Assembly: GCF_032854445.1 (NCBI RefSeq) | Contig: NC_088301.1 | Coordinates: 30,920,402-30,984,401, forward strand | DNA length: 64,000 nucleotides | Origin: Liolophura sinensis | Taxonomy: Eukaryota; Mollusca; Polyplacophora; Chitonida; Chitonidae | Direction: 5' to 3' | In this document: positions 1 to 64,000 of the stretch, one piece after another | Layout: the number at the start of each line of letters is the position of its first letter | Position numbering within the stretch: the first letter of the stretch is position 1 | Translations under genes and position numbers: made by a program | Notes under the pieces: model-generated | The model's database searches: none | The model's input: the letters and a program-made list of their open reading frames with translations, nothing else | Told to the model about the DNA's origin: nothing

Positions 1-3000
1 GTGTATACCTCACAAGTGAAAAAGTTTGCCAATAGCTTGCCAAAGGTTGGTTTACACAAACTTTTCAAGCATGGCGTTAACTATCAAAGAAATAAAAAAA
101 ACGATAGCGAATCTGTGCTGCTTTACATGAGTTTATGTTCAGATACGAGTGATGGCCGACTCGTCCAACCTGTCGCTCGAGACGCAGACAGTTTGGGCAG
201 AGCAATAACGTATCTCACAAAATCTAAGAATAAGCGTATTTCTGTATGCTAATGATTACAGAAAGGAAATTGTAAAGCTATTGTAAACTGTAAAAATGGG
301 TGCTATATTTTGAAGAGCTTTTTTCAGTCTGGGTTGATATGAGAGAAGATTGAGTGGCGAAGGGTGCTGCTAACACCGTTCAGTCGGTATACTTGACACG
401 TACACAGCTGCTCCTGTAGGGCTTGAGGTCAAGACAGACAGGCCGAGTCCTGATCGCGTGCTAGGAAATAATTAGGGTTCACACTTCCGGCTAAAGCAGT
501 GAACCCAGCAATTGTTCCCCTGCAGCAGAATTTGACGAAATGAAGGAAATTTGTCAAATACATGGAAGGAGTTAACGATGGCCGGCAGCTATTTCTTGGA
601 TACAAAAATGCTCTGCCCCTTGGATATTCGGAGTTGTTGTTACATGCTAGTATTCTCACTAGCTGTAAGCCTTGTCCGAGCCGGCTGGAGTTATAGCAAT
701 CTGCACATTTTTGTTTGATGATGATGAAATATATCTTATATTCATTGTCATTTACACTACAGATATCACATTTCAAAGTAATCAGTTAAAATTGTACACC
801 GATATTATAAAATTCTCATAATACTCTTAATAATACTGCTGCATGTTTTCCGTGGTAAACTTCCCGAATAAATACTTATACACTAATACTATACGAAATT
901 TACACCGGCTTATTTGTCTAATAAATCTTTTACCAACACGTGTTCGGTGCCGGAGCAGAAGCATCCGCCATCCATCAGCAGGCCGGCCAGCATTCAAAAT
1001 ATTTTTAGCATAACCAAATATTTTCTTTTGATATATTAACAGAATTAAAAAATCTGCCAGTATGTATTGAAAATATGAACAGAATTTATCGTCTGTAAAA
1101 ACTGTTTGAAACGATATTGATGAAATTCATGTGATTTTTAATGTAAATACATCACGAACTTGTAAATGTTGTATACCAGACGCGGGTAAGAGAGAGGGGG
1201 CTAATTGAAAAGTGATCGATTTCTTTGTTCTCATACCATTGTCTAATTTCGATTATCGCCCTCGACCAAATGTATCTTAATGGTGGTAAACGTTTAACAT
1301 TACCTTTATTGCTTACGGGTCTTCCAAAAACAAAATTGCATGCATTTCATCATGCATTTACATGATAATAACTAACAAATTTGCCTAATTTCCACGAAAG
1401 AAATATTTCTCATTAGAACACGCAATGATTTCACAAAGACTTGTCACTGAATGTAGTGATTCAGTAACCATTTGGTCTCGATGTCTCTCTTATGTGCATG
1501 TCCAGACGTGATTTTTCTCCGTTTCTACTGTATCTGTTATTCCAGTACGCAAGCAATTATGTCGGTGAATGAATTCCGTGCCAAACACATGACTGACTGT
1601 ACTACTTCTAAGATAAGGTCACGCCTCTGACAGACAGGATGAGCAAAGCCTCAAACAACGCAATACCTACCGCACATGACCGGTGTACTGTTATACATTT
1701 ATCCCAACAGATGGCTGAGATACCAGATCAAAGGGAAATTTATGCTTCCAGAGAGTGATGTATAAACCAACCGTTTAAGATTAATGGTTACTATTTGGTC
1801 TAGGGTACGAACAGTAACTGGACCTGGAATAACATAAAACTATTTATGGGCCAATTTAGATGAAAGCATTGTCAAGCGGATCATAGGCCCTCATTTATAC
1901 TTGGTAGGATGGTCACGAATGACATCCGCTAGATCGTAAGATCAATTGTGGTGCGGGTACATTTAGCATGAACAGATTCGATACAATGTCTAAAGACGAT
2001 TCCAAACTTCAAGCCTCTCCAACAACAAAACTTTTTCTGTTGATAGTTCACTTTGATCTCGATACTCTGCTGGCAGTGATTCTTCGTGTGGTCTCGGTAA
2101 ATCATGACTCGCAGAAATTACCATTACACAAGTCATCCTACCATCGATGAAGTTGTTTTACAATCACTGCAAAGAGCGTCGCAGAACGTAGGCCAGAACA
2201 ACGATGTGGATTGTATGGGTAACAATCGATTGTGGATACAAGCGTGCAGCGATCCTTGTAGTGTAAACACAGGCCAGTGGAACAAACATGGATCAAAGAA
2301 TGCAATTACTCGAGAGATTTTGATTAGATTGCGGGTAACTTGTATCGTAAAAACATGCATTAATCTGGTGCAATTTCAACTCAGTTAAGGTGGTTTCTAT
2401 ACAAAGCTGTAAGCGGATCACGTAAAAGCTCAACATTTTCTTCCACAAATCCGTAATTGAATGTCTAATCTGATTTATAAAACGCCAGTATAAAACCTTA
2501 TACCCTGGCGAAATATGTCTTCTTCAAGTACAAAAATACGCCTAAAAGGGTTGTTTTCAGTTGTCACCACAAAGAGCAACTCTATGAAGCCTTCAGGTGG
2601 AGTAGACTTTATGCCTCCAGGCTTAGTGAAAAACGGCGCACTTTCAATTGAACGAACTAATACAGAGTTTGATAATGTCACGTCTTTATCCAAGTAGGCG
2701 GTGTTTTTGTGTAATCTAACCGTGCGCTGCGCTTGGCACACCGTGGGAAATTGCTTTCTCTGCTAGTTATCACGATTTATACATGTATATGCATGACCAG
2801 ATCTTCCGATTAGCCTCAGCTATCGACAGTGCCAATTAGAATAATTCCATTTGTTGTCTCTGAACTGTGATACATCTCTCACCATTTGTCTGAAAATTCC
2901 ATTTTCTTTAAAAACTGAACTGATGTAAAATGACAAAAGACTTGTCTGTTTTCACACTAATTTTCATTTCGTATTCATGGGAAGCCGTGAATAATCTAAG

Positions 3001-5249
3001 GTGATCTAGAACACGGTTTTACTCTTTATTTTTGTTAGGTGATTTTCAGTCCTCTTGCTTCAGGCCTTGTTCGGCATTTCACCTCAATTAATTCAGAAGG
3101 AGGTCTCTTCGTTCATGAGAAGTCTCCAGCTCGCTAACGTTTACTAATTTGCGAGCTGCGCGTGCGCACAGTTCCATCCGATTTCGGCCATTTGTTATCT
3201 TTAAAAACAGAAGATTGATGTTCGTTTCTAAAAACTGTTATCTAAATTTCTCAGAAGTGCACAGAAAAAAAAGCACAAGCTAAAGTAACAGTGTGATGTA
3301 TTAGAGGTCCTCTAGACATCGCGAACAACTGCCATTAATTCCAGCAAATCCGCCAATTCCTACAAACCGCCGGGGTCAAGATTGCTGGGAGAGTACGATC
3401 ATGCCCGGTGAAAGCGATCACTTCCGAGTGAGAGTTGGCTGCAAACTTCCTCGCTTTATCCCAGCACTTTAGACCAGCTATCACCACACGGGATCGCACT
3501 TGACAGTCTATCCATACAACGAGCTATCATAAAAAAGAACGGAATAGTGTATCAGAATGAAATAGGCTTCATGAAAAACTGGCAGTTGGAATCTTCAGAA
3601 AATCTCGGTAGAAGAGTGTGTTTATCTAACCAATGTTCCTCCCTTTTGTCCAGCGGCTATGGGCTGGACTAATATTGATTTTTCTGCCATACAAAAATTA
3701 ACCGGCGTGTCCAATAAACTTCATTTGGAGTAAAAGGTTGGGACTGCATTAGGGCAAGCTTCAATCTCCACACACCCGGTTAGGAGTAATGGGTCTTTGA
3801 CATTAGCAGACTGTTAGTCTAAACAGACATGTTCACCTTCCAACTGTCTCTGAAATTTACCAACGCCGGAAGTACAATGATAACCACTTATGTTGGACAT
3901 TCTCCGAAAATCCGTCCACTGGTATCGATCCATCAGGTATTGGACGCTTAAGATTCATTGGTTGTTATCAAATTGGTGGAAATCATCGGCCAAGTCGGAA
4001 CGTGTTGGGAACTATTTTGGAAGTTGGTAGGAAGTTAAATTACACTGTGAGAGAAGAGTTCTATCACAGCTTTCAATACACCAACTAAAGGCCCCAGGCC
4101 GGAGAGGCATACCATCAGACCATCTACACAGAATGCAGGTTTCAGTCGGCCGGTTGGAACCACGAAAGTGCAACTTACACGAACAGATTCCGATGTTCAG
4201 ATTGGAACTTCAGATTGTTGACTTGAACCCGTGAAACTGCTCGAATGCGATGAAATTAGGCAAAGCACGTTTTACTTTTCTGAAAGACAGAACAAGAATT
4301 AGGTAAATGTGTGGTTAACGACGTTAGCTGAGGCCACTTTTCTCTGTTATGTGAGTGGATTCCCATCTGCTGTCACGCGCCTGCGAACAGTCCGCCAACC
4401 ATCAGCTGCTTCGGAGAACTCGCGTGAAATGTACACCAGGAAAGCAATAGTAGTTTGCGTGTGTGTGTATCAGAAGGACGAAACATTCCATCTATCACCA
4501 CAATTTACAAGATCGAGGATTGACATTCCAGATTGACCCGGGATCCGAAGAATTATAGCTCATCGCCCGATACAGTAATATACTTTCACACAAATTTTGA
4601 TTCTAATTAGTGATCGCTTGCTGTGTTTTGAAAAGAAGAATGGATGAACTTCATGCTCTGGAAAGTGGTTACATTTCCGAAGAACAAAACCACTTTCGAA
4701 TCATGGTGATCAACGTGCTCGTCAGAATTTAATGTACAAAGATGCATCAGGTAAAGTCATGAATGTCTGATTTTTACACCGCACAGCAAAAGGTGTCGCT
4801 AGCTCGAAAGTTTACTGTTAGTTGAAGACAGGCAGGCTAATGACACAGACACAGCTTCTACCCTCCAAGAGAAAATCGATTGAACTATTGACTGTTACAA
4901 CATTAATCAACATAGCATGCACATAGTGTGGTGGTCACAACTTTTCTTCGTTTTTCTTGGAGAGAATTGAGTGTGTTATCTTTGAGCGTCTCCCTGCCAA
5001 AGCGGTAACGTGATCAAACTGTTTTTTTTCGTTGATCGTGCCGATTTTGCGTGATGTGTTTATGGTGCCATCACGGATGTAAACAAATATCGGTGTTCTG
5101 AAGATTTCATGAAATATCCCAAAAAGTCTTATCCAATGACTCGAAGAGTAATTGGTCTGTACAAACTATGTTGAGGTTACACGATATTCTGGACGTGTCT
5201 CACTGGTGTCCAGCTAGACCTCCCTCGAGGTACAAGCCGTTGACACGTG
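1..5249. other. No gene recognised
   Basis: AT-rich sequence with stops in all frames. The open frames here (longest 115 codons, 429-776 minus) show no domain, no splice-supported continuation and no codon periodicity that I can see. It could be intergenic or intronic. Confidence 0.5.
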
Positions 5250-5342
5250 AGTATATACATTTATCAGTTAATGTACAAAAACAGAAATACATGAGTATAG
5301 ACATTTATCAGTCAATGTACAAAAACAGAAATACATGAGTAT
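5250..5342 (+). repeat. Minisatellite, left flank of LTR element
   Basis: About two units of a 44-47 bp repeat (GTATAGACATTTATCAGTCA... ending in an AGAAATACATGA segment). The same repeat resumes at 7200, showing that the array was split by the element at 5343-7199. Confidence 0.75.
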
Positions 5343-5386
5343 TGTTACGACCCAAACTGTCTGTATTATAAAGAGATGGCTTGTTC
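5343..5386 (-). repeat. 44 bp remnant of the 3' LTR
   Basis: Matches 6462-6505 at 43 of 44 positions and then diverges abruptly. No polypurine tract lies next to it, so the deletion removed the internal end and nearly all of the 3' LTR. Confidence 0.75.
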
Positions 5387-6352
5387 TGAAATGAGACTTT
5401 ATGTGTAACCGTGTAAGTATTGGCCATAGTGGCTGCTGCTTCTAATGTATCAGCCTCTTTGTCCTCACTGAAAGTTCGGACATCATCATTAATACACCTT
5501 TTAAAGTAATCAATCAGAATGATCTGTTTTAACTTTTCATAATCTTTATCTACACTTTTAGCAGAAGACCACCGCTCAAACAATTGTTCCTTCTGTCTAG
5601 CAAATGCAATGTAATTCTGATCTCTTTTCTCAAAATTTCTAAATTTCTGGCACAAGCTCATATCTTTTTAAGATAGCAACTTTCACAAAATCATAATCTG
5701 CAGCCTGTTCTTATGATAACTCTGTGTATATATCCATAGCTTTGCCCGTTAACACACTCTGTAAAAGGGTAGTCCAAAACTTTTTAGGCCACTCTAAATT
5801 TTGAGCAATCTTCTCAAACTGTAGAAAATATTTGTCTACATCAGTCTCACGAAATTGTGGCACCAATCTTATGTTTCTGGCGACGTCAAATTTTGGAGGC
5901 ATATCAGAAAAACTTAAGCCAGACCTATCTCCTAGTTTCCTCGCTTCAATTTCGCTCTGAAGTCTCAATTTCTCCATTTCGAACACTCTTTCATTTTCCC
6001 TTTCTTTAAACAACCTTTCATTTTCATTTTCCTTAAACAATCTTTCTTTTTCATTTCCATTTTGTTTAAACAATCTTTCATTTTCCTTTTCCTTCATTTC
6101 TAACTCCTTCAGTCTTATTACAGTGGAATCATCGCCCTCAGGCCTGTGCGCATCTAATGCACTTTCATCAAACTCCTGTAATTCTACCAAACATTTAGCA
6201 ATATTTAACTGCATATCTTTCTTGCGTACGGATCTTTTGATATTAAGATTCGGGTACTTGCTTAAAGCATACAAATCATTCTTATTTAACACATTAAAAA
6301 TGTCCTGATCTGGCGCTATAAACATAAACTCGTCGGGCTTAAAATCCGACAT
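5387..6352 (-). pseudogene. Broken gag-like frame of the LTR element
   Basis: The frame begins MSDFKPDEF at 6352. Residues about 80-140 are a Lys/Glu-rich coiled-coil-like stretch with repeated NERLF. It is followed by a SCAN/retroviral-capsid-like stretch (PPKFDVARNIRLVPQF, then VDKYFLQFEKIAQ) that stops at 5711. A second block in another frame (5661 to 5308, QKFRNFEKRDQNYIAF onward) continues the capsid-like region. A stop and frame changes between 5713 and 5640 break it, and the second block runs straight into the 3' LTR remnant, marking the deletion junction. No zinc knuckle or enzyme domain is present. Confidence 0.7.
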
Positions 6353-6441
6353 GATGAATAAAATCTGCTGGCAAAATTTACCACAAAGTCAAAGACTAGA
6401 AGAAGGACACAAAATCCTTTCAATTCCAATTCAAATTCAAT

Positions 6442-6459
6442 TCCTGGACAAGCACCCAA
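6442..6459 (-). promoter_or_regulatory. tRNA primer-binding-like site
   Basis: Immediately downstream of the LTR on the minus strand stands TTGGGTGCTTGTCCAGGA. By memory this matches about 15 of 18 positions of the tRNA-Pro-type primer site used by many retroelements. Its position, two bases after the LTR, supports the call. Confidence 0.55.
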
Positions 6460-6461
6460 TT

Positions 6462-7199
6462 TGTTACGACCCAAACTGTCTGCATTATAAAGAGATGGCT
6501 TGTTCGAAATACACGACAGTTTAGCCGCACAAAAAGAGTAACCAAAACCAGCAGATTTTAATTTTCAACAATTTATTAGGTTTAACAAGAACAGATAACA
6601 AGACTTATACAAATACTAAAGTATTTAAGTTTAACAAGAAAGGATAGCAGTATCTATACACATACTAAAGTACTTACATGTACAACGGTGTCAAGTCCAA
6701 ACGGACGCATATACTCCACAATGCTTAAACATGCACAGAGGCAATATTCACAAGAGGGAAAATCCACAGTATAACTGAGTGTATGACGAAATATACACAA
6801 AATTCCACAGACAGGGACCGTGTACTAATAAGCACTGTGTACACAAGAGCACAAATTAAATATACAAGTTCAGGCTGAACAAGTGCTCGGTGGAGATATG
6901 ATATAACACAGCCAGAGGCTATAAAGACACCAAAATTCATCACAAAAGGCCTACTAAAGTAACACACAGCGAAAGCATCCAAAACTCTCAATAATTCTCT
7001 GTTCTCCTCCTTTGACCTGCTTTCATAGGTCTTATATAGACTGGTGGAATTTTCTAGAATAAGAAAATTCTTGAACACTTGTTGTAAACAAACAGGCCCC
7101 AAACTGAGCGTATTCTGGAACATTCTAAGGCAGAGGCAGACAGCATATGTAAACAGTGGCAAGCTAAATTAGAAGCTGATGGCAGTTGTTCACATAACA
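6462..7199 (-). repeat. 5' LTR of the element
   Basis: 738 bases starting TGTTATGTGAACAAC and ending GGGTCGTAACA on the minus strand. The terminal 44 bases recur with one mismatch at 5343-5386. The 145-codon open frame inside it (6725-7162) shows no recognisable domain and is not called. Confidence 0.72.
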
Positions 7200-7632
7200 G
7201 TATAGACATTTATCAGTCAATGTACAAAAACAGATATACAAGAGTATAGACATTTATCTGTCAAGGTATAAAGACAGAAATACATGAGCATACACATTTA
7301 TCTGTCAAGGTATAAAAACAGAAATACATGAGTATAGACATTTATCTGTCAAGGTACAAAAACAGAAATGCATGAGTATAGACATTTATCTGTCGAGATA
7401 TAAATCATAAGTGCGTGAGTACAGTCGTTTATCTGTCAAGATACAGAACAGAAGAGAATGAGTATAGACATTTATCTGTCGAGATACAAATTATAATTGC
7501 GTGAGTATAGACGTTCACTTCTCAAGATGAAAACCATATTCGTGAGTACAGACGGTAATTTTTCTCTTAAACTCCTCACCATGAACACGTAATTACAGAC
7601 GTTTATCTCCCATGATACAAATTGTAAAACAG
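7200..7632 (+). repeat. Minisatellite, about 44-47 bp units
   Basis: Around ten units of GTATAGACATTTATCTGTCA with spacer AAACAGAAATACATGA. Units are near-identical at the left and decay to the right (GTACAGACGGTAATT and so on). It is the right half of the array begun at 5250. Confidence 0.8.
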
Positions 7633-7649
7633 AAGCATAGTTCTTTAAT

Positions 7650-7805
7650 TATGGCGCCCCACCCGAGCCATTATACTGATACGGGTCAACCAGTCGTTGC
7701 ACTATCCCCTTCATGGTGAACGCCAAGCGAGGAAGTCACAACTTCCTCTTTTAAAGTCTTAGGTGTGACTCGAACCTGGATTGACCCTGGACCTACCGCT
7801 CCCAA
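7650..7805 (-). mobile_element. SINE fragment, second mollusc-type family
   Basis: On the minus strand it reads a tRNA-like B box (CAGGTTCGAGTCACACC), then ACTTTAAAAGAGGAAGTTGT, GACTTCCTCGCTTGGCG and GACTGGTTGACCCG. This segment order recurs in dispersed repeats of bivalves as I remember them. The 5' part of the tRNA-like head is missing. Confidence 0.5.
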
Positions 7806-8020
7806 AGAGCTTGAAAACAGAAGCGAAGTCGAATGACATATAACCTGTAAATGATTTATTACGTATGAAGTGGCGAAAGCTTTCAAACAAATTTGCTTGT
7901 GAAACAAACAAAAAAATGTGTATCTTCATCCCATTTCGTCAATTGTCTATATAATTTAGCAGATTGCGGAGTGGATTTTCCAGCAAGCAGATAAGTTTTG
8001 TCAGTGTTTGTGCTGGACTT

Positions 8021-8364
8021 GGTTTCATCATGAGATGATAGTCTCTTGGCCGATATCATGTTTGCTTTACAATGATTTCAGGAAAAACAGAGAAGCTGGA
8101 GGAAGCGTTGTCAGTATTTAACTTGAGTGTCATTCTATGCTCAAAATTTAATATTCTCTGTTTGATATGTGGTGAATTTGTTTCTAGCTAAAGTTGGTTT
8201 CATCATGAGATGTTAGTCCGTTGGCCGATATCGTGTTTGCTTTACAATGATGTCAGGAAAAAAGAGATGCTGGAGGAAGCGTTGTCAGTATTTAACTTGA
8301 GTGTCATTCTATGCTCAAAATCTAATAATCTCTGTTTGATATATGGTGAATTTGTTACTAGCCA
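8021..8364 (+). repeat. Direct tandem duplication, 175 bp period
   Basis: GGTTTCATCATGAGATG begins at 8021 and again at 8196. The two copies run in parallel through TTGGCCGATATC, GAGGAAGCGTTGTCAG and CTCTGTTTGATAT with a few substitutions and small indels. Nothing coding is seen. Confidence 0.85.
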
Positions 8365-8946
8365 AAGTTGACTATCAAATATATCTCAACATATACCCAC
8401 CCCTTCACGTTTCAAAATACATTGTCAGCATTGCAGCATAATACCAAGCGCGGGTGTCCTCAATAGGGAGGTTTGGTACGGCCTGTCTGATACTTGAAGT
8501 ATTTTTACTGACGGTCTTGCTATTGGCAGACAATCGATTTGGCCTGTATCTGACGACGTGGAACAATCTGTGTTCTCAACAAGACAAGGAAATGTGCTCA
8601 TTCAGCCCAACAAAATTGCCCAGTAGACCAAGGTATCAAGGCTGTACGTATAGTTCACTGAAATCGAACCCAGTCTGAAGACTGAGTTTTCAAACTGGGT
8701 ACCGGATAGGAAAGGCAGTTGATCGCCGAATTTCTTAATCTGATTGGCGTTATTCCGGAGTATTTTCACTTCTGACGTTGCCCTGTTATCCTGACATCAC
8801 ATACAGGTTTGCTCTTTCATTTTCTCTCTGTATAAATGGGAAGATCCACTCATTTTAATATTCAAATTTCGAATAAATGCAAATGTTTTTCATGAATGTC
8901 TGCTTTAATCACTTCCTTATGTAGTATTTATTAAATGTGATTGTGT

Positions 8947-9345
8947 TAAATGAATGGAAAACATTCATTAGCCCTTGGCCCAAAGTTTAATGTAAACTGG
9001 GGAATTGATTGTTTTTTCTCATTGTTTTTAACGCCATATTCAACTGTATTTTGATCATTCTACACCCGTGACGTCTAATATATTCTATTAGCCTCACCGC
9101 TTATTTTTCAACTAATTCTTTTGGGTCGTTGGAAGTTGCCTCTATTTATACGTTTAAATTAACAGTTGGAATAAAACCCGAACTGAAGTACGTTGACAAG
9201 TTGGACTTACATGAGACCATTTACACTCACACGCTGGCAGTTCGTTTTACGGATGTAGGAAATCGGATTGTCCGGAGTAAAATACCAGCCTTTGACAAGT
9301 TACTGACGAACTTTTCCACATGTGACATATCGACAGTTGGCCTTC
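8947..9345 (-). mobile_element. SINE-like dispersed repeat, inverted copy of 10797-11189
   Basis: On the minus strand it ends in a 48 bp segment matching 11142-11189 at 45 of 48 positions. Next to it, TTGAATATGGCGTTAAAAAC and TTTACTCCGGACAATCC correspond to the same blocks of the + copy. The middle (about 9063-9235) looks like inserted or diverged sequence. Confidence 0.6.
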
Positions 9346-9439
9346 AATTAACATTCGGCTGCGCAAATTACCATTTTTCTGTGACGTGTTTAAATTTTTT
9401 TCAACCGCTTTCCTACAGTTTGATTTATTTATTCATTTT

Positions 9440-9635
9440 ATTTGATTGGTGTTTTACGCTGTAGTCAAGAATATTTCACTTATACGACGGCGGCCAGCAT
9501 TATGGTGGGAGGAAACCGGACAGAGCCCTGGGGAAACCCACGACCATCCGCAGACCCAGCATGAGCTGGACTTGAACTCACAGCGACCGCATTGAGAGAC
9601 TCCAGGGTCATTGCGCTGCGGTAGCGTGTATTACT
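9440..9635 (-). mobile_element. SINE with conserved core, minus strand
   Basis: The tail block GGTGTTTTACGC, then AAGAATATTTCACTTATACG, GCGGCCAGCATTATGG and AACCCACGACCATCCGC are the conserved core seen in many copies in this window. The tRNA-like 5' head is degenerate beyond about 9600. Confidence 0.8.
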
Positions 9636-10299
9636 ACCTCAAAAATAGCAAAAGAAGATCTATTTTGTACAAGATTTATGCTGAATGTCCAAAATCCGAG
9701 CTAAGGGCATATTGATTAAAACCAGACATTTTGTGCGTATTTTTGATTTCTTATCCTGACTGAGCGATATGAATAAGAAGAGACTGTGTGAGAGTTAAAC
9801 ATGAAGCTTATGCTGACGGCAGCTTTTGAGACTTCATCGTGAGTGGGTTTGGAGAACAACAGAGGCTTCTCCAAACCGTCTGTCAAGGATTATTCTTAAC
9901 TTAAACCTTGTTTGAGAAAGCATTTTGAGGTAAGTGTTTAGGTGGTAATAGACCTGCACAGTTCCCAGCGATAAGATTAAGGATGTAATAGCATTCTTCG
10001 TCATCTGCAGTCTAAAGTGGTTTATTCGAGCGTGAAGATTAGGGTTAATTGATACATACCGTAGCTTTCAATATATGTATGCTTGGGGCTTAACGTCGAA
10101 CGTAGCTTTTAATGGCACTATTATATACACGTGTTTGTCATATCACAACCATATCCCCCTCTAATAGTAAAACTTCAGTCGTTTTACCGAATAAAGTTTC
10201 ATCGATACCATTCGATAGAGAACTGATATGATACCGGTATGGTGAATCTGTGGATTCTCCAACTCCCACTGCTTGTGGGGCCTTGGTGACGTCCGTGTG

Positions 10300-10465
10300 T
10301 CCATCACGTTACACGTGGGAAAGCTCGTCAGTAATATAACCATATTGCCAAGCGTCGGTGGTTTACTCCGAGCAATTCGATTTCTTTCATCCATAAAATT
10401 GACCTCAACATATAGGTGACACATTCTTAAGTATGGGGTTAGACAATTTTCAAACCAAATCAGTT
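10300..10465 (+). mobile_element. SINE-like fragment (GGTTTACTCC family)
   Basis: ACACGTGGGAAAGCTCGTCAG followed by GGTGGTTTACTCCG matches the core blocks at 10990-11045. The 3' end is eroded (TTAAGTATGGGGTTAGACAA). Confidence 0.55.
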
Positions 10466-10796
10466 TTACAGCATGTCTTCGGCCCCAGAGAGCGTATAAT
10501 GTCATTGAACTAAAGTGTTAATGCCTGTCCGCAACGACCCATCGTTTCCCAAACTGTGTGCGAAAGGTACCAAGTATGCCTCACCACACAACGACTGATC
10601 TTTAACACTGAAGTCCAGGAGAGCAACGAGACAGATTGCCAATTTGCAAGTCTTTGGCATTGATCAGGATCTGTCGTTCACCAGACACACTCAATAACTA
10701 CTCGACCTGCAAACGCCGTCAGCACGGCTGAATGTGCCAATCACATGTCATTATTACATGTCATCCATTAGTTAACAAACAATCAACCAATCAAGG

Positions 10797-11189
10797 GAGC
10801 GGGTTGTGGTCACGCGGATAAGATGCTTGCCTTTTAGTCGGTATGTCATACAAGAAGGGCATGTGTTCAGAACCATTCTCAAACAAAGAACGTTGAAGAT
10901 CCCTCCGCTTCCATGGTTCGCATGGATTTGGTGTCAATACAAAGCCATGTGGTGTGGTCGTACATGAATTTCGGCACCATAACGCGCATCACACGTGGGA
11001 AAGTTCGTCAGTATAACGTCAAATGTCACTGGTTTACTCCGGACATTCCATTTTCTCCCACCCATAATATATTGGCCGAACTTGTACTAGTGCGAAACTC
11101 TTGAATATGGCGTTGAACAACAATGACAAAAATCAATCAAATACATTAAACTTTGGGCTTAGGGCTAATGAATGATTTCCATTCATTTA
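10797..11189 (+). mobile_element. tRNA-derived SINE with long 3' end
   Basis: A tRNA-like head (GTGGTCACGCGGATAAGATG as A box, GTGTTCAGAACC as a weak B box) is followed by a spacer, the ACACGTGGGAAAGTTCGTCAG and GGTTTACTCCGGACATTCC core, a GAATATGGCGTTGAACAAC tail and AATCAATCAAATA. The next 48 bp are shared with 8947-8994 in inverse orientation, so they probably belong to the repeat. Confidence 0.6.
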
Positions 11190-13059
11190 CCATAATATTC
11201 ATTTTCAATTTTAAAGTTGAGCAAAATTAGGTGTTGCATAAAACAACATACCTTTTATCTTTAAAATACTGCTGTCGCCAGTCTGATACTGAAATATAAG
11301 CTGTGGAATAAGTCTAAAAGCTAAGGCTAAGTATGTGGTTAGCGCAGTTTCGTGATCCCCAGGCTTGGTAAGCTAACATCTGACGGATGTTTTGATGACA
11401 TTCACTTCGCTCTACCTTTGTCATCCCAGTTGGGATCATCCCATTTAGTAAGCTTTAGTTCTCCAGGCCAGTTAGACAATAATCAATACCTGGGTTGACA
11501 CAGTCTGGTTGACTCGTTAACTTCGGGATTGCTTTGGAACTTCGTTACTAGTTGTCAGAGATGCTAGAAGTGAACGGTGTCGGCGCCTGGTCCATCTAAG
11601 CTCTACACACGGAAGACATGGCTTATTTGATCTTCGCTGAATAATTTTGTCGGTAGTCATTTTCCGCAGCCTACTCTATCTACTTAATGGCTGTTGACCC
11701 ACGGTTGGCATGAATGTTGTTGGCTTCCGCTGAGATCAGTATTGCCTTTGTCGAGGAGAATGTCTCCGTGCCAAAGCCGTTCTGGACCGTACAGATTTAG
11801 TTAAGATATTCAAGCACTAGTCCACTACATTTTGTCAGAGTCAATAAATACTTTAGGATTCAAATGAAAGGTTATTATTGACTAGTTTTATTTTGACAAT
11901 GCTGTAACACCCAATAAAATTAATAGCAGAAGAAAACATAAAAGTGAGGCCAAAGCCAGAGGCCAAAAGAGCGTCAAAACTTATTTGCAAATACAGTCTT
12001 TAATATTTTTATCGATTTTATTTCAAAAGAAAAGGGTATTTGAAAATATTTTGTATTGTGTGTATTTGGGACCACCTTTTCGTATACAAAATATACCAAA
12101 ACATAGTCTCAAATATACACCATACAAAAATTATTTTCGAGTGGCTTTTTCTCTGTACAGAAAAATAAAAAAAAATATTTAGGATCATATTTACGACTAA
12201 CTTTTCGCACCCTTTCATCTGATGAAATTTTTCTCCACTATTAAATATAGAATATTTACGCCTACGGATTTTCTGTGAGATGTTATAGAAAAGTATAGAA
12301 AATTTATATAAATTATCACATCCCGCATTTAGGACTATTTACAGAGAATTTAATTCTTGTTGTGAGGCATTTTTCGTTTCACCTATATAAATTCTAACTG
12401 TTTAATACGTATGTGCTTTTGTTAAGCATGTAGCTGCATGTCGCCCTGCACGTAAGACACTAAAGCTTTTCCATGTTAGAAAAGACAAAACATAATGTAT
12501 GAAGGGAAATATTTTGCGTTATAACGACAATTCTCATGTTAACGTCGTACCTAGCAGGAAATCATACTTCCTGTTTAAGGCAGAAAATGTTGACAACAGC
12601 GACCGGCTAGTTTGAATTTCGCCAGTATTGAGGATAACGTGAGTTAGGATCATAAAGTTTAAGAGCATGAGCAATTATTCATGTTTCACGGCAGACTCGA
12701 GATTCATATTACACCTGAATAATTTATCGATCTGTCTTTTTTTTTATTACATGTTTTCGGGATTTATTACACCAGCATACGGGTAACTACAGCGTGTTTG
12801 CTTGATGTTTTTTTTTTCAATGCTTGACAACACATGCGATATAATTTTCGGAGCTGATTGATTTTTCAACAAATTAGAAGCCAGCGTCTCAATTTCTTCT
12901 GTATTATGCTAAATTTAATTACACATATTTTTTTTTTTGCAAATAACTGGCCCTTATTCTGGGTATTTCATAATTTGCCGAAGGCAGCCATTTGGAAACG
13001 GGAGTAAAAATGATCTCTCCCGAAACATGTTCTAAGCCAGTTGACTCAGATTTCAAGGA
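11190..13059. other. No gene recognised
   Basis: AT-rich, with homopolymer T and A runs near 12170, 12740, 12810 and 12930. Overlapping open frames on both strands at 11985-12218 are low-complexity and look like chance. Confidence 0.5.
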
Positions 13060-13197
13060 AAGTTGGGAAGGCCTTCAGCAACCTGCACATGGTCGTGGGC
13101 TTCCCCGGGGCTGTGTCCGGTTTCGTCCCACCATAATGCTGGCCGCCGTCGTATAAGTGAAATATTCTTGTGTACTCCTGTGAAATCAATAAATAAC
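13060..13197 (+). mobile_element. 3' half of core SINE
   Basis: GTCGTGGGCTTCCCCGGGGC, then CCACCATAATGCTGGCCGCC, GTATAAGTGAAATATTCTTG and a degraded tail. The tRNA-like head is missing. Confidence 0.75.
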
Positions 13198-14424
13198 AAA
13201 TGTAGAGTGAAAAATGTCCTTTTAATAGTAATTTCTTGTGACGTTGATTTAAATCATCATATAACACACAAAAACTAACAAATTGCTACAATGTGAGATA
13301 TATACATTTCATATGTAGGTCACGTTGCTACATGTTGTTAAGAACATATTTAAGAACATCGCACGTACTTGCACGTACACGTCGAAATCTCTGTAAAACA
13401 AACAAACTGCTCAGCTGGCTGAGTAAACTAACATTCCTAAAAAAAATTCTGTGTGATTTAAGTTCATTGCAGGAGAAAAGATGATTTTGTTTTCAGAAAC
13501 GTCTGGATTTTATCGTTAAAATTTTTAGAATTGAGTGTAAAACATTTAGGGTAGTGTAAACATAGAAATAGGTTTCACTTAAATTATTTCTTAACTTTTT
13601 GTAGTAATAATAATAGAAAACATAATCTTCTTAAATGAAAATAGGATTCTGTCACTCAATGACTGCATATTCAAACCCCTGGTTTGTACTTATGTTTGCC
13701 CGTGATTTCCTCAAGGTGAGCTGGATATGAAAATGCATACGAAATTTCATAATGTGTCAAAACTGTATACCGAAGGTAATAAAGTAGGATCATACCTCAT
13801 GCATATGCAGATTAACTCTGCCTTCCCTTGGCTGGGTCTCTGGGGTTAGAGACGGCCATCGATCACTGGTGAATCCTGTTACGACCAGAGTCGATTAGGT
13901 CGTTACCGGTGCTCGATCATTGCTGATGCTCAGACTCAATCATCATCGATTGTATTATCAGGTCTTGTCCTAAGCTACTCCGGGCCCCACTGACTGGCTT
14001 CCGGCCACATAACCATCCACCATTACGTTTTTAGTGACCATAATGTTCCTGCTGGGCCTCACGTGCCGTTTTCTGTAAAACCGCTTCAAATCTAAATATA
14101 TTCAATTCAACTGGTGTTTTGTTTTTTCTATACTCCAGAATATTTCACTTATTGGGCGACGGGAAAGCTTATTGGAAGTGGCATTGATTGGCAAGGGAGA
14201 AACGGAATATCCTGACGTAGTGACACAACCGAAAGAACAGAGGTTGACTGTATGACGTGACCTTATTGTTCTGAACTACTACCAATCATACGCTAGTTAT
14301 TTTTTGGTCACTGGGCCACCGAAATCTATTACCGTCATTATACTTCTGCGAATAAAGTCTTTTTGATACATATGTATATGCATGTATTACCATCTTACTT
14401 TTCACAAATAGATTTATTTTTGTA

Positions 14425-14640
14425 GATTTGAAGATTTGTCCGCAACCCGCAAATGCTCGTGGGTTTCCCCCGGGCTTTGCTGGCCGCCGTCGTATAAGTG
14501 ATATTCTTGAGTACTGCATAACACACCAATGAAATCAAATAAATTTACGCGGCACTCAGAAATATTTCACTTTCACAGCATTATAGTGGGAGGAAAGTAA
14601 GCAGAGCCCGGGCTCCAGTTCACACAGAGAAATCCTTAAG
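14425..14640. mobile_element. Two SINE pieces in opposite orientation
   Basis: 14425-14545 is a + strand core with an internal deletion between CCCCGGGC and GCTGGCCGCC, ending with a CAATGAAATCAAATAAATT tail. 14550-14640 is a minus-strand remnant (AATATTTCACTTTCAC, TATAGTGGGAGGAAAG, CAGAGCCCGGG). Another trace (AGAATATTTCACTTATTGGG) lies at about 14113-14165. Confidence 0.65.
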
Positions 14641-14669
14641 TAAGTCACTATGTAGCCATAGTGTTTGGG

Positions 14670-15035
14670 ACGCTGAACAGATCTTAAAGGAGGACAACAC
14701 TAGACCAGATGCATCGATAAAGTATCCTACGTTAAGTTTAAAAAGCATTTTTTTTTATTTTTGTGATGTTGCACCATCGAGATATTACAGTTCAACGTAA
14801 GCAAAATGGTGCACATTGAGAAAATGGAGTGCCCCGCCCTGTTCTCATTTCTAACCAATACGACGCGAGGTATTTCTATACTTCGGTACCTCGAGGACGC
14901 AGTTGTTTCCGTTTACATCACCTGAATCCCAGTTTGCCTTTTAACTGTGTGCGTGAAATACGAGTTACGAGACATTGTGTTTCCGGTTGGTTTAACATGG
15001 CGCATCCTATGGCTGCTTAAAACGTCCTGATTAAG
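14670..15035 (+). repeat. Dispersed repeat, copy 1 (partner at 58695-59180)
   Basis: Shares in order GAACAGATCTTAAAGG, ATAAAGTATCC, TTGTGATGTTGCAC versus TTGTGGTGTTGCAC, GAGATATTA, GGACGC plus GTTTCCG, and AACATGGCGCATC with the second copy on the same strand. There is no coding capacity, so it is a probable non-autonomous element of unknown class. Confidence 0.6.
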
Positions 15036-16359
15036 TCCTTAATTTAAAGAGCCACTGAGCACACCAGAAAAAATGTCTGTACCCGTTCAGATCTATTTTT
15101 ACCCCTCTTTCTAAATTACACTGAATATAAATGATTATATTTTTTATTGTCTTCTCCTTAAATGATATTGCACATTTCTTCTCCATGTCCGCCATTTATT
15201 ATTATTTATTGCGTTTGTCAATAAATGCTCGGAAGAAAACACCCCAATAAACATTACGGAGGTAATGTTTTAATATGCACAAACAGGGTTTTTCGTATCA
15301 TTTATCAAAGTTCTTTCATATGCTGGATGGAACGATGAGCACACCGACTCGTAATGCCATTTCTTTCAATTAAATATATGCAGAGTATTATTTATGATTG
15401 ATATGGAGTTAGACTGGGCAATTTAGGATTTATCAAAAACTTGTCATGATAATGCAATTTTCTTGTATGAAAGAGTGTATACCAGTGGCTTGATCAAGGA
15501 ATCTTTAGGCTCTTGATGTATTCCCACTGTGATGGGAATGGACTTTATATACCGTTGTTCAGTTTGACTTTTTCAAAGCAGCATTTCCATTTTTTGTAAT
15601 TATATTTTTTCAGGTTTGACTAAACTTCATCGAATTACTGAATTGTACATAAGGTGTCATATTTGCTGACATATAGCTAGAAAGAAAGATTCGAATTTAA
15701 CCCACATATGGGCTGACAACGCCTCGCCGATTTTGATGATTACGTCATTATCCTTCAATATATTACTGAACGGCGGTAATTCTCTATATATGTCATCCAT
15801 CATAAGCACGCCAAAATTAGACGGATGAAGACCATGAAAACCGTAATGCTGACTGAAAAGCGGTGGACAAATTTAAGGAGGTCTACGGTAGATTTAAGCC
15901 AGATATTTTCATCTATCCTGTTCAATTTGCTAAGTGGATGGTCATGGAAATCCAAAAATTATATAACGGTATGCTGTGATTATAATAAATGTTTTGCTTA
16001 TATTACGGACGGGTTCGCCGGCATACAGGGACTAATAAGATCAGCTCATTCAAAGTTCTATCCCGCTAGCTTGAGATCGATTTCTTACTCCTTGCTATAG
16101 AGCTTCCTTTCAGTTGCTATATGGAGTATTAGAGTTGAGAATAAAAGCTGGGCCATCAAATACCCGAGCTCATTTGGATTTTACACTTGATCATATTTCC
16201 CCATACCCACTGCCACGGTCACGACTTCCCCGAGGATCATTCGTGTCTGAGATGTACCAATATAGCTATTTTGTCACGACCGTGCATGATTTGATTCAAA
16301 CGTTTACACCTGGAAAACAGCGAAAAGGTAATTTAGCGCAGTATTCGTATGAAGTGACG

Positions 16360-16680
16360 CGAATTAATCACCATCTTACAAGCAATTATAAAACTGTTTG
16401 CTTAATCAATGGCGATGAAACACAACTTGCCTTTGAATAATTATGACGTCACCCGAAGCAATGAGTTCTTGGTGCCAAAACTAAGCTTATGGAGTCTAAC
16501 ATTATGAATTAGAAAAAGTATTCTAACTGCATTTTCCTTGTAATGATATGGACGTTCAACATCTCAATGTGTAGAGCTTGGGTTGTTACGTGTCACTGAA
16601 TCATTTTGATATCGAATATGAGTGATTTTACAGAATATAGGCAACTCTCTAAAAGAAATAGACTATAATTAAAGTACAAA
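16360..16680 (+). mobile_element. Single arm of foldback element family
   Basis: Blocks TTATGACGTCACCC, AAACTAAGCTTATGGAGTCT, GCATTTTCCTTGTAATG, GGACGTTCAACATCTCAATG and TAAAAGAAATAGACTATA match the right arm of the element at about 21768-22626. No opposite arm is seen beside it. Confidence 0.6.
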
Positions 16681-19600
16681 CAAATTGACGTGTGCTGGTT
16701 GGCTTTGTACTACCTGGCCCCCATCAGTGGAAATGTAGAGGGATCAATACGCTGAAAAGACGGTAGAGTCCGTGTCAATATCGATCTGACCCAATTCACT
16801 AGGATAGATTCCACTAGATATCGAACTGGGTCCTACGCCAAACTGTGCCCTACGCCCTACGTGTATATCATACACCAGTCAGTCTAACTCATTCTTGAAG
16901 AAAGACTGTGCTTCTTAGCTTACCTTCCACACAAACTACCCCTTGTACTACTGATGAGGAGAATCAAGTGCTTGAACAAACCATGCAATTCCAGTAAATA
17001 CGTAAAAACAAATATTGCATTTGTAAGTTTAATGTATGTTTTAGTTCAGTCTGTGTGCAGACTATTAGTCTAAAGCTAAACGCTTAGTAAAGTGTTGCAG
17101 CTATTTTCTTGCCGTTCAAAACGACTTTAAACGGCAAAAGGTTATGATATGTTTGTTTTAAAACGTTCAATATGATCTGAGTAGTGTATGACTAACTGAT
17201 CAGTCCTTCTTATGAGCGTCAATATTTTACACAGTCTTCATATACAGTACATGTACGACATTAATCAGATTAGTAAGAACCGGACCGGTATAGACGATAA
17301 ATATGAAGAACTTCTCTAAAGTCAAAGACAATTTAGCGAGAGATAAATTCGAATACGCATCATTATTGTACAAAAAGCAATGAACGCGAAATGTTTCTCT
17401 CTCTCTTGGCCACCAGTAAGGACCTATGAGACATAGCCACTGCGTGCAGAAAATAATAGGACATATAGTTGTATATGTGTGGAGTTTCTGACGTGCTGAA
17501 CACTTAATACGGCAGATTGTGTGTGCCCAAAATTACAAGTTTTGTTGAAGGCTCCACGGATAAGAGTAAACATTACAATCAATCACGCCTCCCTAACTTT
17601 GACATTCAGAGTTATCTATACAACAGAGAGACGGAAATTAAAGGCTATAGGCTGGCATAATAACCTCAAAGTTTTTATGTTGGCATAGAGAAGACAGCAC
17701 TGTCAAGCGAAATAGTCAATAATGTGACGATCGCACGCGATTCGGACAGATGCCGCAAAACCACCGGAGTATTTGGGATTTGCTGCTAAAATAGGCAAAA
17801 AAAAAACATGGTAGGAGTGATTGCTGACTAACCAATCAAAAGACTTCGAGAAGCAATTAATACCATCCGTTATTTCAGGTGTGTTTCAGATTTGCGACTT
17901 AGAATCCCTGCCGCGAAAGGGTTTGTGATTCTACAGTGATTCCTGTTGGGCCTCCTCCGCAGACAATAGTTGCGGGATCATTTTACATAGAATGTGTCAA
18001 TCAGGCCCCTGTCAGAGTCGGGTCAACACTACACAGCCTGCTTATTGATTCCTCCGTCGATTCGTCTTTTCTCATAGCTCTAGGCAACTTCCAATGTATA
18101 AAGGCAGTCGGAGGGGGAAATGAGCATCTTGCTGAGCTGTATTTATACGCCACAGCCTCCCGTACAGTTTAGATGCACGGTCGATAAGCATGTCTAGTCC
18201 ACCAATGATCACATGGCTAAGAAAGTCGCTAAATACTGGGGAATTCCCCTGGATCGAGTACCAGTTAGCGCTTTTATTGGCCAGGCGTTGGGTACATTCT
18301 GTAATGGAGTGTTAATGCAGAGATGATGGTTTACCTGCTCTAACTTGCTTACCAGCTGACGACGATTCATTTGTGAGCCAAATCATCATGAGCGAAGGTA
18401 AGTGATCTCATCATAGAACACACTGCAATACGACATACCTTCTTTCTGGCCAGGATGCCGATTTCTAATCAGATGTTTAGCATGATGACGATTCATTGAC
18501 GACAAAATACCTGTCTGCGTGCCTGATCTATCAAACGTCATAACGGTCTCAAGTTATCATATACCTTTGGAATTTGTCAACCAAAATCACGAAAACCACC
18601 TGTGTTTTTTTTTAAACCTCGGATGTTTTGAGAAAGCGAACTCAAAATACGGCTGCCATTATATTTAAGTTACTGTTGTCAGGCACGCCCTGGAAAGATT
18701 TTTTGAGCTCATTTTACACGCTAGAACGTCGAAAATATCAACAATAGGGCTTACTGATATCTATGTTGGGACAGAAGTTGTCCGGCAACAGATGTTCCTT
18801 TCGTATACATCTCCACACATATAGCACTCTACTGGCCACACATTTTCACTGTTTATCTTTTAAACATGGTGGGGATGGAATTAATGATGCAGTACTATAT
18901 CGATCCCAACCCATAGCTGCTGTGTGATATACATATGTACACACTCATACAAGTCTGTCCTCAAATCTACACAGTTTTGTATATACGCTGGATATTTAGC
19001 AACACAAAGCTTATATCGACAAATGCTTTACTAACTTGATTTCCTATTGTCAGTCACGTTTGTCCAGCCGTTGTATGGTCTCTGTGCTTATCAACATTTA
19101 AAATATTTATTTAATTGTGTACAAAGACACGATGCACTGCTTGTACAGATGTTCACTGCATCGAGTGACATGCACTGGCTGGATGCATGCAAAGTACCTA
19201 TGTAAGCTGTATTTCCAAGCTGGAATCATATAGATAGATACAGGTTGTCCTAAGAAGTTTAATAGTTCTCCTCATCTCCTAATTCGCCTAAATAATGCAG
19301 TACCTGGGATTCAGCCATGCATGACTGTGGCGTTGTGCGTCGCCCAAGTTTGCCAATATCAATTCATTCCTTTCACCTTTCTGTCTTGAATCTCTTTTGC
19401 CCATAAACATTTCCGCTGAAATAATTTTGAATACGATGTGAATCACTAAAAGTAAGTAAAAGCATATCAGTTAAAATTAAATGTCCGTTGGAAGTGGGGA
19501 TTTACGTGTGAAATAAACAAACTCAGAGTCCTGAAATGTTCATTGCATACTTCATTTTCACTCCCAAATGGCCAACATTATCATCTCAGAGTATCACTAC

Positions 19601-19723
19601 TGGTTGTGTTGTTTCTCCAGCTCATTAGATTCAGGTTTAACCAATCTAGGAAAGCAAAACATATAAATGACATAAAACTAAGCATTTTCTTTTCATTCAT
19701 TATTAATATGATTATAATTTTTT
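16681..19723. other. No gene recognised
   Basis: Unassigned AT-rich DNA. A 78-codon open frame at 17936-18172 has no domain I recognise and no convincing splice context. Confidence 0.45.
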
Positions 19724-19862
19724 TAATTTTATTGGTGTTTTACGCCGTACTCAGTAATGTTTCACTTATACGACGTGACCTCTTTGGTGGCCTAATGATT
19801 AGAGAGTTCGCCTGGAGGTCGAGAGACCCGGGCTGGGTCAGACCAAAGACTATAAAACTTTA
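19724..19862. mobile_element. Chimeric SINE: core tail (minus) abutting a tRNA-like head (plus)
   Basis: 19724-19785 has GGTGTTTTACGCCGTACTC and a TTTCACTTATACGACG block in minus orientation. It is followed directly by GGTGGCCTAATGATTAGAG, an A-box-like segment, and by a decayed B-box-like CCCGGGCTGGGTCAGACC on the + strand. Probably two insertions side by side. Confidence 0.5.
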
Positions 19863-20497
19863 TCACCCAAAAATCAAGACACGGCTGTTACTATTTTAAT
19901 TTAACACGTGTAACTCACTGTGTCGTGTGATTCTTCCTCGTAATTTTTCAAGAGTACATTTTAGTAGTTGATTGTGTTCAGACACCTTTTTCCAACCCTT
20001 CATGATAGTTCAATTATTTTTACTTTTCGGGTTTTGATTAATTTGTAATGAGTACATTTTGGGAGATGCATTGTGTAATTCCTACTTTTTCCGCTTTGTT
20101 TAAATTTGTTAGTAAATTTTGGTGCTACACTGTGTTTTGATTCTACATGACGGGTACTGAGCCTCCGTGGCGTGGAGATTCGCTGCAGGCCTCTCCCAGC
20201 CTTCTGGCCGCTCTCCTATCTCAGCTCAGACTTCAAAGCCTCTTCATCGTGAACACTGGATCAGATTAGAGAATAGTGGACGCTTCCAACCACAGTCTGC
20301 TAGATGCTAGCGCTGTGACAGTACAAATGTAATGTGTCCACACCCGAAGACATGTGGATAAATAATATATAGCCTAGGTCATGCCATTAGAACTTGTGCT
20401 GTTGAATGTGGACTGTAACGCGTTCACGTCACCCGTTATCTTGTCCTATATACATCTGAGAACTAAAGCTCAGCCTCATCTTGGGGGTGGGAATGCT

Positions 20498-20533
20498 GCG
20501 TGTGTGTGTGTGTGGGAGGGGGGGGGGGGGGTT
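20498..20533 (+). repeat. (GT)n and poly-G microsatellite
   Basis: A short GT run is followed by GGGAGGGG and a run of G. Simple sequence only. Confidence 0.85.
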
Positions 20534-21377
20534 GTGCTTCAGGAATTATCCATCTGTTCATTTCTAAAAGGGTAGCTTTGAATTCAAATTAGATTTCTTT
20601 GTGATCTCAGTTTCCCTTGGTTGCTTTGTTTAGTGAAACATTACCATTTCTTAGCGTATAATGGTGCCTCCCGAGCATATCACCCTTGTATGTTTCAATT
20701 CAGCTCCTGTTGTAAATTGCGATTTGTTAACAATTCTGGCAACGTACATTTCTCTGTCTTATGCAGAACCCTTGGACAGGATAATGGCACACACAGTGGT
20801 GGCAGCAGAGCAGATTGTCACACAGAATGACGTTAACGGTAAACGGTCTCAGCGGGCTTTCCAGTATTGTGTAGTATGACACAAAACACACATGAAACCA
20901 ACAAATAAATACAAGTTTCTTTGTGTGATATTTCAAAATTCTGACATATTCGGACATATTTCAAAAATCCATCCATATTTCTAAAAAAAATACATGGCGC
21001 AGACTTCAAATTCCCACTTCTTTCCTTTCATTAAAAAACCTCATTAGCTCATTTTTATATCATTTCCCCGTTGAATGTTGAATACAATTTGCTATCCTCA
21101 ACAACGAAACAAATTAACTCACTGCCTTGTGTTGACACTAATGTGAAAATGTCAAAGATCATGTCGACAGCCATTTTAAAGTCACGTGACTTTCTTGTGG
21201 TTTCTAAAATGTAGCCGTTCTGGCAATGGAAACATGATAAAAACTGGCATTTTCATTACCGTCTGTAGGCAAAACTTCAGTCTTCGTAATTTAAACTAAC
21301 GTGACACTCGTTTTTTCAGTGTAGATGTAAGTTCGAGTGCCTCGTTTAGACAGTTTCATCGAGCTGGAATTCGGAAT

Positions 21378-21381
21378 ATAT

Positions 21382-21460
<79 letters not shown>

Positions 21461-21463
21461 TTT
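21378..21463 (+). repeat. (TTTA)n microsatellite
   Basis: About 21 perfect TTTA units directly next to the SINE tail, so it is the expanded AAAT tail of the minus-strand SINE that follows. Confidence 0.92.
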
Positions 21464-21692
21464 GGTGTTCACGCCGTACTCAAGAATATTTCACTTGTAC
21501 GAAGGCGGACAGCATTATGGTGGGCGGAAATCTGGAAACCCACGACCATCCGCAGGTCGTTGGCAGACCTTTCCACGTATGGCCGGAGAGGAAGCCAGCA
21601 TCCGAAACTGGACTCACAACAACTGCATTGGTGAGAGGCTCCTGGGTCATTGGCCACGCTGGCGTGCTAACCACCCCGGCCACGGAGACCCC
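21464..21692 (-). mobile_element. Near full-length core SINE, minus strand
   Basis: From tail to head: GTACTCAAGAATATTTCACT, AGCATTATGGTGGGCGG, AACCCACGACCATCCGCAGG, GCCGGAGAGGAAGCCAGCA, a B-box-like region and the head end GGCCACGGAGACCCC. Seven or so substitutions relative to other copies. Confidence 0.88.
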
Positions 21693-21767
21693 TTTTTTGA
21701 GAGATAGCGTTATTCTAAAATTGTGACATTCACCGTGACAATGAGTCCATCTAGATAAAGTACCTAC

Positions 21768-22626
21768 AGTCTATTTCTTTTAGAGAGTCGCCTATATTCA
21801 GATCTCTGTAAAATCAGTCATTCTCGCTACCAAAACTGCCTTCAGTCAGTGGCACGTAACAACACAAGCTCTATAAATGGGTACGTTGGAAGTCCACACC
21901 CCTTGCAAAGGAAATCAGATTGGAACACTTTTTCTAGTTTATAATGTTAAACTGCATAAACTCAGTTTTGAAGCCAAGAATTCATTGTCTCGGGTGACGT
22001 CATAATTATTTAAAAAATAAACAGTGGCATGCCGGGGAATTGACGTTGAGAGTAATTTTGTTTTACAATACGTGCACCAAGGTGCGGTTAGAACAAAACC
22101 CACGCAATAACACCGCCTACAGTACACTCCTGGAGAATAGAATACACAGTGTTTTATAACGAAATTCCCTAACATCCAACTTTAAAACCATACTGCCATG
22201 AAATCATATACTGCAAGAGATAAAATAAAATTTATTTATTACGGTTATATTACACTTAACGTGTTAACAATTTCAAATATGATAGTGTTGGAAACAGTGT
22301 TTACAGTAAACCCGATAGCAGTTTAGGTAACTGGTGTCAGCCTCCATCAAAACATGTTGAACTACTGCCAATATCCAGCATGCCACTGGTTTTTTAATAA
22401 TTATAACGTCACCCTAGGCAATGGGATTTTGTCGTCGAAACTAAGCTTATGGACTTTGACATTATGAATAAGAAAAAGAAATATAACTTCATTTTCCTTG
22501 GAATTAAATGGACCTTCAACATATCAATGCGTGGAGCTTCTGTTGTTGGCACTTTTGGTAGTGAGTATGACTGATTTTACAGACAGCTGAATGTAGGCGA
22601 CTGGCTAAAAGAAATACACTATAGGG
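21768..22626. mobile_element. Foldback (long inverted repeat) element
   Basis: The left arm (21768 to about 22050) is the inverted copy of the right arm (about 22360 to 22626). Paired blocks include TATTTCTTTTAGAGAGTCGC against the inverse of GCGACTGGCTAAAAGAAATA, and GTGACGTCATAATTATT against the inverse of AATAATTATAACGTCACC. The 300 bp middle has no recognisable transposase, so it is non-autonomous. Confidence 0.72.
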
Positions 22627-23890
22627 AGCCAGGAGCATATGCTCCTGAATTCCTTTACTCCGGTATGTACTATATATCAGGTATAGGAAAATGTTCCGTT
22701 ATAAGGGTACAATTCTCTCGCAATTCACAACCATGATACCCTGGTGTTGACATTTTCAAACATATAAAATGGGTATTGAACCTTTTGTGCCACAATAGCG
22801 CCTGTCTTTGGAAAATGGGGTAATCTGTGCCATATGACATTAATTTTTGACAATGAAAATCACAGAATAATCCCTATGCCGTCCTTGAATCCGCGGCTCC
22901 CAAGATCATATCAATCCAGTTTCTGTAACGACGTCAAGGCCATTTCAGATGGATGCTACAAGATCTGAAGTGTGCGGATCAGAAGCCATTTAGGCCGGCA
23001 GTGGTGAAACATCGAAACCTGCTAATCGCTCAGGTAGCCGCTCGCTTTGATGCCCAGCAAGCCGTATATATAGCCTACCTTCGTCTGGATCCTTCGTTTG
23101 GTTTTATGGCATACGCTGACTATCATATGTTATTTGGAAGCAGGCAATTTATCCTGCCTGCGACTTGACAGCTTGTCAAGGCAACTTCCTGTCCTTAGCC
23201 ATGGTGAAACACAATAGCTGGCTGATTATAATGGCGTTCCATATAAAAGGGATCTTCTACCTTTGATCAGTGAGAGTTATCCAGCGTATGATCCAACACA
23301 CTGCCTCCGGTCAGGCGAGAAACGTAACATTTTATACTGGCGTCCATTTTCGATCCTTGACACGCTGACATGTTCGGTGTATTTCCCTGAACGGTTTATT
23401 TAACATATACTTGTACCTCACGTAATCACCCTTGATGTCATTTTTATCTTACAATAAGTGCAATTATTAGACAAAGAAATTTATGATTTTATTTCTAGCC
23501 CATTATATGGGTAATTATAGATGGCCGCCATTTTTCCTTAATGTTTCGCTAGTTTGTTTTGTGTTTGGAACTGTTACACTTATTGTGCTACATGGCTGCA
23601 GACGTGCACCACACCTCACAGTCTTCCAGATGCGATATACTGACACATGGTCGTGGTGAGAACGGTTGACGTTTCCACTAAGTGAAGATCTCTAATCCAA
23701 CAGTTACCTTCTCATGATGACTGATTTACGACACAGCATGGTGTGGAATTCCACGCAGCCTTGATAAAGAGTGAAGCCTCCCATCATTAGGTTATCTGTC
23801 GGCTGCTAGCAGATGGCTACCAAGAAATCTTACCTTCATCTACACTGAAAAAATCCTGACAAACATGAACAGTTCTCAGACATCAGTATG
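22627..23890. other. No gene recognised
   Basis: Unassigned. A 71-codon open frame (22953-23168) is without recognisable features. Confidence 0.45.
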
Positions 23891-23894
23891 AATA

Positions 23895-24150
23895 AGACCT
23901 TACTAATGCTTGCTTGCTGTTACACGTACAAGATCCTGAGGCAGTATGAATAACATTGGGTCGTGCACAGTTAGATAATGCTTGCTTGCTGTTACACATA
24001 CCAGACCCTGAGACAGTAAAAATAACTTTAGGTCGTGCACTGTTAGCTAAGGCTTGCTTGCAGCTATACAGAAACAACACTGAGGCAGTATGAAAAACAT
24101 TTGGTCGTGCACAGTTAGCTATGCTTGCTTGCTGCTACACATAAATTACA
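23895..24150 (+). repeat. Minisatellite, about 70 bp, four units
   Basis: Each unit carries GCTTGCTTGCTG, then CCTGAGGCAGTATGAATAAC (or a variant), GGTCGTGCACAGTTAG. Units differ by several substitutions, so the array is old. Confidence 0.82.
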
Positions 24151-24507
24151 CTGAGGACCTATGAATGACTTTAAAGGCCTTGCGCTAAACCCAGACGACT
24201 GTAAGGCAGTGCGCATAACGCAAAGTGTGCAATTTTGTTTACTGCTACCAATAAACGACTCGTTTTGTACATGTAGCAAACATTCTGAAATGCTACCCCT
24301 TGTAAACGTAGATAATGGTGCTTGCCTATATGTCATTAATCCAGTAGCATGCCATTAATGTCATTAATTTAAAATGCCATAAATATGCCACGCGTAAGCA
24401 AGCTACTGTACACACTCAATATTAAGGTAAACTGTTGGAAACGCCCCAATCACAACCCGTCCCCACTCTGACTGCAAAAAAATACTAACCGGTGTTTTAA
24501 ACATATA

Positions 24508-24600
24508 CCTGCGGAAGGTCGTGGGTTTTCCGTGGTACAAGTGAAATATTCTGGGGTACAACGTAAAACTCAAGTCAAATGAATAGACAAATAAATTAAA
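24508..24600 (+). mobile_element. 3' fragment of core SINE
   Basis: ACCTGCGGAAGGTCGTGGGT joins directly to ACAAGTGAAATATTCTGGGG, so the middle of the core is deleted. It ends in an A/T-rich tail. Confidence 0.6.
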
Positions 24601-26231
24601 GATATAGGCTTGCTGAATCGCTGCATCACATCGTATCCCCATTCTAGAATTCGTCATTTGCTAGGCAGTTCTCTTGGTCTTTATTCTGAAGCAGCGAAAT
24701 TGAATAACGCAAAGCTCTCTGTTGCAGACCGGGCCCCTTAAAACAATGCTCATACACCATCCGTTAAATTACCCTCAATTCACATGTGTATTGAGTGTAA
24801 GATAACATAGCTTAAGATGATATGTAAGATTGATAATCAGTCTGAAGGGAGGATAATGTAAGATTGATCCGCGGCAAAACAGCACTACTGAATGAAAAAA
24901 ACAACGGTTTTTATGTCATAGGGGAGCTGCCGCAAAGCCTAATGTCTGTTAGGTCTTGATGTAAATTCCTCTGTGACGTATAGCAAAGATGAATTGCTGT
25001 TGACTTCATTCAAAGCAGGGAGGACTAACCTCATAAAGAAGCACCATTACTGGCCATTACCATTACCATTACTTGACAACATCTCAAAGCCTCAGATGTA
25101 GCATGTGGATGCATTTTCCTCTAAGCATGAAGCATGTCTGAGTAAATTCTGCGATCGCTGTTCACTCTAATTTTCCCCCTAAATATTGTTATGGCATTTT
25201 TCTGCTCATAATCTCAAAGACAATACTGTATCTAACCATCAATTCATCATTATTTAGTCTGAACATCAAAACATCTTTCGGTCCAAACAACGTCATGCCG
25301 CTATTCTGTGCGAATAGTGTGAACTCATTATTCTGTCCAGTAATTGTGTCGATATTAAAGACTGCGAATATAGATGTATTATTTAGTGTTTTGTTAACCA
25401 ATTCACCTGTTTTACACGGAATATTAACCGGTACATATTTTACATTTAATATAACCTTTTTATTTGCTGGAACTTTGAAGAAATAGTATTAAAAACTGTT
25501 GAGTGAGAACAGACGAATTCATAGGTGACCCCTTCCTTCTCTACCGCACTGCAATCATGGCGCGTGTATTGTTAAGGTTACGTTTAATCCGTAGACAAAT
25601 CACTCACAATCAGTTCGTGCACAGGTGTTTTGAAGTACGACCTAACAATAACCGCCAGATACAAGAAATCAATATTACCTGCTTAATGTAGTCTTATGAG
25701 TGACAAAAATTCAAGTCGATTAAACGAGTTGACAGGTGCAGCCTGTGAAATCACAAGTGTATCAGTCAGGCATCAGTTCTCATATCTGAAACATACTCAG
25801 TAGGATTAGAGAATGTGGCACGGTAAGGCTTTTTTGATTTACTGAACATTTTCACCCATACATGTAGACCAAAGACGATTATCATATAGTAATGGACTGC
25901 TTTCCTCCAAGTACTGTAAGAATTTAAATTACTGGTATGTGTTTATTTAGTAGTTAACGGTTTCACCAGTCTCATAGCCAAAAAGAGGGTAAAGATTGGC
26001 TTCGGTGATGCCTTGCGATGGTGAAATTCGTGTTAAGCCCCAGAGAAACAAAGGACCCTGCAAATGGTGAATGGTATACCTGTGACACTGCGTTCAAATC
26101 CATCTTTCTGCATACCACCTACAACATAGTGTGTACCAGCTGAACGACCAGTCATGTTTGCGTACATTACGTAAAAAGCACATCGCACCATGGCAATGCT
26201 AAAGAGCTGACTTCCTCTCAGATCGTATGTG
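24601..26231. other. No gene recognised
   Basis: Unassigned AT-rich DNA. A short run of CCATTA units lies at about 25043-25072. Confidence 0.4.
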
Positions 26232-26372
26232 GGAAGGCCTGGTAGGAACCTGCGGATGGTTATTGGTTTCGCCCGTGCTCTACCAGGTTTCTTCTCATCA
26301 CAATGTTGGCGACAGTCTTGTAAGTGAAATATTCTTTAGTACGGCGTAAAACTCCAACTAAATCAAACAAAC
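26232..26372 (+). mobile_element. Diverged core SINE fragment
   Basis: AACCTGCGGATGGTTATTGG, then GCGACAGTCTTGTAAGTGAA, ATATTCTTTAGTACGGCG and TAAAACTCCAACTAAATC. The order matches the conserved core, with many substitutions. Confidence 0.68.
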
Positions 26373-27376
26373 ATTTCTCAAAATCATGAAGCATTTTGTG
26401 ACGACCTGTTGAATGGTGTAACCGCATTGCAGACCGAAAAATCGACAAATATATAGATTTAACTGTAGCGAAATTTAAAACATCGAAGACGTCATAATAT
26501 GTTGATCTGAAGCTGGCTTGTTAGAAACCAGGAGAATACTTTATTTTTTTCTCAGCATATGTCGATTGCTTGCGTTATTTCAGTGATTTTACTTTGATTC
26601 TACTAGACAAAAGGGTCCCGTCTCACTTTGAACACATAACAACACAATTTTAACAAACACATGTTGCTATTCCTCTAAAATCGAAAGTTTTTGGACCGTC
26701 TGGTGAACACTCTTTGTCTAATACAATTCAATGAATATTCGGTTGCCCGTTAAGGAATAGATTGTTACCTAGACAACAGCGGGAAAGAATTTCTTTTGCA
26801 TTCTTAAAAAATTTTAAAGTGCAATTATGATACAAACATGCCTCTCTAAGTTCTGAACAAATAACTGCAGTATTGGACATTCCCTGTCATCTCCTGCATG
26901 TACACCCCTGTTTTTTCGGAGCCTAACATGATGAAAAATAATAGACAAGCACAATTTTAAAAAACTGCGATGACATCATAATGGCGTAAGCGACAACAGC
27001 ACGAGCATGGAAAATTATTAATTTTTCACATGCGCCGATTGGTATATTTTCCCACTGGTTCAGTGTTAAATTATCCACTTTAAATTTAGAAAAGATGGAA
27101 ATTTTATGACTACGTTACCCATGTACAAATGCTTAAGCTGTGGAATATACTCACGTTTGGTAACCACAGTTGTTAACTTGAGTTACTTCCCTTATCATCT
27201 GGTGCGAATCTGATAGACGTGGTTATGTTATGGTAGCTATGTGCCCATGGAGAAGGCCAACGGTGGTTTATACTCAATGCCACCCTTACGTTTGTGGTGG
27301 CCTGTTCACCTGTAATATAAACAGCAAGACTTCTGACAGTGGGCGTGTGTAAAATTAATTTTATGTTCTTTTTCAG
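26373..27376. other. Intron or upstream region of the TIR-TMEM268-like gene
   Basis: The TIR exon needs at least one upstream exon that leaves one base of a split codon. I could not identify it here: no open segment with both splice sites and a start stands out. Confidence 0.4.
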
Positions 27377-27967
27377 ATCACGCCAAACTAATCAGTCAAG
27401 ACAGTGAGGCGGACAGTACTGATGCCTTAGCTCTTGATGTTGGTCGTTCGGCCACTACCTTGGACACGTACTGTTGGAGAGATGATTACGGGACGGACGA
27501 TGCCTCCACCTCTAGCCGCACAGAGAGCGGCGTGGACTGGGACAGCGGCCTCACCGCCCCACCTTTGGACACGTTGTATCGTTTTCATATCTTTTTTTCG
27601 CACAGCCCAGTCGATAAGCCTTGGGTGGAAGACATAGCAGAAAAGCTGAGGTCCGCGCCACTGGAATATCGGTGTTGCTATAGCAACGACACTGATAAGG
27701 CTGGGATTAATTTCTTACAGAGTCTTCTGTGTGCGGCAATTCTCAGTGAAATAGTTGTGATAGTTCTCACGCCAAGTTACGTGACAGGCACGTGGTTTGA
27801 TTTCCAAGAGACGATGACACACCTCACAAAGTTAAGTTTGCACAAACAACGAATGCTCATTGTCCTTCTAGAAGATTGTGAAATACCTGAGCCTTTGCAG
27901 CACCTTGGCTTCTTGGACGCCCAAGATCCTGACTTTGTCCGAAGTTTGGTTCTGGCCATCCACAGTG
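27377..27967 (+). CDS. Exon 1 of model: acidic leader and TIR domain
   Basis: The acceptor is TTCTTTTTCAG and the donor GTAAGC. The exon opens with two bases of a split codon and ends with one base of the next, so it is symmetric (phase 1-1, 591 bases). Residues 1-66 are acidic and Ser/Thr/Asp-rich, probably disordered. Residues 67-196 are TIR: box 1 is FHIFFSHSPVDKPWV, the BB-loop region is NDTDKAG, and the core strands are IVVIVLTPSYVTGTW and QRMLIVLLED. The BB-loop Pro is Ala, and the residue four after the conserved Trp (W139), usually Glu in catalytic TIRs, is Gln143. TIR identity is firm; the leader's reading is supported only by its open frame. Confidence 0.88.
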
Positions 27968-30900
27968 GTAAGCATTCCTGCTTAGATTTTACTCCAGGGT
28001 TTACATGGCATGCTTACCTTCCCAAAAGCCCCCAAACACTACAACATCGTGACATTTGCTTCTTTATCTCAATAAATTCTTGGTTCACATTTATAGCAAG
28101 AGCTTGCCTATGAGATTAGAAAAGTAATCGTGACCTGATATTATCGTATAACACACAACTGTACATACACTCTTACTTGAACATACTGGGAATCAGACGT
28201 GACTGAGTGGTTAACGTGTCTTTGAATCTGGGACACATGTGGGTTCAAACCCAGCCTTGGGCAGGTAGTTTAATGTAGAAGAGTAAACTCTGGCGTCTGG
28301 GGTTTCTTAAGGACCACTTGGCAGCAACTGTAAGTCAGTGGTTTATCAAGCACATGGCGTAACCACATCTCGTATTAGTGAAACAATGGCTGCAACTGTA
28401 AGTCAGTGCTTTATCAAACACCTGGCGTAACCACATCTCGTATTAGTGAAACAATGGCTGCAACTGTAAGTCAGTGATTTATTAAGCACCTGGCGTAATC
28501 ATTCACGTATTAGTGAAACAATGGCTACAACCGTAAGTCAGTGCTTTATCAAGCATCTGGCGTAACCACATCTCGTATTAGTGAAAAAAATGGCTGCAGC
28601 TATAAGTCAGTGATTTATCAAGCGCCTGGGGTAACCACATCTCGTATTAGTGAAAAGTTGGCTGCAACTGTAAGTCAGTAGTTTATCAAGCACATGGCGT
28701 AACCACATCTCGTATTACTGAAACAATGGCTGCAACTGTAAGTCAGTAGTTTATCGAGCACCTGGCTTAACCACTCTCGTATTAGTGAAACAATGGCTGC
28801 AACTGTAAGTCAGTGATTTATCAAGCACCTGGCGTGAACACTCTCGTATTACTGAAACAATGGCTGCACCTATAAGTCAGTGATTTATCAAGCGCCTGGC
28901 GTAACCACTCTCGTATTAGTGAAACAATGGCTGCAAGTGTAAGTCAGTGCTTTATCAAGCACATGGCGTAACCACATCTCGTATTAGTTAAAAAATGCCT
29001 ACAACTGTAAGTCAGTGGTTTATCAAGCACATGACGTAACCACTCTCGTATTAGTGAAACAATGGCTGCAACTGTAAGTCAGTAGTTTATCAAGCACCCG
29101 GCGTAACCACATCTCGTATTGGTGAAACAATGGCAGCAACTGTAAGTCAGTAGTTTATCGAGCACCTGGCGTAACCACTCTCGTATTAGTGAAACAGTGG
29201 CTGCAACTGTAAGTCAGCGATTTATCAAGCACCTGGCGTGAACACTCTCGTATTACTGAAACAATGGCTGAACCTATAAGTCAGTGATTTATCAAGCATC
29301 TGGCGTAACCACATCTCGTATTAGTTAAACAATGCCTACAACTGTAAGTCAGTGATTTATCAAGCACATGGCGTAACCACATCTCGTATTAGTGAAACAA
29401 TGGCTGCAACTGTAAGTCAGTGATTTATCAAACACCTGGCGTAACCACATCTCGTATTAGTGAAACAATGGCAGCAACTGTAAGTCAGTAGTTTATCAAG
29501 CACCTGGCGTAACCAATCTCGTATTAGTGAAACAGTGGCTGCAACTGTAAGTCAGTGATTTATCAAGCACCTGGCGTGAACACGCTCGTATTAGTGAAAC
29601 AATGGCTGCACCTATAAGTCGGTGATTTATCAAGCATCTGGCGTGAACACTCTCGTATTAGTGAAACAATGGCTGCAACTGTAAGTCAGTAGTTTATCAA
29701 GCACCTGGCGTAACAACTCTCGTATTCGTGAAACAATGGCTGCAACTGTATGTCAGTAGTTTATCAAGCACATGGCGTAACCACATCTCGTATTAGCGAA
29801 ACAATGGCTGCAACTGTAAGTCAGTGATTTATCAAGCACATGGCGTAAACACTCTCGTATTACTGAAAGAATGGCTGCAGCTGTAAGTCAGTGATTTATC
29901 AATTACCTGGCGTAACTACTCTCGCATTAGTGAAACAATTGCTGCAACTGTAGGTGAGTGTTTTATCGAGCACCTGGGGTAACCACTCTCGTAACCATTC
30001 TCACCAATACACCTCCCAATTTACTATTGTTTTACTTTCAAACCTCAAAATTTGCCAGCATATTTTATGACATGATCCTCACAAAATGTCACAAAATCCA
30101 CAGTAATATAGTCCATGTTGTAAGAAAGTGGGGAGGGATACCTGTTTCATGTATTCAATGATAAGACGGTTGATAATGCTTTATTTCAAATAATTTTCAC
30201 TATGAAGCTTAATTTTCAAAAAACTTCTTAAAGGAAATTTAAATTCAGATTCAGATAAACAATGCTTACATTTACGATTGTTTTAAATTGTTTTTGTACA
30301 CAAGATATGATTCTGTCAAGAAAACGGTACAAACCATTCTTCCCAAATTTAGATGATATTGTATTTTGTTAAAACATGATTATAATTAGAATGATGTTTG
30401 AAAAGTAAGTATAGCTTCTTCATGTTGTCTTGAATACACGAGATATTCCATATAGCCCTGGAAACTTTGGCGTAAAACAGTGTGTTGAAACAAGGAATAC
30501 TCAATAGGAGATCGTTCGTTATAATCTGAGATTGCTCCAATTGGCAGCAGTCTGCTTAAAGAAAGAGCTTAGTGATATGGTCAGACATAAAAGATTGTCA
30601 GTAACCCGCAATCCATTTAAAATATTAGGTTAATAAAGTGTGATGCAGAGGACGGTTAATGAAAGCTCGCACAGGTTATACCGCCACCGCTGAATCCCCA
30701 CGCCTACTCTGGCGAGCCTAAAAGACGCTTTACAGCCGATCGAATTTGCTAACAGAAATCGATTCTGCAGAACACCGCTCCTAATGGAATTTGATCCTGC
30801 CTCTGCTTTCGTCGTCTCTACAAAATAACTGAAATATTCCTTGGCCTAAAGCGACCACGTAACCAACCAGTCGGGTATTAACGTCCCATTAACGCATGGA

Positions 30901-33900
30901 TATGTATCGTGTTCTGGTAACGATGACCATTTCCCCTTCATATCGGTCAGTTGTCCACTTTTGATATTTTTCAAATGCTGCAAAAGAGAGCAAATTCGTA
31001 TAAATTGGGAAAGTATCTTTAGACATCAGATTTCGTATTTTTTATCAGAAACCACTCATTATACCTTCTAGTTTTTTTTTAAAGTGGCCCTACTTTAACG
31101 GACCCGACACCAGATAACACTTACGTGAAGGTTGCGATTAAAACCAAGAAACTGTATTGTTAATAAATTCGTCAGACTCACATTTGTCCAGCAACCGGAT
31201 TACTCGCCGGTCTCACGAATAAGTAAAGCCGAAGTCACCTAACAACAAAAGCGTAATGTAAAAGCAGTCGGATATGATCATTCTGTAAAATTCTTTGGTA
31301 TTTAGTTACCTTGTATTTTCGGGGTTGGGGGTGAGGGAGAAATCTAAGTGAGGAAAAATTTAAACGACCCTACCTTTAATCTTTACCATCAGACATGTAT
31401 ATGCCTGCCTCCGTCGGGCAATACATCCGTGGTGACAATAGTGGGCTTCAGCGTTTCTAGCTATTTAGATGCAAGGTTTTACAAACATCTTTAGATCAAT
31501 TTCTTTCCATGAATCATATCAGTACCACATGCATATTTGCCGTGCTCCGCAGATGAACATCTGTGCGCCATATGTGAGTAAGCTCGCCGGTGTTACTTAC
31601 GACTGGTCGCGGTGGTTTACCCATTCCAGGCATTCCCGCTTGTTCTACCCGTAAAAATGATGGACGTCGTATTAAACAATAAAAAATCACTCACTTAGAA
31701 TCCAACCTTCACATTTGGTGAATGGTCATTCTATGCCAGTAGTCACATTGTTTATCAAATTGTTTTTGATATATTAATGGTACATCGATTTTTCATAAAT
31801 GTGTGCGGGTGTGTGTGCGCAATGTGGTTGTGCGGGGGGGGGGGGGGGGGGGGCGCAATGCGGTTATACCTCCACCTGTCCTGCTTTTTACTCTTGTGCT
31901 TTTCCTGCATGTAGAATAACAGCTTTTAGTGGAAAAGGTCTCTGAAGAATTAGCTGTTATGTAGAACAAGTCAATTGATACTTCCTCCTTAGTATTTCCT
32001 AGGCCAAAAAAAAAATAATAAGACGCGATATCAGTTGCCTTAACTTGTTGAAGATAAAGGAATGGTAGTGACTACTGTACCAGTAACATGTTATCAGAGA
32101 ACAACTCCGTATTAAAGCAGATATCATGTAGGTCTAGTTACCATTTTAGTCTGCGTTACCACAAATGTAAACATGATACAGTAACCACATTACCAACATT
32201 CAGTGCTCAGTTTCAGAATGAATTAAAGCTGTTACGTTCCTTACAGCGATACTGGTGGCCAAGCATCAAGGCCCAGTTGAATGTCAAATAAGAAAACACT
32301 AAGAAAATAATGCACTGAACTGATTTGCCATAATTGGAAAAATTAAGGTTTGGAAAACATATGTTTACCAACAGATGCTAACACACATAACGACGAATGG
32401 CTTTACTCAGCTGCCGAAGTACATAGACAGTGGAAAATTCAACACGCTCAACCTACATGTTCAAAATTGTAACGGTATTTACAAAAACAGGCAACAAGGA
32501 GAAAAGGATGACAAATGAAAAATAATCAATTAGGTTTGAACCCCATACTACCAGACATCATATACAATGCGTCTAGTGCTGAAAACCATCACAGCTTCTT
32601 GATCGAGTTAGGCCTTGGTGATCACCGCACCTGGTTAGGTATGTACAATTCAGGTGTGCAGTCACCCCACTCAAGTGTTCCATCCATGGTGTACGGTTTC
32701 GTAGTTACTTCTCTGTGTGGCATCCTAAAGGCCGTTTCTTCCTTACGGGCATGTAAGGTCTAGACCTGAACAGAAATTGGAACTGAGATAATTATTTATC
32801 GGTTGAATTTGGCCTAATAAGAGTAGCATGTTTTGGTCTCGTCATGACTCAAGGTACATGTGTGGATAGACAGTTTTCGTATATTTCACCATTGCTTTGC
32901 ACTTCGTGATAGCACGGGGATATGGGGCGGTGATGTCGGGATTGTTGAGAATTACCCATGATGTCCGTTGATAGCTGTGGAGAGGAGAGAGAGTTGTTCA
33001 TCTCTCGGTTTGAGTCACATCCGACCGACCTATGGGGCAGGTTACCTGCAGCACATGTATCGTAATACACAGTTACCTCCAAAGCCTATGTTAAATGCAC
33101 AGGCTTACATTTCTATTTCTGAAGTAGGGTGGTGTCATTTAATATTTCTAGCGAGAAAATTATAGATCGTAGCTCAAATCCGTTAGTGTTTATTTTTTTT
33201 AATTGGTGTTTTACGCCGTACTCAAGAATATTTCATTTATACGACGGTGGCCAGCATTATGGTGAGTGGAAACCGGGCGGATCCCGGGGGAAACCCACGA
33301 CCACCCACAGGTTGTTGCCAGACCTTCCCACGTACGACCGGAGAGGAAGCCAGCATGAGATGGACTTGAACTCTCAGCGACCACATTAGTGGATACTGCT
33401 GGGTCATCACGCTGCGCTAGCGCACTAACCAAGTGAGCCACGGAGGCCCCAGGAAGTTAGTAGATGGGATGCATAAAAGGAGGGGTGACTTTATTGAAAG
33501 TTGTACCCCAAATTAATAAACGACATTGTAAGAATACAATGTAAAAAGGCCGTATACAAAATACCCGTCAAAACATCTGAGCATCAACATGTGTCAAATA
33601 GAGTGGAGAAATGTGTCAGGGTTTAGAATTAGCGAGGTTACGTTTTTAGTTGGGCAGGGGGGAGAAGGAGAATGCGTCAGCCGTTGTTGGTCCTTGATGG
33701 CGAGAATCTCTCTATCCACTATTTATCACCGTCAACCCTGTCAGTCCTGTCCTAATCTGCCAAATGTATATTGTGGAGCAAGCGTCTGGCTGCCCAGTCC
33801 CGGACAGATTGGCGAGACCATCTTTTACTTTCTACCCGTTCTACGCAGTCCATGGACTGTGGTCGTGCAATCAATAGTTCCTCGACAAAAACTGCTGAGT

Positions 33901-36900
33901 GAAAACCGGGCCACAGTATATGGCTACGTCCTCAGGAACCTTGTTACATATGGGAACCCTATTCCCGACCGCGAATGAACCATGTAACGGCCTAACCATG
34001 AAGCTCTAGTTCCGCCATTGCAGTTTGTTTATGTGATGTTCTGTTTTTCCTTGGCCCAGGTCAACTACCACGGAGCAGTGATTCCATCAGCAGCGACATG
34101 TCGTCAATACTATCTCCAAGAGCCAGTAAGTACTGCATGAACCTTTTTTTCTGGTTGTCACGAAAACGTGTGTTCGGAACTAAAGATTGTATCCGGACTC
34201 ATACAGCCTGGAGTCGAACTGATAACATTCATCTACAAGGTCCCTGCGGGGAATTACTCTTCTACAAGCTTGTATGATAAGACTCAAGATTCTGACTTAT
34301 GCGTGTCTTGACCGGCAAGCACAAAGCGTGATATGGGTTGTGCTATACGTCTTTGGTGAGATTTGGTCTTATCTAATAACAGGAAGGGATAAAAAAAAAA
34401 GAAAGACACGCTATGATCATAGTTTATGATCCTTGTACAATGATAAACATGCGTACGTAGAAAACGTGCGTAAAGGATACAGAATAGTGACGTTTTAATA
34501 TCACGAATTTGAAACTGTACTCTAGAAATCCAGATCTTTCGGTTTTTATTTTCATAATGACTGGATTTTTGTATGAATAACAAATGAACTAAATTATAGA
34601 TAAATAACCAATGTACTCATTCATATTGTAGGAAAAATACCTAAATTAATTACAGCTAATCATATAACTGTTGTAAATTGAAACACATTGATCCACTTTG
34701 CGCTCCTCATGATGACTTCTGCAGTCCTTGTTTCAAGATCGAACATACCTACTAATTAATTCCCCCCAAAGAAGGTCACATACTATTTTTTAAATGATGA
34801 TGCTCGATTATCTCTACGTACCCACAAATAAAAACAAAGGGTAAGCTTACGTTTATGTCATGGTTTGGACAGTCTAAAATCAGTAAAGCCTGATTCGGTC
34901 GAAAGATAAAAACAATAGCTTTTAGCTTGATCAGACACTATATTCAGTTTCATTGAACTTGTTTATATTCAGCTTACCATACTCAAAATAATTAAATTAC
35001 TCATATGATCTCCATCAAAACCGCTTTTTTCCAGGGACATGTAACACCACAAGTTCTATACATCGACACATTGGACATTAACAAAAATAAAAAAAACGTA
35101 ACATAAAAAACAGTACTTTATTCGCAGAGTGAAGGCTGTGGTGCTGTATGGAGTTTTCGCCGTGGTAAATCCCCAGGCTTATTATCCATTATGCCACATT
35201 ATTTGAATATTTATGACGTTATCCAAGACGATGAAACAGCCTGTGGAGTTAAACATTATGCATGAGAAAAAATTCTCTAAATGAAAATTATTCTAAATGC
35301 ACTTACCTTGCAATGGTGTGGACGTCCAGCATATCGATGTGTAGGGCTTGTGGTGTTACGTCTCTCTGGCGTAAGTTCTTGTGTAGTTGGGCCGCACCCA
35401 TGTTTTCTTGCGCTCGTGTAACTATGACCCCATCCCTTTCACCTTGCACATCCCGATTTTGGTATGTGTCTTGTGAGACCGGGTACCAGGCAGTCACGGA
35501 TTGCCCGATGAGCATTGGTAATTACAAAGGCCACTTTCTTTATTGACGCTTGGCTGAGCTTCTGGTAACGTGATGTCACAATCGGTTTTTCCGAGTTCAT
35601 CTGGTTGAGTTTCAGACAATCAACATTCCTAATGTGTCTGGCTGAGCTTCATACAAATGCTGAATGTCGGTTGAGTAATTACACGATCCACTTTCCTAAT
35701 GTGTCTGGCTGAGTTTTCCTAATTTGTCTAGTTGAGCTTAACACAAATGCTGAATGTCGGTTGAGTAATTGCACAGTCTGCTTTCCTAATGTGTCTGGCT
35801 GAGTTTTCCTAATTTGTCTAGTTGAGCTTAACACAAATGCTGAATGTCGGTTGAGTAATTACACGATCCACTTTCCTAATGTGTCTGGCTGAGTTTTCCT
35901 AATTTGTCTAGTTGAGCTTAACACAAATGCTGAATGTCGGTTGAGTAATTGCACAGTCTGCTTTCCTAATGTGTCTGGCTGAGTTTTCCTAATTTGTCTA
36001 GTTGAGCTTAACACAAATGCTGAATGTCGGTTGAGTAATTGCACAGTCTGCTTTCCTAATGTGTCTGGCTGAGTTTTCCTAATTTGTCTAGTTGAGCTTA
36101 ACACAAATGCTGAATGTCGGTTGAGTAATTACACGATCCACTTTCCTAATGTGTCTGGCTGAGTTTTCCTAATTTGTCTAGTTGAGCTTAACACAAATGC
36201 TGAATGTCGGTTGAGTAATTACACAGTCTGCTTTCCTAATGTGTCTGGCTGAGTTTTCCTAATGTGTCTAGTTGAGCTTAACACAAATGCTGAATGTCGA
36301 CTGAGTAATTGCACAGTCTGCTTTCCTAATGTGTGTGGCTGAGTTTTCCTAATTTGTCTAGTTGAGCTTAACACAAATGCTGAATGTCGGTTGAGTAATT
36401 GCACAGTCTGCTTTCCTAATGTGTCTGGCTGAGTTTTCCTAATTTGTCTAGTTGAGCTTAACACAAATGCTGAATGTCGGTTGAGTAATTGCACAGTCTG
36501 CTTTCCTAATGTGTCTGGCTGAGTTTTCCTAATTTGTCTAGTTGAGCTTAACACAAATGCTGAATGTCGGTTGAGTAATTACACGATCCACTTTCCTAAT
36601 GTGTCTGGCTGAGTTTTCCTAATTTGTCTAGTTGAGCTTAACACAAATGCTGAATGTCGGTTGAGTAATTACACAGTCTGCTTTCCTAATGTGTGTGGCT
36701 GAGTTTTCCTAATTTGTCTAGTTGAGCTTAACACAAATGCTGAATGTCGGTTGATTAATTACACAGTCTGCTTTCCTAATGTGTCTGGCTGAGTTTTCCT
36801 AATTTGTCTAGTTGAGCTTAACACAAATGCTGAATGTCGGTTGAGTAATTACACGATCCACTTTCCTAATGTGTCTGGCTGAGTTTTCCTAATTTGTCTA

Positions 36901-39900
36901 GTTGAGCTTAACACAAATGCTGAATGTCGGTTGAGTAATTACACAATCCACTTTCCTAATGTCTCTGGCTGAGTTTTCCTAATTTGTCTAGTTGAGCTTA
37001 ACACAAATGCTGAATGTCGGTTGAGTAATTGCACAGTCTGCTTTCCTAATGTGTCTGGCTGAGTTTTCCTAATTTGTCTAATTGAACTTAACACAAATGT
37101 TGAATGTCGGCTGAGTAATTGCACAGTCTGCTTTCCTAATGTGTCTGGCTGAGTTTTCCTAATTTGTCTAGTTGAGCTTAACATAAATGCTGAATGTCGG
37201 TTGAGTAATTACACGATCCACTTTCCTAATGTGTGTGGCTGAGTTTTCCTAATTTGTCTAGTTGAGCTTAACATAAATGCTGAATGTCGGTTGAGTAATT
37301 ACACGATCCACTTTCCTAATGTGTCTGGCTGAGTTTTCCTAATTTGTCTAGCTGGGCTTAACACAAATGCTGAATGTGGGTTGAGTAATTAAACGATCCA
37401 CTTTCCTAATGTGTGTGGCTGAGCTTCATACAGATGCTAAATGTCGGTTGAGAAATTACACAATCGGGGCCACCGTGGCTCAGTAAGTTAGCGCGATAGC
37501 GCAAAGTAAGGACCCAGGAGTCTCTCACCAATGCGGTCGCTTGAGTTCAAGTCCAGCTCACGGTGGCTTCCTGTCCGGTCGTACTCGAAAAGGTCTTGCA
37601 ACAACCTGCAGATGGTCGTGGGTTTCACCCGGTCCGTGCCCAGTTTCCACCCGCCATCGTATAAGTGAAATATTCTTGAGTACGGCGTAAAACACCAATC
37701 AAATAAATAAATAAATTACACAATCCGCTTTCCTAATGTGTCGGGCTGAGTTTCACACAGATGCTTAATGTCAGTGGAGTAATTATACAATTCAGTTTCC
37801 TAATGTGTCTGGCTGAGTTTCACACAGATGCTTAATGTCGGTGGAGTAATTATACAATTCAGTTTCCTAATGTGTCTAGCTGGGCTTAACACAAATGCTG
37901 AATGTCGGTTGAGTAATTACACAATCCACTTTCCTAATGTGTCTGGCTGAGTTTTCCTAATTTGTCTAGTTGAGCTTCATACAAATGCTGAATGTCGACT
38001 GAGTAATTGCACAGTCTGCTTTCCTAATGTGTCTGGCTGAGTTTTCCTAATTTGTCTAGTTGAGCTTAACACAAATGCTGATTGTCGACTGAGTAATTGC
38101 ACAGTCTGCTTTCCTAATGTGTCTGGCTGAGTTTTCCTAATGTGTCTGGCTGAGCTTCATACAGATGCTGAATGTCGGTTGAGTAATTACACAATCCACT
38201 TTCCTAATGTGTCTGGCTGAGTTTTCCTAATTTGTCTAGTTGAACTTAACACAAATGCTGAATGTGGGTTGAGTAATTACACAATCCACTTTCCTAATGT
38301 GTCTGGCTGAGCTTCATACAGATGCTGAATGTCGGTGGAGTAATTATACAATCCACTTTCCTAATGTGTCTGGCTGAGTTTTCCTAATTTGTCTAGTTGA
38401 GCTTAACACAAATGCTGAATGTCGGTGGAGTAATTACACAATCCACTTTCCTAATGTGTCTGGCTGAGTTTTCCTAATTTGTCTAGTTGAGCTTAACACA
38501 AATGCTGAATGTCGGTGGAGTAATTACACAATCCACTTTCCTAATGTGTCTGGCTGAGTTTTCCTAATTTGTCTAGTTGAGCTTAACACAAATGCTGAAT
38601 GTCGGTGGAGTAATTACACAATCCACTTTCCTAATGTGTCTGGCTGAGTTTTCCTAATTTGTCTAGTTGAGCTTAACACAAATGCTGAATGTCGGTGGAG
38701 TAATTACACAATCCACTTTCCTAATGTGTCTGGCTGAGTTTTCCTAATTTGTCTAGTTGAGCTTAACACAAATGCTGAATGTCGGTGGAGTAATTACACA
38801 ATCCACTTTCCTAATGTGTCTGGCTGAGTTTTCCTAATTTGTCTAGTTGAGCTTAACACAAATGCTGAATGTCGGTGGAGTAATTACACAATCCACTTTC
38901 CTAATGTGTCTGGCTGAGTTTTCCTAATTTGTCTAGTTGAGCTTAACACAAATGCTGAATGTCGGTGGAGTAATTACACAATCCACTTTCCTAATGTGTC
39001 TGGCTGAGTTTTCCTAATTTGTCTAGTTGAGCTTAACACAAATGCTGAATGTCGGTGGAGTAATTACACAATCCACTTTCCTAATGTGTCTGGCTGAGTT
39101 TTCCTAATTTGTCTAGTTGAGCTTAACACAAATGCTGAATGTCGGTGGAGTAATTACACAATCCACTTTCCTAATGTGTCTGGCTGAGTTTTCCTAATTT
39201 GTCTAGTTGAGCTTAACACAAATGCTGAATGTCGGTTGAGTAATTACACAGTCTGCTTTCCTAATGTGTCTGGCTGAGTTTTCCTAATTTGTCTAGTTGA
39301 ACTTAACACAAATGTTGAATGTCGGCTGAGTAATTGCACAGTCTGCTTTCCTAATGTGTCTGGCTGAGTTTTCTTATTTTGTCTAGTTGAGCTTAACACA
39401 AATGCTGAATGTCGACTGAGTAATTGCACAGTCTGCTTTCCTAATGTGTCTGGCTGAGTTTTCCTAATTTGTCTAGTTGAGCTTAACACAAATGCTGAAT
39501 GTCGGTTGAGTAATTACACAGTCTGCTTTCCTAATGTGTCTGGCTGAGTTTTCTTAATTTGTCTAGTTGAGCTTAACACAAATGCTGAATGTCGACTGAG
39601 TAATTGCACAGTCTGCTTTCCTAATGTGTCTGGCTGACTTTTCCTAATTTGTCTAGTTGAGCTTAACACAAATGCTGAATGTCGGTTGAGTAATTACACG
39701 ATCCACTTTCCTAATGTGTCTGGCTGAGTTTTCCTAATTTGTCTAGTTGAGCTTAACACAAATGCTGAATGTCGGTTGAGTAATTACACGATCCACTTTC
39801 CTAATGTGTCTGGCTGAGTTTTCCTAATTTGTCTAGTTGAACTTAACACAAATGTTGAATGTCGGCTGAGTAATTGCACAGTCTGCTTTCCTAATGTGTC

Positions 39901-42900
39901 TGGCTGAGTTTTCTTAATTTGTCTAGTTGAGCTTAACACAAATGCTGAATGTCGGTTGAGTAATTGCACAGTCTGCTTTCCTAATGTGTCTGGCTGAGTT
40001 TTCCTAATTTGTCTAGTTGAGCTTAACACAAATGCTGAATGTCGGTTGAGTAATTACACGATCCACTTTCCTAATGTGTCTGGCTGAGTTTTCCTAATTT
40101 GTCTAGTTGAGCTTAACATAAATGCTGAATGTCGGTTGAGTAATTACACGATCCACTTTCCTAATGTGCCTGGCTGAGTTTTCCTAATTTGTCTAGTTGA
40201 ACTTAACACAAATGTTGAATGTCGGCTGAGTAATTGCACAGTCTGCTTTCCTAATGTGTCTGACTGAGTTTTCTTAATTTGTCTAGTTGAGCTTCACACA
40301 AATGCTGAATGTCGGTTGAGTAATTGCACACTCTGCTTTCCTAATGTGTCTGGCTGAGTTTTCCTAATTTGTCTAGTTGAGCTTAACACAAATGCTGAAT
40401 GTCGGTGGAGTAATTACACAATCCACTTTCCTAATGTGTCTGGCTGAGTTTTCCTAATTTGTCTAGTTGAGCTTAACACAAATGCTGAATGTCGGTGGAG
40501 TAATTACACAATCCACTTTCCTAATGTGTCTGGCTGAGTTTTCCTAATTTGTCTAGTTGAGCTTAACACAAATGCTGAATGTCGGTTGAGTAATTACACG
40601 ATCCACTTTCCTAATGTGTCTGGCTGAGTTTTCCTAATTTGTCTAGTTGAGCTTAACACAAATGCTGAATGTCGGTGGAGTAATTACACAATCCACTTTC
40701 CTAATGTGTCTGGCTGAGTTTTCCTAATTTGTCTAGTTGAGCTTAACACAAATGCTGAATGTCGGTTGAGTAATTACACAGTCTGCTTTCCTAATGTGTC
40801 TGGCTGAGTTTTCCTAATTTGTCTAGTTGAACTTAACACAAATGTTGAATGTCGGCTGAATAATTGCACAGTCTGCTTTCCTAATGTGTCTGGCTGAGTT
40901 TTCTTAATTTGTCTAGTTGAGCTTAACACAAATGCTGAATGTCGACTGAGTAATTGCACAGTCTGCTTTCCTAATGTGTCTGGCTGAGTTTTCCTAATTT
41001 GTCTAGTTGAGCTTAACACAAATGCTGAATGTCGGTTGAGTAATTGCACAGTCTGCTTTCCTAATGTGTCTGGCTGAGTTTTCCTAATTTGTCTAGTTGA
41101 GCTTAACACAAATGTTGAATGTCGGCTGAGTAATTGCACAGTCTGCTTTCCTAATGTGTCTGGCTGAGTTTTCTTAATTTGTCTAGTTGAGCTTAACACA
41201 AATGCTGAATGTCGACTGAGTAATTGCACAGTCTGCTTTCCTAATGTGTCTGGCTGAGTTTTCCTAATGTGTCTAGTTGAGCTTAACACAAATGCTGAAT
41301 GTCGGTTGAGTAATTACACGATCCACTTTCCTAATGTGTCTGGCTGAGTTTTCCTAATTTGTCTAGCTGGGCTTAACACAAATGCTGAATGTGGGTTGAG
41401 TAATTAAACGATCCACTTTCCTAATGTGTGTGGCTGAGCTTCATACAGATGCTAAATGTCGGTTGAGAAATTACACAATCGGGGCCACCGTGGCTCAGTA
41501 AGTTAGCGCGATAGCGCAAAGTAAGGACCCAGGAGTCTCTCACCAATGCGGTCGCTTGAGTTCAAGTCCAGCTCACGGTGGCTTCCTGTCCGGTCGTACT
41601 CGAAAAGGTCTTGCAACAACCTGCAGATGGTCGTGGGTTTCACCCGGTCCGTGCCCAGTTTCCACCCGCCATCGTATAAGTGAAATATTCTTGAGTACGG
41701 CGTAAAACACCAATCAAATAAATAAATAAATTACACAATCCGCTTTCCTAATGTGTCGGGCTGAGTTTCACACAGATGCTTAATGTCAGTGGAGTAATTA
41801 TACAATTCAGTTTCCTAATTTGTCTAGTTGAGCTTAACACAAATGCTGAATGTCGGTTGAGTAATTACACAATCCACTTTCCTAATGTGTCTGGCTGAGT
41901 TTTCCTAATTTGTCTAGTTGAGCTTAACACAAATGCTGAATGTCGGTTGAGTAATTACACAATCCACTTTCCTAATGTGTCTGGCTGAGTTTTCCTAATT
42001 TGTCTAGTTGAGCTTAACACAAATGCTGAATGTCGACTGAGTAATTGCACAGTCTGCTTTCCTAATGTGTCTGGCTGAGTTTCACACAGATTCTGAATGA
42101 CCATTTACAAAGCAAAAATAAAGTGACCTGAAGACAAAGCAAGGAATGTCCGATTGATTTTCGCGCCTACAGACAAAAATTCAAAATACCATAGAGAACT
42201 GGTATGTGATGAAGGAAAATATTGGAGAGAAAGTGGGGTATATGAGATCTCCCATGGTTGAAGTCGAACAAAAACAGGTAAGTTGACTGGGTTTTGAACG
42301 AAACAAACTCTTATCTCCACAGGTTTGGCAAATGGACAACTACTTTGGACAGTGACGGCAAAGATCAAAGGAAGATGTCGAGCGTCATTGGTCTTTGACA
42401 CGGAAGAGGTTCCAACGCCGTTACGTTGCCATGGTATTAACGTGAGTACTCGTCGTTACTAAGTGTAACCTCACTTTCACGCTCTTAGTGTTAATTGATC
42501 CTAATTAACGACAGATCCGAAGGGGAGCGATGGCAACAAAGGTCCTCTCAAGCTGTCTTCTATCAACCAAATCTCAGGAATACTCGTTTTTATCCAAGTG
42601 TCCTATTTCAGTTTCCGGTGGCTCAGCAATGCCTTAGTATCGGAAGTTTGTCGGATGTTACCTTAGATGCGATTCGCCATTTAAACTAAAACGCAAAATC
42701 TCATACACCTTACAGCACATACGTCGCTCTCTATGCTCGTTTTACATCACTGTCAGAACTAGACAAGACTGACCTTTGGGACCTGTGCAACGCACGTTGC
42801 CTTGTTTAGGCTTTGCCTCACCACTGGTGTCCTCAAGCGGAACTATTTAATCAGCATTTATTAATAAAATTGTTTCAGGTGTCCGTTAGAATCATAGTGT

Positions 42901-45900
42901 GCCTACGTCAGGTTAAAAAAAATGCATGTTTATCAAATATAAACAAAGATTGACACAGAATGTTTTTGTTTTCTGACATCACATTCTGCGTCATCACCGT
43001 GACCTCAGTGTCCTGGGCTTTGTTCAAAGTTCTGTGCAAAATTTGTTTGTGGTGGCATTCAGATAAAGCGAACGTTAGAGAGCGGCACTTGTTCTGTTGG
43101 GAGCCTGCCAGCAAATGAATGAAGCAATTTCAAATTTAAAAAAAATAAAACAAAGTAAACGAATCGACAGTAAAAGCATTAATCACTACACACAGAACTT
43201 TGGCGACAAAGGGAGGAGGCTTTTCTTCTGTGGATCGCTATTCAGCAGTCAGGAATTTTAGCATATTACATAATGAAATATACACTTTATGTTTACAGTT
43301 TAAACAATCCTAGTGGAAATTTCTTTCCTGTATTTTTAGTTATTGTGTTTCGAATGTTTTCACCAATAATCAGGCTATCACCAGTAATCAGCTCTGGCTG
43401 TTTCGGCTCCGGTATTAAGTCAGCACTTCATGAAGGTCAGTGGCTTTAACTCCGGACACCCCGGATTAATCCACCCACAAACCTGACAGATTTCATTAAA
43501 GAGAAAATTCTTGAACACGTGGTTAAACACCATTCAGATAAATGAATGAACAAATAAATCACATCCCGCTGCTTGTTTATATGAGAAGACAGGTGCTGTT
43601 AAAGTACGAATGGTCATTCCACTGTTTGTTGTGATGGCTGGCGCACGATGTGGACAAACTAAAGACTCATAACTGTCAATTATTTTTTGTTGTTAATTAT
43701 ATCAGAATAATTTACATATTATTGATTGCATGTTTCTGTCATCAGCAAGTCGGCTATACATCTATCTCCCTGGGTACTATTTCAAACGATTGTAAACAGG
43801 GAAGGGAGTTAACTCTTTACAAGCCTGTCTGTTTATTCTTGACAAAAATGCCCTGGTACAATACTCACACAATAAATGCATCTCGATATGGCTGAGTTTA
43901 ATCCCATGTATTAGACTTGAGAACGTTTTGTGCATTTATCGTGGCGGAACGTTGCCTTCTGTGAGTGCCCTCTGTGAGTGCCTTCTGTGAGTGCCTTCTG
44001 TGAGTGCCTTCTAGTTTCCATATTTTTGAGCCAAAATGAAGTGAGTAAACTTAAGTGGTGTTAATTTTCATGTCAGAACTGCACCGGAAGAAGAGTTGAC
44101 GTGTGAGCCTAAATGAAGGAATTTGGTGACCATAATTTTGTTTGATTCTAAGTGAACACAAAACAGGAGAGAGGCTGCTATCAAGCCAAAGATTTGTGGT
44201 CATTCACATCAAAATCAAAGTCAGAAAATATTGATGGTGTTGTGCGTCTAGAGATATAATTGATTTGTTTGGGGCTTACATCGTACTCAAGAACATTCAC
44301 TTATACGACGGTGGCCAGCTTTATGGTGGAAGTAAACCCGGAAGGGTCAGGGGGAAACCCATGACCTTCCGAAAGCTGCTGAAAGACCTTCCCACGTATG
44401 AACGGAGAGGAAGCCGGCAGGAGCTGGAGTTTAACTCACAGCAATGCAATGGTGAGAGGTTCCTGGGTCATTGTGTTGCCCTAGCACACAAGACACTAGG
44501 CCCGTCTATAGACGACCATAGCCTGGCAGCTATAGAAGGTTAATTGTCGTCGTCCTTTTCTTCCTTAGTTAAGCTACGCTGACTTCGTGGACATTCTACA
44601 CAGTGTGTCAAATTTTGACAACCTGCCCCAGCAGCTCTCCTGGATCTTCACCCTCAAGCCGGTGCTTCTTCTGCTCGGGGTGAGCGGTATCTGGGTCCTG
44701 TCTCTCATACTCGTCATTGTCCTCCTCATTGATGCTCCCAAAGCCAGTAAGACTTAACTTTTCTACATAATATACTTACTTATTTACATTTGATTATTGT
44801 TTAACGCCATATTCCAGAATATTTCACTCACATAATGGCGGCCATTTTTATGAGGGGACCCGAAGGCCCGGAATAAAACATTGACTTTCGGCAAGTTACA
44901 GACTATAAATGCATTACACATAAAAACTTACACTCCTTATTGCTTGGTGGAAAAGAAATGGTGATCAACAAAGGTATAGCATGAATGAATGACTATGGCT
45001 TAACGCCACGTCAAACAAACGTATAGTAATGCGCAAATGAACTCACTGAAACTGTATTATATACTACATGTACGTTGGTATCCGTGCCACCTTCATGGTT
45101 GTTTTTTTTTTCTGATGTATAACCCATGTACCAAGAGGTGCCTCCATGCCGCAGGAGTGTACGAGTCCTCTTGACTTAGGGATAGCGTGGAGGAATGTTC
45201 GCCGCCCACTGATTCATCGATCCCTGGTAGAGCTTTTAAATCCCCTTATTCACATTTAGTGTTCCTTCAAAATAATTAATACATGCATCTAATATTTCAT
45301 CAATTATGTCCAACACTCCACATGGCCTTCGTAGCTTTGAGGTAACTCAATATTCATCTGACAAAGTAGAATGTGTAATGGGCATGCCTAATTATATTAT
45401 AGTTACAGGTATGCCCAAGGTCACTTTTAAAGGAAAATTCATAAAGATAAAAGTCAAATATGCCCACATTAAGGCATCAAATCCATGAATCACAGATTAT
45501 CGGAGAATATCAGATTTCCTGGCCATAAAAAATCACATGCATAAAAACTCGACCTTTCATCTGGTGGCTTTAGACCATGATACATGAAAGAGACGGATAA
45601 ATCAGTGTTGCCACAGGGTGTCCGGGATATCTGTTTGATTCAATCCGCTGTAAGCATTGTCTTTGCCACAACTTATTGGTCTCTGGTTAGTGAGGTCACA
45701 GCTCTGAGGCTTTAAAGTCAGGAAGGTTTGTCAAGCAGGAGGGTTCATGGTGTGTCCCGTGCACCCTAGTTCTCTCCACCTGACAGCCAAAATATAACAC
45801 ACCAAATAAATAAATAAATTGATAAATAAATAAATGTTTGTTTTACAGGCGCTCTTCCCGTCCGTCTGACGGTGTTTCTCTTCCCCCTTCTGTTGGTTGT

Positions 45901-48900
45901 GTTTGGTTACAGTCTGCGCTGGAAGAGAAGAACCAAACAAACAGAGGTATGTCTTGTGTAGTCAAGCCTGGCACAGGAACAAATAGTGAACATGTGTGCA
46001 AAGAGAAATACTTGCATCAGAGACATCTGATATCGCTGTTGAGCAATGTATTTATATACCCCAATTTATCAGACCAAAACTGTGTTACCAAATAGCCATA
46101 TATTACAGCCTGACAAGATGCCGAAATTACACAAGACAATCTTAGTTAGTTAAATCAAAAGAGCTAATACTGCGTATTGATTATTTATTAGTGGGGGAGG
46201 CGGGGTGTCGGGGGAGGCGTAATGACCCAGGAGCCCCTCACCAATGCGGTCGCCGTGAGTTCAAGTCCAGCTCATGCTGGCCTTCACTTCTGGCCGTACG
46301 TGGGAAGGTCTTGCAGCAACCTGCGGATCGTCGCGGGCTTCCCACGGGCCCTGCCCGGTTCCCTCCACCATAATGCTGGCCGCCGTCGTATAAGTGAAAT
46401 ATTCTTGAGTATATTCTTTTTTTCCGCAGTTAAGCTTTTATTTCTATTGTTCATTAGAGAGTTTAAGGCGGGGAGATTTGTCACATAGGGTGTGGAGTTT
46501 TCTCCAACCTCCACCAGGTACATTCACCACCTATAAACCTTAACTTTCGTCCTATAGATGACAAAAAGTTACTCTGCAAAAAAGGGGGTTTTAATGTTCG
46601 TCGGTGTGAGCAGAAATCTACTTAGGCGTCCAACAGTGACATAGCGTACTATAAAATGCAATCCTTACTAATTTGGAAAGATGTGCTTTCCAAATACTAA
46701 TCTGATATTAAGCCACTTAGTATATATGGCATATAAGTGAAATTGCCATGTGTTAGCTGCAGTCAAGTGTATACTCAAATCTGTCATTCATATATGCAAA
46801 CGTTAAGAGCCTCTAAGAGGCTCATCCGTGTACTGCGCATGTCTCACTACACGTCCCATCTCTGCATAATTGTGGATGATTCGTCTACGGCTTGGCGTCA
46901 AGAGGTCAGACAGCAGCGTAGCTAAGGGAGATGGTTAGCACCCATTACAATAACCAAAGGACAAGAAATGTAATATTCTTATGTAAATGTACGAGGTACA
47001 GCTACCATCATATAAATAAATACTGACACGTTATATTTCAGTTTTCCATGCAAATGTTCAACAGTTGCGTTCTGGTGAATCAACAGCTACACGAGACAGG
47101 ACGACCTCTCATTATCACGTCAGCCCGCACTGAGACAGACACGTTCCATGTATCCTTTGTAACCACTGATGTATCGACCCATTAAGAAACTATAATTGAA
47201 TTATACCACCGCAAATAATTAACTCGTCCATTTCTTTGTTTTGATTTACCGTGGCGTTCTTTGCGTCGTACAGTTGTGCTTTTTGGGCCAACGTAGCGTA
47301 TCCCTATAAGACCATATATCGCATGATTGAAACTGAAAGAACTTTTAACGAATAGTTATACCTCGAAAACCGGAAGTAAGAAACATTGTCTCCTCTCTTC
47401 TTCCCATTTATGGATAATTTACTCCTTGGTGTTATAAGGCTCGCTACAAAGCTGAAATTTTATTCCATGGTATATCTAATTGTTATCAAACGGTCAATAG
47501 TTAATCGAAATAGTGTGGACTTAAAGTACTTGTCACTTCCTTTATCCAACACGAGTTCAGTTCAGAGTGTGTGTATGCAAAGCCAAGGTCACCAGTGAAT
47601 CCCTCTTCTGGAGCTGTCCTTACATCAGCCCATGCCCTTGTGGACACTAACTTGATTTAGATATTTGTTTTTGTTTCTCAACCACAGCTAGTCAAACTTT
47701 CCAGTTCTGTTTAATTCCTTAACATCTTTACAAGATATACTTCCTTCATTTCAGCGTTGGAGAATGTATGGTGAGATGTCAACTGTAGCTTATCTCTTTT
47801 AGCCAGTCGCCTATATTCAGTTGTCTGTAAAATCGGTCATACATGCAAAATTGCCCAACGTTAATGAAATGTAACCCCATAAATAATATGTCATGTGTTG
47901 AACATCTCTATTCTTGCAAGGAAAATGCATTTAGAATTCTTTCTCTAATTCATAATGTTTAACTCCATAAGCCTAGTTTCAACAACAAAGAACAAGTGGC
48001 ATGCTGGACAATGAGCACGGAGAGTAATATACTTTACAACAAATCGAGCTACATGCATTTAGAACAAACTGTACGCTGTAATACAGCCTGTCTGGGCGAA
48101 TAGACTACATTGTTTATTACAACATCCATATTGCCGTGAGATCATTACAAGCGGTTTAATCTTAATTAAAATTTCTAAATTAAAAGCTATAATATAAATT
48201 GTATATTACTAAGGGATGTTTGTCACTCACTGATTTAATTTTTTCCTATGAGTCCAAGCAATACTGTTGAAGGCTTGTTCATTGACAAAGAATGTTTTGA
48301 TCAAGGAAGCTGTATTTTTTGTTTGCCAAAACGTATTGTGAATACGTTGAATGCAACAAATTGCAAAGAAATCGCTTATTTGTGGAAAGTATTTGTTCAC
48401 AGAATGAAGTTCAACGTTTCCTACACCAACTGTCAGAAGAACAAACAACGAAAGTTACATCGATGAATGAGACGACATTTTTAGACATAGATTTGTTGCA
48501 ACAGGTAAATTCAAACAAGATATGCCAACACCTCAGATATCTCACAAAGTTTCTTGTGAGCAAAAGAGTCTGTTTCAAAGCGCATGCGCAGTTCTGTGCG
48601 CTTGCTCCTTTTTTATCACTCTCACCGCCAGGAGTTTGACCTGTCGAACCCGTGATTAGGCTTGTTAAGGCTTAGCCTAACCACCGATGTCCTTGCGGGG
48701 AAGTATGATACGAATTTTTCAGTAAACTTGCTTAAGGTTTCCGAATCATGTTGTGTATATTTTAGGTAAAGAGAATGCAAATATATGAATAGACATAAAG
48801 GATGAGTCAGCGCTTTCATTTTTTCTGACATCACTTAATGCTCATCACTGTGACCCAGTGACCTTGGCGTTGTTTCAAGATTTCTTTGCAGAAATTGCCT

Positions 48901-51181
48901 AGTCGTGACAGTGGTGTGAAGCGAACGTAGAGAGCGGTGCATGCGTTGTAAGGAGTAGTTTCATTTGTGATTTTGTCGACATAAGTTCTCTCACGCTTGT
49001 GCTACCCCACTTATTCCAGAACGATAGTCGTCATTGGGGGGAAAATATCTGGCCTCAGGTTCACGAAGTTGTGTTAGACTTAAGGATACATTGAAAGGTA
49101 GTATAAAACAAAGTATGGTTGGAACTAAAATGAAAGAAAATCTGCCAAAAAATAGCTTTTCATTTTTGAGGCATATTTTATATTTCTTGATAACCCATCT
49201 ATTTTATGTGGTCCGAAATAGAATATTGTTTAGAGGAAAACATTAAGCCCTTGTAGCGGAACACGTGACAAATCACCTGATACGTATACTACTTTAAAAG
49301 AGGCGGCCAGAGGCTTATATTATTTAGTTTGTAATAACAATAATGCTTTTAACGAAAGATATTTGATCAGCTCACAAGGAAACTTTTTATCTTCATAAAT
49401 GCCTGCAAAATACACGTCTTAATAATGATTCAGTTTAAGACATACTATATAACAACAATGGCTAATCAATACATGCAACACTTGAATGTCACAGTTCAAC
49501 GCACAGTTTACATATAGTACTGTAATTACGTGTAGTTTTGTCTTAAATGGAATGACTCTTGCTGTTTGCTAGCTTCCTATCTGTCGGCCTTGGGTCTGAC
49601 CGTTTTATCCGTCCGCCTTCTGTCTGTCCCTTTTCTCCGTCTGCCATCTGTTTGTCCTTTCTATCCTCCCGCCTTTTGTCTGTCCCTTCTACCCGTCCGC
49701 CTTCTGTCTGTCCCTTCTACCCGCCCGCCACCTGTCTGTCCCTTCTACCCACCTGCGACCTGTGTGTCCCTTCTGCCCGTCCGATTTTTGGCTATCCCTT
49801 TTATCTGTCTGTCATCTGTTTTTCCGTGCTGTCAGTCCAACTTCTGTCTGTCACTCTTATCTGTCTGCCATCTGTCTGTCTCTCCTGATTGTATAAGCGA
49901 CCAGAGGGATACTGGTGGCAATTTTCGTTTAGTCTTTGACAAAAGACTTCTGTCTGTCCTTTTTGTCCGTCTGCCAACTGTTTATCCCTTTTAACCGTCC
50001 GGCTTCTGGCTGTTCCTTCCACCCGTCCGCCTTTTGTCTGTTCCTTCTACCCGTCCACCTTTTATCTGACCCCGGTACAAGTCTGCCATCTGTGTATCCC
50101 TTCTACCCATCCGCCATTTGTGTGTCCCTTTTACCCGTCCGCCACCTGTCTATCCCTTCTATCCGTCCGATTTTGTCTGTCTCTTCTACCTGTCCGCCTT
50201 TTGTCTGTCTCTTTTATCTGTCTGTCATCTGTTTTTCCCTGCTGCCAGTCCGACTGTCTGTCCTTTCTATTCGCCGGCCTTCTGTCCGTCACTCTTATCC
50301 GTCTGCCATCTGTCTGTCTCTTCTGATTGTATAAGCGACCAGAGGGATACAGGTGGCAATTTTCGTTTAGTCTTTGACAAAAGACTTCTGTCTGTCGCTT
50401 CTACCTCTCCGCCTTTTGTCTGTCCCTTCCACCCGTCTGCCATCTAAATTTTCGTTTAGTCTTTAACAATATCGTGGTTTTGAGAGTGACACCTTACGGG
50501 CGTCCGTGGGAACCGGAGGAACTTAACAAACGTAAACTCTCAATATTTGTATCACGCTGGAACTTTGGTGACCAGGGCCCGGTCTCACTTAACTACGACG
50601 GCAACCAGTACTATAGGCGTTACGTCGCCATGGTAATTGCAAGCTTCGTCAAACTGGGCGTATTAATGGGTTCTAACCGCACGAGGTCTCTGTCTTAATG
50701 GCTCGGAAAAGCGAAAGTATAGATTACATCATAACGTAACATGTGTGGTGAGAAAAGTTGTGAATCTTTGTAACAATTTCCTTAATCTATAAACCTGACC
50801 GCAGTACAAGTGAAATATTCTTCAGTGCAGCGTAAAACATCAATCAAATAAATGAAATATATACCTAATACAGTCTGGTTTTGATCTGCATTTCAGCAAA
50901 CGTTAGCCGAACGCCTGACAACAATGTTAGCGGCAGCGTACAGCCTACAGTTACTGTTCAAACTGATACCAAAAGCAGAGCAAAGCGGCCATGTTGTTCA
51001 CTATCAATGCCTGTGCCACTTCGTGAAAAATTTCATCACGGAATATATCCGAACATCAGGAGAGTGCAAAGACAGTGGGATATCCAGGGAAATGCTGACG
51101 AGGTATATCAACTGTGCAATGCGCAGGTGCAGCACGCGCACGGTCCAAGAGCTATTGACTACCTCGGTAGCAACTGTGTGA
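27377..51181 (+). CDS. TIR domain-TMEM268-like membrane protein (8 exons, 5' end missing)
   Basis: Join 27377-27967, 34060-34125, 42323-42441, 44569-44746, 45849-45946, 47042-47149, 48310-48504, 50897-51181. All junctions keep phase (1,1,0,1,0,0,0), giving 545 residues. Residues 67-196 form a TIR domain, a signalling module of innate immune receptors and adaptors. Residues 198-219 are a Ser-rich linker. Residues from about 220 match the order of features I recall for vertebrate TMEM268 (about 340 aa): an NGQ-L start segment, a YADF-type helix, two membrane segments (about 289-312 and 324-340) followed by a basic RWKRRTK stop, then a C-terminal helix and Cys-x-Cys (489-491). Both ends are predicted cytosolic, so the TIR would face the cytosol. 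TMEM268 function is poorly known; a role in membrane-linked immune signalling is inference. No in-frame ATG precedes the TIR and the first codon is split, so at least one upstream exon is missing. Seven of eight acceptors are good; exon 7's is weak. Confidence 0.72.
28199..28268 (+). mobile_element. tRNA-like SINE head
   Basis: GTGACTGAGTGGTTAACGTG (A-box-like) and GGGTTCAAACCCAGCC (B-box-like) at tRNA-like spacing, but no complete acceptor stem and a SINE-like 3' extension. It lies in intron 1, before the minisatellite. Confidence 0.5.
28319..29991 (+). repeat. Intron 1 minisatellite, 67-69 bp, about 24 units
   Basis: Unit GGCTGCAACTGTAAGTCAGT, then TTTATCAAGCACCTGGCG, TAACCACATCTCGTATTAG and TGAAACAAT. 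Units differ by a few bases and by a two-base CACATCTC/CACTCTC length change. Most carry the hexamer GTAAGT. The array begins about 350 bases after the TIR exon donor. Confidence 0.93.
29992..33189. other. Intron 1 sequence, mostly unassigned
   Basis: Holds a SINE-like fragment at about 31560-31690 (GGTGGTTTACCCATTCCAGG, then ATGGACGTCGTATTAAACAA) and a run of 20 G at 31834-31853. No exon recognised. Confidence 0.45.
31834..31853 (+). repeat. Poly-G run of 20
   Basis: Uninterrupted G after a GT-rich stretch; potential quadruplex on the sense strand of the intron, and a likely site of length variation or sequencing error. Confidence 0.9.
33190..33450 (-). mobile_element. Full-length core SINE, minus strand
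   Basis: A poly(A)-like tail (T run at left), GGTGTTTTACGCCGTACTC, CCAGCATTATGGTGAGTGG, CGGAGAGGAAGCCAGCATG and a complete tRNA-like head ending AGTGAGCCACGGAGGCCCC. It lies in intron 1, about 600 bases before exon 2. Confidence 0.9.
34060..34125 (+). CDS. Exon 2: Ser-rich linker
   Basis: The acceptor is TTTTTCCTTGGCCCAG and the donor GTAAGT, both strong. Read in the phase left by the TIR exon, the 66 bases give an open Gly-Gln-Leu-Pro-Arg then Ser/Asp-rich stretch of 22 codons. The exon is symmetric (1-1), so it can be skipped without shifting the frame. It probably acts as a flexible, possibly phosphorylated, spacer between the TIR and the membrane part. Confidence 0.68.
35030..35365. mobile_element. 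Foldback family member, shortened
   Basis: 35030-35080 (ATGTAACACCACAAGTTCTA, ACATTGGAC) is in one orientation and 35210-35365 (TTTATGACGTTATCCAAG, TGCACTTACCTTGCAATGG, GACGTCCAGCATATCGATG) in the other, as in the element at 21768-22626 but with much of the arms lost. Confidence 0.55.
37466..37712 (+). mobile_element. Full-length core SINE inside the satellite (copy 1)
   Basis: 247 bases with tRNA-like head (A box TGGCTCAGTAAGTTAGCG, B box GAGTTCAAGTCCAGCTC), core GGTCGTGGGTTTCACCCGG, GTATAAGTGAAATATTCTTG and tail CAATCAAATAAATAAAT. It is flanked by the 13 bp target duplication AAATTACACAATC (37453-37465 and 37713-37725), which is satellite sequence. Confidence 0.95.
41481..41727 (+). mobile_element. 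Full-length core SINE inside the satellite (copy 2)
   Basis: Same length and, as far as I can read, same sequence as the copy at 37466, with the same 13 bp duplication (41468-41480 and 41728-41740) and the same flanking satellite variants. It therefore arose by duplication of the locus, not by a second insertion. Confidence 0.95.
42323..42441 (+). CDS. Exon 3: start of TMEM268-like region
   Basis: The acceptor is CTTATCTCCACAG and the donor GTGAGT. In the phase given by exon 2 it reads SLANGQLLWTVTAKI and ends PTPLRCHGIN, open throughout; another frame has a TGA in mid-exon. The NGQ-L, SLVFD and final GI motifs line up with the N-terminal part of vertebrate TMEM268 as I recall it. It lies 225 bases after the 90 bp satellite ends. 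Confidence 0.74.
42776..43105 (+). repeat. Dispersed repeat in intron 3 (partner at 48639-48957)
   Basis: Shares in order GACCTGT, CTTGTTTAGGCTTTGCCTC, GGTGTCC, TTTTCTGACATCAC, CATCACCGTGACC, GTTC-AAGTTCT and GCGAACGTTAGAGAGCGG with the partner on the same strand. No coding capacity. Confidence 0.65.
43435..43560 (+). mobile_element. SINE-like 3' fragment
   Basis: GGTCAGTGGCTTTAACTCCGG and CACCCCGG, then AAATTCTTGAACACGTGG, TTAAACACCATTCAGATAAA. Same family as 10797-11189. Confidence 0.5.
43957..44012 (+). repeat. 13 bp tandem repeat
   Basis: About four and a half units of TGCCTTCTGTGAG, one with a C for T change. Confidence 0.9.
44260..44491 (-). mobile_element. Core SINE, minus strand, in intron 3
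   Basis: CGTACTCAAGAACATTCACT, ACGACGGTGGCCAGCTTTA, GGAAACCCATGACCTTCCG, ACGGAGAGGAAGCCGGCAG and a degraded tRNA-like head. It ends 77 bases before the acceptor of exon 4. Confidence 0.85.
44569..44746 (+). CDS. Exon 4: TMEM268-like helix and first membrane segment
   Basis: The acceptor has a long pyrimidine tract (CCTTTTCTTCCTTAG) and the donor is GTAAGA. Phase 0 gives LSYADFVDILHSV, then a hydrophobic stretch from LKPVLLLLG to VIVLLID (model residues about 289-312), which is the first membrane segment. It ends Asp-Ala-Pro-Lys-Ala, a short loop before the second segment. The YADF helix matches the family's position just before the membrane pair. Confidence 0.82.
44795..44877 (-). mobile_element. 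Short diverged SINE tail, minus strand
   Basis: GTTTAACGCCATATTCCAG, AATATTTCACTCACATAATGG and CGGCCATTTTTATGAGG. The order matches the tail-core boundary of the SINEs, with lower identity. Confidence 0.55.
45849..45946 (+). CDS. Exon 5: second membrane segment and basic stop
   Basis: The acceptor is TTTGTTTTACAG and the donor GTATGT. With the one base carried over it reads SALPVRLTVFLFPLLLVVFG, then YSLRWKRRTKQTE. The hydrophobic run is the second membrane segment. The basic cluster after it indicates the cytosolic side, as in a hairpin membrane topology with both termini in the cytosol. Confidence 0.8.
46199..46414 (+). mobile_element. Core SINE, plus strand, in intron 5
   Basis: The head is partly lost. 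B box GAGTTCAAGTCCAGCTC, then GGCCGTACGTGGGAAGGTC, ACCATAATGCTGGCCGCC, GTATAAGTGAAATATTCTTG. The tail is cut after GAGTA. Confidence 0.88.
47042..47149 (+). CDS. Exon 6: cytosolic segment after the membrane hairpin
   Basis: The acceptor is TTATATTTCAG. Phase 0 gives FSMQMFNSCVLVNQQLHETG and then a Thr-rich stretch ending TETDTFH. The N-x-x-L-x-x-x-x-L-x-x-x-G pattern fits the region that follows the second membrane segment in TMEM268. The chosen donor (CAT/GTATCC) is mediocre. GTAACC eight bases on or GTATCG seventeen bases on would be alternatives, followed by a TAA at 47182, so the 3' boundary is uncertain by a few codons. Confidence 0.68.
47797..48135 (-). mobile_element. Single foldback arm in intron 6
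   Basis: TCTCTTTTAGCCAGTCGCCT, ATATTCAGTTGTCTGTAAAA, GTTGAACATCTC, CTTGCAAGGAAAATGCATT and CATAAGCCTAGTTTC match the left arm of the element at 21768 in the same orientation. No opposite arm nearby. Confidence 0.62.
48310..48504 (+). CDS. Exon 7: TMEM268-like cytosolic helix region
   Basis: The frame reads LYFLFAKTYCEYVECNKLQ, then EVQRFLHQLSEEQT, ending DIDLLQQ at a GTAAAT donor. Both ends are phase 0 and fit exons 6 and 8. The aromatic-rich start with a following Cys matches the L-W-F-x-Y-F...C block I recall in vertebrate TMEM268. The acceptor (GATCAAGGAAG) has almost no pyrimidine tract, so the exact start, or even inclusion of this exon, is less certain than for the others. A stop lies in frame at 48298. 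Confidence 0.5.
48639..48957 (+). repeat. Dispersed repeat in intron 7 (partner at 42776-43105)
   Basis: GACCTGTCGAACC, GGCTTAGCCTAACCACCGATG, TTTTCTGACATCAC, CATCACTGTGACC, GCGAACGTAGAGAGCGGTG. It is 134 bases after the exon 7 donor. Confidence 0.65.
49575..50445 (+). repeat. Pyrimidine-rich minisatellite in intron 7
   Basis: Degenerate units of about 28 bp (CCGTCCGCCTTCTGTCTGTC, CCTTCTAC). A non-repeat block starting GATTGTATAAGCGACCAGAG occurs at 49887 and again at 50325, so a segment of about 438 bp was duplicated in tandem. Open frames on both strands here are low-complexity by-products. Confidence 0.9.
50577..50659. mobile_element. Possible small palindromic MITE-like element
   Basis: GCCCGGTCTCAC at the left and GTCAAACTGGGC at the right are inverted with 9 of 12 matches. 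The inside has CGTTACGTCGCCATGG. 83 bp, no coding capacity. Confidence 0.35.
50797..50852 (+). mobile_element. SINE tail fragment before last exon
   Basis: GTACAAGTGAAATATTCTTC, AGTGCAGCGTAAAACATC, AATCAAATAAATGAA. It is 44 bases upstream of the exon 8 start. Confidence 0.75.
50897..51181 (+). CDS. Exon 8: C-terminal exon with Cys-x-Cys helix and stop
   Basis: The acceptor is GATCTGCATTTCAG. Phase 0 gives QTLAERLTTMLAAAYSLQLL, then FKLIPKAEQSG, then HYQCLCHFVKNFITEYI, and stops at TGA 51179-51181. The block order AE-x5-LAA-x-Y-x-LLF-x-x-x-P-x-A...CxC-x-FI-x-x-YI agrees closely with the C-terminus of vertebrate TMEM268 as I recall it, and decides the frame over a longer overlapping open frame (50881-51252). 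About 40 residues beyond the Cys motif have no counterpart I recognise. Confidence 0.78.
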   Translation, partial: QTLAERLTTMLAAAYSLQLLFKLIPKAEQSGHVVHYQCLCHFVKNFITEYIRTSGECKDSGISREMLTRYINCAMRRCSTRTVQELLTTSVATV

Positions 51182-51648
51182 CGTTGAAGATGCATTGTCT
51201 GTGCAAAAGGCAACACGGTTTCTACGATTACCCGAGAAAAGTGCTCCTATGATGATATACGTGCGTAAATCATAGCTGTGATAAAAAGGTTCCGACAGTG
51301 GTGATGCTTATAGCGTGTAACCAAAGCGACAGAAGAAACTCGGCATCTTAACAAAGACTTGTTATTTATACGTCAATATGTTGTGCTGAAAATATTCAAC
51401 TGCCGAATGTCGGATTGTGATACATATGCTGGTCTAAAGTTTTATAAATTTATAACATTTAATAGTGAGTAATACGAGGGTTTATTTGATACATTAACCG
51501 ACCCAGTTAGTTTAATCCAAAAACTTGTTAATCCACCAGAAAGCTTAGCATTGTGCAAAAACATATAGATACTCCGAAAAAACTGAAAGTCGCATATGTG
51601 AAGTTACCACCTACCTTTTGTGACTTTTTACGTATCCTTAAGATGACA

Positions 51649-51654
51649 AATAAA
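51649..51654 (+). other. Candidate poly(A) signal
   Basis: AATAAA lies 468 bases after the stop codon and is followed within 50-90 bases by a T- and GT-rich stretch (TTTGTTTTTTTTTTTGG). It is the first AATAAA I see after the stop and would give a 3' UTR of about 0.5 kb. It is a motif match only. Confidence 0.4.
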
Positions 51655-53122
51655 ATTTCGCCGAAACATTGAAACGTCAAATATGTGACTTTTAGGGGTT
51701 TGTTTTTTTTTTTGGAGCATCTGTGCTTTGGCCTTGTGTTAGTTTAACTCAGATTGTGTGGCATTTATCATGGTGAATAGAAAACGTCCATTCCAAACGC
51801 TTTTATTTCCTTGCAGTGAAAATAAGTTCCAGAGCAAGATTTGGCTTATTTTGGGCGTTTAACGTAGTTTGAGAACAGGACTACTTTCATTGTATTTGCC
51901 TTATTAGGAGTCAATGCAAGTTTTCATAGTATACTTGCCTTATTGCTCAAGTGACCATTATTACTATATCAGATCTCAAGTCCCGTTGTCTAGCGACAGT
52001 ACAATGCACGTGCGCGTGTTCCGTGGCTCACTTTTCATTGTGGTTGCTCTCGGTTGAGGTAATTTTAAAAGCCATTTGATTGTCTTGCGTTAGTCTACTT
52101 TTGTTACATGTATGAATGTCTTTTTATGAGTATATTATATCCTTAACATTTTATATCTGCACAAAAATTAAAATGACAGCTAAATTAAGTGTATTATTAC
52201 TATTTGTTTACGTCGTTAAAGAGAAGTTTTTTGAAAATACTGTTACAGTAGCGACCTGTGTAATCCTAGGCAGAAAGTGCAAACGTACAATATCGCATGA
52301 AGTTGTCTGCTGCACATAGTTTTTCAGCTCTTTTCTTATATTGTTAAATTTTTCATCTAACCGAAAAGGAAGGGATGTCTGCAGTGATATATGTATGTAT
52401 TTCCTTCGACTTTCTCCTTAACCATTAATCCGATCGACTTTGCATCTAATTTGTGGATGTTTTACTGAGGACACAAGGCAGTACACTGTAGTCTATTTTA
52501 AACACTGCCTATTGCGAATGCAAATTAGACAATGGGGACGTTACAAATGTTTGGATTTTCATCGTGTTTCAGAAATGAACAATTTTCATCCAAAACTGCA
52601 CTATTTACACTGAAATGCCAAAGACGAAAGTTCGATCACCACACAAACAACTGGACAAGTTAATTCTCTGGACCGGAAACAGTGACTTTAGTCAAGTCAT
52701 GTCTCGTTGTGTAGGATATCACGCAAGGCTGTGTTTGAAATAAATATATGATGGCAATTCCTGGATGAGGTATCATGGTTTCAGCGGTAGGGTTACGGCC
52801 GTTGGTGGTTAGGTGCACCAGAAACATGGTTGATTGTTGAGTAGTCAGCCACCTTACCGTACAGGAGGAAGGCTTCATACTGAGAACCCGTTCCACGTGG
52901 ACATATTGCTCACTTCCATTAATACACATTCTTCCCTCCCAGAGATGAAAACGAAACTAAGGCTTGATACGGCGATATTTACACATATAAACATCTCCTG
53001 TGAGTTTGTGTATTCGTGTTTTATCTCATTTATCATTATATTGCTGTTGGTTTGTCCCCGAAGACTTTTTGCCGAAAAGATTATATATATGAAAGTTATG
53101 CTCAACCAGTCGGGAAAGGGGC
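51655..53122. other. No gene recognised downstream of the gene
   Basis: AT-rich DNA with T runs. The open frames seen are short and featureless. Confidence 0.45.
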
Positions 53123-53169
53123 GTTGATGGGGGAGGGGTTGATGGGGGAGGGGTTGATGGGGGAGGAGT
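53123..53169 (+). repeat. 15-bp tandem repeat, about three units
   Basis: GTTGATGGGGGAGGG repeated, purine-rich, ending in a variant GGAGGAGTGAG. Confidence 0.88.
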
Positions 53170-53574
53170 GAGAATGACAGTGAATCATCAAAGTTTGTTG
53201 TCAAATTAAATCCACTGTACAGAGCTGATGGCACTTTTACACTTTTAAGAAAAATATAAATTTTGTTGTCACCAATAAGATCGTTTGGGTTGTTACTCGC
53301 TATCACATGTCGTATTATGGTGTTACTTCTAATTTTCAGTTTGTCAGATACATGTACCTGATCAAGGTCCCTGGTTTACTCCACTGCTATTTTAGTGGAA
53401 ATGTCCTGAACACACAACTAAATCAAATCAATAAATCAAGCTAATCCTGAAGCGTCAGTCGCCTGTGAAGGAGGTCCGCTCATATCCTGGCATGATTAAG
53501 GCACTTGTGGCTTTTTCCCCGGTTCTCTCGGCGCAAATAATGGTTGGGTACATGGTGACAACATGTCGTGACCA

Positions 53575-54195
53575 GGTGAAGCGTTGTGTTTGGTGTGTCC
53601 TGGTGGGCCTTAGTGTCTGCTTTGATTGGTTGGGGTGTAGTGTTTGGTGTGACTGGGAAGCAGTGTTTGGTGTGACCTGATAGGACGTAGTGTCTGGTTG
53701 GGCTCGGTGGGGCGTAGTGTATGGTGTGACTCGATGGAGTCTGGTTTCTGGTGTGACCAGGTGAGGTGTAGTGTCAGGCGTGACCGGGTGGAGCGTAGTG
53801 TCCGGTAAGATTGGGTAGGGCGTAGTGTCTAGTGTGACTGGGTGAAGAGCAGTGTATGGTGTACCGGGTGGAGTGTAATGTCTAGTGGGACCGGATAGAG
53901 TGTACTGTTCGGTGTGACCGGGTAGGCGTAGTGTCTGGTGTGACTAGGTGGGGCGTAGTATCTGGTGTGACCCGGTAGTGAGTAGTGTGTGGTATGATTC
54001 GGCTGAGCGTAGGGTCGGGGGTGACTGGATGAAGAGTAGGGTCTGGTGTGACCGAGTAAAGCGTAGATTCCGGTGTGACCGGATGGGGTGCTCTGTCTGA
54101 TGTGACTGGGTGGGGCGTACAGTCTGGCAGATTTAGTGGAGGTACTCTCTGGTGCGACGTGGTGGAGCATGGAGTCTGGTGCAGCCGGATGGAAA
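53575..54195 (+). repeat. Degenerate minisatellite, about 29-30 bp units
   Basis: About 20 units built on GTAGTGTCTGGTGTGAC and GGGTGGGGC with many substitutions. Minus-strand open frames with a ten-residue period (S/D-H-T-R-P-Y type) result from the near 30 bp period and are not called as genes. Confidence 0.88.
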
Positions 54196-57089
54196 GTAGA
54201 AAGTAGTGCCGATGACTACTATAGAACGATAATGACACTGGTTTGACCATAAGGGCCTGTCAAGGATTAGAGCTGATTCATGTAACTTTTTCTGCGCAAT
54301 GGAGAATTATCCGAGTCAAATTCACCATTGTTTCCTTTTAATACATGAGTACTACATGTAGGTTACAAGATTGTCCATAAATCGTCATGGCAAAGACAGA
54401 AATGAACAAGAGAATACACAGCTTGGGCCCCAATTACTTTAAACAGGAAATTTTCCCAATTAACACAGGTTTCGGCAAAAGAAAAAACTATCTATATTAT
54501 GCACTGTGGCTACCAGCTTTAAAGGGCGATAACTCTTCGATATCCAACAGCTATTCTGCAATGGACAATGTTAAGGATCGACACCTCAGAAGCTGGGGTT
54601 CTGTAATACAGACGATCGCCGAGTAGATAGAGTGGGCCTACTCCATCACTAAAGCCCTTGTCATCTAATTCTCGGTCATTACAATCCCCCTTTTCTCAGA
54701 GGAAATGTTCCCTATCACAGCAGGGATGCGGGGACCAGCATGTAGGCCCCTAAAGATAACAGGTAGATTTTGAATTAAGACATAATCTTTCTATTTCTGA
54801 AATCGAGGTTAAGACTACAGGAGTAGAAAATATGTAACGAAAGCAGAGCAAATGTCGACGGCGAACAGCACAGTCCGAATGGCAGAGGCCCTTTCTAGGC
54901 CCTCCCTAGGCCCTTCATAGAGAAAACAACTGAAGCGAAAACCACCAAAACAAAAAATTAGACATTGTATACTATATTGGCATTATACTAAACACTATTA
55001 AGTTGTATACCTGGTGAGAGGCTCCTGAGGACAGTCCATGTGTTTAGAATGTTTTAGGTGAATAAATCATGCCCACCTGACCTCATCATGTGTTTTAGTT
55101 CTATTGTGTCGTTCGTCAAAATAATACTATAAGCTTGCTGGCTAAAAAAAATCATAAATACGGGAAATATTTACGGTTGATATTATCTATTGTCAGCTAT
55201 GAATTCATTGGTCGATTACAAAACTACACATTTAATGCTTAGAAGAGACAATAAAGTTATTAATACGACCCATACACCACGTTGAGATTCGACTGTCGAA
55301 ACAGGGACATTCTGATAATGAAAGAAATGTTAATAGAAAGCGTACAAAATATTATTAAAATGATAATTTTAGAATACATACACTATAAAGGAGATGTCTG
55401 TGTTTCCAGCGAGAATTGGATTCGAGCCTGCGATCTCATCGGCTGAGGCAAGAAACTCAGCCAAAGACAGTATGTAATCATGTTTCGCTTTGCTTGCCTA
55501 TTGCTTACCGCATGGCCACAATTAGGTGCTTAAGTATAACTGTCTTTAGCAGTCCTGAATATTGAGCTTGCGCTTCACATGCACCTGTTGCTTTTCATAT
55601 ATATTTTCATTACCGTGATTCTTTCTCTGTATTAAGAGACCGGCACAAAGAAATGGACATAATTAGTTCAGGTTTTTTTACACCTGCAGCTTACAAATGA
55701 AGACTTCTCGTGTATATTTTCACAGGCTATATACACTGTTTGCTTCCTGGAGAAGATTTTACGAAAAGCGCCCAAGTGTACACACAACATAACGCTGGAT
55801 GGTTGTTTTTATGTGCGACGAAACTAAGGCAGTTGGTTTAGGCATTTGTCTAACGCAACCAATTCCGCAGGTCGCGACGCAGTCATGTACTTGTAGGTGA
55901 ATACAGGCTTCGTGCGGAAAGGCGGACTTTGTTTTGGACTGTGACATTTTCGGAATGCCAGACTGTAGCGCCGGGACGGCTAATGTGGACCGGAATCGCT
56001 TGCGAGGACCGTGTATGACAATGGCGCGGAAGGAGTTCGCGGAACGGAGGGAAGTGATTTGCTGACCTGTCACAAGCCGAGCTGATGGCATGGTTTCATC
56101 ACGACGGATGGCAGCCAGCTTTGACATACCTACCGCTACCAATCAATAAGCTATAAAATGCTTCAACACGGAGTCGGAGTTGAGCTGACGAGTGTCTGCA
56201 GTGTGCCGATATAAAAGTCCTTGATTCCACATCAACTAGGTCTCGGCTTAATGTAATCTCAGTCTGGAATGCAATGGTACCTGCAATGAAAGCACGCCAT
56301 AACTGGGCCTTTACAGCGTGCCAGACTGCAAATTTTAATCTTACTTCATTGTAGACGACAAATCAGATGACATTATATGGATAACACAAAAGAAGTAGAT
56401 GTACCAGAGAGGCGATAAGAGCGTGGAAATAACGTAGAGAGGGCCCTGGTGAAGTGAGTATTTCATATTTTCTAATTAACAATACAAATCTCATTTAGAG
56501 CTAAAATGAATTCCACATTTAAAATGTATCCGTGTTTATACATTTTATGTCAACTGAAACAATTTGTTTTGATGAGTGGATTTCTGGTTTTTGTGTCTCG
56601 TTACTTCATATATCACATTCAAATTGTTCAAGAGAGAAGATAATATATCCAGGCATCAGCATATACATGAGCTGTCAGCCGCAAAATAATGCACAAGCAA
56701 GTGCCAGACAGATTTCTTCCAATTCTTGTTTGGTTCCTTCAAGTCGCCATTCTCAAGGGTGTGGTCAGTTAAGCCATCTTAGAATAAAACCGCCTCTACG
56801 GTAAAGTGTCACTTGTCCCTTTATTTTGTGGTTTTGTGTGACCATATTGCATTAATGTTGGGCTTTGGTTTAACTGCTGTTTGCCTCAAATCTCATAAAA
56901 GTCTGTCTTTAATCCCGTTGTTACTAAGGCAATGTTAGTAGAGGACCGATCCAGTGGTTTAACTTTAGCATTGACGACCTTGAGGAGGAAATGCCAAGCG
57001 ACCCTATACTACTTACTGTCGAACAGTTACGTATACCGCGTACCAACGGAAACTCATTAGCTGCTGACATCTGCTTTTGAGTAAGTTCG
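54196..57089. other. No gene recognised
   Basis: Mostly AT-rich. 55740-56150 is GC-richer and contains a 127-codon minus-strand open frame (55759-56142) that I do not recognise. Confidence 0.4.
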
Positions 57090-57197
57090 TTATACATCGG
57101 TCAGTGGTTTACGGTTTACTCCGGCACTCCGCTGTCTGTTGCCATATAAGTGAAGAATTATTCAGTCCGATGTTAAACACCAATCAAGCAAAATAAA
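57090..57197 (+). mobile_element. SINE 3' fragment (GGTTTACTCC family)
   Basis: GGTCAGTGGTTTACGGTTTA, CTCCGGCACTCCG, GCCATATAAGTGAAGAATT and GATGTTAAACACCAATCAAG. Confidence 0.7.
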
Positions 57198-57696
57198 GAT
57201 CCCATAGCAGTGGGCTTGCCATCCATGAGATTGATGTCTGCATTTCATTGAGGGTAACGCACCGGACTGAAGAATACCTGACTTACACGACGGGTTTGTG
57301 GGAGGACCAAACGGGGTAGAGGTTTGTGGGTGGAGCAAACCGTAGTGCCCGACGAAAACCACTGACTTTAGTTGATAAACCTCCTGACTTAAAGCTACAA
57401 CCTAAACAGCGACAGTTGGCAATGCGCATGTATCGTAACAATTATTGGTGCGGTAGTGTGATTATATAAACATTGAAAACACCTAACATAGAAGTGTTTG
57501 TGTTTTGTTTTTTTCTTGAATAATTCAAGGATAAAATGTTGAGACAAACATTGTACTTATGAGAGGTAAAGATGTGTTCTGTTCTGGGCAATTGTCACGT
57601 GGTTTGTCATCTGATAAACCTGTTTTCCTTTAATAATAACCACCAATGGTTGTCTGTTATGTATTTTCAAATTGTTTCACTACAACAGCACGGTGA

Positions 57697-57942
57697 TTTA
57701 TTTATTTATTTCATTGGTGTTATACATTGTACTCAAGAATATTTCACGTATACGACGGCGGCCGGCTTTATGGCGGAAGGAAACCGGGCAGAGCCCGTGC
57801 AAAACCCACACCCATCCGCACGTTTTTGAAAGACCTTCCCGCACATGGCCAGAGAGGAAGCCAGCATGAGCTGGAACTGAACTCACAGCGCGCGTGGACA
57901 CGCTGCTCTAGCGCGCTAAACAACTGAGCCACGGAGGCCCCC
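57697..57942 (-). mobile_element. Full-length core SINE, minus strand
   Basis: A TTTATTTATTTATT tail end, CTCAAGAATATTTCACG, ACGACGGCGGCCGGCTTTA, AGAGAGGAAGCCAGCATG, and a complete head end ACTGAGCCACGGAGGCCCCC. Probable target duplication AGCACGGTGA (57687-57696) against AGCACGATGA (57946-57955), one mismatch. Confidence 0.9.
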
Positions 57943-58694
57943 AGTAGCACGATGAAGCTTAATTCAATGCCTTGGTAGTTATATACTAGATAACGCGATT
58001 ACTTGTCTATGGGGAATTATGCTGTATAAACCGTAGCAAATTTGTACAATTTATCTTCTTATTTTGCGGAAATATTGCATTGTTTTGTATTGCATCATAG
58101 CCCGCTTCATTCCGCCCGATCCGTGTGTGTAACCTAGATTAGTCTATCCGACGGCAATCCTGTCCCCTGATGTAATCATTATTATACAGGGCAATTATGC
58201 TACAATGGCAATTCCGGAGATTAGGGGAGTACTATGAACGTGATGGTATATATAAGGACGACATTTACCCTCAGCAATTAAGCTAAATCTCTGTCTGGGG
58301 CGTGATGGCTGAGCTATGGCTGGGACACGGTTACAGTTTTAGTCCACTAGTTATGAAATGCTGCGTGGACACAGGAAGCAAATAATCATAAAGCAACGCA
58401 TTATTACATAGGTTGGTCATTTACATTTACTCAGAGTATCACCATCTCAAATAAAATCCACTCAAAAGTCATGCCTGAGAGATTAATATTGCCATTCAAC
58501 AGAGTATCGCCTAGTACTCAACATAAGCTAAATTCGAAGTAGAATTAAGGCAGAGAGCAAAAATAATAAATAGAGGAGGCGTTTCTCATCCAGATTTGCT
58601 TAGCATTACAATGTATTACTACCTTTAGATATAGGTGGAAAGTCCCAAAAGGGTAAGTCGACAGTCCGTTTCCACTTCCTGTCTTTATCCGTCT

Positions 58695-59180
58695 GAACAG
58701 ATCTTAAAGGGCTACCATAGACAAAGACAGACTTGCTCTTACGATTCTTCCTTCGCCGTTGGCGATTGGTGTTTTGTTGTAAATTTCAAGCCAATTGTCA
58801 CGCTGTCGTCGCTGCACAGGTTTTACTGTGCTGTAGTCCTTTATGTTAGTTACGGTTACCATACAGTATCTCCATCCTCCAGTGTTCCAGGGGCTTTATT
58901 TGATCAACCCGCTCAATACAAGAAAAGATAACACCAGACTAAATGCATACATGCATGCATAAAGTATCCCATAGGAAGTTAAAAATGCGTAATTTTTTAT
59001 TCTTGTGGTGTTGCACATATATTAGAGATATTAGTTTTAACCAGTCAGGCATGAGCCATTACTATTACCCAAGGACGCGGTGTTTCCGCTTACGTCACCG
59101 GGTACGAGTGACGCAACATTTTGTATCCGATTGCTCTAACATGGCGCATCTCATGAGCTAGTAAGAAATCCTTATTAAAA
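58695..59180 (+). repeat. Dispersed repeat, copy 2 (partner at 14670-15035)
   Basis: GAACAGATCTTAAAGGG at the left. Then, after about 200 bases absent from copy 1, ATAAAGTATCC, CTTGTGGTGTTGCAC, GTGTTTCCGCTTACGTCACC and AACATGGCGCATC. Confidence 0.58.
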
Positions 59181-62100
59181 GTTGATTTTTTGAGTCACCA
59201 AGCTTGTCAGAAAAAAATGCCTGTGACCTTCCAGGTCTGTTTCCACCCATCTTCCCAAATAACTCCAGTTATATTCTTCGCTTCCTTTGCTCTTAAGCTT
59301 TCAGTCTTATTCATTGGAATCGTGGATTTGCATATATTTGTTATATGAGACAGAACATGTGTGAATGGTGACATCAGGAAATCCTGAATATCAAGTTTGA
59401 ATTTGCCGACGACGCATTTAACTGGTCGTTTTAAACACCAGATGAAACTGTGTTGTACAAAAAGGCTTATATTTACACGAATTAAGGACGACATGAGGAA
59501 ATCCTAACTACGAAGTTCGAATTTACCGACAACGCATTTGAATGCTTGTTTTAACTACATGTACCAAATGAAATTGTCTAGGAAGAAAGGCACATGAAGT
59601 ATGTGAATATGTAGTAAATATGGCAGTCACGGTAATTTAATTTAATGAGATGGAAAACACCTAATATGTGGAACAACTGTCACATACTAGACTATTTCAG
59701 CCCCATACTAGACACAGAGGCCACAGCTAATAGACTTGAAATTAAGTTTTTGTGATGAACTTCAGTTACGTACATTGTTGTTAGCTATGGCAGACTTAAC
59801 AAATCCCGGTGGATATGTTTGCTAAATTATGTTTAAGTGTAATTAAAAACTCTTTTGTACAATCCATGTGTACACGTTTATGCGTGATCAACTTAATGTT
59901 CCGTAAGCTCCCAAAAGCATCGCTACGTCCAAAGATCTTGAGCAATAATTAAATTTCTCCGTAAAATTCCGTCTTCTATATATCACTTTTTATCCTAAGG
60001 CTCACCTCAAAGTTAAGACCCACTGTCTAGCCCGCGGTGAGAACATGTATTGTGAACTAGAATTACAAAACCGTTTTTCCCATAGGGTGAAGCAATTTCA
60101 GACAAATTACAGCGCAATATCTCCACCGAAAATCGATAGAAGCCACTTCAACTGATTTGTCGACAGTGTTTGTACAGGATGTAGACCCAGTTATAAGCCG
60201 AGAAGGTCTTCAAACAGCGGTCTAGAGTAAACTGTTAAAATGTTAGAAACTTTCCAATAACGACCTTACTCCAAAACGAGAACATTACCAAGCCTGTCAA
60301 CAAATATCCCTGCACCGATATTGTAGACATTTGGTAGCATGTCATTAATACTTGGCAATAAATTATAAATACATAGTTGTATGTGGAACATTGTTTTATG
60401 CCTTCCTGACATAGACCATGAAATGCAGAGTAGTGAGGAAAAATATGCATGACAACTTTTGAGTTTCTCTAGGAAACACATGTTTACATCTATTCTCATT
60501 ACGATAGACTGATTGTTAACTGGACATTTTAACACGAAAAAGCAATCTAGAGTGGCACCTACGTCATTTTGTGACATTAAGGGATAGCGTGATGCAGCAC
60601 AACCTCCTCTTGCAATTACATCAGCGTGAGACGAATCGGTAATTGTCACCCCTGACTGTTTTCTTTCTGGGAAAATACTCCCGTTCTTCTTTGCAGCCAT
60701 ATTACCATCCATTTAGGATGGCAGTTTGTCAAGACTAAACTGTGCATCATTCGAAGCACGCCAGATCGCCCACAGCGGTCCGGATACACTCATGAAAACC
60801 ACCATGCGTGCAGTTGATTTCATTAAAAATACTCATTGTATTGAAAGAAAGTGGAGATTTTAAATGAAATCTTCCACATCCGTTCCCGCAATGGTGGGTT
60901 ATTTCCTCACTGAATGACTTCACCTTATGATGTTGGAGTACATGCCACAGAAGAAGCTCAAGCAAATTGAACAACAAAAAGAGCATCGAATTTTTTCCAG
61001 TCCAGCAGTATGTAGGGTTTGTGGGCGGTATTTGACGTGTCTAATGACATATGCTCAATTAGTCATCCTGAATCTGATCAATTATGTGCACGGAAAACAA
61101 CGTGAAATCTTGGTGATCAAGTTGCTTCCCAACAAAGCAACACGCCACTGGTGTTTTGGACAAACAGTCTATTTATTTGCTGGAATGTTTTCCAATGAGT
61201 GATTCACAGTACAGCACCAGATGTCTCCCTGTGCAAATGCCTGCAATATATGAATCTCAAAAATGCATTTTACAATTGTCATTTTTGATTCCTGATTCAG
61301 TGTTGACTAGTCTGAGATTATGGTTTAACTGCTGACATTTTCCCGGAGCATACGGAAATGCAAATCTGCAATTATACATGTTGTATATACAGTACCTGAC
61401 AATGTTGGGAGTGTAAACATTTGACAGAATCCGCAATGATTTGGCGAAATATCATCTTTTTAAAGAAATTAGAAACACGGCAAATGACACAAAAATCACT
61501 GTGCGTGTTCTATACATTAACATTTTATGCCTGTTTACCGTCTTGTTTTTACATCACCCAAACTTGTATGTCAAATGATGTGGCGTTACAGAAATAATTG
61601 GCTTGCAAAATAAGGTAATTTTAGGCAAACCCTGCCCACAATGGTGATGAACTAGAACACATAACCGTTACACTATGTACATCTGGGTGAGTATGGTCCA
61701 CCCATATGTTAATCCCCGGTCTCCGGTTGTAGCCAGCCAATGCCGTTAGGCTATAGTATATCCCATGCGCATTGAAACATTAAACGTTCTTCGTGTTTTC
61801 AGACGTAAAACGCAGGAAACATTTTCTCTGGAATGTTAGATATCTTCAACTGCCCCAATAAGATCTATATCACCTTTTGTTCACCTGCATGACCAGAGGA
61901 TGAAAATTGTTCATAAAATATTCAAGTTATTATTCATTTTTACGCGATGATACATACGTCAAGATAATTTTATTATAGTATTTGCATTCTGGATGGACCA
62001 GCGCAACCTGGTAATTACGTAGCAAACTTGCCAACACAAAGCCGCCGTCGGGTCTGATGCCAAGCCTAAGGCTTTGAACGCCCCTTCCACCCACTCCCAA

Positions 62101-63869
62101 CTATAACACCCCAAGAGAATCCGAAGGCACCTAATATCCTATATCCCATTACAAATGGCCAATACAGTTTGAATATGCTGCGTATTTGTACACTGTGCAT
62201 TTGATTTATTGTAGATTTCAATTTGATATCTTCATTCACAGCCGCAGTGACGGACCTCGTATAACAAGAAATATCTCACTGTAGATCGATCCTTCCATGT
62301 GCCTTTGAAAGACCAGAGGGAAAACTTCATTTTTTTTTAGCGCATCAAAGAACTGGATCGATGAAATGTGTTTGCTATATGGACTGCGCAAACGGAGTGT
62401 TTTTGTACAAGTTGTCATGGCCTACTGTTAGAATGTTTACAGGACATCGATTTCCAGTCTAGTCTCAGTGACCAGACTCAGTCTGCTGACTGTGTACAGC
62501 GCTATTGTATTCATTAGCAGACAGCTGTGTCGATTACACAGTTAATAGTCGAGAATCAGCGATACGGTGTTATTATACTAGGCTACTCAAACAAATGCAT
62601 ATGTTTTGTCAGTAAACATACATCAGGTTTACAAAACCTCACAAAATAATTTTTGTGAAAAAATAGGGATAATGGCCTTCACAAGCTATTTTCACAGGTA
62701 GTTAAGATTGTTATTTTTAGGTACATTTTCTGACGAGGAAAATAACACACGATTTTCTTTTCAGATCCAGAGTTTTCGAATGCCCTTTGAAATTGCTTTT
62801 GAACACCCATACATTCATTAATTTTTTATCAGAATGTTCGCAAGATAGTTAATGGAAATGTAACCTCACATTATTAAACACCTTTTTAGTTACGACATGC
62901 TGCTCAATATTATACGTCGCCCTGTCTGTGTGTCAATCTTCCAGCTATTGGCCGGTCAGTCAGTCAGACTTTTGACATCCTATGTACCGCTACCTTTTAC
63001 CATTTTGTGAATTTGTCCTTGTTAAAAATGTTCCTTAAGCACACACTACATGTAGTTCGTGTGTATGACAAGCCGTTTTGTTCACAATTTACAGATGTCT
63101 TCAGTTATTTGATGATATGATCAAATCGTCTGCACAAATCTCCATATGATCTAAAGATATCATGAAACGATTTTCACAGCTATAGCTGACAGGGCAAAGA
63201 GCACATTATTGACTCGTCCCTTACCGTGAAATTGCGCGATAACGTAAGCAGCTCCTCTCAGAAGCTTTAAGAAAAATGGTATGCACATTTATGAAGATCT
63301 TTGCCACCAGAAGGCAATCTTAAGACATCACGTTCTTCTAACTCCTAAGAAAGCAGGCTGCACTGCATCGGTCATGTTGAACTGAGTTGTTGTTGCAACA
63401 GAAGGGTTGCATGATCTACTTAGGGTAGCCATATTGGCGTGTTCTGGCCATAGCAGCCCATGTTAATAGGTCTCCAATATGGCTACCTGGCCATTGTTCT
63501 GCCAAGGTGATGACGTCACATGCAGCCCCCTACAAAACGCCATCTGCCTCAAGCTGGAGGGGTGGGGTGGTAGAGAGGGGTGTTAGTTACAGGGAGCAAT
63601 CATTTACGCTTTCTTCAATAGCCGCCATGTTAAATGATATCACCAAATATGCTCAAATCATCAAACGATATCATCGTTAATCATCAAGATAACTGATAGA
63701 TATACAAATAGCTCTATTTTACGCTGTCTGGAAATCATTTATCGGAGATAGGTGTAAATAATTTGATCATGTCATAAAATAATTGAAGATATCTGTAAAT
63801 TTTTAATAAATAGCAAATAACATAGTTTGCGATACAACCGCCGGATTAAATAAAATGAAAAATAGGAGG
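59181..63869. other. No gene recognised
   Basis: Unassigned AT-rich DNA. Two adjacent minus-strand open frames (60747-60986 and 60266-60712; the second starts MDGNMAAKKNGSIF) have no domain I recognise. A 12-base inverted repeat (TAGCCATATTGG and its inverse) flanks about 63427-63488. Confidence 0.4.
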
Positions 63870-64000
63870 CAAATAAATCACCGAACGTTTATAGATAAAC
63901 GCAGAAAGTATATAGATAAAACATAGAACGTTTATAGATAAACCATCGAAAATTCAGATAAACCATCAAACGTCCAGATTAACTACAGTACGTTCAGATA
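63870..64000 (+). repeat. Tandem repeat running off the window end
   Basis: Variants of GAACGTTTATAGATAAACCAT with a period near 18-30 bases, present at least five times and continuing past the last base. The full extent is not visible. Confidence 0.7.

Follow-up and report, generated by a model that had tools for sequence, protein, structure and literature searches.

TIR domains in animals are found mostly in receptors with ectodomains or in soluble adaptors, and human TMEM268 is not known to contain one. In molluscs, lineage-specific combinations of the TIR domain with other domains are a known trend, including bivalve TIR-DC and oyster ARM-TIR, IG-TIR, TIR-TPR and EGF-TIR, and no TIR-TMEM268 combination is among those named in the accessible portions of the two reports concerned (PMC12521104; PMC4346834). 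Oyster TIR-STING (PDB 6wt6, 6wt7) is likewise a mollusc TIR fused to another immune module, its partner being STING, whereas the partner in the chiton gene described here is a TMEM268-like hairpin. Human TMEM268 has transmembrane (TM) segments at residues 104-126 and 130-152 and binds ITGB4 (PMC6748091), and mouse TMEM268 binds the integrin subunit CD11b and slows the loss of CD11b via endosomes and lysosomes; loss of TMEM268 in mice worsens sepsis, and the knockouts clear bacteria poorly (PMC11169502). The sequence-only reading of the locus had proposed a possibly unrecorded architecture, and no report of a TIR domain combined with DUF4481, TMEM268 or C9orf91 was found in the literature searched, a scope outside which many journals lie; DUF4481 by itself is mentioned there in a single paper.

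The stretch analyzed (G000:C7:30920402-30984401, hereafter the window) is 64,000 nucleotides of DNA from the chiton Liolophura sinensis, and the assembly searched comprises 609,464,459 bases. Eight exons on the + strand of the window (27377-27967, 34060-34125, 42323-42441, 44569-44746, 45849-45946, 47042-47149, 48310-48504 and 50897-51181) had initially been joined into one frame of 545 residues. This chain is readable, with all introns bounded by GT and AG, but it probably misplaces one border, and it lacks three exons. The revised model of the window gene (W) contains 11 exons encoding 554 residues without a stop or frameshift; it adds 18388-18397, 20767-20838 and 47735-47770 and moves an exon start from 48310 to 48403. 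Splice sites were ranked with hand-set weights among the 1954 AG and 2568 GT sites of the + strand in 15000-52000, and all ranks given here are by these weights. Sixteen of the 20 splice sites of the 11-exon model are within the top 4.4%, and the four outside the top 5% are the acceptors at 47042, 47735 and 48403 and the donor at 47149.

The TIR exon (27377-27967, + strand, as for all exons of W; phase 1-1) has an acceptor ranked 7th of 1954 and a donor ranked 13th of 2568. Because it opens at an acceptor and no ATG precedes the TIR domain, exons must be missing upstream of it. A candidate first coding exon at 18388-18397 (ATG AGC GAA G, encoding MSE, phase 1 out) has an in-frame stop upstream at 18313 and the donor GTAAGT, ranked second of 2568, and is in frame with a candidate second exon at 20767-20838 (phase 1-1; acceptor 6th of 1954, donor 112th of 2568); no other open 1-1 exon of 30-300 nt in 18400-27300 has an acceptor and a donor that both equal or exceed those of this second exon. 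Since counterparts of these two exons are absent from the models of the paralogous genes A and B described below, in which the ATG lies inside the TIR exon, the 5′ exons of W are held tentative. Downstream, the acceptor of the Ser-rich linker exon (34060-34125, phase 1-1) ranks first of 1954. No other open 1-1 exon of 30-150 nt in the interval from the TIR exon to the following 119-nt exon equals or exceeds the linker at both sites, and A and B have a 45-nt 1-1 linker at this place.

The TMEM268-like part starts with the “NG” exon (42323-42441), which is exactly 119 nt long with phase 1-0 in W, A and B. Hydropathy places the first half of a two-TM hairpin in 44569-44746 (phase 0-1) and the second half in 45849-45946 (phase 1-0), the latter together with a flank that is basic by K/R counts and presumably cytosolic. 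The hairpin exons of W total 276 nt, vs. single exons of 282 nt in A and 279 nt in B, and the W hairpin carries an extra phase-1 intron compared with both. The exon at 47042-47149 (phase 0-0; acceptor 344th of 1954) has a weak donor, GTATCC (774th of 2568), and its place and phase are those of the 99-nt exons of A and B; extending this exon, the eighth of the model, to 47158 or 47170 gave no improvement. A micro-exon overlooked in the initial chain, IYFLHFSVGECM, lies at 47735-47770 (36 nt, phase 0-0; donor 18th of 2568, acceptor 267th of 1954), and the 36-nt 0-0 exons of the paralogues encode LALVYYNTEPCK in A and IAVVYYNTQRCK in B. All human comparisons used an uncurated TMEM268 sequence, in which the counterpart of the micro-exon peptide is presumably LWFVYFDLENCV. 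No other open 36-nt 0-0 exon of the window's + strand equals or exceeds this micro-exon at both splice sites, and this one lies inside the expected intron; 2 of 31,328 window 12-mers, the exon itself counted, score as well against the uncurated human sequence, and 62 of 31,328 score as well against A and B. The next exon, 48403-48504 (phase 0-0; acceptor ...ttgttcacag, score 0.9, rank 531 of 1954), replaces 48310-48504, and its start shares an alignment column with that of exon 7 in A and B. The acceptor at 48310 was dropped because it is a poor site (score -3.1, rank 1282 of 1954) and the model that uses it lacks the 36-nt exon. The last exon, 50897-51181 (acceptor 75th of 1954), contains Cys-Leu-Cys and the stop, and once W is corrected and its tail trimmed, the C-x-C column of the alignment is shared with A, B and the uncurated human TMEM268.

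Relatives of W were found in the same genome. Searching with the W TIR exon gave 38 matches besides itself at E <= 1; the six strongest all lie on contig C10 (4.7e-12 to 4.0e-6), and the next has 0.0017. Four of these six nearest TIR relatives are followed by hairpin exons on the same strand, and they represent two diverged lineages: genes A and B, and their near-identical duplicates A′ and B′, which are 97-100% identical to A and B, respectively, over the five exons compared. Genes A (C10, 8.98 Mb) and B (C10, 21.71 Mb) are complete chains with GT-AG introns throughout, composed of a TIR exon, a 45-nt 1-1 linker, a 119-nt 1-0 exon, a hairpin exon of 282 or 279 nt, a 99-nt exon, a 36-nt exon, an exon of 117 or 54 nt, and a last exon with CLCQL. 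The order and phases common to W, A and B are therefore those of a TIR exon, a short 1-1 linker, a 119-nt 1-0 exon, the hairpin, an exon of 99-108 nt, and then two exons, the first of 36 nt, before a last exon with Cys-Leu-Cys. Differences between A and B at codon positions 1, 2 and 3 are 0.37, 0.26 and 0.66 in the TIR exon and 0.48, 0.33 and 0.67 in the TM part, and the third-position excess points to selection on the protein, as expected of conserved coding sequence. In the reverse search with the TIR exon of B, the other five C10 exons came first after B itself, and the W TIR was 44th of 90 matches (5.0e-8), behind many TIRs in long frames that are probably TLRs. The membrane part of W is not significantly similar to that of either paralogue by sequence (vs. 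A, z 1.7, with 124 of 2000 shuffles reaching the score; vs. B, z -0.7, with 1561 of 2000). An A+B profile scored five W models, all lacking the micro-exon, at -2.0 to 0.2 bits, and the unadjusted p-values of W against A+B by exon were 0.02 for the 119-nt exon, 0.29 for the hairpin, 0.21 for the next exon and 0.03 for the last. Consequently, the tie of W to the C10 genes rests mainly on the TIR domain and on the order, lengths and phases of the exons.

Several further C10 loci resemble parts of these genes. In genes C and D (L007, L008, L011 and L012; C10:9.09-9.15 Mb), a TIR exon of the same type ends at a phase-1 donor, and a coiled-coil-like exon comes after it. Searches of about 19 kb downstream with profiles built for the 119-nt, hairpin, next and last exons matched nothing better than E 0.46, and different profiles applied to the nearer 9 kb gave one weak match (E 0.025) that is absent from the about-19-kb search. 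C and D were therefore not counted as family members, and a Death domain suspected by eye downstream of D had no Pfam match at E <= 0.1. A lone copy of the B-type last exon, 75% identical, is located on the minus strand at G000:C10:22148939-22149109 (L013); within about 19 kb upstream of it no TIR, 119-nt or hairpin exon was found, the other matches there having E of 0.19 or more. Extra copies of the linker exon appear, by eye, to lie in tandem in gene B (L002, about 5490-5705), and the linker of B′ also matches a second place at 82%.

The TIR domain of W, as had been read from the sequence, is firmly supported by PF13676 (TIR_2; 47.6 bits, 2.9e-12, cut-off 28), and A and B score 56.5 bits each. 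PDB matches of the W TIR exon include TLRs, TIRAP and MyD88. A profile built from five TIR exons of this genome had TLR6 (2.6e-19) and TLR1 (4.7e-19) as its best PDB matches, with TIR-STING at 1.5e-14 and MyD88 from 6.2e-14; NADase TIRs ranked below the TLR and MyD88 types in this profile search, where TIR-STING was tenth; by fold, TIR-STING came 19th-20th. The structure predicted for the W TIR exon from the five-exon alignment has a mean pLDDT of 58.4, with residues 61-196 at 52-85 per ten-residue block, and a Foldseek search with this low-confidence model placed MyD88 first (5.7e-7, TMt 0.71), with Toll-related receptor, TLR and TIR-STING TIRs also matched. The TIRs of TLRs and MyD88 are thus the closest to that of W in both sequence and fold, and on these profile and structure matches the W TIR is TLR/MyD88-like. 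A hydrophobic stretch at residues 136-165 lies inside the TIR domain and is interpreted as its core. Unlike TLRs, the W model has no leucine-rich ectodomain, since a Pfam scan of the 554 residues found no domain above cut-off beside the TIR; unlike MyD88, it has no Death domain, for which no Pfam match at E <= 10 was found in the models of W, A or B. Matches to LiaF-TM, DUF2986, GGR_cat, DuoxA, PgaPase_1, Cpta_toxin and TMEM100 were below their own cut-offs and were judged to be chance.

The explanation of the locus as a whole that we favor, with moderate confidence, is one gene encoding a hairpin-anchored cytosolic TIR with a TMEM268-like module, belonging to a small paralogous family in the chiton. 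That W yields a single transcript, and the topology, partners and signaling of its product, are what we infer from the gene model. In the product, a TIR domain at the cytosolic N terminus would be connected by a short linker to the TMEM268-like module, in which an N-terminal segment precedes a tight two-TM hairpin and the C-terminal region, with Cys-Leu-Cys, is again cytosolic. The notion of a membrane-anchored, cytosol-facing TIR protein agrees with the model insofar as a TIR domain and two TM segments are present and no receptor ectodomain is; the facing is deduced from basic residues that, by K/R counts, come after the second membrane segment of W, A and B alike, and because of which both termini should face the cytosol. 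The hairpin would most likely fix a scaffold-like TIR of the TLR/MyD88 type on the cytosolic face of the ER, endosomal or plasma membrane, where the anchored TIR would meet the TIRs of TLRs or MyD88, and the TMEM268-like part would hold membrane partners, by analogy with mouse TMEM268 and CD11b. A family of several genes in which a TMEM268-like hairpin holds a TIR at the membrane would add a new domain combination to a mollusc class that has been little sampled. The knockout phenotype of TMEM268 provides the partner module with an immune link of its own (PMC11169502), and the architecture points to a connection of TMEM268 with Toll signaling that can be tested. A bolder extension, which we consider improbable, is that TIR-TMEM268 proteins constitute an old and distinct class of innate immune adaptor, in which a TMEM268-type hairpin with integrins or phagocytic receptors as its clients carries its own TIR and so ties adhesion or phagocytosis directly to Toll signaling, vertebrate TMEM268, the protector of CD11b in mouse phagocytes, being the TIR-less relative.

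The same architecture could instead act as a brake or decoy, with a TIR held at the membrane that engages the TIRs of MyD88 or TLRs and passes no signal; we regard this as possible, on the doubtful side. The W model has no Death or kinase domain by Pfam, and it has NDTDKAG at the loop where B has RDFLPG, a loop that we take to be the BB loop of the TIR domain. However, A also departs from the proline at this loop (RDFIAG).

For the membrane part of the hairpin-anchored protein, the kinship to TMEM268 requires separate consideration. Two membrane segments, by hydropathy, and a C-terminal Cys-Leu-Cys are present in W, as had been proposed, but the claim of a complete DUF4481 domain found no confirmation: PF14800 (cut-off 25 bits) has no match at E <= 10 in W, in either model, or in A or B. 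When PF14800 was applied to the genome exon by exon, three candidates were scored and no match was found, the control being likewise unmatched. The profile search of the conceptual protein thus had a divided outcome, the TIR profile being matched and the DUF4481/TMEM268 profile unmatched. A PDB search with an alignment of the membrane part (initial W model) returned three weak matches, the best to sodium channel beta-2 (E 0.01), which were judged to be chance. The membrane part is accordingly termed TMEM268-like and stands outside DUF4481 as filed by Pfam.

The uncurated human TMEM268 sequence agrees in length, at residue 71 and in its TM segments with the published description, in which a variant changing I71 to IQ is printed (PMC6748091). 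In an alignment to the uncurated human letters, this I71/IQ position is at most one column away from the phase-0 junction at the 3′ end of the 119-nt exon, the human intron and its phase being deduced from the variant. A profile of W (tail-trimmed), A and B scored 12.2 bits against residues 38-342 of the uncurated human sequence, a score reached by none of 2000 block shuffles (best 8.6). With the initial W model, the profile scored 7.8 bits against the human sequence (reached by none of 1000 block or 1000 full shuffles), and another alignment with that model scored 10.1 bits (best shuffle 5.8); two interim W models without the micro-exon gave 8.4 bits, with 1 of 1000 shuffles above, and 7.2 bits, and an A+B profile without W gave 5.9 bits, a value that 2 of 1000 block shuffles equaled or exceeded. 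In pairwise comparisons, the score of the human sequence was reached by 36 of 2000 shuffles against W, 1 of 2000 against A and 14 of 2000 against B. By exon, the human sequence against W gave p 0.0005 in the 119-nt and last exons, 0.50 in the hairpin and 0.83 in the next exon, and against A+B it gave 0.87 (119-nt), 0.056 (hairpin), 0.054 (next) and 0.0025 (last). The C-x-C motifs of W, A, B and the uncurated human sequence are aligned when the corrected, trimmed W is used, and that of W falls elsewhere with the initial model.

Vertebrate TMEM268, as represented by the uncurated human sequence, resembles the chiton proteins in its two closely spaced TM segments and apparently also in a C-terminal C-x-C, a junction within one residue of I71 and a collinear alignment; the window protein differs in its longer C-terminal tail, and the chiton proteins differ in being unrecognized by PF14800. 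From the hairpin, the C-x-C, the intron position and the 12.2 bits to the uncurated human sequence, we infer a kinship to TMEM268. That the fusion is real and its membrane part belongs to a different two-TM hairpin family, unrelated to TMEM268, is rather unlikely, since the hairpin, C-x-C and intron position appear to coincide and no shuffle of 2000 reached the score of the corrected, trimmed alignment; in favor of such a family are the failure of PF14800 in all three genes, the modest and uneven scores of a comparison with an uncurated human sequence, and the displaced C-x-C of W under the untrimmed initial model.

Another reading accepts the TMEM268-like module and makes the TIR exon an occasional cassette, the main product being a TIR-less TMEM268-like protein. 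Exons 2, 3 and 4 of W are all phase 1-1, and all six of the skips tried leave the frame open, so that an in-frame TIR-less isoform is possible. In the models of A and B, however, the start codon lies inside the TIR exon, and skipping the TIR there would need another start. The hairpin exons found in the genome at E < 1e-6 all lie downstream of a TIR exon, and none without a TIR was seen among the genome matches examined. A predominantly TIR-less product is therefore judged unlikely.

It is also conceivable that the model joins, on paper alone, a TIR gene to an unrelated two-TM gene lying downstream of it. Introns of 6.1 and 8.2 kb flank the linker, and the TM part of W lacks significant sequence similarity to A or B, as would suit this view. 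Against it, A and B repeat the order, strand and phases, linker exon included; moreover, the 119-nt exon opens in phase 1 at an acceptor and so requires an upstream exon, and the linker is the sole exon with such strong sites there. Separate genes are thus highly improbable given the repeated architecture, and the fused TIR-TMEM268-like gene is, on the genomic evidence, very probably real. Since sister genes in the same genome share the build, TIR-TMEM268-like proteins probably form a real and apparently undescribed family rather than two neighboring genes misread. Decay of W as a paralogue of the C10 genes, which its four weak splice sites around 47042-48403 and its sequence distance from A and B might suggest, is very unlikely in view of the absence of any stop or frameshift in 11 exons and the 16 of 20 splice sites in the top 4.4%.

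The introns of W are rich in repeats. A 67-bp tandem array of about 25 copies (28319-29993) is located in the intron after the TIR exon, and tandem arrays with a 90-bp unit (35626-42082) occupy most of the intron between the linker and the 119-nt exon; since the 90-bp period is a multiple of three, long minus-strand open frames arise in 35626-42082 that are probably spurious. A 28-bp minisatellite (49577-50324), Pro/Ser/Cys-rich when translated, lies upstream of the last exon. The sequence GTTACGTyGCCATGGTA occurs both inside the 119-nt exon (42420-42436) and at 50619-50635, where it is surrounded by an open frame of 106 amino acids that has no Pfam match. Elsewhere in the window, a SCAN-domain match (PF02023, 3.6e-7) on the minus strand at 5308-6388 adjoins a frame of 225 amino acids that has no match in Pfam, and the region resembles a gag fragment of a retroelement. 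Finally, a dispersed repeat with a translation like LKNISLIRRRPALWWEETGQSP was recognized by eye at about 21470-21700, 33210-33450, 44270-44500 and 46220-46430 of the window and at several places on C10, and it is probably a SINE-like element.
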